64,000 bases of DNA from Xestospongia bergquistia (taxonomy: Eukaryota > Porifera > Demospongiae > Haplosclerida > Petrosiidae). Positions 1 to 64,000 of the stretch are shown here, one piece after another (the first letter of the stretch is position 1; each line of letters starts with the position of its first letter). A model generated the notes under the pieces. That model was not told where the DNA came from. It made no database searches and saw only the letters and a program-made list of their open reading frames with translations. Position numbers and translations under genes: made by a program. The DNA is taken from assembly GCA_963965975.1 (NCBI GenBank), contig OZ014411.1, positions 12,664,501 to 12,728,500 on the forward strand. The letters are read 5' to 3'.

Positions 1-1948
1 TAAGATTGATTTGTTGTTATATAAAAAGGCAATATAGCTTTGACAACTTGAGAATCAACAAAGTGTTAACTGTGATGGATAATCATAATAAATATACAAC
101 AAAGCAAATTCCATTTATATTAAACTAATCTAATAAACAAAGCATACTACTTCAGAAAAAGTAAAGCTAAGAAATGAAATAACAATGATAACAACTAATA
201 GCAGTATTTGTTAATGTCGTGTTGTGTTTGTTTGTGTATACAATATATGTATAATGTGTATATTATCTGCCATCTTTAGTAAATATTGTTTGGTAACCAA
301 TGTGCTCAAGTTGACTGTATACACTTACCACTGAAAGTGCCAGTTCACTACCTGGTGCTGAAATCTGTGATCATAAAAAGACTCAATTACTACAAAGTAT
401 TATATATCCCTAATAACGAAATAAGTCTGTGTCCTTTAAATTTTTATTTGAAAAAAGATTAAGAGTTATAAATTTATAATAAAAAGATAAAGTGTTAACA
501 TTTATAATATGGACTACTCACAATCTAATCACGTTAAGTTTGTTAGGCAGACACTATTCACATTTAATTAAATTATTCCTTTAACAATGAATTCGCATCA
601 TGCTGAATTAGTTATAACTTGGCTTTGTTACCACAAGAGATTTTAACATTATAGCATAAGGCACAGTAAAATGGCTCTCTAAGGATACCATATTCTACTG
701 CTATGGCCACGGATCCTATGAATAATCAATCAGTTTGCAAGTAGTAATAGCAACCATCAGCAAGCTAGTTAAAAATATGCTATGAGGTTTCTGTATATAC
801 TACAACTTTTGAACTTAGTGAAGTGATTTACCTAGCTAAAAGCCAGAAGGCCAAGCTGTTCTCTCAAAAGAAAACTATGTCGTTGTAACTAGAGTTTGAG
901 AATCACTGATGTTCTTTTTAGCCTTGTGATAATAGATATATTTGGTAGTCAGAAGCCATTGTTTGTTTTTGAAAGAAAAAAGGAAATTTTCAATGCCAAG
1001 TGATCTAAGTGTCATCAACTTTCCTGTATCCAGGAAACTATCTTTTAATTGACATTGGAATTAATGAATTTCATTGAAAAAGAGTTAAACAGGAAGTTCA
1101 TACCTCTTTTATATGTATATTACACCCTATATAATGTACAAAGTTGTATAAGTCAGATTTTCATTTTAAAATATTAAAGATTTAGGGGGCACCTAAATCT
1201 AAATGTTGTTATACATTTAAAATGCTTACATCAAAGATATAGAGTTTTGTTGGTCCCTATATGCAAGAATATATTATCTACTTTTGATATACGTAGCCCC
1301 GGCACTCCCACCCACTTTGTACCAGTAAGACAAGACTACCCCAGCCATACATACATCACAAGAGTATGTTATATGCTCTTGATGTATATAGCCGTGATAT
1401 TTCTGCACATGTACTTTGTTTTGTCAATATGCCTCAACACCAGACTACCCCAGCCATTCATACATTGTCAATGTTGTATTATATAAATTACCTTTTCTAT
1501 ATCTATGGGTTTGATTACGAAATGACCGCTAGAAGTGCTAGACTCATGGCTGGCCTGTGTATAAAAAATCTCGTCTTGATCCATTGTCTGCCGACAAAAA
1601 TAAAGAACGAGCCACACCTTTAAAAAAGTTGACTCCACCCAGACTTTGTCTCCGCCTTATGACGTGGCGAACTTGATGAGTAATGAACATTTGAGTTTGT
1701 TATCTTCCGCTAAATATCGATTCTTTAATAGTTCTGAGAATAATTATGAAGTTTATCTTGAAAATTGAAATATCAAGGAGAGTACAAAAAATGTTGTAAC
1801 TACAAGTTTGTCTCATTAGAGAGAAAAAAGTTTGAGTACCAAATCTTTATCAATTGCTTTAGATAAGACAATACTTTCATTCTAGTAACTCATTTATGAT
1901 AAAGTATATGTATAGATGGATTAAATCTGTTTAACAACAAAATATATG

Positions 1949-2023
<75 letters not shown>

Positions 2024-3112
2024 TTGCATACATTTATTAGTACTTTGTTTACTTTATATTTATATACAAAGTTGTAAACCAAAATACCTTGTCTATATAT
2101 TTTGTTTAGTTATATAATAGTAGCCAAAATCATTTGCTGTGTTGAGCACTCTTTTAGTAAAAAAAATCCTATAATATACATTAGATGCTGAGATCAAGGA
2201 TCTATGCAATTTATTAATTTAACCCAAGGAATCATAGACAGTGAGCACAATGTACGAGGTATCTATGGGGTTCCAAAGATTAATAAATTGCCTAGATTCT
2301 ATTCCCTGAGGTGTCTAACTATTTTAGACTATAGCAACAGTATGACACAAACTATACAATAATAGCAATAGTGAAAGCCAATAGAATAATTCTATGAAAG
2401 GTCTACTGTTCAAACCACTGTATGATTGGTATTGCAAAATGTAAGAAATTGACAAGTTACATCATCCAAATGAAGTCAGGCATTCAAAAGCTTAAATTAA
2501 CTTTGGTAGTCTAAAATAAAGGGCATAATCAAATAATAATTTTATGATTATTTAAAAATCTACCAGTACCACTGTCCTTCTAATCATCCACAAAATGCTT
2601 TTCTTTAAGAGTTATATTGATACTAGTGGAAATACTGGCTTGTGCCAGTTCACTTAATCATAAAAAACTTTCCTCAACAGTTTCACTCTCATGTAAAACC
2701 ATTGGGTTTAAAGTTATAGAGAAAATTGTTTATTGATAGTATATGTAGTTGCAAGTCATCTACTGAAAAATTGGATATTGCATTAGAGAAAGTATGTTTA
2801 ATACAACTGAACAAACTAAGTATCTTATCATGTAGAAGTGAAATATGATACAAGCAGTATGTTGTCTTAATAAAAATGTTGAAGCCTGACAATTCCAACT
2901 AGACCTTATATGGGTGTTGTGTCATGTAAGTGCAGAAAATAAAACTGGAAATATACAACATAATATTTTTAGCATATTATGAGCCCACAGCACTTTAATT
3001 AGCATTTAGGTTTAGGGGTTATAGTAAAAAGTTATAGTAAAGTACATGGCACATAGATGTATGCCACTTTTATAACAGTAGCTGTAAAATTATAATCTTT
3101 TTTATTTAAAAT
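1..3112. other. AT-rich non-coding stretch
   Basis: I see no supportable gene here. Short open frames at about 1.25-1.62 kb lie over two imperfect direct copies of a motif containing ACTACCCCAGCCAT (about 1335 and 1444) and have no protein character. A small perfect palindrome with arms AGATTTAGG and CCTAAATCT sits at about 1179-1201. The (TA)n tract is listed separately. Confidence 0.6.
1945..2030. repeat. (TA)n microsatellite with palindromic flanks
   Basis: A run of about 67 bases of pure TA repeat is flanked by TATGCAATATAT on the left and its reverse complement ATATATTGCATA on the right. The whole block can therefore fold as one hairpin or cruciform. It may be simple slippage inside an older short palindromic element. 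Confidence 0.85.
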
Positions 3113-3114
3113 AG

Positions 3115-3549
3115 CATCCTATATTGAAGAAGGTCACAGACTGCATGAAGGTCAGTTTTTAATTTCTCACTTTCTAATTAAATCTTTAAATATATTGTAT
3201 TAGCAAATATTTATGTGATAAAAATATATGTCATGAATTGTATCCAAATTATAAAAATTTTAGTCAATTCACAAACTTTTTTCACAATTATTTCACATTC
3301 AGTATGTAGTAAAAAAATTGTATTACATGCAGATACTCTGATGATCAGGGAAATGGCTAAGGTTGCTAAAGAAATTGAAGATAAAGGTTTAATTGAAAGA
3401 TTTGCTTGTGCTCTAAATGAACCATATGAAGCATCTCAGTTTGCATTGGAGGAAAGAAGGCTGCACAAAAGAGCCAGCTCATATTGAAATGGGTCGTATA
3501 CTAACAAAACTTGGACAACATCAACTGGCATCTGCTCTGAATCTTGTTG
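3115..3549 (+). pseudogene. Fragment of a helical-repeat-like protein, frameshifted
   Basis: Two exon-like pieces with good splice signals. The first is 3115-3150 (AG before it, GT after it) and encodes SYIEEGHRLHE. The second is about 3333-3549; it opens after ATGCAG and ends before GTATGA. The second reads DTLMIREMAKVAKEIEDKG and on to FALEE. It then needs a one-base correction near 3450-3455 to continue as PAHIEMGRILTKLGQHQLAS. The alternating amphipathic helices look like a TPR-type or other alpha-solenoid segment, but I cannot assign a family. The frame break means either a pseudogene or a sequencing error. No further exons were found on either side, so it is probably a stranded fragment. 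Confidence 0.4.
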
Positions 3550-4699
3550 GTATGATCAATCTTACTTAGAATGTAATGTTGCATTAAAATTATTGCTTCT
3601 TCACTCTAGACAGTGCAGTGACTGCAATTATATCAAGTCAATATTCTGTTTGATTCAACTTAGATTTATCCTTTAGTGTTAATATAAGTATGTGTGTGTG
3701 TGGGGGGGGGGGGAGGTTGGATTTTTGATTTTCCCTTTATTTGATTAACAATGAATCCAAAAAAGTTATTTTTGACAAAACATTAATAATAATAACATTT
3801 GAAGTTTAGAAACAAAATTTGATGTTTGTTTGTATGTACATCATATACATGTAAGAATACTCAAATAAAGTAACCAATTACCTGTTGAATTTATGAACAA
3901 TTTAGTATGACTGTACCTTTTGATTACAAAGAATTATCTACAGTATACAAACATCTAAAATATTAACATGAAATATCTTTTTGGTTATTCAAAACAGATA
4001 AAAATTAAGTTTATTACATAATTTATAATTGTGCATTTGTAACAGTCTGGTCTACCAGATAAACAGGTCTGATTTCTTTTGTGTGCTTTTTTACTTGAAA
4101 ACAGGATTTGTGTCTTTCCATTATCAGAGACATGAATTCCAATAATACTGCATGGTGTGGCATATGACCTCAACTTGAACTGATACATTTTTTGTTGTAT
4201 TTGTGTATTTAAAAGAAAACACATTGAATTCTTTAGTAGGAAGAAATCAATTTTGTCAGAGTTTAAATATCTTTGGAATATAGTTTTAATTTGAAATACC
4301 ACAAGCTGGTCACATTGCAGGGCATACTACTAGTGACAGTGATATTGAACAAACTTGATTTATTCATTAAAGACATTGCACCTAATAGCAGGCATAAAGT
4401 ACAACTCACCATCCAGTCATGCACCCTAGCACATCATAGGCTCCATATCAAGTATTCTAAGTAGCTGTCAGACTCTTGCTTTGTAAAAATTTCATTTGCT
4501 AAGGCTTTAGTAACTAAACCATAATCATACAATTTCATATCTTTCTGATACTCAGGGGATATACTTAATTTTCCAACTGATTCATAGTAGTGAAGATAAA
4601 AAAGCTAGTCTAAATTCTCAAGCACACAACACACATCTAATGAAACCTGATTCTTTGAAAATGAACAATCAAGTTCAGGAGCATAGAGAATCGAGCCAA

Positions 4700-5637
4700 T
4701 ATTTCTAAAAACAAGTAAGCACTCTTCTAATTCTCTTTGAGTCAAGATACCACAAGAACATCTTTAACTGATACATCACGAGGTATAGTGACATGATTAT
4801 AACTGTAGAAAAGGCTATGAAAAAAATGCACTTTGGATCAAAGGGTTCTTCATAGCCAGGTTGAACACTAATTAACTTTTCTATGACTTGTTTCAAACAT
4901 GATAACTCCCTTTCTTTGCTTTCATTATCTCCATAAGTGCAGAACATATAACTATATTTACATCTATTAAATTAGCAATGCCCATTTTGCTAGCAAGAGC
5001 ATTGATACGAAACTGAAGTTGATGAATTGTCTCCTTGAGCACTTCACCACCATCTCTCTCAGCAAACTCCTGTGTATGACGGCCAATAATAGTGACTTCA
5101 GGTGCCTTCATTGCTGCAGGATTCTTATTAAACCAACACTTCAAACCAGCATAAAAAAGGAAATATTCCAAACATGAATATATATGCAGTGGTTTGTAGA
5201 GATCATTTGAAAGAACAGGAGGATCATCTAAGTTGGGAACATCGTGTTCAAAATTAAGAACATCAAGAATGACTAGCCTCTCACATCAACCACTAAGCTC
5301 AGGTAGAAATTGATATAAGATATGATTAACACCTATATCCCAAAGATTTAAGAAAGCTGGTTGAAATAAAGCAAGTTGAAATAAAGCAAGTTGTAAGACC
5401 ATGTCTCTTTTTTTCTTTTTGTAATAGAGCAATCACATCTTTGTATATTTTCTTGAAATGATTTTTGATATGGGCATCAGCTGAGTTAGGAAACAATTTC
5501 TCAAATGATTCTTTAGTAACAGCACTATCACTAAATGAGGGCATCTTTTTCAGACGAAAGTAATACTGTGCTACAACATTAGCAAGATACTGGACTGCAC
5601 AATCTGTGCCAGACATCATCTCCCAATGTTGATCACC
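4700..5637 (-). pseudogene. Decayed Roc/GTPase-like gene fragment
   Basis: A plausible exon opens after an AG at 5637 (minus strand) with GDQHWEMMSGTDCAVQYLAN. It carries on past a frame change near 5400 to LNLWDIGVN, an in-frame TGA near 5290, then LVILDVLNFEHDVP, VTIIGRHTQEFAERDGG and, after another frame change near 4940, YGDNESKERELSCLKQVIEK. The order (W-D-x-G switch-like motif, VTIIGRHT strand, then an SA-like strand followed by an amphipathic helix) resembles the second half of Roc-type GTPase domains. It parallels the order in the two large genes of this window (FDVG, AFIISSNK, LVLNFTDD). No P-loop is visible upstream. One stop and at least two frameshifts make it a pseudogene. The family assignment is my inference. 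Confidence 0.45.
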
Positions 5638-5778
5638 TATAAAATGAAAAACTGTATTAATTATAGTTGTAACATTGGCAGACATCACATACAAAGAAAA
5701 GGTGGTTGTTATGTAGTTATTTCATGTCAAAAGTTTTACATGTAAAGTACATTTAAAAAAGGAAATGCACTAAAGTGC

Positions 5779-5919
5779 TTAACATTGCGGTGTGGTCTTA
5801 TCCAGAGACTTCCTTATCCTCCTTAAGTGACATAATCTCACTTGATGTGCAAGATGATTATTGATAACCCAGCATTTCTCTTTAATCAAAGGGAAAAAAG
5901 CTTTGCCTTTTAGTGCGTC
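5779..5919 (-). other. Short open fragment abutting the transposon
   Basis: About 46 codons of open frame (including KEKCWVINNHLAHQV and CHLRRIRKSLDKTT) run from the left end of the 3.86-kb transposon to a stop at 5779. It could be an exon of the decayed gene at 4.7-5.6 kb, cut off by the transposon. The open frame extends into the transposon end only by chance. No family recognised. Confidence 0.25.
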
Positions 5920-6229
5920 TACACTGTTAAAACAAGGGTGTACATTTACACCAAAATAGGTGTGCACCATACACTTTAAAAACTCTACCCCTAGGGTGTA
6001 AATCTAAGACTGATATTTACACCATATTGGTGTATATCACAACTCTTTCAAGTGTAAATTGGAAAATTATTTTAAAATTGAAATCTGTAACATTATTTTA
6101 TTATATAAAACACTCAATATAATACATACCTGTTATAATAAATAAACTATAATAAACTAATAAACTATACATTATATAAATAAAGTATAATAAAACTAAA
6201 CTATAATAAACTAATAAACTATACATTAT

Positions 6230-7751
6230 CTAATTATAAAGTATACTGTCCATCTTCTTTAGAGATGTAACAATCTCAATAACTGCAGGGGTATCTTGTT
6301 GTGAGTCTTCTAGTCCAAATACATAGTGCTGGATCATTAATAAAAGTGACTGGACAGGCTTTGGGTATGCTATATCATAAAGGAAGTAAGAGCCAATCAG
6401 GTGGATCAAGGCATTCTCAAAAGAACTGAGTTCACATGTGACTTCTTCTTCTACCATGATATGGAAAGTGGTCTCTTCAGCAGAATGGCATACGATCATG
6501 TATGGAGCACTGAACTGAACTGTTGCAGAAAAGACTGACAAGTCATCTGAATTCTAATGTGAAATTAAAGAACTTTTATGAATATTAAAAAAAATTTTGA
6601 GGAAAACTCTGAGTCAAATTGTTAAATCACAACCAAAAACATAACAATTACCTAAAGTTAACATTACCTTCACAAACTGTACCAGCCTCTCATGGCGGCT
6701 TTTAGGAATCAACAATTCAGATAATAATTGAAAGGCTACTAAACCTATTACAAAAAATCATGTTATTGTATTCACTTGAATTATAGTGAAGCACATTTAT
6801 CCACAAGTCCTTCACTTTGCTCATCAAGAGTGGTGAGAAGCTGTTTCAGTTTTGGCCTATGCTTGAATTCCAATCGAGAATAAGCAATTATCCTTTTTTC
6901 CCATGTTGGCCAACTTTCCATGAGTGAACGGATGCTAGTCTTTTCATCCAAGCCAATAATAGTTTTGAATTCCATCCTAAACTGGAATAGAGAGGTAATT
7001 TACACGTGTAAAATAATTACTATGTTAAATTGTTTTAAGAGATAACTTACTACTTTCCGAATCTTCAATGATGGGTATTGCTCGAGGATTTCTACAACTG
7101 GAGGTTAAACATCTGTTATCCATTTCCGTCTACTAGTAAATGTGTTGCTGGTCAAAGATTGTATTGTAGCAAGGGAACGGTCCTTTTTTCGTTTAGAACA
7201 CTCGTGCTGTAATTCAGCCAATTTTGTTGTCAGCATAACATCATCTAGATCATCCATACATGTACTTGTGTCACTTCCAAGACGTTTTGAGGTCTTCTGA
7301 CGTTTTGGAGATGGCTCAATACTAACAGAATCTGTTTTATAAGTAGATGGACGACGAAGAAACTTGAATCGGTCCTGCAGCTTTTTTTCCAAGAACCCTA
7401 AGAAATGAACAAATTCTTAGTCATAACAAGTTCACAATAAAAAAATTACCACACACTTACATAGCCAGTAGAGCCAATTTCATCTTTAATTATTGGATAG
7501 GTTTCAATCAGTTTACGACACATGGTGTTGTACTGATCACTTGAAGGGGTTCTTGTATGTATCATCATCGACATTGAGAGAGCTTGGATGATCTCTGTTC
7601 TCACTCTTCTAGTGATCTGACCAGTGGCTAAGGCTTCCTCTGTCCGGAGAGAGAAAGCAGAGGGTATCACAAATGTGTGATGCCAATTTTGAGATGGGAC
7701 ATTTAAAGTTGAGGAACAATGACTGCCATTTACGTCAAGACTTCTGTTTTC
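6230..7751 (-). pseudogene. Transposon-encoded SAMD3-like accessory protein, damaged
   Basis: Exons can be followed on the minus strand. 7751 to about 7460 reads WHHTFVIPSAFSLRTEEA, then RTEIIQALSMSMMIHTRTPS and CRKLIETYPIIKDEIGSTGY. About 7400-7107 reads FLEKKLQDRFKFLRRPS followed by a basic stretch. About 7100-7050 reads PPVVEILEQYPSLKIRK. 6981-6781 reads WPTWEKRIIAYSRLEFKHRPKL. 6545-6230 encodes the C-terminal part (HIMVEEEVTCELSSFENAL). This order matches the uncharacterised animal proteins often annotated as sterile alpha motif domain-containing 3-like, which travel with transposons. A stop (TAA near 7108) separates the second and third pieces, so this copy is broken. It is divergent from the plus-strand gene of the same element; the shared 5' region is about 7.8-8.2 kb. 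Confidence 0.6.
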
Positions 7752-8223
7752 CTAGCAATGATAATTGTTGTGATAATTTGCTTTAGAGAAAAACTTTATA
7801 TCAAGCACAGATGAGCAACAGTCAACACTAGATAACATAGTGATAAAATATATCACTGACCTTTTTAGCAGATATTGTACTGTCTATAACCTTTTTCAAC
7901 TTGACCCTATCGGGTATTTTCTCAGCAACTTCCTTGAGATGTCCATCGCTCATAGAAAGAAACGTTTCTCCGTCAATGGAATGGCTTTGAAAGTTGTCCA
8001 AAACTTTCTGAGGGATTCAATTGGATGACAGGAACAGAGAGAGTTCATCAGCAGACAAATCTTCCAATACAACGCAACTCGCCATTGAAAAGTAGAGAGA
8101 CTGAGTGCAGCTGTTAAGGCAGGTGCTAAAACTGCTTGAAGTTTTGCGCATGCGCAACACATGCTGTTTAGAAAAATAGAAGGCAGGTGGCAGTTATCAT
8201 AAACCGTTCTCAATAGATAACTC

Positions 8224-9345
8224 ATGGATCCCGGAAATATCAAAGTTTGCCCACTATGTTCATTTATGGTACCAAGCCTCATGTACTTGCTTAAACATGT
8301 TCGAAAAGTCCATGCACACAGACCTGGATTTTGTATCACCTCATCAGGAAGGGTTCTACCATTGATGGTTGGGGACAAGGTTCCTAGTGGTGATGAATTT
8401 TGGATCAATTATTTGGACTTATTGGAGATTGTTGATATCCTAATGGCCCCAGAGCTCACTGAAGATGATGTAGCTAATCTAGCAACATTAATTTCTGACC
8501 ACTGTCAACAGTTCAAGCTACTGTATCCTAATGCCTCCATCACTCCTAAAATACACTATATTGTGCATATGCCAAGGTTGATTCTTGAGTGAGTTTATGC
8601 AAATAACAAGTTCAGACAGATATATACATGTATGCAATTTTTATATTTTTAACAGATTTGGACCACTAAGACAACACTGGACAATGCATTTTGAAGCAAA
8701 ACATTCCTATTTCAAAAAAATCACTCAAAGTGTTGGTAACTTCATCAATCTACCATACACTCTGGCCATGCGTCATCAGAAACTTCAGTGCTACCATAGG
8801 ATGAATAATTTTGAGTATCATTCTGGAACATTGGATGTTGGTCCAGGTGAATACATAATTTCTCATTTGCTATCATTTTCACCCCATTCATCTAGGTGAC
8901 ATTGTGTCTGCTTTGGTTGCTCCACCAGAGTTAGTTGAGTGCTCAGGAGATATTACAAGGTTATTATGATTACACTGTTTGAATCTCCTACCTATGTGTA
9001 CCTTGTTTTAATTAATTTCCGCTAACAAATTTCTGAGAATAACTCTCCTGAAAGTATTACAATTTTAAACATGCAATCACTAAAGTCCCTCCCTTCCTAA
9101 CAAGTGACTTGGCTATGAGACTAGCTATAGTTGTTGTTGTAAATTTAGAACTGCCTTGATTTGGCATCAAGAACTTATAAGGTTATTTTGTGATTCTTTA
9201 TTACAGGGTTGTATGGGTGTCCATTGACGGCACATTGTACAAGAAGTCTTGTGCCTTGGTGGTGAAGATGGACACAGATTATCCTGTGTTTGGGAAGCTG
9301 CTCAATATATTTGTCATTGATTATAAGTCCAAGTGCAAGTTTTAA
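8224..9345 (+). CDS. Zinc-finger transposon protein, internally deleted
   Basis: Four exons join in frame: 8224-8588, 8656-8846, 8896-8959 and 9207-9345, all with GT-AG borders. Residues about 1-35 form a C2H2 zinc finger (VCPLCSF, then HVRKVH). This is followed within ten residues by LPLMVGDKVPSGDEFW and a helical region (IHYIVHMPRLILEFGPLRQ, then HWTMHFEAKHSYFKK). The last exon encodes WVSIDGTLYKKS and DYPVFGKLLNIFVID. Longer relatives, including the minus-strand relic at 9.8-11.0 kb, have a second zinc finger and a large domain between these parts, so this protein seems to have lost its middle. It is probably a non-autonomous remnant that still reads open. Its transposase role is inferred, not shown by catalytic residues. 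Confidence 0.55.
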
Positions 9346-9780
9346 ACACATTAGAATTCAATTATCACTATCATTGTTTTGTTGTTCAAATGTCCTCAGT
9401 TAAATACACAAGTCAAATACAATGACCTTTTTTCATTCTAACCACATCATATTAGAACAATGCCTGTTTGTCATTCAGTCATACACTGTATAGTTCCTAA
9501 ACATTATTTAACATCATGATTTTAATAAATTAATAATAATTAATTTTAATAAATGAATTAATAATAAATTATTAATAATAATTTATGATAATTAAGATTT
9601 ATGAGTTAGAAAAGTAAAAGGCAGAGTAAATCATATCATCATTGACCAATTGTTATGGTGAATGCATGTGTTTTACACCTAACTGCTTTACTTTACACCC
9701 TAAGGTAGATTTACACCCCTAAACCAAGAATAAGTTACACTCTGGTATACGATATTTAAACCCAATTTTTAACAGTGTAC

Positions 9781-11020
9781 TAAAATATTAAGCATATGTG
9801 AACACCAGCATGACTGCCAAGAGGGTTACAAACTTCTACTTCATCAAAATATGCAATTATTTGCAGTGCATTGGTACTTCTCTATACAAAGGGTGAGACT
9901 TATAACATGATCCATCACAATAATCAGCGAAGAATCCTGGTGGCTTAGAATGAGATTTCATGACCTGTGAAATGATACTTTTTATACAACAGATACTGAA
10001 CTAGTATAAATATATTTTTTACATTAACTGAGGGACATGTACATCAATAATCACCTCATCAAATATTTTGTGATTAGAGAGAAATGATTTTAGGCCATCC
10101 AGTAAAGGAATGTATTGAAAAGTATCTGCCTTTTCTTTTAAAGTTCCACTCCTACAAGTGACCAATCTAGTACCTAAGACAATTGTTCTTGGCTCCTACA
10201 TATAATAACAAGCAATAATCACTTAATACAGTAGTGAACACATAACTGCATGAAATAATTATATTGTATTATTGCCTGGTACACAAACAGTGCCAAGAGA
10301 ATGTACTGACAGGTGAGTACATGACATGTATATTCATTATATGAACTTACAACTAGGCTTTATAAAATTTAGTTTAAGATATTCTGATGCAGTGATTTGA
10401 AAGGATCTATACGTTCAAAGTAATCTGATAAAACAGGCTGGGTGATGTTTTCAGCAATAAGACCTATCAACTCAGCCTCTACAGCATTTTAATATTTAAC
10501 AAAGAATAACGGATCATATTTTGAACTTGTCTGATCGAAAAATTGATAGCAGTCTGAGTTAGCTGATAATGCTCCTTTAAAGTTAACAAAAAAGTGCAGC
10601 TGACCTCTGTAGATAGTCTTCAGTTGATATACCACCTGAAACATCAACATTATCTTCATTACCACTTGTAATATCATCATCTTCATGATCAGGAAACGAA
10701 TCAGTTATGCCATCGTGTCTAAAATTAGAAACATTGTCCTCCATGTTATTGATTTCATTAGGAAGAATAGCAAATGTTCCTGCAATAATTTCTGATTTTG
10801 CTTCCTCCAAATTTGCATGCCTGTGTTTTCTGTTCAAATGTGAGCAAATCGAAACATATATTCGAAAGGTTTGCTGGGAGCCTTCAACACCACATGTAAA
10901 CAAAAAGTTCGGCTTATTCGAGTGAGATTGAAATGTGTGCCTTAATAAAACTTTACAACAGAAACAGCAATGCACAAAACGCCATGATTGCAGGTGAGAG
11001 GTGTGGTCACGCATGCGCAT
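9781..11020 (-). pseudogene. N-terminal half of related zinc-finger transposon gene
   Basis: The minus strand encodes two adjacent Cys/His fingers (CCFCCKVLLRHTFQSH, then TCGVEGSQQTFRIYVSICSH) and an acidic stretch (DHEDDDITSGNEDNVD). After a frame change near 10600 come YQLTQTAINFSIRQVQNMI, VLSDYFERIDPFKSLHQNIL, then pieces such as SGTLKEKADTFQYIPLLDGL and finally YFDEVEVCNPLGSHAGVHI. The text stops exactly at the right end of the CACTA-like element, 9777. This is the part of the protein that the element's own plus-strand gene lacks. Several frameshifts make it a relic. It appears to be an older insertion into which the 3.86-kb element jumped. Confidence 0.55.
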
Positions 11021-11099
11021 TTTTCAGACTTTTAATAAGTTACACGTGTCTAGTCTACTTACCTCTTGTACTTGTTGTCTACGTTAAAAGAAGCAATAA

Positions 11100-12312
11100 A
11101 TGTTGGAACTCATTATTATTTTCACTATAGGCGGTATAACCCTTTGGAAACTTCAACCCACTGCACTCACTAAGACATCAGCTGTGAATGCTCTAAACAA
11201 GAGTCTACTACGTCAGGTAAGAAGTTAAGAACTATAGTCTGTCCAAGTTGAGAAGAGTCACTTATTTAAAAAGTGTTGTTTGTATGGTTCGAGGCATTCT
11301 CAGTCTTAACCTTGATGGCTTTATAGCTGCCTTAAATTGCTAAAGCTAAAGACAATACCTAGTTATTATTTTAATAACAATAATAGAACATTTGTTCATA
11401 TAATTAGAACTGTAATTTTGAATTGTCATGTGATACAGGCTGACATCTCAGGTGAAAATTGTTATTCTTTAAATCCTCAAAGGCACAAGTATGTCAATGA
11501 TATGCCATTGAAAATGAGTGGACTTTTATAGTTTGCTAATTTCTTGCACCACTAGAGAGATAAATTTTACATATAAAATGTGTGTGTTACAAGCTGAATT
11601 GATTGCTACAAGACCTATGCTGATGGCACGTAAAATGGCAAACTTATTTACATGACTGGGTGGCTGTTCTCAACTCAGACAGAGTATAGTAGATATAATT
11701 ATGATCTATTATTTGTTATATCTTCATTGCAGGTTAGAGAGAAAGTCGGAGTGTTCTTTTATGAGTCATCAAATCTCCATTATAGAGTGGATGATGATTT
11801 TGGACTTGTCTTTGTGGTAAGACCAATGTATGGACAGATAGATGTTATGTGTGAATGGACAGACAGTGATAAATATAATCACAATTATTGTTATATTGCT
11901 AGGTTGTTTATCGATGTACTTTTAAGCTATCGTATGTTGATGAGTTACTTGAACAAATTCATCTTGCTTTCCAAGATCGTTACAAGGATGATCTCAAGAA
12001 GGGATCACTTGATCCATCAGTCTATACTAATTTTGACAAAACATTCAAGGTAAATACATTCACATGACCATCATATGAGCTTTATATGTTCATCAGGAAG
12101 TATTAAGTCGTTTAGAGAATGAGTTGGATGATTCAGGTGCTCCCCCTCCTCTCTCTAATCACAATCATGATGATGATGTTGGCACTCCTTTCTTAAAAGG
12201 TTTTTTTCAAAACCTTCATGGGTTTATAGCTGGCTTAAATCGCAAAAGCCAATACCTGGTTATTATTATTATAATAATAACTATAACTATTCTAATTGCT
12301 GCTATAATATAA
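11100..12312 (+). CDS. SRP receptor alpha SRX-domain copy A (truncated gene)
   Basis: Four exons: 11100-11216 (MLELIIIFTIGGITLWKLQ through VNALNKSLLRQ), 11733-11816 (HYRVDDDFGLVFV), 11903-12049 (SYVDELLEQIHLAFQDRYK and on to FDKTFK) and 12097-12312. All internal borders are GT-AG and the frame stays open for 187 codons. This corresponds to the SRX domain at the N-terminus of the signal recognition particle receptor alpha subunit. In that protein SRX binds the beta subunit at the endoplasmic reticulum membrane. Neither the linker nor the NG GTPase domain follows. Instead the last exon passes through an Asp/Ser-rich linker into an Ile-rich tail that is also found inside intron 1 of the other copies. 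It is either a small SRX-only gene or a young pseudogene. The retained introns mean a DNA-level duplicate, not a retrocopy. Confidence 0.65.
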
Positions 12313-12431
12313 AATGATGTGGTTTGTAAAGAGATCATTTTTGTTTCAAAAAGCTGCTTTGAATACATGCAATGCAAGGTATTTTCAATAAAATCTTTTT
12401 TGGATTATTAAATAATTATTTGAGTACAAGT

Positions 12432-14103
12432 CCGCCGGAAATTAGTAGTGGGTGTAAGTAGTATACATAACACATACCACACCATCACAAATGAAATGCT
12501 TGTGGTAAATGTGGTTCTTTGAAGTTCCATGCGTAAATAAAAGGCCACGTGTGTGCGTGTGCATAGAGTATATCTTTTTTCTTATCTTGTAAAAAAAATT
12601 TCTTGGCAAATCTGTAAGTTAGAATTATATCTACATTATGTTATTAATTAAATTTGCAATAGTTTATCTAGCAATGGACCAAGGAAGCAGTTCATCTTCC
12701 TCGATTAATCAAGAGCCACAGCCTATACATAAGTTAGCTAAGAAACCTGGGAAGGGGGTTAGATTGACATCACAAACTAAATATGTTATTGACAAAGTAA
12801 GACAGTTCTTTGAGAAAGAGAAAAGAAAAGGAAGCTCAATTAAGAGAGAGAGAATTGTAGAACGTACATCAATAAGAAGTGTGCGTAATATTCATAACGA
12901 ATATATTTCTCGAGAGAATAAATTAGTGACTCCTGTTAAACGATACACAACATCTAGAGTACGTGTGAATCCAGACTTTTAATAAAGAAGTAATACGACG
13001 TACTGTTCTTAGCTTTTACATACAACGACAATATCCCACATTGACTACTATTTTAGCTAAACTAAAAGAGGATGGAGTTTTCAGAGGTGGTAGGTTTTGT
13101 CTATGGAAGGTTCTGCGAGAGTTGGGGTTTTCATACAAGAAAAGAGACAATAAACAATACATATATGAACAACGTAATATACTGGAACAAAGACATATAT
13201 ACTTGCAAACGATACTAAACTAAGAAATAACAACAGGACAATGATCTATACTGACGAAACATGGGTAAACACACATCACTGTAAAGAACATATTTGGGTA
13301 GACATCGATGGTAAAGGAGGATGGAAGGTGCCAAGTGGGAAAGGTCAACGATTGATTGTGGTTCATGCTGGTGGAGTGGAAGGTTGGGTTCCTGGTGCAG
13401 ACTTTGTTTTTAGATCTAAGACAAACTCAGCAGACTATCATGACAAAATGAATTCAGAACACTTTATGGAATGGTTTACACAACAGCTACTTCCAAACAT
13501 TCCACCTACATCCGTGATAGTTTTAGACAACGCCACATACCATAACAAACAAAAGGACAAACCTCCAACAACTGCAAACAGAAAAGATGATATTAAAAAA
13601 TGGTTAGACGAACATAACATAGAATATGATGACAAGGACATTAAAAAGACATTACTAGAGAAAGTAAAACAACACAACCAGCACCTTTGTACCTTACTAA
13701 TGAAGCAGCACATACACATGGACATACAGTTTTAAGGTTACCAGTAGCACATTGTGAACTCAATCCAATAGAGTTAACATGGACTTCTGTGAAAGGCTAT
13801 GTAGCTAAACATAATAAGACATACAACTTACCAGAAATTGAACGGCTCACACCTGATGGGTTTACATACACAACGACTGACATGTGGAGGAATTTTTGTA
13901 GACATGTTGTGGACATAGAAAATGAATACTTTGAAAAAGACGGACTTATTGAGGATACAATAGAAGAATTTATAATTGAACTTGGAGAAGATGATAGTGA
14001 CAATGATGATAACACTGACACTGACAATGACATGATGGACAAAGATGACAGACAGTTAATAGATGATATATCTACTCTACTATATATGATTTATCATACT
14101 TGA
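12432..14103 (+). mobile_element. Tc1/IS630-like transposon, right end missing
   Basis: The left boundary is at CCGCCGGAAATTAGTAGTGG (12432). The same sequence, inverted, forms the right end of a small element at 14.8 kb, and the similarity continues for about 130 bases. Coding sequence starts at 12674 and ends at 14103. Immediately after the stop the sequence returns to the intron-1 repeat of the SRX copies, so the element's right terminus is deleted. No TA target duplication can be seen. It lies inside the intron region of SRX copy B. Confidence 0.6.
12674..14103 (+). pseudogene. IS630/Tc1-type DDE transposase with three frameshifts
   Basis: The N-terminal part (from MDQGSSSSSSINQ) is Lys/Arg-rich and helical with a helix-turn-helix-like stretch (TLTTILAKLKEDG). 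The catalytic region shows YTDETWV (first Asp, about 13244), VIVLDNATYH (second Asp, about 13523) and LPVAHCELNPIE (final Glu, about 13765). These are the three acidic residues of the IS630-Tc1-mariner fold. A long Lys/Asp-rich insert separates the second Asp from the Glu. An acidic tail follows. Single-base frameshifts occur at about 12978 (TTTT run), 13215 and 13683, so this copy cannot make a full protein, although the catalytic triad is intact. Confidence 0.8.
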
Positions 14104-14330
14104 AGTTGGAGGTACAAGCATATCGAAGGTATCCCATTGAAAATGAATGGAGTTTTATAGTTTATTACTTTCTTGTACCACTAGAGCTAAAATTTATAAA
14201 TAAAATACGCATTTGCAAGCTGAATTGGTTGGTACAAGACTTATGTTGATAGCACGTAAAATGGCAAACTTACATGACTGGGTGGGTTCGTCCCATAATC
14301 TCTAAGGAAATGTGGAAGTGTCCCAATCTA

Positions 14331-14838
14331 AGGTCTGTTCGCGTTCACCTTGCCGGTAAAAAAATATCATAACTTTCTAATAACTCGACCAAATTCAAAA
14401 TTTCAAAGTCAAGTGGTTTCCTGACAACCATCCGGTTCTTTTGACGTCATTTTTTATATGATAGGACCCACAACAACAAGATTTGTTGTGCTTTCCATAA
14501 GGAAAGTATGGATGTTGACCACGAGGAATGTGATCTCGTGAAATTTCGTTAATCAATAAAATGGCTGCCTTTTGAAGAGAGAAAACAGTATGGTTAGAAA
14601 TTCATTCTATCTGTAAAACTCTAACCATAATTATAGATATAGATAAAAGCACTATACTAGTGTAGTTAATAATTTTTTTTTACAAGAAAAGAAAATCAAC
14701 AATGTACACACGGACACGTGGGCTTTTATTTTCATGAAATACACCACAAGTATTTAATTTATGATCTGTAGTATATGTTATGTATACTACTTACACCCAC
14801 TATTAATTTCCGGCGGCAAGGTTAACGTGAACAGACTA
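14331..14838. mobile_element. 508-bp TA-flanked miniature element inside the MULE
   Basis: The ends are AGGTCTGTTCGCGTTCACC at 14331 and, inverted, TAGTCTGTTCACGTTAACC at 14838, each next to a TA dinucleotide (14329-14330, 14839-14840). It has no coding capacity. The right arm (GCCGCCGGAAATTAATAG and beyond) matches the left arm of the Tc1-like transposase element at 12432 for about 130 bases. It is therefore probably a non-autonomous member of that family. Confidence 0.6.
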
Positions 14839-14921
14839 TAGTGTTAATTTAATGTTAACATAGTGTTAATTAATCTAATAAGTAATAAGAATAAGTGTAT
14901 CTATAAAGAGTTCAGCACAAG

Positions 14922-16261
14922 TTAGTAATCAAAAGAAACTACACAATGGCTTAAACTAGATAAAAATGATTCTAATGTTATGATGCCTCCTGTGAACTCT
15001 TCCATCAATTTCTTGATGGTCTCCTCATGTCTCACCACCTTGCTCTTCTTAGCTCTCACTCTCCCAGCTCCTGATAACTGCTCTTTGGTGACTTCAGCGG
15101 TGGCCTGCTCCTTCTGGATCACTTCAATGAACTCAAAAGAGATTGGGATATGGTTTCCGTGCCATTTTCTTTAGGCGATTATGCAAGCCTTCAATGTGGT
15201 TGTTTGTGCGTGGGCCATCATGGTTGGAGTAATTCCATTTCCTCACAGGAAAATGTCCATCTAACCATGTAGATTTGAAGTATCGGATGAATTCATCTGC
15301 CTCACTAGTCTGGGGTGCTTCTGATTCAACCAGGGTCCAAGCAATCCTAATGAATCTTGGAGGAATAAAGGGTAGTGCAGCAGCTTTATGGATGAAGTTC
15401 CTGGTGTCTGCATCATTTTTGTACAGATCAGCCATCCCAAGAGCCTGGATTTTCCTCCATAGACATTGTGAGAAGTGGAAGTAGCATCCTTGAATCTCAA
15501 TGCCTGGCAACTGCATCTCGAGAGATTGGATTACTGCAAGCTCAAAATCTGTGGACTCATCTGCAGGCCTCGATTCTGTAGCTCTTCCTTGAGGTATGTA
15601 AACATCCTGTTGTAATCTGCTTGGGTCTTGGATGGTAGCAAGGCATAAATCAGACGAAACTGCTGGCCATGGACAAATCCATTGATGGTGAAAAGTTGCA
15701 TAAACATACTAGGGCAGACCTGGAATGTTCCGTCAACATATATCGCATCAAGATCACAAAGGAAATGGAGCATGGCATCTGTAGAAAAGATCAAAATGCG
15801 ATTGCTGGAGCCCTCATTTTGGAGCAGAAATCTCTCCCCAGATAGTGTATTCACCCAATCACCATGGCAGTCAGATTGATCTCAGCTCTTGTTTTAGGGA
15901 GTAGAGGGAGCCTCTTTCGTCTACTTCTGTACATGGATGATTTGAATGAGGAATAGGTAGGTAAAGTTGGGGCAACATCTGAGAAGTCTGGCTGTGTGCT
16001 GAGTTCTACCAGTGCCTCATTGTACAGAGTTGGAACAGGGGTCACCTCTTCTCTAGCCCTCTTTCTAAGTTTGCTTTTTTATCTCCTCCACTCGAGTGGT
16101 TGCAGGGTTGACTGCATGGGTGTGTCCATTTGTTTGCTGTAGTATGTCTGTACCAAGTGTAGTGATTCTAGCAGCACATGATCTCTTGTAGCATCTCCAG
16201 TAACAGGTTCCATTGTCTAGTTTCCATGATTGATATTTGAAATGGGTTCTGGCAACCCTAC
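14922..16261 (-). pseudogene. MULE transposase with FLYWCH finger, frameshifted
   Basis: Near 16100-16260 the minus strand encodes a FLYWCH-type zinc finger (NGTCYWRCYKRSCAARITT, later NGHTHAVNP). Then come a linker (LYNEALVELSTQPDFSDV), VNTLSGERFLLQNEG, the first catalytic Asp in AIYVDGTFQVCP (about 15750), the second in STDFELAVIQS (about 15545), and GCYFHFSQCLWRKIQALG with the CxxH pattern of MULE transposases. A conserved downstream helix region includes NHDGPRTNNHIEGLHNRL. Single-base frameshifts at about 15858, 15560 and 15140 and a break between finger and core inactivate it. The C-terminal basic piece ends at 14922. Confidence 0.8.
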
Positions 16262-16790
16262 CTTTTATCCTAGAGAGTACCTGTCAAAAACTCTCTGATG
16301 CTAATTGATCAAAGCATTAGACATTTTGGGACACTTCCACGTTTCCTTAGACGTTATGGGATTAGACATTATGGGACTAATCCGACTGGGTGGCACTTCT
16401 CAACTCAGACAGAATGCAGTAGATATATTGCAATCTAATATTTATTATATCTTCATTGCAGAGAGAAAAAGTGAGTGTTCTATTATGAGTTATCAAGATT
16501 CCATTATAGATTGGATGATGATTTTGGACTTTATGGTAAGACCAATGTATGGACAGATAGATGGATGGATGTTATGTATGAATGGATAGACAGTGATAAA
16601 TATAATCACATTCATTGTTATTATATTGTCTATCAACCTACTATTCAGCTATTGTATGTTGATAAGTTACTTGAACAGGTTTATCAAGCTTTTCAAGATC
16701 GTTACAAGGATGATCTCATGAAGGGATCACTTGCTCCATCAGTGTACACTAATTTTGGTGACGTGTCCAAAGTAAATACGCACACATGAC

Positions 16791-18340
16791 CGTCATCCTT
16801 TTCCGTTGCATAACTCCGTTTCACTATCTTCTGAAGTAATCAGTTCTGGGACAAGATACAAGAGACAGTTCCTTTCATCATTTGTAGTTATAGAATTCAT
16901 TCTTTTAAGAGCACTCTTATGCCATGATGACTTCTGGTGATGTGATAATGACTATAATAATAACAATACGAGCAAACAATTACCTGTAACAATCTATTCT
17001 CTTTCCTTTTTTCGGATGTAAACATCTGTGTTGTTCATTTTATATTGACCTGCCAGACTAGTGAAGTACACTTGAGCAGGCACTATTTACAATAAGTAAT
17101 TAATCAGAGAATTACTAAGGTTAAGAACTCACTCAAAATTATTGCTGTCAATTAAGCCTTTGGTAATGATCCTTTTACCTCTATGATCTTTTTTAGTACT
17201 GTCTGATTGCATTTATACTTTACTGATTTGCTATAAAGTAAGAAAATCTATCACATTAACTTTACAGATACGACTTAAAGTCTCACAGATTATTATCATC
17301 AGTCATCACACCCTTCAATAGATTTGTACACCTTAATAACAGCATTCTAAAATTAATGTATCAACTATAAATGAAATAACTTACCCTAACTTCTGTTGTA
17401 GGCTTGACAATTTAAAGAGAATGTTTATTAGGGTCAGAATCTCTTTCTTGATGTCTTTAATTTCCTGTAAAGATTCTTCCATCTATCATCTTGGGATTAC
17501 TGTCACTTTAGTAACCATAGAATGTTTCGTTTTCGACACAGAAGCAAAGCTATGAAGTCTGAAATCAAGGAAAATGATTATTCTCAACCCGACCATTCAT
17601 TGGGAATGGGAGGACCTGTGAAACATAATTATATGTATACAATAGACAATTGCTAGTGACAGTGACTTTTGTCTTACTCGACCACACTTTCTGTGAACAC
17701 TGTAAGATTGAAATAAGAACTTCACACCAGGACAATGGATTACTTGGACTAACTATTACTCTAATATCTATTGAATGTTTATTTTCGTTTTTTGTTTGGG
17801 TCTCATTACAAAGTGTCTGAGAAAGTTGTATACTTATTACTGTGCCATGTATTTATTAATTGATTAAATTTCTCATAACTATGTTTTCTAAATACTTGTG
17901 CATTTTTCTATGGAATTTTGTTCAGAAATCTGATGTTTCCTGATGAGAGGAAACTTGACAAAAATTTCAAATTTGTATATGGAAATTTGAATGGAATTTT
18001 GGCTATTGTATTTCCACAAAGATTTTCCTCATGGAAATGTATAGGAAACATACATAGTGCAAATGTAAATTATCACGAAACAAACAGACACCAGCTATAT
18101 ATATATGTGAACATAAGTTTATTCGTCGTACAGTAGCATTCATGAATTCACCTTATACTCATGAGTCTGCATGTTAACATAAATTCAAATATCTCTTACT
18201 CACTGATCAATTAATGTAAATAGTCCCTCTTTGAATAGATTAATAATATTCAGCTAGTACTTCATACTTCTAGTTTGGAAATAAATGACTGTACTACAGA
18301 ACATGTCACTTCATTCATACAATATATCAACTTACACTGT
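16791..18340. other. Intergenic, no recognisable feature
   Basis: AT-rich sequence between the SRX/transposon mosaic and the Ig region. An open frame on the plus strand at 17918-18136 has no splice context, no domain and poor codon character. I see no repeat shared with the rest of the window. Confidence 0.5.
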
Positions 18341-18350
18341 ATTAACTATG

Positions 18351-18510
18351 TATCCTTTTTATCACCACAAAAACAACACCAGTAACAGCGACAAGAACAA
18401 TAACAAAAATAAACAAATAGAAATAGAACAACTCCAATGAGAGGTCCTGAGTTTGGAATGCTACCAAAGAACACTGTCCTACACTTGGTATACCATTCAC
18501 AATTCTGTGG
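18351..18510 (-). other. Possible hydrophobic terminal exon
   Basis: After a good acceptor (TCTCACAG, near 18510) the minus strand reads WYTKCRTVFFGSIPNSGP followed by a hydrophobic, Cys-rich segment (GVVLFLFVYFCYC) and a short charged end GDKKDT before a stop. A second frame is also hydrophobic. It could be the membrane-spanning last exon of a decayed Ig-type gene, since a decayed Ig exon lies at 19.7-20.0 kb on the same strand. Weak call. Confidence 0.25.
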
Positions 18511-19734
18511 TCTGTGAGATAATACAAATATAATCAAAAATGTCTCACTAAAACAACAACAGTATATTCTCCTGGATGTAAGGTAGTTAAGACTAACAAT
18601 AGAAGTTGTTGTATTCTGAGATGTTGTTGAAGTAAGTTTTTATTATAGTGATGCAAGTAGCCATTATTCCACAACTCCATGGTGTAGAGTGTGGAAGAAA
18701 AAGACATTGATATCTGATATCATTAGTAACAGGAGTTATGTTAACTGCATATTTGTATCCAAGATGTATCTATACAATGTATAGAAAGTATTGAGAGAAT
18801 GACTATAAGTTATATAGTAGTAATTTACTAAAATTGTCAATTTATGTTATATTTAGTAATAAGTTCAAATTAGATCAGATGAAATCAGCTGAACAGTTAA
18901 AATGATCAATAGAAGACACCAGATGTGGTCCTTTGTTTATCATAATACTTCCATTGTTTGCTACATACATATTACAGTCACTGTGATTAGATTAATATCC
19001 ACATGTTATGTTAATAGATACAGGAGTAGTATGTGATGAAGTATAAATTAATCAACATTATTAACCTGTATTGAGAGGATAGGATCAATGAACAAAGGAC
19101 AATATTAATGATATAGTTTATAGTAATATTTACTAATGAAGTAATGAAATAGTAATTTTCTCATTTTCAGTATTAGCTCCTGTTAGTAGTTGATATAATT
19201 ACTGCAAATATCTCATTAGATATAATAATATTACTTAGTATATAATATATACTAGTACTAGTAGTGATGTCAGTACTAGTAATGTTAAGTTCTATAGTAG
19301 TAGTATAATAGAGTACGGACAACCAAGTTTATCAGATGGAAAGGAAGTTAACTATTAATAATTATTAAAATCGCTGATTATAGCATAAATATTGTATACC
19401 TTGATACTAAACAGCAGTGGTTGTTAGTGATGTCTAGTAACAGACTTGTTATTACTCTCATTTTTATATGTGGTACTTAGATAATATCAAACATTAAGTT
19501 CACTCTGTCATTCCATATCATTTGTTATTTGTTAAACTTTATTGCTTCATATCTATAAACAACAACAATAATTCTTACACAATCAAATGACATTCAAATA
19601 CCATTAGGAGATATTTTGTGATTTCTGAAGACTATTTATTATAGAATATAATTATGAGAGTGTTAATAATACTTTATAACTCATTACATTTTGTTATAAT
19701 AATATCATGTTGACTTTGTGAAGTTGAATTACAT

Positions 19735-19960
19735 ATCAAAACATCACCAACATTGAGTACATTGATATTAAAATAGCCTTTGAATTTATAAGAATTAATA
19801 ATACCATTAATAAAGAAGTACCATTTAGTGACCACATAATATCAGGAAGGCATGATTTCCACTTAGAAAACAATATTGCATACAGAAACAGGTGCTTAGT
19901 GGTACAGGATATGAATTACCATTAGAAGGACACTGCTGGCCTGATACATCACCTGCAGTG
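19735..19960 (-). pseudogene. Decayed copy of Ig-gene exon 2
   Basis: This stretch aligns by eye with exon 2 of the Ig gene (22131-22454) in the same orientation. It shares the blocks around AGTGACCA, GTGGTACAGGATATGA and AGAAGGACACTG, but has large gaps and stops. It shows that an older tandem duplicate once lay downstream of the present gene. The rest of 18.5-20.8 kb is AT-rich with no exon I can support. Confidence 0.5.
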
Positions 19961-20836
19961 TATAGCAATAGACAAGGAAACAACATATATTAATCATATA
20001 ACTAATACTCTAGACAATCATATATAGAGAACAACATACCAGTTCATCTTTACAATGACAATAATAACCCTCAGGTTTACCATCCTCTTAACATCTTCAT
20101 CTTATTTATAATATTAGTACAAATAGTTCATAAGCATTGTTACATAGATTTCTACTCTAACTATATGATGTCTCTAGTCTGTCTCTCTTGTCATCTGAAT
20201 CTGATTAATGAACTCTCCTTTTACAATGTCAATAATATAATAGATAATACAATGTCAATAAAAATATTTTACAATGTCAATATTATAATATTAGTAGTAT
20301 GCAGTTCCTACAATAATGTGACCACAAGTTCATAATGACTGTCAGATAAATTTTTAAAAAGTTTATGGTAACATCACTAATAACAAATGATCAATGAGTA
20401 TTTTCAAGTGTCATAGTAAAAAGAATTCTTTATTGTTGACAGCACAAAAGTTTAGTATTGACAGCTTATTATATAATAATTACTACAAAAATTTTATAAA
20501 AGATTTGAACATTGATTTCCGGTAATAGTTAATTACCTGGATAATTTTAATAATCATCATCATTGTCTTGTTGTTATTGTTCACCAGGAAATACTTCACA
20601 CATTCATTTTATCATTTCTATTCACTAATGTGGTATATGATATATTACATTGTATAATAAGTACTTGTTCCTATGTTACATTAGACTGCACAATAATATC
20701 AGGAGATGTTATAGGATAATTTTATGTGCTATCTAAATGTAAAAAAAATATTATATAAACTATTATATTAACATGTATGACCTTTTTTTTCATTTATAAA
20801 TAGTCAATACAGAATATACTAAAATTATAACAGCTG

Positions 20837-22571
20837 TCAATATGGAGAGATCACACTAGCTACTATGACTGATATTAATATCAACATTGTAATACTACTA
20901 GTAGTAGTAGCAGTATTAGCAGTACTAGTAGTAGTAGTACTAGGAGTAGTACTAGGAGTAGCAGTACTAGTAGTAGTAGTACTAGGAGTAGTAGTAGTAG
21001 TAGTACCAGCAGTAGCTAAAACAAATAGATATATTAATTGGATTATCAGTTTGACTTACTTTGTGGTCCAGTTTCAATACTTATACTCACTGGTGTACTG
21101 GCACCTACTATATTGCTAACAGAATTAAGTACGATAACAGTAAAATTATATATTGTAAGTGGCTTAAGGCCTGATATAGTTGTCTCTGTCCCAGGAACTG
21201 GTCCTTGTTTATCAGAGTCAAACATATTGCTATTACTAATAGCTTCATATGTTATATTAACTCCAATAACATCAGCATTGCCACTAAAACCATAAAACCA
21301 GGTCAGTTTAACAGAATTGGTACCAATTAGTTGAGAAATTAAAGAAGTAACAGGAGAAGGAGCAACTGGAGGTGGAAAGAGTGAAAGAGAAAGAAAGATT
21401 TGTAATCTGCATTAACCTAACTTAACTAACCTTGTACAGTGATATTTACAGCAGTAGCACTGTCCATTCCAAGTATATTTTCTGTTACACATACATACCT
21501 CCCACTGTCTATTAGTCCTCGAGGAGTTAAAGTTAACTCAGAGTATGTAGTCTGAGTATTGACTGAAATATGAGTGGAGTTATCAGGATCAAGGACACTT
21601 CCATTTTGTTGCCATGTCACATTTTCAGGAACAGGATTTCCATCAAAGGTACAGTTAATAGTGACCATGTTTCCTATGGGTAATGCTGAGCTAGCAGAAG
21701 CGATAGAGGTGATAGCTACAGGATCTAAAATTAGAGAATAATATCAGAGAGGATGAACATATCAACAAGGCAATGACTGCAAAGAGAATTTACTTACATT
21801 GCACATTAATAGTGACATTGGACATGGTAATGTCCGGTACAATATCTTTAGTCGACTGACAAATATAGAGTCCACTAGATTGTCTTTGAATATTACTGAA
21901 TGACAAGTTGAGAGGAGGAGAGTTGACTTTATTTGTAAGCTCACCACCAGTACTGTTGAACCATTGATAGAATGTAGTCCCAAGATTAGTATTTCCAGGA
22001 TTATCACATGAAAGGGTAAGATTTGTACCTTCTTTAAAATCTACTACACCATTATGAGACAGGGTGGGATTTCTAAAGACTATCTAAATAATATAATATG
22101 TTAGAGTATGATATATATATCATAACTTACTAAATTCTGCTATGGTAATACCATATTCAAATTGGCCTGATGATGAATTACATGTCAGAACATTTCCAAC
22201 ATCAAATACATTGTCAGGATTTAGTAGAATCAACACATTACTACTAGGATTTAGCAGAACGCCTCCATTCATACTGCCATTAGTTAATATAGTACCACTA
22301 AGTGACCATATAACATCAGTCGGGCATGGAGGGTCTGCAGTTATAAAACAACATCGAAGGCAGAAAGGGTTGCTAAGTGGTACAGGATATGACTGAGGAC
22401 CAAAAAAGTTACGAGAATTAGCATTAGAAGGACACTGTTGACCTTGTACACCACCTACAATTCAGAGAGAAATAGAACAACACTCAAGATAATACATAGT
22501 AATTAGTGATGAACTGCTGCCAACCTACCAAACACTATGGTAGCTACAACACAGTAGACTATGAGCAGCAT
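20837..22571 (-). CDS. Secreted/anchored Ig-Ig-Ig-FN3 protein with Thr-rich stalk
   Basis: Six exons close in frame with phase-1 junctions throughout: 22529-22571, 22131-22454, 21798-22079, 21431-21724, 21060-21365 and 20837-21015, giving 475 aa. Introns are 44-74 bases. Exon 1 is a signal peptide (MLLIVYCVVATIVFG). Exon 2 is a divergent Ig-like module with extra cysteines (CLRCCF, then LTCNSSSGQFEYG). Exon 3 is an Ig domain (LTLSCDNPG, FYQWFNSTGG, SGLYICQS). Exon 4 is a second clear Ig domain (VTINCTFDGNPVPENVTWQQ, DSGRYVCVTE). Exon 5 is a fibronectin type III domain (VKLTWFYGF, TISGLKPLTIYNFTV). The last exon gives a Thr/Ser/Pro-rich stalk and a short hydrophobic end (ILISVIVASVISPY) without a basic cytoplasmic tail, which suggests a GPI-type or short membrane anchor. 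Many N-glycosylation motifs are visible. Likely an adhesion or recognition receptor; ligand unknown. Confidence 0.85.
20886..21010. repeat. AGT-triplet tract encoding the Thr stalk
   Basis: Imperfect AGT/ACT triplet repeats, read on the minus strand as ACT codons (Thr) with interspersed CCT, AGT and GCT (Pro, Ser, Ala). They make up almost the whole last exon stalk of the Ig-FN3 gene. Triplet slippage would lengthen or shorten the stalk without breaking the frame. Confidence 0.85.
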
Positions 22572-23798
22572 AACAACTTGATTACTTCTTTCTTCTTATC
22601 ATTGATTAATATCAGTACAATATATTCAGTTGTTTAGAACCTAACTCTGACACAAAGGGGATTCCTGGAGCCTCCCAAACTCTAACAGATAGTCTGTCAA
22701 GGCTAGCTGCTTCGTCTCTAAGGAAAGTTGCTAATAGCTATCTTTTGCAAATTTTTGTTAGGCTACTAGCTGCTGAATTAACTTAAATCCTGCAAACACA
22801 CCTTCATATGTCTTCTAATCAAATCAAAGAGCCAACTTCTATCTACCTACTCGATTGACATTGCTGTTATCTGTCAATAAACAATATATGGTTATGGTCT
22901 CTGTTAGCTAATAAAAATCATAGTAGTTGTATATAGCAATGTTTGTAATGATCACTTCTATATTTTATATGGCTGTGTGGTTCCCTTTGTTTGTTAGATG
23001 TTGGAGGAGTTCCATATTCCTAATAAAGATAAAGTAAGTAGTTTGTCACCAGTGTTATGAAGACATTCATACTGTACTGTTCTCTAGACACAATTACACA
23101 TTGCTTGTATTAATCTTGTGTAGCACAAATTTTTCTAAAAACTCAATATTTCCTTTAAAATTAACTTTTAACTATAAATGGTACAATAGTAGACTACTAA
23201 GTAAATAGACTCACCCCATCAAAGGATTTACATTTTACTAGTTATTAATTATTAACAATAGGCTTAGTTGTGGATCACAGCTAATAGTATGGAAATCCAT
23301 GAGTTACTGGTTGCTGTTTCCCAGCAAGTAAATAGATAGAATCATTGAAAGTGTTGCGCGAAGCACGCACAGATTTTAATATTTTTCGCGAGGGAGTGGT
23401 CAGTTTTCGACATCTATAATAAAAGATGGCATACCCTGAAGCTTGTAAGCCATTTCTCCTAAGTCAACAACTTAGAGAGAAAGAGAGAGAACAAGCTAAG
23501 TAAAAATTCGATCCCAATAAACTCCTAACAACAAGTTATCAAGGAATACAAATCACTATATATGAAGTAACATTCCTAGAACAATACCATTCTTTACAAC
23601 TCAACTCATGTATGTACCAATAATGGTACAATACATACCTCAACAATTTCTACTTTAAATGTTCAGTATTAATTCCATTAATATTGAGGACTAGTTTATT
23701 TATCTACAGATTTCCACTTAAAATTCTAATTTATTTAGTGTCTAATTTTTTGGCAGCTGTGCATCTTGAGTGTTGTTCTATTTCTCTCTGAATTGTAG
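22572..23798. other. Spacer between the inverted Ig copies
   Basis: This separates the intact minus-strand Ig gene from its plus-strand pseudogene copy, so it probably holds the promoter of the intact gene. A short CpG-containing patch (CGCGAAGCACGCACAG, then TTTTTCGCGAGGG) lies at about 23357-23395. Just after it a 25-codon open start (MAYPEACKPFLLSQQLREKE, at 23426) ends before a possible GTAAAA donor. That could be a first exon, but I find no second exon for it. Confidence 0.35.
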
Positions 23799-25060
23799 GT
23801 GGTGTACAAGGTCAACAGTGTCCTTCTAATGCTAATTTTCGTAACTTTTTTGGTCCTCAGTCATATCCTGTACCACTTAGCAACCCTTTCTGCCTTCAAT
23901 GTTGTTTTATAACTGCATGCAATCCATGACCTACTGACGTTATGTGGCCACTTAGTGATAGTATTATATTAACCAATGGCAGTATGAATGGAGGTGTTCT
24001 GCTAAATCCTAGTAGTAATGTGTTGATTCTACTAAATCCTGACAATGTATTTGATGTTGGAAATGTTCTGACATGTAATTCATCATCAGGCCAATTTGAA
24101 TATGGTATTACCATAGCAGAATTTAGTAAGTTATGATATATATATCACTCTAACATACTATATTGTTTAAATAGTCTTAGAAATCCCACCCTGTCTTATA
24201 GTGGTATAGTGGATGTTAAAGAAGGTACAACTCTTACGCTCTCATGTGAGATAGTCCTGGTAATAGTAATCTTAGGACTGCATTCTATCAATGGTTCAAC
24301 AGTACTGGTGGTGAGCTTACAAATAAAGTCAACTCTCCTCCTCTCAACTTGTCATTCAGTAATATTCAAAGACAATCTAGTGGACTCTATATTTGTCAGT
24401 CGACTAAAGATATTGTACCGGACATTACCATGTCCAATGTCACTATTAATGTGCAATGTAAGTTAATTCTCTTTGCAGTCCTTGCCTTGTTGATGTGTTC
24501 ATCTTCTCTGATATCATTCTCTAATTTTAGATCCTGTAGCTATCACCTCTATCGCTTCTGCTAGCTCATCATTATCCATGGGAAACATGGTCACTATTAA
24601 CTGTACCTTTGATGGAAATCCTGTTCCTGAAAATGTGACATGGCAACAAAACGGAAGTGTCCTTGATCCTGATAACTCCACTCATATATCAGTCAATACT
24701 CAGACTACATACTCTGAGTTAACTTTAACTCTTCAAGGACTAATAGACAGTGGGAGTTATGTATGTGTACCAGAATGGAGCAGGGAATGGACAGTGCTGC
24801 TGCAGTAAATATTTCTACACAAGGTTAGTTATGTTAGGCTAATGTAGATTACAAATCTTTCTTTTTCTTTTGTTCTCTTTACTCTAGTTACTCCTTTTCC
24901 TATTTCTTCTTTAATTTCTCAAGTAATTAATTGGTACCAAATTGACCTGGTTTTATGGTTTTAATGGCAATGCTGATATTATTGGAGTTAATATAACATA
25001 TGAAGCTATTAGTAATTAATAGCAATACCTTTGACTCTGATAAGCAGTTACTTCTAGGTT
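23799..25060 (+). pseudogene. Inverted pseudogene copy of the Ig-FN3 gene
   Basis: Exons 2-5 of the Ig gene are repeated in opposite orientation with high identity. Exon 2 copy (23799-24127) has a TGC-to-TGA stop near 23926 (in NP-stop-PTD). Exon 3 copy (about 24175-24459) gains a base after LTLSCE, so the frame is lost. Exon 4 copy (about 24531-24820) is almost intact to SGSYVCV and then shifts frame. The FN3 copy begins at about 24880 and decays with stops near 25020. Exon 1 (the signal peptide) and the stalk exon are missing. The intact copy and this one form an inverted repeat with about 1.2 kb between the arms. Confidence 0.85.
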
Positions 25061-27371
25061 ATTTTACTCTGAATTGCAAGGATCATGATCTCGTGTGGCA
25101 CACTACCCAGCTTTGGCTGGCTAGTATGCCATCTCCAGGTTAAATGAAGATCAGTCAAGCTCAACAGTTCACACTTGTAGCAGTGTAAAATGCATCCAAT
25201 GTATGAGATTAATTAATGAGACCAAATTCACTTTTATCTTGGTATGCATGTGTATAGGTATAGGAGATCCTGCAAATTACGTTATCCTCTATTCTAAATA
25301 AAGTCTTTGAGAAATAAAATCAAACCAATCCCACATTCCTGGTGTCTGAGCAAATTTAAACCTCTGAATATTGTCTTTGTGCACTTGGTATATGTAGAAT
25401 GCACATTAATGATGCAATATACAATGTAATTAAGTCAAAAAACTATTAATCACTTTGTTCAGTTTCTTTTATCATTATTCCACACATCTATATTACAACT
25501 TTCTTGTAAAAGAAAAAGATATAATGTTTGCTAATTAACTGAAGGAATATCATTGTTCTTCTTGGTATTGTATATTTACAAATGAGTATGAAAATTGGAT
25601 TAAGCTCACTTCTGTAAATGTCACTAGCTTGCTCTTGAATACACCTTCCTGGCTAAAAGTTAGAATCAAATATATATTGAAACAGTTTTAACATGTTGTA
25701 TGTACTATGTATATGTTTATATACTCTTGCAACAATCCCAGCAACTTAACCCAACAGACTGAGAGTATTTGTGTGCACAGTAGCTAACAGTAAGTTAACA
25801 ATAACATTTGCAATTGAATATATTCTTTAATATAGCACTCAATACATACATGTATAGTTATTAAAATGCAATCTTGTTTTGACTCTACATGCGTACAAAT
25901 ACTTCCTATAAAATAATTTATAATTAGAGAAATACAAAAAGAGGTGTGACCATATTGTATTGACAATGTGTGGATGGTGTTGATGGTATAAATCCATTTC
26001 ATAAATTATTTGTGTCAACAACCTACATGTGCACATATGAAATCATAACTTTGTGTTTTAATGTATTACATACTATTAACATTCAATGCTGGCTCAAACA
26101 GGGATTGGGAACAATATAATGTCATGTAAAATCAAGTCTGTTTTCTAGAAGTTTTAACAAATGTTAGCATTGAGATAAATAAGTTACAGTACATTACTTT
26201 AGTGAATAAATTATGCTATTATAAGTCTTTCTATATAATAATAATTATAGACAATATCTCCCCAATCCTACCATTTATGGGAGGAATTCAGAAAAGACTA
26301 TATATGGCCCTGCTCATACATCTTTTATTTTACAGGAATCTATTGCATGTTGTAGAGAAGACAGTTCTAAATATCAATAGTGTCTGGCACTTTTTCCAAC
26401 AAACTCTGACATTCTTAATTATATCTACAGAGTTCAGCATCTAGTCAACTCAATAAATTTGAACCAAAAAACTTAGAGAGGCAAGAAAAACAACAAAACA
26501 CGACCAAATACAAATCTCTTTCTACTTTAGTGAAAAATGGTCACCATATGACTGCATGCAGGTGATATCGAATATCAAGACTAAGTGAGTAGAAAGTTGA
26601 TAAACTGAGGAAAGCTATAAAGATTGACAAATGCCAGCATTGCCTTGATATGCCAAAATGCACAATGACCCAATATTACCAAACATAAATAAGTCTAATA
26701 TCTATGATGGTTGACTTGATGCTGTAACTAATCACTTTGCAATTGTATATTAAGTTTCTCAGTATCTTCTACCAAATTGTGAAATTTACCTTTAAAAAGG
26801 AGTGTACAATAATAAATGGTGTGAAAAGTCTGTCTGATCACAGAGAAAATATCTGAGTACCAAATAGTTTCAATAATTATAATTATTATTATATTATTAT
26901 AATATATATAATTGCTTTAGACCAGACTTCCCCTAACTTCAGTCACAGTCATTTATAGGATAAGCTATATATTATATACATGAATTCAGTCTACATACTG
27001 ACTTTAGAAGTGTATATTTTTACAATTTTTTTTACTTTTTCATAACTGACTTAACCATAATAATTTTATCTCTAATTTTGTTTAGTTATGATAACATAAT
27101 AGTAGGAAAATTATTTGCTGCATTAAGAATATCAGTAAAACTTATCTTACAGCATATGCAAATATAATTCACTCTACACCTCAAAGTAAGATACAGTCAG
27201 TAATCTTCCATACTCATTCACTGAGTATGTATTGAGTGAAAAGGTCATGGCTTATCAATTTTATGAAAATTAATTTTCTATGATTAAAAAATCCAAACTG
27301 AACAACAAAACAATACCATGTATGGCAATGGAAGAAGAATAAAATTATATATAACGTGTATGTATTGAGTG
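25061..27371. other. Non-coding 3' flank shared by the GTPase-like gene copies
   Basis: No gene seen. From about 25.85 kb the sequence recurs downstream of the other family members, at 43.9-45.8, 52.6-53.97 and 53.98-55.47 kb and, shortened, at 38.98-39.65 kb. Shared landmarks include GTGTGGATGGTGTTGATGG, GTCTGTTTTCTAGAAGTTTT and GATAAACTGAGGAAAGC. It marks the 3' boundary of the duplicated unit rather than a gene. Confidence 0.65.
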
Positions 27372-30300
27372 TCAGGATAATGATTGTGTTGTTATTCTTA
27401 AATGAATTAAAATACTAGACAGTTTTCGTTTGGTAGCTTGATCAGGTCCAACTTTCTTTTGCCAGGCCAACAGAATGATTAATATACGTTGCCAACGAGA
27501 GTAGTGGGATAATGCCAAACGAATTTCCTCTTCTTTATCTACTCCAAGAGCTGCTGTCAGTTGCTTTACTTCCTCATGATTTTGAAGTTCATTATCTAAT
27601 TCCATAGCTAAATCAAAGAGCTTGTCTGGAGTAATTATATCTATACAAATGTAAAAAATAAAAAAGTGAATCGATGTCAAGCAAGAGGCCTCAAGTTAAG
27701 CACTAAATTATACATAATATAGGCAAAACATTGCTAATGTTGAATCAATTAATTGTTGTTGTTCTCATTATAATTTATCAGTAAATATCAATATCAAAAT
27801 ATATACAGTGCCTTACCGCTTTGTCTAAGAGTCTTTTCATACATCTAAAAAAAGGACAATAAATTTATATTATGTATATATAAACTTGACACTTAGTCAT
27901 AAACCAAAGCTGAAATTATAACTTACTTCTAAAATGTTCTCATTCCAACTCTTCCTGAGAAGACTTTTTGTAGCCTCACATGAATGACAAAGTTGCTTTG
28001 AAGGAAGTATTTCATATTTTGTTTTAAGATGATCACCTTCTTGGAGTTTTATAGGTTGAAGACAAACAAGAGCAAAACGATATGATAGATCTTTAATCAT
28101 TTTGCAAATTGTATCTAAAGCTCTTTTACAACACTGTAAAATTTTTTCACAGACTGAATCTAGTTCAGATCTATTATTGTACTCGATTATCAACTCCAAA
28201 TGTGTGCTGTGGAAAATAACCTGAAGCTCATACTCTCGTCCTTTAGATGTGATTACAAACTTTACAACATTAACTTCACTAGTAGAAACAAACAAAACAT
28301 TTGGTAAAGTAAGTATCCTTTGAGTAAACAGTCCCTGAACATCTGGAGGTGTAAACTTATAGTCATATAAAATGAATAATGAGTTAAATGATGTTTTTTG
28401 AACTCTAAGATTACCTCTTCTAGCAGAGGGAACAAATAACAAAGGAGGCCACGAGTCACTTATTGAAGCAGGAAAATGATCTACCAAGGTTTCAGTGGAA
28501 TAAGCTCGAGAGCGCCTTTCTTTCTTAACTTGCTGCAATTTCTTACTGTGTACCTCAGCAGCTAAGCCTAGAGAGCAGAGTGTGGGGACTATCACTTCAC
28601 TTGCTTCCTTTGATAAAAGTTCTATGACTTGCTGCTCAGTGAACAAGCCATCAAAGGTGGCCTCTTCACTTCCTTTCGGAGGGTAAAAAAGATGGCACAA
28701 AAGATTTACAAACTTGACTGGCTGAAGAATAATTATATTTTTGAGGGAAGGAATGTTTGGAATATAGAAAATACTTGAAAATTCTGTGAAAGTTTTAAGA
28801 AATTCTAGATATTCACTACCTTCAATATCTAGTTCTAAAGCATATGCCTCAAGCTCATGTTTGCTTATGAACATTCTATCAGTAAAATAAAATAAACTAC
28901 GTAAGAATATCCAAGATAACTTTATATTTTTACGCAATGTTCTTTTCTTGATCATATTTTCAAATAAAAGCTTCAGTTCATGTGAGTCACTATCATCAGT
29001 AAAATTTAACACTAGTATATTGTCTAAAATGGGTTTTGGCAATCCAAGATGCTGAGCTTCAGATGATAATTCACGACAAAGAGTTTCTTTAGCAGTCTCC
29101 TTTTCTTTTGGTGACAAGGACTTGTTAGAAGAGATAATAAATGCAACAGCTGGAGACTGCAATGGAGTTTTAGGAACTGCTAAATGCGTTGCTGCTGCAA
29201 ATTGAAGCATATAAGAAATTTTTGAACCTCTTTCCATTAGTGGCTTTTCACTGTCATATCCAGGAAAGCTAAGGTTAGGCATTTCTTTTAAGTTATGTAT
29301 GTCATCAATGCTGACTACAAAAAAGCCAAGTTGGCGATGTGTATAACGTGAAACAAGTGATAAAAAGTTGTACACACCTTTGCTAAATCCTACATCAAAA
29401 ATATTGCCAAAAACCACACCTGATGATACAACACGCTTCAGTTCTGGGCTAATGTCTGTTCGTCTTAATGTACGATCAATATCACAATAAATACGATGAA
29501 GATGCCTATTCAAGGTGTCGTCTTCAAATATTTTTGGGACATCTCCTGATATGGCAATTTGATCAAGTTCTATTTGCTGCCCCTGCAGGAGACTATCATG
29601 TAAAATAGCTGAACTACAAGTAAACGTGTGCATTGAACGTTGCGTAAAAGGCATCCAACATAACGACTCATCTGCATTCCCTCCAAGGACAGATATACCA
29701 TAATGAGATAGACGATGTTTTTCATATGTGTTCATTAACATAGGACTTGATATGTCATCAGTAGAAACAGACAAAGAATGTTTTAGAAAGTTATGCACTA
29801 ATGTTGACTTTCCACAATTTGGTAATCCACCCACTGCAGCAAGAAACAGATTACATGAGACAGTCTTTTTTACAATGACGTCTTTGAAGTCACTAACTGA
29901 CAGCGTGAGAGTACCTAAGGAAATTAGACCATATCAGTTAAATAATGTATGACTTTGACACTAATTGAACATTGTACACCAAATATATGTACAATGCTTA
30001 CTTGGTTTCTCTTTGATTTCCAACAGTTTATTCATAATACTATCAAGTACAGGATCTTCAGGAAAAGCAAATGCAGCCATATCAAGAAGTGAAGGAAATA
30101 ATGTGATGGGAGACAATGGACGGGACATTGGTAAGGAATAGGGTACTTCATTTTGTTCAGGCTCTTCTCTGTGATGATCCAACTTGCTGGTCTAGAAGAA
30201 TGACAAAGCTTCATTAGCCATATATACCTACTGACACAGTGTTCACTATTAGAGGTGAACATTTGTTACCATATGGATTGGTGGTTAAAATATGCAGTTT

Positions 30301-33300
30301 AATTTTATTTGTCACTTTTATAACAAAAGCAAATTGACAAACGCACATGTAGATAGATAATTATCTAATATCCTGGAAACAGTAGACATGTTTATAGTTG
30401 GAATAAGTTTATGCCTGCTAACTGTATTAATTCCTATCAAGTATGTTTGTTGCTATTCAGATTGAATGCACATTAATAGCTGAAAACTAAATGAGATGTC
30501 ATGTATCACATTACCTCAAAATGCGTTCATGTTCACGACTTCCTATAGTCAGTACTATATCCACTTTAAACCACATACAGAAGTGGATTAAAGCAAATCC
30601 AAATTTAAACCTCATTCACTGAATGCATATTGTGTTTAAACAAAGTTGATATGTATTGTAACTGAATCAACTACACTTTATTTATATGCTTATTTGCAGA
30701 ACTGCCTGACGTACTATGTATGCATGCCTGGCAGTAATCAATAATTATGATATCCAAATATAGGTTTGAATTCTATCTGCGCTTTAGAAAATGCATGTAC
30801 AAGTAGAAGTTTAAAACATGGGGGAGGGATATTGATCATGAAGCATGAAGTGTGGCTGAAAATTGTTCAGCTACATAATTATTCATAGTCATTGCCAATC
30901 GATTTTCTCACCATAAACGTGCTTAATTTTTGTATTATTACAAACAACAAAAAAATACACACTTAGTTAAGGGCTCAAACTCGCTGTAACAAATACTCTT
31001 AAACAAACGTACAATTTGTAATTCTTATAAAATGTATATTCAATTACACGTGTATATAATTACTTTACTAAACATGCACATGTCTCCTTTTTCTGGTACA
31101 TATACAACAGGCACTTATATACTTAAAATTTCAAATTCACTTAATTTGAAGCAAGAACAAATAATGTACCTGTAGTACTTTGTCTTGGCCTGGTAATTCC
31201 ACAGGAAACATGAGAAGTAAGTCATTTTTCTGTTTATAAGAAAGTTCTAATTCATTAAAATAACAATGAAGTTATTATATATGTATCTTAATTAATGTGT
31301 AACAACTTCAACAATTTTAGTGACTACTGTAATAATCACAAAATCTGTATATGCTAAAATATTAAATTTCATTAGGTTGAATTTGGAATTGCTTGGAAAT
31401 TCATTGAAACATTTATTAATGCTAGATAAATCTGAATATTTAAAATTTGCTATTTTAGTCTTTTTATGCAATTAATAGTAAGCTCAATCAATTGAGGTAA
31501 CATTTTAATATGAATAGTTACATGTACATATATTTAAAGTATGCCCTTTTAGATCTCATGATAATAAATTACTAATTATTGTAGTTGTACATGCTTAAAA
31601 CATTTTAATCTGTCAAAAATACTAATGTCTTGCAATAATTTAATTGAAAAAGTAACATCCTACTTTCAGTTTTAAGAATTATTATACACATAGAAACAGA
31701 ATATTGAATGCTATAACTCTACTAACAATGACAATATTATAAGCTATATCCATCTGATATAAAATTTGAGTTCACCAAGGGTACGCACATAGATACTGCA
31801 TTATCAAAACTTTTAGTATAATGCTTAAAATTTAATGACAACTTTTCAAAATATTCATTATTTATAAGTAATAAACTTCTTTGGCTTGTGGCATCTAATT
31901 TACCATTAGATATAGCTTACTGTTGGCTGTTTAGATCTTCTTGAACCATATGTAATACCGCTATCCTTGTCACTAATTTCCTATGATATGAAACACAGAT
32001 CACAATCACAAAACATCAATATCAAACAAAATCAGAAAAAAGCCTCAAGTACAAGAAGATTATCAACTTTTAATATATCTTTGGCTTGTTACATCTAATT
32101 TACCATTAGATATAGCTTACTGTTGGCTGTTTAGATCTTCTTGAACCATATGTAATACCGCTATCCTTGTCACTAATTTCCTATGATATGAAACACAGAT
32201 CACAATCACAAAACATCAATATCAAACAAAATCAGAAAAAAGCCTCAAGTACAAGAAGATTATCAACTTTTAATATATCTTTGGCTTGTTACATCTAATT
32301 TACCATTAGATCTAGCTTACTGTTGGCTGTTTAGATCTTCTTGAACCATATGTAATACCGCTATCCTTGTCACTAATTTCCTGTGATATAAAACACAGAT
32401 CACAATCACAAAACACCAATAGCAAAATCAGAAAAAACCCTCAAGTACAATGAAATTATTTACTTTTAACATATCTAAAAATGCATGAGTCCATGCTTAC
32501 AGTATTATGTGAAAGGATTATCTTATACACACATGTAATGCAATGAGTTGGCTATGCATATGTTAAGTAATGCCATGGTTCCACCTCCCACTATATGGAA
32601 AAGCCACATTTATCAACATGCTGTACTCTTCATGCATTTGAGTGTTTGAATGGATAGAGTTTCTATTCCTTAAAGCACTCAAAATAAGAGTTATAAAAGT
32701 GGGTATCTTATGTAAAATCATAACTTTCTGTGTAAAAGTATTTTTAAAAACCTTTATTCAAATTATCTTGAGGTTGTTATTTATATTTATTAATTGCTTT
32801 TTAGAATGTTTTAACTACCAGTAAGCTATATCCGTTTGATATAAAAATTGATTCCTAAACTAAATCTTCTTATTATAGATACTGTATTATCAAATCATCT
32901 AGCATAATTTTTTTTTGTATTTACCATTGGCAATTTCATGATTAACTTACTGTTGGGATGATAAGCTGTTCCAAACTTGAAATGTGTGAGACACAACTCT
33001 TGCTATCCTTAATATCACTTTCCTATGATGATAAAACAGAGGTAACAATATCATAAGACATCAATAACAAAATCAGTAAAACTGCATCATGGCAAAACAT
33101 GATAACTTTCAACATATCACAAAGTGAAGTCCAAGTTTACTTTATAATTATCATTTGAAAGCATCATATTATATTCACATGTAGTTAGCATAGATTTACC
33201 TCATGTATTGACTCTTGAATTAGAGATTGAGAGTTATACTCTGACAGTTCCACATTAGATAACTATTATTAAAGGTAAAAATACATAATAATATAATAAT

Positions 33301-36300
33301 ATTGAAAGGTGTCTGTGGTATATATCTCTTGTACTTTTAAAAACAAACCATATAATGAGCATACCAGTAAGTTCTCAGAAGATAGATCAGCAGGTGGTTC
33401 TGGCTGGTTTGGCTTAATCATATCACTCTATATAAATAGTAACAAATTGAAGATTGTTACTTTGAGTTTTATTTTATATTCTTAGGTTATTGCTTGTTGA
33501 AATATCTATCAACCATGGCCTATATTAAAGACATTCTAACATATAAAATCAGTGATCAACATACCAAATGTGTTTTGAACATAAAAGTACTTCTGAATGA
33601 TTGGATATGATTGTTTCATATGTATATGTATACATACAATCCTTTTGTATGACATTACTTTAGTTTTATTTTACACCAACACTTTATGTTTTATGAATGT
33701 TTTAGGGGTAGGTTTGTTATAATACATACATAGCACATGCATACATAGTAACTTGGAAAGAAAAAACAGATGTCCACCTTTAGCTTGCATACAATAGAGA
33801 CCCACCATGTTTGAGGACACAGCACAAAACAAAAATTATAATAATAATTTAATTTACAGCTTTCATTCTTAACATTACATAGCTATACACTGCATGTTGC
33901 TAGTGGAAAATCATGTTTTTGTGAAAAAAAATGCTCATAATGTTTGTTTTCTGCTACTATTTGTAAAACATATTTCAACAGAACATTGCTATAACTTATA
34001 ACGATTACTAATGTATATATCTGACAGTAAATACTGAACTGGCAATGTACTATTATACCTCTATCTTACTTAACAGAAGACAAGACAAATCTGATTTACA
34101 TACAAGATAGACTTCAACTCCATTTTGTTTTATGACCTCCATTCATTTTATTTCCTATTAATCCAAAGAAGCCATTGTGATGGTTAAAATAATACATACA
34201 ACAATGCAAATTTTAACTGTTTATAGCAAAGGGCACAACAAAATAGCTCTCTAACCTTACCATATTCATACCACTACACCCATATATGCTATGAACAATC
34301 AATCAGTTTTTGGTAGTAATGGCTGCCTAGTGCTGAAATATATGATGTAACATTACTTTTGTCAATTATTTTAATTAATTTCTGTTTGCTAAAGCACTCG
34401 AAATAAGAGTTATAAAGTCAGTATCTTATATAAAATCGTACGTTTCAGTGTAAAAAGTGTTTTTAAAAAGCCTTATTGTTTTACACTTAACAAGGGCAAA
34501 CAGAATAGTAGATTAAATATCTTGGCATCACTACATAGGGAGTGCCACTGTGTCTACTTGATAATATAGCTTATAAATAATGCCCATCAGCATCTAAATG
34601 TCTGGTAAAATCACATCACACCATACAGTCCATAGCATCATGACATCATATACATTGTACCCCAGACAACTACTATCTACTACATAATTAAATGTGCTTA
34701 TGTTCAAAATTTTTTTAACACGTAAATTTTTTACATGAAACTTTTATGACGTGAAAGTTTCCCGATCTACGGTACTTATTTTAAAGATCCATGGTGATAA
34801 ACAACAAAATCATAAAAAACTACATCATGCCATAACATTGTGAGATATGGAGATACAGAGGACATTGCTTTAACACAATGAGTCAAACAGCATCCAGCTC
34901 TAATGTTGTATAATCTCTTGAAAATCAGCATATTTGAGGCAGTGCATTAGTATATTTGAGGCAGTGTATTAGTATATTTGAGGCAGTGCATTAGTATGCA
35001 CAGAGCAGCTCCATCTAACAATGATGAAGGTAACTTAACCAAGAACTGTCTTACCCATAGGCGTCCCTGTTACCCATTAACTTTATTTGACTTTAATTTA
35101 TAGGAAAAAGTGCTCATGTAATCTGATAAGTATATAGTCACATGAGTCGGGTTGACTTCAGGCATCCAAGCTATAATTAATCTTGTTTAATTTGGAAAAT
35201 ATGACATCCACTTTTATATCAATATTAACTGTGAATATTTTTATGCAGATATACTGTGACTTCTAATCCTTTGGTGCTTGGAATATGACAGGCAGTCATT
35301 TTGGATCACAAGTTAACTACATATGTTTTGATGCTAATTCAATTCATTTTATTCTATGTTCGTATGTGAAAATTTAAAGCATCACATAAACTTGTTTTCT
35401 ATATTATTGTTTTAGTGTGTTTTAACTACCAATAAGCTATAATTATATATATATAAATTAATTGACCTCACCAATAAAATTAAACTTAATGTATCTAATA
35501 CATTAATCTTAATTTAAAAAGTAGTATCATAACATGTACATGTAAACTTTGGTTCCATTTACCATTACTAATTTGAGCTTTAACTTACTGTTATCTGTTC
35601 TGATCTTCTATGACTCTTGCTATCATCAAAATCACTTTCCTATGATGAAGAAAAAGAGGTGACTATCATCTGAGAGATCAATAACAAATCAGAAAAAATA
35701 CATCATGCCACAACATTATCAACTTTCAACATATCTGGAAAGTGAAGTCCATGCTTACAGAATCATTGAAAAGCATCATATTATATAAAATTATCATATC
35801 ATATTATATTTATATTATTATACTATGTATTTATAATTCAAACTCTATTTTAAAGAGTATTTTTTAAACATCCAATGTAGTGTGCCATGCAATCCTTTTG
35901 TATGACATTCCTTTAGTTTTATTTCACACTAACACTTTATGTTTTATGAATTTTTAGGGATAGATTTGTTACAATATGAAATAATGTAAAGGGTAGAGGG
36001 TGGAAGTCAGTTTAATGACAAAATTTAGAGGTCAGGTCAGGCTCAGAAAATGAATTAAGGACACCCTATGAAATTTTAACTGTCTGAGCTACAACAATGG
36101 ATGCATGAGATTGTTCTTTGAATAGAATCTATACACATGTGATATGCAAGATGATAATTCTAAAACATTCCTCCTTTAATTATCTTAAAGATACAAACAT
36201 TGTCTGTGGAGACATTATACCATACTAGAATATAGAAAAGCAAGTAGAAAAGACTTCAGTGAGCATGCATAGACTACTGTGAGATAGGTACTAGCAATCT

Positions 36301-38753
36301 ATGAACTAAGTGAGTTGTTTATCAGGGTCTGGTCTGGAAAGTAATTTGAATCTTTATATGTTTCTATATGCATGTCAGCAATTATTAAGTAAGCATTTCA
36401 ATAGTCACATACAATAACAGAATACAATTTTGACTAATCAACCAAGTCCACTTCATTAGACGGAGCCAATTTAGAAATCTACCTATTCTTCTAATCTACT
36501 TATCAGCACTAGAACTTCCAGTTGTGTGGTGCTTACTAACGTTATCTACTTTATAACTTGCAAAATTATAGTATTAATTCATAGATACTGTTAACCACTG
36601 GAAATTGTCACTTGCTATAAACAAAATTATTGAAGACAAATATTCATATATGGGTGTGAATGAAGTTCATAGTGGAACAATGAACATCAACATATCAAAA
36701 ATCTACACAATGCATGTTTACTCTGCAACTTTTGTTCTTGCACTTTAATAATATCATGAAGTGTCATCACCTTAAGTAACTGTATGTAATTAAGCAATGA
36801 TTATAATACACTACATATATAACTTAAAAATAGTACACATCCATGTCCATATACTATCAAATAATCCATATACTAATAATCACGTTTTTTGTACTAATTT
36901 GTGATGAAATTCATAGCATTGTATGTTGTGACACTTTCATGCAATATTGTTCACTAGAACAATCCATGAATATCATAGTATTTTTGAATAAACACTATTG
37001 GATGTTTGTTATAACCTACTATAGTAATATCGAGCCTGAATATACCACCAACTTTTTAATATCTTTCATATAACACATGAATATATTAATTTTAAAAAGA
37101 AAATACCTGATCAGGTGACTTTGACTGATTGATCTGATCACGAGAAGGTAGCATTGTACTTGAATCTGTTTGTGAATTAAGTGAATTAAGCACAATATAA
37201 ATGTCTATATATACCTTTGCTTTGATCATCTTTAATTCCTTCCTCCGTTTCTGGAAGTTCAATACTCACTCCTAAGTCATGAAATTTTTTCTGAACAGCT
37301 GGAGACTTTAGAGATTCTAAAGCATCATTAAGAGCTGAAGGAAGGATTGCATAAGTAACGATGATACAGTTTTCTTCTAATTCTTGGAGTAAACATGACT
37401 CATACCAGGAATAACCAAAAAATAAGGTCCTCCACCTATGAAAATATTCTCGAAACCAAAAGTCATCAAGATGAAACACAATATTTGGCAAACCAATAGG
37501 AGCTACTGACTTAAGATCAGGATTTTCATGAAAGATAGACATAATATTTTTGAATGTAGCTTTACTAATAAGCTTAACATACAATTCTTCATATTCCTTA
37601 AACTTTCTCCTAATTTTTTCATCTTCAGCTAGTTTCGCGATACGCTTTAAAGGAACATAATTAAGATAACCATAAAAATCATGCTCTTTTAAATAATCGA
37701 AAAAGCTATCCATATCTTTCATTTTACGAAGTTTATGCCGATATATATCCATTCCTGTTTCCCCTTTGATACGTATATCCACCTTAAGTTCTTGATCAAC
37801 GAATGATGTCACTTCATCTAAACTAATGCCATTAGAGAGAAGTGAATTTTTCACTTTGTATGGTAACTTGTGAAAGCGATTCCGCAATAATTCTGCTATT
37901 TTCTTCAACTCTCTAACTTCATCAATCCTTCTCAATAAATTAGTAAGTGAACCTACATAAACACAAATATCATCAATATTAGTTAATGTTAGGAGCAACA
38001 TCTGCACTTTACCTGTATCAGCTCTAGGAATTAATTGTGTATCATCAGATGCAGTCTTGTGAATATCTATGTATAAAAGCAACAAAACTTAGCCTATTAT
38101 TGTCCTAAGACTTTTGAGATAGAATTGAAAACTAAACAAGACTTCTTAAAATAATACATGTAACAATCAGTTGTACACATGATTATAGCTCCTATATATT
38201 TGCAAACAAGTTCTAAAAATGGCCTGAAAGTTGACAGAACTACCTATATAAGTAATGATTGAGTATAACATGGTACTTTATATTGTCGTGTAACAAATTA
38301 GTAACAAATGTACCTGTTTTAACTTCACTTAGACCATTAGGAAATATTTCTTGATTTCCTTTACGATAAATATAAATATCTAAAATCATTATTATACACA
38401 CAGCACATACCAAGCAACATTTCAAGCTCTTCACATAAATCTCTACCAACTGTCCCTGCTGGTCCACCAAGACCTATAAGAATCTCAATGAAAGAAGAAC
38501 ATTGAGTCTCCACCTCCAAAATGCTTTTACATAACTCCAATCCAACTTTGAACTCATGTACTATACTACTATAGCTTTTTTCTTCCCGGGCACCTTCAGA
38601 TATAAGTTGAGCTTCAAAGGCTTTGCTAGCAAAAGTATCAATAGATTTCTTTAATGATAAGCTGAGAACGTTGAAGTGGGTATCAAAAATTTTGATGACA
38701 GATTTTCTGTAGCTTCTTAGCTGTGTTTTGATCGCCTCGTTTGGACTAGCCAT
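27372..38753 (-). CDS. Gene 1: Roc/COR-like P-loop protein with death-fold C-terminus
   Basis: Seventeen GT-AG exons sum to 4224 nt (1407 aa) in one frame: 38411-38753, 38314-38379, 38013-38066, 37215-37952, 37107-37165, 35589-35639, 33365-33427, 33200-33262, 32951-33022, 32321-32380, 32121-32180, 31921-31980, 31170-31229, 30002-30191, 27927-29914, 27817-27844 and 27372-27640. Residues 1-114 are helical and death-fold-like. About 155-400 is a helical domain of unknown function (RRIDEVRELKKIAELLRNRF, later SWYESCLLQELEEN). About 401-583 is a Ser/Pro/Gln-rich linker made of small exons. The 663-residue core has a P-loop (GGLPNCGKST, about 675-684), FDVGFSKG, FFVVSIDD, AFIISSNK, then a winged-helix COR-like part (SWIFLRSLFYFTD, HLFYPPKGSEEATFDG). 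The last 89 residues look like a death domain (LTAALGVDKEEEIRLALSHY, then ILLAWQKKVG). The P-loop and domain order are seen; the Roc/COR and death assignments are inferred, with human DAPK1 (Roc-COR-death) the closest known layout. Likely an intracellular signalling or immune-type switch protein. Confidence 0.8.
31880..32474. repeat. Three 200-bp tandem units, each with one 60-nt exon
   Basis: Units start at 31880, 32080 and 32280, exactly 200 bases apart and nearly identical; the third diverges toward its end. Each contains, on the minus strand, an acceptor (CATAG), a 20-codon exon (EISDKDSGITYGSRRSKQPT) and a GTAAGC donor. All three are open and phase 0, so gene 1 would carry the peptide up to three times. 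The unit is probably a very recent tandem exon duplication. Confidence 0.9.
34929..34994. repeat. 22-bp minisatellite, three copies
   Basis: Three consecutive copies of a 22-base unit (TATTTGAGGCAGTG core followed by ATTAG) inside a gene 1 intron, differing at one or two bases. No function visible. Confidence 0.85.
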
Positions 38754-39659
38754 CTTTGGTGTGATACGCCCCTAGCAATGTCCTCAGATGTTAGTAAGTG
38801 GGTGTCTGAGGGAGAACGCCCACTAGCTAACGCGTTAGTGTGTGGCTGTCTGCTATGGGATTTTCTGTGTGGTAGTCTAGGGATCTGAAGAACAGAATTC
38901 ACATGCTCCAATATCAATAGGTAAAGAACACCCCATAAATTACCATGGAATAACTTTGAGTAATGTTCTAAGTAAAGTCTTTGAGAAATAATGTCTTCAC
39001 TATAATCAAATCAGCCTTACATTCCTAACTTCTCTAACCCTCTAAGTCTTGACTGTGTACCTATTACATACACTGCACATTAATAATGCACTATATCATA
39101 CAATAATGTCATATGAAATCAAGTCTGTTTTCTAGAAGTTTTAGCAAATATTAGAATTGAGATAAATAAGTTACAGTGAGTACATTACTTTAGTAAATTA
39201 TGCCATTAGAAATACCTCTACATAATTATAAATATAGATAACATCTCCCCAACCCTGCCACTTATGGGGAGAATTCAGAAAGGGCTATGACCCTGACAGT
39301 TCTAAATATCAATGATATATGTGGCAACAAACTTTGACATTCTTAATTATATTTACAGAGTTCACCATCTTGTCAACTCAATAAATTTGACCCAAAAACT
39401 TAGAGAGACAAAAAAAACAGCAAAAAATGACTCAAAAGAATTGTAGTAAATATAAATCCCTTTCTTCTTTAGTGAAAAAGGTCACTGCATGGCAATATCA
39501 AAACTAAGTGGGTAAAAAAGCTGGTAAACTGAGGAAAGCAATATTTGAGCATTCATAATGGACATTTATAATATCATTTCAGTAACTATTGCCATAAAAA
39601 CTAATTCCAGTTAATGCAACAAAAATAAGAGATACATTTACATACTCTAACATCAACTA
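38754..39659. other. Gene 1 upstream region joined to a copied 3' flank
   Basis: The first about 170 bases upstream of the gene 1 start codon are less AT-rich than their surroundings (AACGCGTTAG, GGGCGTATC) and may hold its promoter. From about 38.94 kb the sequence is a shortened copy of the 3' flank found after the other family members (GTCTGTTTTCTAGAAGTTTT, CACTTATGGGGAGAATTCAG). Confidence 0.5.
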
Positions 39660-39900
39660 TGAGCTCTCATGTAGCTACAAATAAGCCAAGTTGGTGATGT
39701 GCATAACGTGAAACAAGTGATAAAAAGTTGTACACACCTTTGCTAAATCCTACATCAAAAATATTGCCAAAAACCACACCTGATGATACAACACGTTTCA
39801 ATTCTGGGCTAATGTCTGTTCGCCTTAATGTATGATCAATATCACAATAAATACGATGAAGATGCCTATTCAAAGTGTCGTCTTTAAAAATATTTGGGGC
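39660..39900 (-). pseudogene. Orphan fragment of the GTPase-like core
   Basis: About 68 codons (NRHLHRIYCDID, SPELKRVVSSGVVFGNIFDV, NFLSLVSRYAHHQLGLFV) match the middle of the P-loop exons of genes 1 and 2, with only a few changes. It is cut on both sides: upstream at the position after FEDDTL, downstream by a jump straight into the shared 3' flank. It lacks the P-loop and everything after the Walker-B-like strand. The piece missing from the damaged paralog at 45.8-47.7 kb overlaps this one. Confidence 0.85.
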
Positions 39901-40292
39901 ATCATGATATGGTATTGTTTTTGTGATGATAAAAAGGATACATAGTAGAATACAGGTTAAATTAGTATATTGTGATAAAAATGAAACATAATTACTCTAG
40001 TGTAAGTTGATATACTGCATGAATGAAGAATGCTTGTGGTAAAATTCCTAAAGTATGTGATACATGGAATGTGCTATGTAAACACTTGGCGATTTCTTGA
40101 AGGCTACATATTCCAATGAAAGTGAGAGAATCGTATGTTTAATAATACCTAGAAACTAATAGTATTAGTAAGAACCATTGTTCATATTACCTACTAATAA
40201 CCCCAGTTTCTACCTTATACATCCTTTTATCTACCTATATATCTATTTATCTACTTATATATCCCTTCATTTACTCTATACATCCATTCACC

Positions 40293-40550
40293 TTAGCAAA
40301 GGTTAGTAGATTTTTCTACTCCATTATATATACTACAAAATGTTGTAATGAATGGACAACCTATTTCTTTACATTTCATAACATCCTGCTGGAGGACATT
40401 GATAAAATGTTTAGGAGACAAGATATGAACAAGTGCTTCTTCCATACTTGAACAAATAACAGATTGAATCCCTACACCACTATAACTGCATGGAACGTTG
40501 CCATTGTTACAATGGTACAAGTTTTTCCAGCCAACTCTAGCAAGATACAT
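40293..40550 (-). other. Unrecognised open fragment
   Basis: An 85-codon frame with a non-random look (GVGIQSVICSSMEEALVHIL, QQDVMKCKEIGCPFITTF). Sequence just upstream on the same strand reads LQGIEWEMESFCPC in another frame. It might be a decayed transposon protein. I do not recognise the family and see no splice support. The surrounding 39.9-41.2 kb holds nothing else I can support. Confidence 0.25.
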
Positions 40551-41226
40551 ATATGCAGGCCTTCAATATGGTAAAAGCAAGGGCAGAAGCTCTCCATCTC
40601 CCATTCAATTCCCTGAAGCTCTTGGAAAGCAAACTTGGAGACTTCATGCATGTATCACGAATTAATGCTAACATTAGACTTCTTTGCTACTATGTCAGTG
40701 CGTCCTAAAGTATAGATCTATCAAGACAACAGATTGATCTGAATGATGTGCCAGATTTGTTGTTTATGTGTTGTACTTGGAGGGTTCTCAGGTCACTACT
40801 AGCTTTTTTGTGAACTGTATTCTAAGAGCTCAGGAAGAACTTGATAGTTGCTCCACTCATTGACCACACGTTACTAAACTAAGTTTAGACTGTTGAAATA
40901 TTTTAAATACATTTTTGTTATTTACAGATGTTTTTTCTTTAATTACAATATTACATTTTTCATAAAACTTTCAGAAAAATTAAATTACAAATTTACACAG
41001 TGTTAATACAACAATTGTAATAAATCCATCATAATGTATATATTATGTAAAAAAAACATGGTACATAATGAATGGAATATTTACTATTGTAACTGTATAC
41101 GTATTAACCATTTTATTAACATCAATAAAACAATGAATGTATTCAATACTTTTTTCCTGTGAAGCCTCATCCAAATCTGTATGAGTTTACAGAATCTATC
41201 CAACAAGAGCAGACAGCTACAGAAGT

Positions 41227-41291
41227 TTATTTGCAGTAGTAAGCAACAGGATCACAGCTTCCTAAAGGGCAGGATGTGCCACTACAAGAGC
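41227..41291 (-). other. Possible Cys-rich terminal exon
   Basis: After the acceptor TTTTTCAG the minus strand reads, in the common intron phase 1, SCSGTSCPLGSCDPVAYYCK and then a stop. Five cysteines in about 20 residues suggest the end of a small secreted Cys-rich protein. No upstream exon was found, so it may be a stray fragment. Confidence 0.25.
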
Positions 41292-41899
41292 CTGAAAAAT
41301 CAATGAGTTAAAAATTCAATTCAATAACAACTTTACATCATTAGATTACATGACTGGAATATTGCATCACACCAATCTATAAAGTATATAACCTTTTATT
41401 CAATATTAAAATAATATTAATTATTCATTATAATTGCTTTGAATTCATTAATTATGATGTAGGTTAAAAGGTACTAATTCTAACTTAGTAGGGGACATTC
41501 CTATTCCTTCATATGTCTTGCTGTTAGAGATTTGTAGAATTAGAACACACCTCCGTTCCAGTTCTGTTTTGTTGGCTTCTATTATATAGACCAGAACAGA
41601 AACTATTAAGTACAATTAATAACAATGCATTATAAGCATAAGGTACTATAACCTATCTATTACAAGCAGAGAGTACCATAGCATATGTATTATATGCATA
41701 GGCTACTTTAATCTATTTTTATTTATTGACACAGGGTACTATTGTAAGTACATATTCTAAAACAGTGGCAATCACATTAGTATCAGAGTCTTGAGCTGGT
41801 TGGGATTGCCCTATCATACTTCCTTTCAAGAGCTATGAAAAACAGATCATTACAATATATCACACGATATAATGTGAACAACGAACATCTATATCATCA

Positions 41900-42989
41900 T
41901 CACAATTGTGATGATTAGAGAAAGAGGAAAGAAATCACCAACTCATCCAAATCATCCAACTCTTTATTTTAATTCTCTAAACAACTTAATATTTCCTCAT
42001 GAACATGTGAAAGTCATGCAAGTGTATTTACCATGAATGTGTCGCTAAAATTGCTGTACACTGATGGATGAAGTGATTCCTTTTTTAGATCAGACTTGTA
42101 ACACCCTATAGCTAGAAAAGCTTGATAAACTTGTTCAAGTAACTTATCAACGTATGGCAGCTGAAGAGTAAATTGAATCATTGATAAGCAACCTAGCAAT
42201 ATAAATAACAATGATTGTGATTATATTTATCATTGTTTGTCCATTTATCTGTCTCTGTGTCCATAACATCCATCCATCTATCTGTCCATACATCGTTCTT
42301 ACCACAAAAACAAGTCCAAATTCATCATCTAATTTATAATGGAGTTTTAATGACCTGTGATAGAACACACCCACTTTTTCTCTTGTCTGTAATAAAGATA
42401 TAATAAATAATATATCTATTATATTATGTCCAAGTTGAGAAGAGCCACCCAGACATGTAAATAAGTTTGCCATTTTACAAGCTATCTACATGGGACTTGT
42501 ACCAGTCAATTCATATAAAATTTGAGTGTTACGAGAAAGTAGCAAACTATAAAACTCCATACATTTCTAATGGCCTATGTACGACAGTTCAAATTTTGCA
42601 CCTTCAAGGATTGTACGAATAAATGTTTCGCCTTGAGAGGTTAGCCATGTGTAATGTGGCAATTCAAATACAATTCTAATTATATGAACAAATATAAAAA
42701 TTATTATTATTAAAATAATAACTAGGTGTTGTGTTTTGTGATTTAAGACAGATATAAAGCTACCAAGGCTATGAAAAAATATTTTAACAAAGAAGGAAGA
42801 CTGAGAATGACTTGAACCATACAACACCTTTTTTTAGTATCTTTTCAACTCGGACAGACTTATAGTTCTTATCTGAAGTAGTACACTCTGGATTAAAGCG
42901 TTGACAGCTGATGTCTGATAGAGTGTATTGCCTTCAAAATACCAAAGGACTATCCCACCTTTAGTAAAAATAGTAAAGAAGCCCACCAT
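41900..42989 (-). pseudogene. SRX-domain copy C, damaged
   Basis: Exon 1 (42873-42989) is an excellent SRX start (MVGFFTIFTKGGIVLWYFEG, then VNALIQSVLLQ), but its donor has changed from GT to AT. Exon 2 (42303-42386) is intact with good borders (LHYKLDDEFGLVFV). Exon 3 (about 42044-42189) has a frame break after its fourth codon and a small insertion (before CYKSDLKKESL). The exon 4 region (about 41.9-42.0 kb) contains stops. Exon lengths 117 and 84 equal those of copies A and D. This copy keeps the most receptor-like exon 1, yet it is inactive. Confidence 0.8.
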
Positions 42990-45214
42990 CTTAGCGTTTC
43001 TTTAACGTAGGTCTTTACTAATACTGCAGGTGGCAAGGGATTGACCACCCTTTTATCAACAAAGAGAGTTAAAATGACAACTGCTATATACGCATGCCCA
43101 GATCAGTTATAAATTTATAATGTAATAACCATGAATTAATTAACTAACATGAGCTGCAGTATGCCATTGTCTTCATTTCAACAAAGATGAGCTAACAGCT
43201 TGTACATTTAGTGTGCACAAGTCTTGATAGGTCTGTCTAGTACCAACAAATACTAATGGTTGACCAATAGTATAGGTCACATTAATAGTAGCACCAGCCT
43301 AGAAAGGGGATGGAGTCAGATGGAAGATGGTATCAAATTTAGTGACTGAGGACAATCCCGTTAATACCATGTGGATTTTAATTGTTGCTGTCAGCATATT
43401 CTATGAAAGCTCAATTGAACTTAACTAACTGATCAACCGCTTGATTCCTAGCCTCACCCACAAATAACACAAGATCAGGAGAATTGACTCACATAAGCTA
43501 TAAACAAATGGACAATTAACTATTAGATTGAAATAATGATTAATAAAGACAAGGTAAAGATTAGTCTCATTCCCAGACCTACTGGTAGTCAGTTCTTCAT
43601 TAAGTCTGGGAATGAGACTAAGTAGATCAGAGATACACTTTCCTGCTAAAATTTATAATTAAGTGCTACAAAATGACCATATATGTATGTGTGAGAGTTA
43701 CTAAATGTTATATGTTCAATTGAAAATGTGAGTATTAATTGCTGATAGTTATCATATACATGAATACTCTCAATCTATTGGGGTTAGTTGTCTGGGACTG
43801 TTGCTAGACATATATAGATACAACATGTTAATATAAAATCTGTTTCAATATATGACACAATCTCTATACCTTACAATAACCATAAAGCCATTTATCAAAA
43901 TGCATATTTTTTGATTCTAAATACAAAGTATAGTTTCTATAAATGTTAATTATAATGAGAGAAATGCAAAAGAGCTTCACCATATTGTGTTGACAATGTG
44001 TGGATGGTGTTGATATGGTATGAATCTGTTTCATAAATTATTAGTGTCAACAACCTACATGTGTACACATATGAAATCATAACTTTTGTGTTTTAATGTA
44101 CTACATACTATTAACATTCAATGGTGGCTCAAATGTGGATTGGGAACAATATAATGTCATGTTAAATCAAGTCTGTTTTCTAGAAGTTTTAGCAAATGTT
44201 AGCATTGAGATAAATAAGTTAAAGTGCATTACTTTAGTGAATTATGCCATTAAAAGTACTTCTACAGAATTATAGATATAACTATAGATACCACTTTCCC
44301 CAACCTTACTACTTATGAAGAGAATTCAGAAAATGCAATAACCATGCCCATACATTTTTTTATTCTACAGGAATCCATCACATGTTGTAGAGAAGACAGT
44401 TCTAAATATCAATGGTATCTTGGCAGATTTCCCAACAAACTCTGACATTCTTAATTATATTTATAAAGTTTAGCATATTGTCAACTCAATAAATTTGATC
44501 CAAAAACTTAGAGAGGCATGAAAAACAACAAAAAATGACTCAAAAGATCTGTAGTAAATATAAATCCAATTCTACTTTAGTGACAAAGGTCACCATATGG
44601 CTGCACATGATATCAATTGAAAACTAAGTGGGTATGAAAGTTGATAAACTGAGGAAAGCAAATTGAGAATTTCTATACTCATAATTAACATTAAATTTTA
44701 TAGTATCATTTCAACAACTATTGTCATAAAAAATTTACTCCAGTTAATGCAACAAAAAAGAGAGATACATTTACATACTCCACTATCAACTATGAGCTCT
44801 CATGTACTGTATATAGAAAGCACACTTGTTATCAAAGTGAGTCATGACCATGGCAATGATAATAAAAACTGACTCAAATTTACAACACTCATATTCAATT
44901 TATGTAGATGTGGGGATTATTCTTGTGAGGCTACTAAAGATTGACAAATGCCAGCATTGCCTTGATGAGCTAGTCAAAAAGTACAATGACCCAATATTAT
45001 CAAACATAAATAAGTCTAATATCTATGATGGCTCACTTGATGCTGAAACTAATTACTTTGTATATTGAGTTTGTCAGTATCTTCTACCAAAATGTGAAAA
45101 TTACCCTTAAAAATGAGTATAAAATAATTAATGTTTTAAAAACTTTGTCTGATCGCAGAGAAAATATCAGAGCACCAAATATTTTAAATAATTATATTAT
45201 TGTAATATATATAA
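42990..45214. repeat. Duplicated non-coding block I
   Basis: Sequence from about 43.12 kb onward is repeated at 51.80-53.97 kb with only small differences (shared: TGTGCACAAGTCTTGATAGG, GATCAGGAGAATTGACTCAC, the hairpin at 43561-43621). Its second half is the shared 3' flank of the GTPase-like genes. Both copies lie next to an SRX copy, so the SRX copy and this block were duplicated as one segment. Confidence 0.75.
43561..43621. repeat. 18-bp perfect inverted repeat (hairpin)
   Basis: Arms TTAGTCTCATTCCCAGAC (43561-43578) and its exact complement (43604-43621) enclose a 25-base loop. An identical structure is present at 52236-52296. It may be the core of a miniature palindromic element. It is not followed by the T-run of a bacterial-type terminator. 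Confidence 0.85.
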
Positions 45215-45234
45215 TACATATATATATATATATA

Positions 45235-45304
<70 letters not shown>

Positions 45305-45305
45305 C

Positions 45306-45352
<47 letters not shown>
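45215..45352. repeat. Compound (TA)n/(CATA)n microsatellite
   Basis: Alternating blocks of TA dinucleotides and CATA tetranucleotides, about 138 bases. The equivalent positions in the sister blocks (26.88-26.91 and 54.97-55.0 kb) have only short TA runs, so the expansion happened after duplication. Open frames across it (poly Tyr-Ile) are artefacts. Confidence 0.95.
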
Positions 45353-45355
<3 letters not shown>

Positions 45356-45795
45356 GCTTTAGACAAGAGTTCTCTAACTTCAGTCACAGTCACTAATATG
45401 ATAAGCTATAAATTACATACTGACTTTAGAAGAAGTGTACATTTTCACAAATTTCTTACTTTTTCAGAGCTGAACTTAATTATAATAAGTTTATCTTTAA
45501 TTTTGTTTAACATAATAGTAGGATAATCATATGCTGCATTAAGAATATTAGTAAAACTTATCTATAAACAGCATATGTGAATATAATTCACTCTAAACCT
45601 CAAAATAAGATATAGTCAATAATCTTCCACACTCATTGCTGAGTATGTATTGTGTGAAAAGGTCATGGTTGTATCAATTTTATAAGAATTAATTTCTATG
45701 ATTAAAAAAATCCAAAGTGAAGAACAAAACAATACCATACATAGCCATGGAGAAGAATAAAATTATATATAACATGAATATGTATGTATTGAATG

Positions 45796-47966
45796 TCAGG
45801 ATAATGATTGTGTTGTTATTCTTAAACGAATTAAAATACTAGACAGTTTTCGCTTGGTAGCTTGATCAGGTCCAACTTTCTTTTGCCAGGCCAACAGAAT
45901 GATTAATATATGTTGCCAACGAGAGTAGTGGGATAATGCCAAATGAATTTCCTCTTCTTTATCTACTCCAAGAGCTGCTGTCAGTTGCTTTACTTCCTCA
46001 TGACTTTGAAGATCTTTATCTAGTTCCATAGCTAAATCAAAGAGTTTGTCTGGAGTAATAATATCTATACAAATACAAGAATAAAAAGTGAGTCTATGTC
46101 AAGCAAGAGGCCTCAAGTAAAACACTAAATATACATAATATAGACAATGTTGAACCAACTAATTGTTGTTGTCATTATAATTTATCAGTGAACATCAGTA
46201 TCAAATTATATACAATGTCTTACCACTTTGTCTAAGAGTCTTTTCATACATCTAAAAAAAGGACAACAAATTTATATTATATAATTATAAACTTGATATT
46301 TATATTAATAAACCAAAAATGAAATTATAACTTACTTCTAAAATGTTCTCATTCCAACTCTTCCGGAGAAGACTTTTTGTAGCCTCACATGAATGACAAA
46401 GTTTCTTTGAAGGAAGTATTTCATATTTTGTTTTAACACAATCACCTTCTTGGAGTATAGGTTGAAGACAAAAAAGAGCAAAACGATACGATAAATTCTT
46501 AATCATGTTGCAAATGGTATCTAAAGCTCTTTTACAACACTGTAACACCTTTTCACAGACCGAATGGAGTTCAGATCTATCATGATACTCCATTATCAAC
46601 TTGAACCATGTGCCATGGAAAATAATTTGAAACTCATATTCTCGTCCTTTATATGATGAAATTATAAACTTAATAACATTAACTTCATTTGTAGAAACAA
46701 ACAATACATTTGGTAAATGAAGTAATTGTTGAGTAAACAGTCCTTGAACATTTGGGGGTGTAAATTTATAGTCATAAAAAATGACTAATGAATCAAATGA
46801 TGTTTGTTGGGGTCTAAGATTACCTCTTCTAGCAGAGGGAACAAATAACAAAGAAGGAGGCTTAGAGTCACTTAGCAAGGCAGGAAAATGAATTACAAAT
46901 GTGTCAGTGGAATAAGCTTGGGGGCGCCTTTCCTTCTTATCTTGTTGTAATTTTTTACTGGGTACCTCAGCAGCTAAACCTAAAGAGCAGAGTGTGGGCA
47001 CTATCACTTCACTTGCCTCCCGTGATAAAAGTCCCATCACTTGCTCATCAGTGAACAAGCCATCAAAGGTGGCCTCTTCACTTCCTGTTGGAGGATAAAA
47101 AAGATGGCGCAAAAGATTTGTAAACTTGATTGTTGAAGAATAATTGTATTTCCGAGGGGAGTAATGTCTGGGATATAGAAAATGCTTGCAAATTCTGTGA
47201 ATTTTTGAAGAAATTCTCGATATTCACTACTTTGAATGTTTAGCTCTAAAGCATAAGTTTCAAGCTCATCCTTACTTATAAACATTCTATCAGTAAAATA
47301 AAATAAACTACGTAAAAATATCCAAGACAAGTTTATATTTTCACGCAATATTCCATTTTTAAGCATACTCTCAAACCAAAGTTTGAGTTGCTGCAAGTCA
47401 CTATCATCAGTAGGATTTAACACTAGTATATTGTTTATAATGGTTTTTGGCAGGCCAAGACGTTGAGCTTCAGATGATAGTGCATGACCTAAAGTTGCTT
47501 TAGCAGTCTCCTTTTGTTCAGGTGACAAAAACTTATTACAAGAGATAACAAAAGCAACAGCTGAAGACTGCAATGGAGTTTTAGGAACCGCTAAATGTGT
47601 TGCTACTGCAAATTGAAGCATATAAGTAATTTTTTAATGAACTTACTGCAGTTATTGACTCTTGAATTGGCAATTCAGGATTATCATAAGTAAACCGTGT
47701 CTGTTCCAAGTTAGATAACTAATCTTAATACATGACAATACATTATAAAGTATGTGTATAAATATCTTGTATTATCAAAATAAAACCATACATTTGTAAT
47801 TAGCATTAAACAAGCATACCTTTAGTAATAATATATATAATTATATAATAACTCCATACATTTAGAAATTAGCATGCAATTTATATATTTTTGGTGTTTT
47901 CTGTTCAAATGAAGGAGTTCTAGGATCAGCAGGTGGTTCTGGTTGGTTTGGCTTAAACTTGGAGTT
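45796..47966 (-). pseudogene. Damaged paralog of genes 1 and 2 (core without P-loop)
   Basis: It keeps the death-domain exon (45796-46062, LTAALGVDKEEEIHLALSHY), the 28-nt exon, and the core from YMLQFAVATHLAV onward (46300-47625). It has lost everything before that point, including the P-loop. A one-base deletion near 47130 (in the segment equal to LQPVKF) breaks the frame. Directly upstream sits a linker exon, 47647-47718 (LSNLEQTRFTYDNPELPIQE), and a piece of another ending at 47966 (KPNQPEPPADPRTPSF). These are homologous to the gene 1 linker exons at 33200 and 33365. So a deletion has joined the middle of the core exon to the linker region. Not expected to be functional. Confidence 0.85.
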
Positions 47967-49267
47967 CTATATAAATGTTAGCGAATATGTTACTTAACGT
48001 CTATCATATAAATTCTAAGAGTATGGCTTGTTGAAATACTTATTGACCATGACCTATATAACAATGATTTTTAGTTCAAATAAGACATACACATTCACCT
48101 GAATAAAATCAAGGATCATTAACGCTAGTACTGATTTGAAGTTATGGTCAATTATTAATTTTGTCATAATCTATTATATTAGAGGATCAAACTCCAGATC
48201 TTTAATTCTGATAAACTAGCAACATGTTATACATTCCAAATGTGTTTTGTATATAATTGTATTGCTGAATGATTTGATGTGATCGTATTGAATTAATAAT
48301 TCATATTAAATATCATTCTTATTAATTTAAATGCAAATCTTTAAAAATTCAACACTCTAATTTAAAAATTAGTAATTATTTGAAATGATGGTTGTGAATA
48401 TGCTTATCTATGTACCTCACAGCAATCCATAATCACTCAAAGTTTTTTCTACTTGCTTTTCTACATTCTGTTATTATATCTTTAAGACAGTTGTTGGAGG
48501 AATTTCTTAGAGCTATAATTTTGTTTGCATATGTAGCTAAACCCTATACTATTCTAGCAATCTATAAGTTGGTTGTTTATTGGGGTCTATATCAGTCTGG
48601 TATAGTCTGGTCAGTAATTTGTGCCATCATTTGTTGTTATGTACATCAAAAGCTAAAGCAAGTATTTTAAATGTTGCATACAATGATAGAATATAATAAT
48701 TTAAACTAATCAAATAAATCCACTACAATAAATTTAGCTTATTTAAAAACCTGTCTTTTCTTTTAAGTCTACTTATAGCATTGAAACTTCCAGTTATGGT
48801 GACATCGTGTCTGCTTTAAACATAGGATAATATTACTTCATTGATTCATAGATATTGTTAACCTCTGAAAATCACCACTTCTTCTAAATAGTCTCATTAT
48901 CTAATTTGATAATTATTTAGAAACTCCAAGTAAGATAGGAAAGTTTTCACAGTTCCAATGCCCACATATGTAAACAATAAAGCTTGTTGTATCCATGAGC
49001 ACTTACAAATCTGATAACGTAACATCATACCATAATGTCCAAGTGAAGCATGTGCTCAACTGTGTCAGGTAATTATTTTAATATGTAACAGCATGTATGT
49101 GATCCTCAAACTCATCATGTTACTGTGCATGTATTAACAAAGTCTTACAAATAGTTTGGCTATTAATCTTAACAATGTACAATAATATAACCATAATTAT
49201 AATATAATTATATATTATTATATAAACATTATATTATATTATACAAACAGCTTTCTCTTTATCAGTG
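47967..49267. other. Intron-derived non-coding sequence
   Basis: No gene. Parts resemble gene 1 introns (for example the stretches near 48.00-48.06 and 48.56-48.70 kb against 33.48-33.54 and 36.30-36.42 kb), as expected for the upstream remains of the damaged paralog. The plus-strand frame at 48410-48670 is hydrophobic but lies in this intron-like sequence and has no start or splice context. Confidence 0.45.
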
Positions 49268-50005
49268 AAAATTTTCCCTGTATCTTGAGATCATTTTTGT
49301 AACAATCTTGAAAAGCTAGATAAACCTGTTCAAGTAACTTATCAACATACAATAGCTGAAGAGTACGTTGAAAGACGATATAACAATGATCGTGATTATA
49401 TTCATCACTGTCTGTCTATTCACACATATAACATCTATCCATCTATCTGTCCATACATTGGTCTTACCACAAAGACAAGTCCAAAATCATCATCCATTTT
49501 ATAATGGAGTATTGATGACCCATAATAGAACACTCCCACTTTTTCTCTCTCATGCAATGAAGATATAATAAATATTAGATCATAATATATCTACTACACT
49601 CTGTCCAGAGCCACCCAGACATGTAAATAAGTTTGCTATTTTACGAGCTATCCACAATATAGGTCTTGTACCAATCAATTCAGCTTGCAAATGCGCATTA
49701 TATTTATAAAATTTAGCTCTTTAGTGATAAGTAGCAAACCATAAAACTCCATACATTTTCAATAGCATACCTTCGATATGCTTGATGCCTCAAATTTTGA
49801 GCCTCAAGGATTAATAAATAAAATTTTTGCCTTGAGCGTGTGTCACGTGGCAATTCAAAATTACAGATCTAATTATAATTATGAGCAGTTTTCTACTCAA
49901 TAATTATTTAACTCAGATTATAAAATAAATTAATTATACCAGCAAATAGAACAATTATTATTATTATTATTATAACCAGGTATTGGGTTTTGCGATTTAA
50001 GGTAG
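49268..50005 (-). pseudogene. SRX-domain copy E, partial
   Basis: Contains the intron-1 repeat, exon 2 (about 49473-49556, VGVFYYGSSILHYKMDDDFG) whose acceptor AG is mutated (TTGCATGAG), and the first part of exon 3 (LLYVDKLLEQVYLAFQDCYK), which is cut off near 49270. No exon 1. It lies tandem to, and downstream of, copy D, repeating the A/B arrangement of the 11-17 kb region. Confidence 0.75.
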
Positions 50006-51137
50006 CTATAAAGCCGCCATTAAGGTTTTGAAAAAACCTTTTAACAACGAAAGAGTGCCAACATCATCATCACGCTTGTGATCAGAGAGAGAAGGAGGAG
50101 CATCTGAATCATCTAACTCCTTTTGTTTATTCTCTAAACGATTTAATATTTCCTGATGAACATATAAAGGTCATATGATGGTCATGTGGGTGTATTTACT
50201 TTGAATGTTTCATCAAAATTAGTGTACACCAATGAAACAAGTGATCCCTTCTTGAGATCATCTTTGTAACGATCTTGAAAAGCTTGATAAGCTTGTTCAA
50301 GTAACTTGTCAACATACAACAGCTGAAAAGTACGTTGATAGACAGCCTAGCGATATAATAACAATGATTGTGATTATATTTATCACTGTCTGTCCATTCA
50401 CACATAATATCTATCTGTCCATACATTGGTCTTACCACAAAGACAAGTCCAAAATAATCATCCACTCTATAATGGAATATTAATGATCCATAATAGAACA
50501 CACCCACTTTTCTTCTCTTCTGTAATGAAGATATAATAAATAATGGATTGTAATATATCTACTATATTCTGTCCAAGTTGAGAAGAGCCACCCAGACATG
50601 TAAATAAGTTTGCCATTTTACAAGCTATCTACATGGGACTTGTACAAGTCGATTCATATAAAATTTTAGTGTTACGAGAAAGTAGCAAACTATAAAACTC
50701 CATACATTTTTAATGGCATATGTATGACAGTTCAAATTTTGCACCTTCAAGGATTGTACGAATAAATGTTTTGCCTTGAGAGGTTAGCCATGTGTCATGT
50801 GGCAATTCAAATACAATTCTAATTATATGAACAAATATAAAAATTATTATTATTAAAATAATAACTAGGTATTGTGTTTTGTGATTTAAGACAGATATAA
50901 AGCCACCAAGGCTATGAAAAAATATTTTAACAAAGAAGGAAGACTGAGAATGACTAGAACCATACAATACCTCTTTTAATAAGTGGCTCTTATCAACTGG
51001 GACAGACTTATAGTTCTTACCTGAAGTAGTACACTCTGGATTAAAGCGTTGACAGCTGTTGTCTGATAGAGTATAGTGACTTCAAGATACCAAAGGACTA
51101 TACCACTTTTAGTAAAAACACTACAGAATCCCAACAT
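50006..51137 (-). CDS. SRP receptor alpha SRX-domain copy D (truncated gene)
   Basis: Four exons with intact GT-AG borders and open frame: 51021-51137 (MLGFCSVFTKSGIVLWYLE, ending VNALIQSVLLQ), 50436-50519 (VGVFYYGSLIFHYRVDDYF), 50200-50346 (LLYVDKLLEQAYQAFQDRYK) and 50006-50152 (EILNRLENKQKELDDSDAPP, then a stop after FFKTLMAAL). The product is 164 aa. It covers the SRX domain of signal recognition particle receptor alpha, which docks to the beta subunit at the endoplasmic reticulum, and lacks the GTPase domain. An SRX-only protein could in principle compete with the full receptor; that is speculation. It may equally be a young pseudogene. Confidence 0.65.
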
Positions 51138-51276
51138 CTTAGCAAAGGTGTAGGAACTAGGAGGCAATTTCTAAGTGCAGAGGTCAATGGGTGTAATACG
51201 TAGGCGTGACTAGTTATTAATGGGTGGGACGGGTTAATTAACTTGATTAATTATATTAAGTGAAAATTTGAATTCT

Positions 51277-51579
51277 CTAGTTTGAACCCTTAACAAAATC
51301 GTTGCCAATGTCTATTAATGACAGAGAATCAGTAAGAGTTTTGTGCACATGGAGCACCATTAAACTATTAAGTCTCGTCTGGCTCATAGTCGCTCTCAAG
51401 TAGATTTTAACCCGACGTAAGGAGCTGAAAGATCTTTCACTAACTGTGTTTGTAGCCGGCATCACCAATATCAGCGAAGCGAACCTACAAACTTCTGGTA
51501 TTAAAGATCTTTGTGAGTCTAAAAACAGTAGACAAATGCTTTGTACATGACTATTCAAATAATTTGTTTTGCTTAACAT
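51277..51579 (-). pseudogene. hAT transposase C-terminal fragment
   Basis: One hundred codons containing LVMPATNTVSERSFSSLRR, TRLNSLMVLHVHK and LIDIGNDFV, the C-terminal dimerisation region of hAT-family transposases (typical of ZMYM1-like animal hAT proteins). Nothing of the catalytic part is found upstream. A CAGAGGTC motif at about 51179 could be one terminus of the element, but no matching right end was found. It sits between SRX copy D and non-coding block II; the parallel locus (copy C) lacks it, so it inserted after that duplication. Confidence 0.8.
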
Positions 51580-51794
51580 TTATTGTATTGCATAATTATA
51601 TTTTGGAAAGAAATGAAAACTATTAAAATGTTATAAAATTCATTAAAAGTGCGTGACGTCATTACTTGATTCAAGAATGTAATCATTCCGTATCAGTTTT
51701 GATTGGATCAGGACACTGCCCCAAGTTGCCGAATCATATGTAACTGATACGATTTGAATCGTCACTGACATCAGACCTGACACAAAATTTAGTT

Positions 51795-53972
51795 CTTGGC
51801 TATGTAATTAACTAACATGAGCTGCAATACGCCATTGTCTTCATTTCAACAAAAATGATGTAACAGCTTGTACATTTAGTGTGCACAAGTCTTGATAGGT
51901 CTATCTATAATCTAGTACCAACAAATACTAATGGTTGACCAATAGTGTAGGTCACGTTAATAGCAGCACCAGCCTAGAAAGGGGGTGGAGTCAGATGGAA
52001 GATGGTATCAAATTTAGTGACTGAGGACAATCTTGTTAATACCATGTGGATTTTAATTGTTGCTGTCAGCATATTCTATAAAAGCTCGATTGAACTTGAC
52101 TAACTGATCAACTGCTTGGTTCCTAGCCTCACCCACAAATAACACAAGATCAGGAGAATTGACTCACATAAGCTATAAACAAATGGACAATTAACTATTA
52201 GATTGAAATAATGATTAATAAAGACAAGGTAACGATTAGTCTCATTCCCAGACCTACTGGTAGTCAGTTCTTCATTAAGTCTGGGAATGAGACTAAGTAG
52301 ATCAGAGATACACTTTCCTGCTAAAAGTTATAATTAAGTGCTACAAAATGACCATATATGTATGTGTGAGAGTTACTAAATGTTATATGTTCAATTGAAA
52401 ATGTGAGTATTATTACTGATAGCTATCATATACATGAATACTCTCAATCTATTGGGGTTAGTTGTCTGGGACTGTTGCTAGACATATATAGATACAACAT
52501 GTTAATATAAAATCTGTTTCAATATATGACACAATCTCTATACCTTACAATAACCTTAAAGCCATTTATCAAAATGCATATTTTTTGATTCTAAATACAA
52601 AGTAGTTTCTATAAAAGTTAATTATAATGAGAGAAATGCAAAAGAGCTTCACCATATTGTGTTGACAATGTGTGGATGGTGTTGATATGGTATGAATCTG
52701 TTTCATAAATTATTTGTGTCAACAACCTACATGTGTACACATAGCTTTTGTGTTTTAATGTACTACATACTATTAACATTCAATGCTGGCTAAAATGTGG
52801 ATTGGGAACAATATAATGTCATGTTAAATCAAGTCTGTTTTCTAGAAGTTTTAGCAAATGTTAGCATTGAGATAAATAAGTTAAAGTTACTTTAGTGAAT
52901 TATGCCATTAAAAATAATTCTACAGAATTATAAATATATAGATACCACTTTCCCCAACCCTACCACTTATGAAGAGAATTCAGAAAATGCTATGACCATG
53001 CCCATACATTTTTTTATTCTACAGGAATCCATCACATTTTGTAGAGAAGACAGTTCTAAATATCAATGGTGTCTGGCAGATTTTCCAACAAACTCTGACA
53101 TTCTTAATTATATTTATAAAGTTTAGCATATTGTCAACTCAATAAATTTGATCCAAAAACTTAGAGAGGGAAGAAAAACAACAAAAAATGACTCAAAAGA
53201 TCTGTAGTAAATATAAATCCAATTCTACTTTAGTGACAAAGGTCACCACCATATGACTACACATGATATCAATTGAAAACTAAGTGGGTATGAAAGCTGA
53301 TAAACTGAGGAAAGTAAATTGAGAATTTCTATATTCATATTTAACATTAAATTTTATAGTCAACAACTATTGTCATAAAAAACTTACTCCAGTTAATGCA
53401 ACAAAAACAAGGGCGATACATTTACATACTCTACCATCAACTAATGTACTGTAGAAAGCACAAATATAAGTAACACACTTGTTATCAAAGGGAGTCATGA
53501 CCATGGCAATGATAATAAAAACACTCAAATTTACAAATCTCATATTCAATGCACTAGGAAGAAAATGTAAATGTCGGGATTATTCTTGTGAGGCTAAAGA
53601 TTGACAAATGCCAGCATTGCCTTGATGAGCTAGTCAAAAAGTACAATGGCCCAATATTATCAAACATGAATAAGTCTAATATCTATGATGGCTCACTTGA
53701 TGCTGTAATTAATCACTTTGTATATTGAGTTTGTCAGTATCTTCTACCAAAATGTGAAATTTACCCTTAAAATGAGTATAAAATAATTAATGTTGTAAAA
53801 AGCTTGTCTGATCACAGAGAAAATATCTGAGCACCAAATATTTTTAATAATTATGTTATTATAATATATAATGTATATTATAATTACTTTATAGTCAGTG
53901 ACAGTCACTTATAAGATAAGCTATAAATTATATACATGAATTCAGTCTACATACTTTAGAAGAAGTGTACAT
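51795..53972. repeat. Duplicated non-coding block II
   Basis: Near-identical to 43.12-45.2 kb, including the hairpin (arms 52236-52253 and 52279-52296). It ends abruptly at about 53972, inside the equivalent of the region before the damaged paralog, and the sequence jumps back to the start of the 3' flank. The breakpoint marks the junction of two duplicated segments. Confidence 0.75.
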
Positions 53973-55468
53973 TTTCACAAATTCCTATAAAATAATTTAT
54001 AATCAGAGAAATACAAAAAGAGGTTTCACCTGTGACCATATTGTATTCACAATGTGTGGATGGTGTTGATGGTATAAATCCATTTCATAAATTATTTGTG
54101 TCAACAACCTACATGTGCACATATGAAACCATAACTTTGTGTTTTAATGTACTACATACTATTAACATTCAATGCTGGCTCAAATGTGGATTGGGAACAA
54201 TATAATGTCATGTAAATCAAGTCTGTTTTCTAGAAGTTTTAACAAATGTTAGCATTGAGACAAGTAAGTTACAGTACATTACTTTAGTAAATAAATTATG
54301 CTATTATAAGTCTTTCTATATAATCATAAATATAGACAATATCTCCCCAATCCTATACCACTTATGGGGAGAATTCAGAAAAGACTATGGCCCTGCTCAT
54401 ACATCTTTTATTGTACAGGAATCCATTGCATGTTGTAGAGAAGACAGTTCTAAATATCAATGGTGTCTGGCACTTTTTCCAACAAACTCTGACATTCTTA
54501 ATTATATCTACAGAGTTCGGCATCTAGTCAACTCAATAAATTTGAACCAAAAAACTTAGAGAGGCAAGAAAAAACAACAAAACACGACCAAATACAAATC
54601 TCTTTCTACTTTAGTGAAAAAAGGTCACCATATGACTGCATGCATGCTGGTGATATCAAATATCAAGGCTAAGTGAGTAGAAAGTTGATAAACTGAGGAA
54701 AGCTATAAAGATTGACAAATGCCAGCATTGCCTTGATATGCCGAAATGCACAATGACCCAATATTACCAAACATGAATAAGTCTAATATCTATGATGATT
54801 GACTTGATGCTGTAACTTATCACTTTGCAATTGTATATTGAGTTTCTCAGTATCTTCTACCAAATTGTGAAATTTACCTTTAAAAAGGAGTGTACAATAA
54901 TAAATGGTGTGAAAAGTCTGTCTGATCACAGAGAAAATATCTGAGTACCAAATAGTTTCAATAATTATAATTATTATTATATTATTATAATAATTATATA
55001 TATAATTGCTTTAGACCAGACTTCCTCTAACTTCAGTCACAGTCATTTATATGATAAGCTATATATTATATACATGAATTCAGTCTACATACTGACTTTA
55101 GAAGTGTATATTTTTACATTTTTTTAACTTTTTCAGAGCTGACTTAACCATAATAATTTTATCTCTAATTTTGTTTAGTTATGATAACATAATAGTAGGA
55201 AAATTATTTGCTGCATTAAGAATATTAGTAAAACTTATCTTACAGCATATGCAAATATAATTCATGCACTCTACACCTCAAAGTAAGATACAGTCAGTAA
55301 TCTTCCACACTCATTCACTGAGTATGTATTGAGTGAAAAGGTGATGGCTTATCAATTTTATGAAAATTAATTTTCTATGATTAAAAAATCCAAACTGAAC
55401 AACAAAACAATACCATGCATGGCAATGGAAGAAAAATAAAATTATATATAACGTGTATGAATTGAGTG
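53973..55468. repeat. 3' flank of gene 2, copy of the gene 1 3' flank
   Basis: Matches 25.9-27.37 kb almost base for base, continuing without a break into the last exon of gene 2. No gene seen. Confidence 0.7.
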
Positions 55469-58400
55469 TCAGGATAATGATTGTGTTGTTATTCTTAAAC
55501 GAATTAAAATACTAGACAGTTTTCGCTTAGTAGCTTGATCAGGTCCAACTTTCTTTTGCCAGGCCAACAGAATGATAAATATACGTTGCCAACGAGAGTA
55601 GTGGGATAATGCCAAACGAATTTCCTCTTCTTTATCTACTCCAAGAGCTGCTGTCAGTTGCTTTACTTCCTCATGACTTTGAAGTTCATTATCTAATTCC
55701 ATAGCTAAATCAAAGAGCTTGTCTGGAGTAATTATCTCTATACAAATGTAAAAAATAAAAAAAGTGAATCGATGTCAAGCAAGAGGCCTCAAGTTAAGCA
55801 CTAAATTATACATATTATAGGCAAAACATTGCTAATGTTGAATCAATTAATTGTTGTTGTTCTAATTATAATTTATCAGTGAATATCAATATCAAAATAT
55901 ATACAGTGCCTTACCGCTTTGTCTAAGAGTCTTTTCATACATCTAAAAAAAGGACAATAAATTTATATTATGTATATATAAACTTGATACTTAGTCATAA
56001 ACCAAAGCTGAAATTATAACTTACTTCTAAAATGTTCTCATTCCAACTCTTCCGGAGAAGACTTTTTGTAGCCTCACATGAATGACAAAGTTGCTTTGAA
56101 GGAAGTATTTCATACTTTATTTTAAGATGTTCACCTTCTTGGAGTTTTATAGGTTGAAGACAAACAAGAGCAAAACGATATGATAGATCTTTAATCATTT
56201 TGCAAATTGTATCTAAAGCTCTTTTACAACACTGTAAAATCTTTTCACAGACTGAATCTAGTTCAGATCTATTATGGTACTCAATTATCAACTCCAAATG
56301 TGTGCTGTGGAAAATAACCTGAAGCTCATACTCTCGTCCTTTAGATGTGATTACAAACTTTACAACATTAACTTCACTAGTAGAAACAAACAATACATTC
56401 GGTAAAGTAAGTATCCTTTGAGTAAACAGTCCCTGAACATCTGGAGGTGTAAACTTATAGTCATATAAAATGAATAATGAGTTGAATGATGTTTTTTGAG
56501 CTCTAAGATTACCTCTTCTAGCAGAGGGAACAAATAACAAAGGAGGCCGTGAGTCACTTATTGAAACAGGAAAATGATCTACCAACGTGTCAGTGGAATA
56601 AGCTCGAGGACGCCTTTCCTTCTTAACTTGCTGCAATTTCTTACTGTATACCTCAGCAGCTAAACCTAAAGAGCAAAGTGTGGGGACTATCACTTCACTT
56701 GCCTCTTTTGATAAAAGTTCTATGACTTGCTGCTCAGTAAACAAGCCATCAAAGGTGGCCTCTTCACTTCCTTTTGGTGGGTAAAAAAGATGGCACAAAA
56801 GATTTACAAACTTGACTGGCTGAAGAATAATTGTATTTTTGAGGGAAGGAATGTCTGGAATATAGAAAATACTTACAAATTCTGTGAAAGTTTTAAGAAA
56901 TTCTAGATAATCACTACCTTCAATATCTAGTTCTAAAGCATATTCCTCAAGCTCATGTTTGCTTATGAACATTCTATCAGTAAAATAAAATAAACTACGT
57001 AAGAATATCCAAGATAACTTTATATTTTCACGCAATGTTCTTTTCTTGATCATATTTTCAAATAAAAGCTTCAGTTCATGTGAGTCACTATCATCAGTAA
57101 AATTTAACACTAGTATATCGTCTAAAATGGGTTTTGGCAATCCAAGACGCTGAGCTTCAGATGATAATTCACGACAAAGAGTTTCTTTAGCAGTCTCCTT
57201 TTCTTTTGGAGGCAAGGACTTATTACTAGAGATAATAAATGCAACAGCTGGAGACTGCAATGGACTTTTCGGGACTGCTAAATGCGTTGCTGCTGCAAAT
57301 TGAAGCATATAAGAAATTTTTGAACCTCTTTCCATTATTGGCTTTTCAGTGTCATATCCAGGAAAGCTAAGGTTAGGCATTTCTTTTAAGTTATGTATGT
57401 CATCAATGCTGACTACAAAAAAGCCAAGTTGGCGATGTGCATAACGTGAAACAAGTGATAAAAAGTTGTACACACCTTTGCTAAATCCTACATCAAAAAT
57501 ATTGCCAAAAACCACACCTGATGATACAACACGCTTCAGTTCTGGGCTAATGTCTGTTCGTCTTAATGTACGATCAATATCACAATAAATACGATGAAGA
57601 TGCCTATTCAAGGTGTCGTCTTCAAATATTTTTGGGACATCTCCTGATATGGCAATTTGATCAAGTTCTATTTGCTGCCCCTGCAGGAGACTATCATGTA
57701 AAATAGCTGAACTACAAGTAAATGTGTGCATTGAACGTTGCGTAAAAGGCATCCACCATAACGAGTCATCTGCATTCCCTCCAAGGACAGATATACCATA
57801 ATGAGATAGACGACGTTTTTCATATGTGTTCATTAACATTGGGCTTGCTATGTCATCAGTAGAAACAGACAAAGAATGTTTTAGAAAGTTATGCACTAAT
57901 GTTGACTTTCCACAATTTGGTAGTCCACCCACTGCAGCAAGAAACAGACTACACGAGACAGTCTTTTTGACAATGATGTCTTTGAAGTCACTAACTGACA
58001 GCGTGAGAGTACCTAAGGAAATTAGACCATATCAGTTAAATAATGTAAGTCTTTGATACTAATTTAACATTGTACACCAAATATATGTACAATGCTTACT
58101 TGGTTTCTCTTTGATTTCCAACAGTTTATTCATAATACTATCAAGTACAGGATCTTCAGGAAAAGCAAATGCAGCCATATCAAGAAGTGAAGGAAATAAT
58201 GCGATGGGAGACAATGGACGGGACATTGGTAAGGAACAGGGTATTTCATTTTGCTTAGGCTCTTCTCTGTGATGATCCAATGTTTGTTTTGTTAGCTATT
58301 GAAAATAATATGTGATTTCCAAAGAATTATTAATGGTACTGTCCTATTTAGTACTCACCTTCTCATTCTGCTTTTCAATTTGTAAGTTTAGCTTATCGAC

Positions 58401-61400
58401 CATCTCCTGCATTTTCTTAATTTTCCTTTTAAGTGGAAAACTATCCACCTGTGTAAATATAGAATAGAGAACAAAATTAAGATCATAATTAAAACAATCA
58501 TCCTATTATAATTGTTTAAAGGTACTGACAATTTGGAAATAGAGAGCTAGCAGAGAGAATACAAAATGCTGGAAGGCAGACACAAAGCAACTTGCTAGTC
58601 TAGAAGAACAACAAACTTGATTAGCCATACCTACTAACACAGTGCTCACTATTAGAGGTGAACATTTGTTACCATACAGATTGGTGGTTAAAATATGTAG
58701 TTTAATTTTACTTGTCACTTTTATAAAAATGAAATCCAAGTTGACATACACATATGTAGACAGATAATTACCTAATGGCAATAGACATGTTTATAGTTGG
58801 AATAAGTTTATGTCTGCTAACTGTACTAATTCCTATCAAGTAAGTTTGTTGTTATTCAGATTGAATGAACTGTTTCATATTACCTCAAAATGCATTAATG
58901 TTCACATCACAACTGACTACCTATAGTCTGTAGTATATTTGCTTTAAAACCACATACAGAAGTGGATTAAAGCAAAAACAAATTTAAACCTCATTCATTG
59001 AATGCACATTGTGTTTAAACAAAGTTGATATGTATTGTAACTGAATAAACTACACTTTATTTACATACTTATTTACAGAACTCCCTGACATACTGTGCAT
59101 GCCAGGCAGTAAACAATATGACATCCAAATATATATAGGTTTGAATTCTGTCTGTGCTCCAGAACATGCATGTACAGGTATACAGAAGTTTAAAAAGTGC
59201 GGGGTATTGATCATGCAGCATGAAGCTTAAGTGTGGCTGAAAATTGTTCAGCCATTTAATTATTCACAGAGTCATTGCCAATCAGTTTCTCACCATAAAT
59301 TTGCTTACTTGTATTATTACAAACAAGAAATAAATACATACTCAGTGTAAGGGCTGAAATTCGTTGTAACAAACGCTCTGAAACAAGCCTACAAGCTGTA
59401 ATTCCTGTAAAAACTATATTCAAATACACATGTATGTAATTCCTTTACTAAACATGCACATGTCTCCCTTTTCTGCTACATATACATTAGATACTTGCAT
59501 GCTTGAAATTTTAAATTCACTTAATTTGAAGCAGGAACATGATGTACCTGTGTTGTTTTGCCTTGGGCTGGTAATTCCACAGGAAATAAGTCATTTTTCT
59601 GTTCATAAAAAAGTTCAAAATCATTAAAACACAATTAAGTCATATGTACCTTAATTAATTAAGCCTATTATTATTTGTGTGTAACAACTTTAACAATTTT
59701 AGCATTTACTGTAATAATCACAAAAGTCTATATATGCTAAAATATTAAATTTCTTTAGGTTGAATTTGGCATTGCTTGGAAATTCACTGAAACATTTATT
59801 AATTCTTGATAAATCTGAACATTTAAAATTTGCTATTTGTAGTATTATTACGCAATTGTGTAGCAGGCTCAATTGAGGTAACATTTTAATATGCATAAAT
59901 TTACATGTATACATATTTAAAGCATGCCCTTTTAGATCTCATGATAACAAATCACTAATTATAATTGTACAAAGAAAGAAGTCTGGGAACACAATTTGAT
60001 GCTTAAAACATTTATGATGCTCAAACTATTAATGTGTTGCAATAATTTAATAAAAAAGTACCATAAGCTAAGAATTATTATAAATATAGATGCAGAATAT
60101 TGAATGTCATAACTCTATTAACTGAGTTGGAACTAATGCAAGCTTTGTAAACCAAAAAATGTAACTTTAAGAAACATACATGTACTTTTGGAGTTGATTC
60201 TTCAACTGGGGAACCAGAAGGACTAAGATCAGCAGGTGGTTCCTGTTTCAACTCAGGTTCCTAAATTGAAATAGTAATTACACATGTATAAAACCACCAA
60301 GGGTATTGGTATCGAGAGTGATGACTTTGTTGGATTTAGATTCATTAGTTTTAGTTTTAATACAAATGTGTATTTTAGAAAAATGCCCATCATAGTTGGA
60401 TATCATGATTTTATTTCTATTTGTTCAGTTGTCATTTCTTAATTGTGAATTACATAAAGGAAGTAGTTGAACACCTTTCAGTGTTGACTTTAAATTAAAT
60501 TAAGGCATCTTTGTGTTTGGTAACAAAGACAAACTGTAGCAGATATATATCAAAACTGACAATAATAATATTTTAGTTTAAGTTTTTGTTAGTTTTACAA
60601 TTTCAAAAATAGTTTTACTTACTAAAAGTCAAAAGGGCAGACTATAATAGCAAACTAATATGATTCAATGTAATTCACCCATTACTGTGGTATGGTTTCT
60701 TCATTTTAGTTCTTTCATTACGAAATAACTCCTTCTCAAGACAAATAGTTTTATTATACTCTTGTAGTAACAAATCAAACTAATAATTTCAGTGATATAA
60801 GAAGCAACTGTGTTTCGCAACTGGAAAAATTGCTGTCGATTAACTTCAGTTTCAAAACTTACTTTTCTATGGCTGTTTGGCTAACATCAAAATTTCTATT
60901 AGCGATTACCAAAACTATTTTGATTTGGTAAGCTAATAAAATATATATTTCCCACTGTACAATATAACTGCTGGGTTTGCATGTTGGTAAAACCACTGGA
61001 AGTTAATAGACTTCATTTAATTCTACTAACACAATTCAAACAACCATTGTGTGTTTACTTCCTTGCTTTAAATTACTAGGAAGGCAGCAAAGTGTCAGAC
61101 ACACCCATTCATAAATGAATTAATATTTTGTTATTAATAATCTGTATACACTAACTGTTGATAATGTAAGTTGACTGCCTGTTTTTGATGACACCTGTGA
61201 AATCATGCTCCTGCTATCAATTAGGTCATCAACACTTCTTGCCTGTACAGACAAAAAGGATAATTAACTGGATATTGTTGATATTATTTTATACTAATAA
61301 AATTAAATTAACTCGTGTAAAAAGCAAGTAGAGTCTGTAGATGTTAACTTTGATCTGATAAAACAGGCTTATTTATACACTTTTTTACAATGCAATGAGA

Positions 61401-61720
61401 AGTCACACATTCTTACATGGTATGTATTTCAATCCATAGCATTTTTGAACTCTATGTCAGTACTTTGCTTTGGGGAAATACAATTAATTTTGGAATCACA
61501 AGAGATACATTTACCACATGATTGGGAATTCTCCAGTAGAGTATCTTAACTTAGATGCTTTAATATTCAAAGATAACGTGGACAGCTACATAAGTAACTG
61601 TAATAGAATACATGATATTAACAATATTATTACATTGTCTAGATCTGTTGGTTCTTTTACGAACTGACTGCCAAGAGTGCTACTTGCTTGGGAAGGTGAA
61701 GTACAATAGTCGTCGTCCAT
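55469..61720 (-). CDS. Gene 2: Roc/COR-like P-loop protein with death-fold C-terminus, short form
   Basis: Nine GT-AG exons sum to 2871 nt (956 aa): 61634-61720, 61156-61242, 60186-60260, 59548-59598, 58359-58448, 58100-58295, 56025-58012, 55915-55942 and 55469-55737. It begins MDDDYCTSPSQASSTLGSQF, unlike gene 1. Residues 30-100 are Ser/Pro-rich linker exons (EPELKQEPPADLSPSGSPVE). About 101-130 is a basic coiled-coil exon (KIKKMQEMVDKLNLQIEKQN) that gene 1 does not have. The 663-codon core exon has exactly the same length as in gene 1 (1988 nt), with about two dozen residue changes and the P-loop GGLPNCGKST at about 224-233, followed by the same COR-like and death-like parts. It has no N-terminal death-fold-like exon and no 246-residue helical domain. 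Both genes look intact, so this pair is a recent duplicate with a re-made N-terminus. Confidence 0.8.
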
Positions 61721-61755
61721 GTGTACGAGCCACGCCACTAATTCAACGATTGACG
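61721..61755. promoter_or_regulatory. 35-base gap between divergent start codons
   Basis: Only 35 bases separate the minus-strand start codon of gene 2 (ATG at 61720) from the plus-strand start codon of the AMN1 gene (ATG at 61756). The core promoters and 5' leaders must overlap each other or the opposite first exon. The plus-strand frame is also open upstream to 61612, so an earlier AMN1 start inside the gene 2 first exon is possible. No TATA box is obvious. Confidence 0.55.
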
Positions 61756-63335
61756 ATGCTCCACCCACTAAATGAAGTCTTGTCTCCGCCTTTTTGTTAT
61801 GAACTCTGGGAAGCCATGTGTTCTATATCTTCATTGTTTGATGGCGCACTTGACGCTGTAATGAACAACTTCATATATTTTGAGAGAGAGCTACACTGTC
61901 TACCGCCAAATGTCAAATCAAGAATAGCACAGAGAATGTGTAAGAGGGGACTAATGACTGATCATAACGCTCCATTGGTTAGTATATATACATAATTATA
62001 TATATGTCATATATTATTTCCAATTGACGTGGCTGTTGCTGTAATCTGACACACACTATTAGAGTACATTCCTATGTTGGTGGCAGGTTGATGACTAGCC
62101 TATTCCTGGCTTTGCTAGAAGAGGAAGGCAATGCCATCAACCACAGATAAAGTAGGAGATAGATCGGACATGTGATACTTGTTAACAATCATGTGAAGCT
62201 ATAGTAATGCTAATACTATAGTGATATTTGTATGGTAGACACTATTTCATAATTAGGACCTATTAATATATAATATCTTTATGTGCTGCTTTAGTCTATA
62301 CATCTGGTAGGTGAGGGAACATGACTAGTATTGCTATCATTCATAATTTAGTATTTACCAAATCCTCCTTCTCAGAACTTTGTAGATTGGTTTATATGTG
62401 TCTATATGTATTATGAACATAATACTAAAGTACAGCCTATTATGTAATACTACTTTAGTTAAGATTATTTCAGTGCTACATAGTTTCAATAATAGCTATA
62501 TATCTGTGTTTATAAAGAGGTTTCAGTTACCATTGATGTAGATTAATACTTTGATCATGAGAAAATGCCCTTTTAGTTTTATACCTTTTCTTCTCTTAAG
62601 GTGCTACATGATGGTATTGTTGAGCTAGATCTAACTGATAATGACTTTGGTAGAGTTTGCGTACGTCATATCTCATTGTTTTGTCCTCGATTACTTAAAC
62701 TGAATCTGTCGATATCTAACGGCTGTAGAAATAACATAAACTCACTAGGTAAGTAATACAGTAATATGATCTAATAAACCTAGTACCAACAAATGATAAA
62801 TGATAAGTCTTTGACTCCATATATGGTAAAGGGAGTACATATATCATAAAACTTTTAGTCTTTGTACAAAATTAATAATAAAGTACATGTACAAGTCACT
62901 TTTGTTGTATAGATACATGTCATTGTTATACATTCTACATGTAAACATGTTACAGTACCGTGAATATCAAAATATGGCAACTTGGCAAGTTGATATTGTT
63001 TTATTATGCATTCACAATCATGTCTCGAAAGAAAGTTACTCCTTTTCTACTTGTAATTCTGGTATATGATATAAATGTACCTGAACTCTCTTCTTTACAC
63101 TCTTTCTTTTGTTACAGATTTATCAAATTTGTTTAGTCAATGTAAGAAGCTCCAAGTACTTAATTTAAAAGGATGTGTTTTAATGGACAATACAGCAGTA
63201 GGAGTCCTAGCTAAGCACTGTTCATATCTGCTGTCTTTATCATTGTCAGGATGTCATATGATATCTGATAGAGGCATAATGATGTTGAGTGAGAGATGCC
63301 AGTACTTACAAGCATTAGATTTAACAAGAACAAAG
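61756..63335 (+). CDS. AMN1: AMN1-like leucine-rich repeat protein, partial
   Basis: Three exons are visible: 61756-61977, 62601-62748 and 63118-63335, all with good GT-AG borders, giving 196 codons; the gene continues past the window. Exon 1 ends with LPPNVKSRIAQRMCKRGLMTD, the signature that precedes the repeats in animal AMN1 (LPPN then a Lys/Arg-rich helix and TD). Exons 2 and 3 encode Cys-containing leucine-rich repeats (IVELDLTDNDF, LKLNLSIS, LQVLNLKGCVLMDNTAV, LLSLSLSGCHMISDRGIMML, LQALDLTRTK). Yeast Amn1 antagonises the mitotic exit network; the animal role is poorly known. No F-box is seen in the N-terminal part. The call rests on domain order and the LPPN segment. Confidence 0.8.
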
Positions 63336-64000
63336 GTAAGCGATTGACTGTGTTGTTTGTATACCAGGTGTTCTTAAGATACTATGATGGTCCTATGATC
63401 TGTTGATTTTAGTGTACAAGCAATAAGGTTGTGGTACATGATGTGAATAATTACTCATGTATTCTGTTTGTGTTGTAAATGACTGCAAAAATGTCATCTT
63501 GGGTGTGCTTTTGTAGTTGCAAAGTTTTTTAATGAGTCATGTTGAAGTTTTTTATTGTTCTTTGTGGATGTCTCTTCTTAATCTATCTTTTAATATTGAA
63601 GCCTGTGAAAGTATTTTCAACAGTTTCTAAACTTTTCTGCTGAAGCTGGAGAACATTTGTGCAAGTATTTGTTAATAATATGCAAATTATATATGATGTC
63701 AATCATGCATAAAGATCCCCATTCACTTATATAGGATTTCAGATTTACGACTTTCCTAAATAGCTAGCGTTCTATTTTTTTGTTAAAATTTGCAGACTTG
63801 CAAGATGTTGTGAATGGTACAAACCATTTCTCTCTAGTTCATTCCTAGCCAGAGTTATATATAACACTGAGTTAGTCTTCATTCTCAACATGAACAGAGC
63901 ATATGTTGTCTTATGATGAACAACAAGCTATACTGTTAATGTCTTTCACTAATAATATCACTAACTCTCTCTTATATAATGATACTCTTGATGTGTAGTA
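63336..64000. other. AMN1 intron, no exon seen
   Basis: From the GTAAGC donor at 63336 to the window end I find no open, spliceable repeat-encoding segment. This is probably an intron of the AMN1 gene. Confidence 0.5.

What the first reader, a model, noticed from the sequence alone, without database searches (positions are those of the whole stretch)
27372..61720. Two intact Roc/COR-like death-domain genes with identical cores and different N-termini
Genes 1 and 2 share a 1988-nt core exon of identical length, the same 28-nt exon and the same 269-nt death-fold exon. Their N-termini are unrelated: gene 1 has a death-fold-like exon plus a 246-residue helical domain, while gene 2 has a short Ser-rich start and a coiled coil. 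The core order (P-loop, FDVG, SNK-like strand, winged helix, then a C-terminal death fold) resembles the tail of DAPK1. It looks like a sponge-specific signalling family that keeps one output end and swaps the input end, as innate immune switch families do. The Roc and death assignments are by eye.
Basis: partly seen in the sequence, partly recalled or inferred. Interest (0 to 1): 0.8.

Follow-up and report, generated by a model that had tools for sequence, protein, structure and literature searches.

The report
Roc-COR death-domain genes with swapped heads
Two neighbouring genes, thought to be from a sponge, appear to build the same LRRK2-like switch with a death-domain-like tail but wear different front ends; they belong to a family of dozens of copies in this genome, about half of those examined seem to have lost the usual nucleotide-binding motif, and one gene seems to have picked up its front end from a module that also lies before quite different domains elsewhere in the genome.

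Summary

Core matches fall at about 48 places; a related tail follows 24 of 28 long cores. The P-loop is degenerate in 14 of 27. Pfam Roc lists none of them; the genome's DAPK-like gene is a separate locus.

A third gene shares gene 2's first exon and the 28-nt exon, so the short head looks ancestral and gene 1's head captured. That captured head also lies upstream of AIG1, sacsin, B-box or Death frames elsewhere.

'One output end, swapped input end' is half the picture: the head module is also reused. No transcript was available.

The parts
   Evidence: 150 matches in the genome incl. itself; no Pfam Death hit, hhalign to Death 0.3%
37215..38066 (-). gene 1 exon 2, 284 aa: helical part, then beta-alpha-beta-beta-alpha-beta (TRADD-N-like topology)
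   Evidence: 57 matches in the genome incl. itself; model pLDDT 65
37107..37165 (-). gene 1 exon 3 (59 nt, brings the frame to phase 0)
31170..35639 (-). gene 1 linker: eight small exons of 51-72 nt, all multiples of three; three identical 60-nt exons lie in a 200-nt tandem repeat
   Evidence: repeat family D8; no Pfam hit
30002..30191 (-). gene 1 exon 12 (190 nt), last exon before the core; the 96.6% / 79% identity step falls in it
27927..29914 (-). gene 1 core exon, 1988 nt, Roc-COR
27817..27844 (-). gene 1 28-nt exon
27372..27640 (-). gene 1 last exon, death-like, stop included
61634..61720 (-). gene 2 exon 1, short Ser-rich head (shared with gene 0)
61156..61242 (-). gene 2 exon 2, Ser-rich
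59548..60260 (-). gene 2 linker exons 3 and 4 (60260-60180, 59598-59548)
58359..58448 (-). gene 2 exon 5, coiled coil by eye; lies in a stretch of about 300 nt without a counterpart in gene 1
   Evidence: weak Pfam CCDC28 coiled-coil hit 0.061 under cut-off
58100..58295 (-). gene 2 exon 6 (196 nt)
56025..58012 (-). gene 2 core exon, 1988 nt, Roc-COR; P-loop GLPNCGKS
55915..55942 (-). gene 2 28-nt exon
55469..55737 (-). gene 2 last exon, death-like
1492..1584 (-). likely first exon of gene 0 (core lies just left of the window, L003), gene-2-type head; its join to that core is not verified
45728..47633 (-). broken third copy in the window: end of Roc, COR and tail in two frames; 28-nt exon and tail exon still open
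39675..39912 (-). isolated core fragment (residues 131-214) upstream of gene 1

Best explanation
The two genes encode Roco-type proteins: a Roc G-domain plus COR, with a death-domain-like C-terminus and an exchangeable N-terminal end. Most likely mechanism: the Roc-COR part acts as a dimerising switch whose state is set by a signal at the head or linker (and by nucleotide where the P-loop is intact); when it opens, the C-terminal death domain, and in gene 1 perhaps the captured head, nucleate a death-fold complex in an innate-immune or cell-death pathway. Members with a degenerate P-loop would act as nucleotide-independent partners or decoys. SHOWN by computation: gene structure by frame and splice sites, Roc-COR fold of the core (predicted model plus fold match), death-like tail by profile comparison, family size, P-loop loss, different heads on the same core. 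INFERRED: direction of the head exchange from one outgroup gene, signal sensing, dimer switching, death-fold assembly, immune role, and that gene 1's head and core lie on one transcript.
Against: Core model confidence is middling (pLDDT 64, the other four models 42-53). Pfam Roc lists none of the core places, the five COR-A hits seen singly are under the curated cut-off, and a profile of the family finds no Roco chain among PDB sequences, its best hit being a Dictyostelium uniporter at 0.0047. No tail is hit by Pfam Death, and the local Death HMM hits only gene 0's tail. Gene 1's first exon is not Death by profile (0.3%). NKxD is found in 0 of 28 at the aligned place. No expression, ligand or partner data. 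Tails were not seen for L011, L013, L021, L028.
Confidence: 0.58

Rival explanations
1. Gene 1 as modelled is two genes: a head gene (exons 1 and 2) followed by a Roc-COR gene that starts in the linker.
For: Exon 2 read through its donor meets a stop nine codons on; no RNA is available; exon 3 is a short adaptor exon supported only by frame.
Against: The first exon that gene 0 and gene 2 share was not found in 29900-40000; 15 exons keep one frame; two distant paralogues also have a gene-1-type first exon upstream of core and tail (L080, L081), though their join is not shown either; in other loci the exon 2 module has further frames downstream on the same strand.
Confidence: 0.27
2. The near-identity of the two cores reflects a recent block duplication or gene conversion of 4.3 kb and by itself says nothing of function; the heads differ because they are older.
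For: 96.6% identity over 25903-30182 / 53982-58280, introns and 3' flank included, falls at once to 79%.
Against: It explains the identity of these two but not the conservation of cores elsewhere: dN/dS 0.25-0.58 at larger distances. It is compatible with the best explanation.
Confidence: 0.7
3. The family is a set of pseudo-GTPase scaffolds; nucleotide plays no part in any member, and P-loop motifs are relics.
For: P-loop degenerate in 14 of 27, NKxD in 0 of 28.
Against: 13 of 27 keep GxxxxGK[ST] and the state is clustered on the tree (4 changes against 9.3 in shuffles); a review says that G4-G5 vary in Roc domains generally (PMC6337361, passage).
Confidence: 0.25
4. It is an ordinary DAPK1 derivative that lost its kinase.
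For: Same order Roc-COR-death domain.
Against: A DAPK-like gene is present separately with Pfam Roc 9e-12 and Death 1.2e-14; the core HMM does not detect it (E 0.039 or worse). No tree with DAPK sequences was built.
Confidence: 0.08

Closest known systems
Roco proteins: LRRK2 and bacterial/archaeal Roc-COR (3dpu, 6hlu, 4wnr)
   Same: Roc G-domain followed by COR; best structural match
   Different: No kinase or LRR found in the gene models; a death-like tail; 9-13% identity; degenerate P-loop in 14 of 27
DAPK1 (third Roco group in PMC6337361, passages read)
   Same: Roc-COR followed by a C-terminal death domain, no LRR
   Different: No kinase found; the genome has its own separate DAPK-like gene
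Death-like plus TRADD-N proteins expanded in Amphimedon (PMC8195603, section 10 read)
   Same: An N-terminal unit, then an alpha/beta domain of RRM-like topology in gene 1's exon 2 model, then a variable C-terminal part
   Different: Sponge C-terminal partners named in that section are ankyrin, SH3-LRR, kinase, MATH, SH2, PDZ, caspase, PNPase, HD; Roc-COR is not named there (figures and supplements not seen); TRADD-N identity of exon 2 is not proven here
Brown algal ROCO expansion (PMC11378527, abstract and passages)
   Same: Expanded Roc-COR family with exon exchange at the sensing end, proposed immune role
   Different: Algal members vary LRR exons; here whole head modules and linker exons vary and a death-like end is present

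Membership tests
Roco (Roc-COR) proteins | Roc G-domain fold followed directly by COR | tested here: met
Roco (Roc-COR) proteins | COR-A detected by sequence profile | tested here: inconclusive
   9 of 28 members hit at E<=0.1, best 2.3e-9; the five seen singly are under the curated cut-off
Roco (Roc-COR) proteins | Roc domain detected by Pfam PF08477 | tested here: inconclusive
   none of the 54 core places is among the listed matches (compared by eye); that list is cut and 150 of 452 candidates were scored
Roco (Roc-COR) proteins | P-loop GxxxxGK[ST] | tested here: met
   genes 1 and 2 and 13 of 27 members in all; 14 of 27 degenerate, a 28th lacks the region
Roco (Roc-COR) proteins | GTP binding and COR-mediated dimerisation | not testable with these tools
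   needs purified protein
DAPK1 group | protein kinase domain before Roc-COR | tested here: not met
   no kinase hit in the cores, gene 1 exons 1 and 2, gene 1 linker or the whole gene 2 head; rests on the gene models
DAPK1 group | C-terminal death domain | tested here: met
   profile-profile 87.7%, controls under 1%; but Pfam Death no hit and the local Death HMM hits only gene 0's tail, 3e-4
DAPK1 group | orthology to DAPK1 | tested here: inconclusive
   a separate DAPK-like gene exists (L082) and the core profile does not detect it; no tree was built
TRADD-N proteins (gene 1 head) | RRM-like beta-alpha-beta-beta-alpha-beta domain | tested here: inconclusive
TRADD-N proteins (gene 1 head) | small residue plus Ser/Cys at the beta2-beta3 turn | tested here: inconclusive
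   Cys or Ser at position 233 in 21 of 22 rows, but a small residue before it in only 4 of 22; motif from PMC8195603
NLR (NACHT) receptors | NACHT NTPase domain | tested here: inconclusive
   no NACHT or other STAND family in the Pfam scans of the cores; the fold match is Roc-COR

The most novel reading that the evidence does not exclude
A whole NLR-like receptor repertoire built on Roc-COR instead of NACHT: dozens of loci, in clusters of up to ten places, each with a Roc-COR switch and a death-domain output, with heads captured from a genome-wide module, and split into nucleotide-competent and pseudo-GTPase members that may work as sensor and helper pairs.
Probability: 0.3. Interest if true: 0.85.

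Novelty: new variant of a known kind. Interest (0 to 1): 0.65.

Why it matters
Roc-COR is known mainly from LRRK2 (Parkinson's disease), DAPK1 and bacterial proteins. A large animal family that couples Roc-COR to a death-like end without a kinase, and that the standard Roc profile does not list here, would show the switch used alone as a cell-death or immune relay, as NACHT is in NLRs. The members with and without a P-loop give natural tests of what nucleotide does. The likely head capture in gene 1 is a concrete case of how such proteins may gain new ends by exchange of exons.

Tried and rejected
Rejected: another P-loop class for the core; DAPK1 orthologue as unlikely; Cas13b or Benyvirus P25 as an identity for exon 2 (single weak hits; Benyvirus P25 in 1 of 22 relatives); haplotype artefact (both genes lie on one contig, 28 kb apart).
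Full report
WHAT IS THERE. Two minus-strand genes. I placed exon borders by GT-AG signals and frame and translated the join. Gene 1, 38753-27372, has 15 exons and 1405 aa; gene 2, 61720-55469, has 9 exons and 958 aa. The last three exons have the same lengths in both: 1988, 28 and 269 nt. Core and tail together are 97.1% identical in DNA with dN 0.020 and dS 0.066.

A third gene, here called gene 0, has its core just left of the window (L003, 67% identical). It has an acceptor at the same place before the core, a donor at the same place after it, a 28-nt exon in between, and a related tail. A likely first exon lies in the window at 1584-1492 and resembles gene 2's first exon in protein (E 6e-4) and DNA (54 nt, 76%, E 3e-6); its join to the gene 0 core is not verified. 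The conserved 3' exons at a core dS near 0.77 are the best evidence, short of RNA, that the 3' gene models are real.

THE TAIL IS DEATH-LIKE. Pfam Death hits neither the gene 1 tail nor any of 21 tails scanned one by one, and the genome scan with Pfam Death lists none at the tails (compared by eye). A profile of 21 tails against 14 Death domains of the same genome gives 87.7% and E 3.4e-6, while three other profiles against the same Death set give 0.3, 0.7 and 0.3%. A HMM of those Death domains hits the tail of gene 0 at 3e-4 and no other tail at 1e-3. Tails lie downstream of 24 of 28 long cores examined (L011, L013, L021, L028 without); 21 of the 24 are in the tail profile itself, and the other three, L026, L080 and L081, are hit at 1e-7, 3e-9 and 9e-10.

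A FAMILY. The gene 2 core has 54 matches in the 146-Mb genome, which merge into 48 places when matches within 1.5 kb are joined. The number is rough: it includes the broken copy and fragments in the window, and two genes on C10 (L007, L008) fall into one place. Clusters reach ten places. 47 of the 54 matches lie in open frames of at least 600 aa; three pairs of matches share a frame, so 44 frames. In 19 of 19 pairs with dS under 0.9, dN/dS is 0.25-0.58. GxxxxGK[ST] is kept in 13 of 27 and degenerate in 14 of 27; one more member lacks the region; NKxD is found in 0 of 28 at the aligned place. On a tree of 27 cores the P-loop state needs 4 changes, against 9.3 in shuffles. A canonical DAPK-like gene, with ankyrin repeats by eye, Pfam Roc 9e-12, COR-B 1e-3 and Death 1.2e-14, is elsewhere (L082), and the family profile does not find it (E 0.039 or worse).

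HEADS. Gene 1's first exon has 150 matches (254 candidates, 150 scored) and its second exon 57 matches in the genome, gene 1 included. In 10 of 30 fetched exon-2 loci, gene 1 included and some loci overlapping, a first-exon relative lies upstream; in seven others a Death-type exon lies upstream (L040, L047, L048, L050, L052, L053, L054) and, weakly, in L058 (Pfam Death checked in L047). Downstream of exon 2 on the same strand within 1.5 kb, other loci carry an AIG1 GTPase frame (L059, L060; 7e-19, 1e-18), a sacsin frame (L048, L049; 1e-32, 4e-34), a B-box frame (L063; 9e-7) or a Death frame (L039; 1.5e-5). Joint transcripts are not shown, and L059-L061 and L048-L050 look like sets of close paralogues, so these are few independent cases. 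At 16 or more other places a first-exon relative lies 0.2-1.7 kb before a Pfam Death match (searches compared by eye). Exon 1 itself does not match Death domains (0.3%). The modelled exon 2 is a helical part (to residue 180) and then strand-helix-strand-strand-helix-strand, with Cys or Ser at position 233, the turn between the second and third strand, in 21 of 22 relatives, and a small residue before it in 4 of 22. PMC8195603 (passages; section 10) gives a four-stranded RRM-like fold and a small-residue-plus-Ser/Cys motif for TRADD-N and reports 357 such proteins in Amphimedon, most with a death-like unit first and a variable C-terminal part. Confidence in this part of the model is low and no TRADD match was found, so I call it TRADD-N-like only.

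DIRECTION OF CHANGE. Gene 0 and gene 2 share the short Ser-rich first exon; I did not find it in 29900-40000 around gene 1. Gene 1's linker keeps exons related to gene 2's. So gene 1 most likely lost the old head and took up the exon 1/exon 2 module; this rests on one outgroup gene. A core fragment lies 0.9 kb upstream of gene 1 (39675-39912), which shows breakage in this cluster. The core and tail block then became nearly identical between genes 1 and 2: 96.6% over 4.3 kb, stepping to 79% inside exon 12, as block duplication or gene conversion would leave. Two distant paralogues, L080 and L081, also have a first-exon relative upstream of core and tail, so this head on this core may not be unique to gene 1.

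HOW IT PROBABLY WORKS. From established knowledge of Roco proteins and death domains (recalled, and passages of PMC6337361): Roc-COR dimerises and changes state with nucleotide, death domains assemble homotypically. I infer that a signal at the head or linker changes the Roc-COR state and exposes the death tail, and in gene 1 perhaps also the head, to build a death-fold complex. Degenerate members would be partners or decoys. None of this was tested.

LITERATURE. Searches (PubMed Central open-licence papers; only the best 1 to 15 of up to 906 papers were listed each time) showed no paper whose listing describes a Roc-COR-death family in sponges. I saw passages of PMC8195603 (and its section 10), PMC6337361, PMC11378527 (and its abstract) and PMC12909245, no supplements. 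The last names COR only in a figure legend among the passages shown. This is not proof of absence.

LIMITS. No RNA, no taxon name, one genome.

Noticed in passing
61702-63344 (+): Plus-strand open frames with leucine-rich-repeat-like sequence (by eye); a possible start codon lies about 35 nt from that of gene 2, head to head, so a shared promoter is possible.
   Followed up: partly
31878-32477: A 200-nt tandem repeat gives gene 1 three linker exons of 60 nt that are identical in DNA, although one repeat is only 78% alike overall.
   Followed up: partly
13178-14103 (+): Remnant of a DDE-type transposase (Pfam DDE_3 1e-5 and 1e-3, under cut-off) in two overlapping frames.
   Followed up: partly
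21480-24775: Large inverted repeat, arms of 529 nt 96% complementary with further arms inside, perhaps a mobile element.
   Followed up: no
15133-15708 (-): Open frame that looks like a transposase fragment by eye; no Pfam hit.
   Followed up: partly
43137-45211 and 51805-53870: A second duplicated block (93% over 2.1 kb) outside the coding parts described.
   Followed up: no
L059, L060, L048, L049, L063: Frames with AIG1 GTPase, sacsin or B-box domains lie downstream of relatives of gene 1's exon 2 elsewhere in the genome.
   Followed up: partly
L083 (C9:6281800-6285400): A second DAPK-like Roc - COR-B - Death locus, diverged from the L082 one (24-26% identity).
   Followed up: partly
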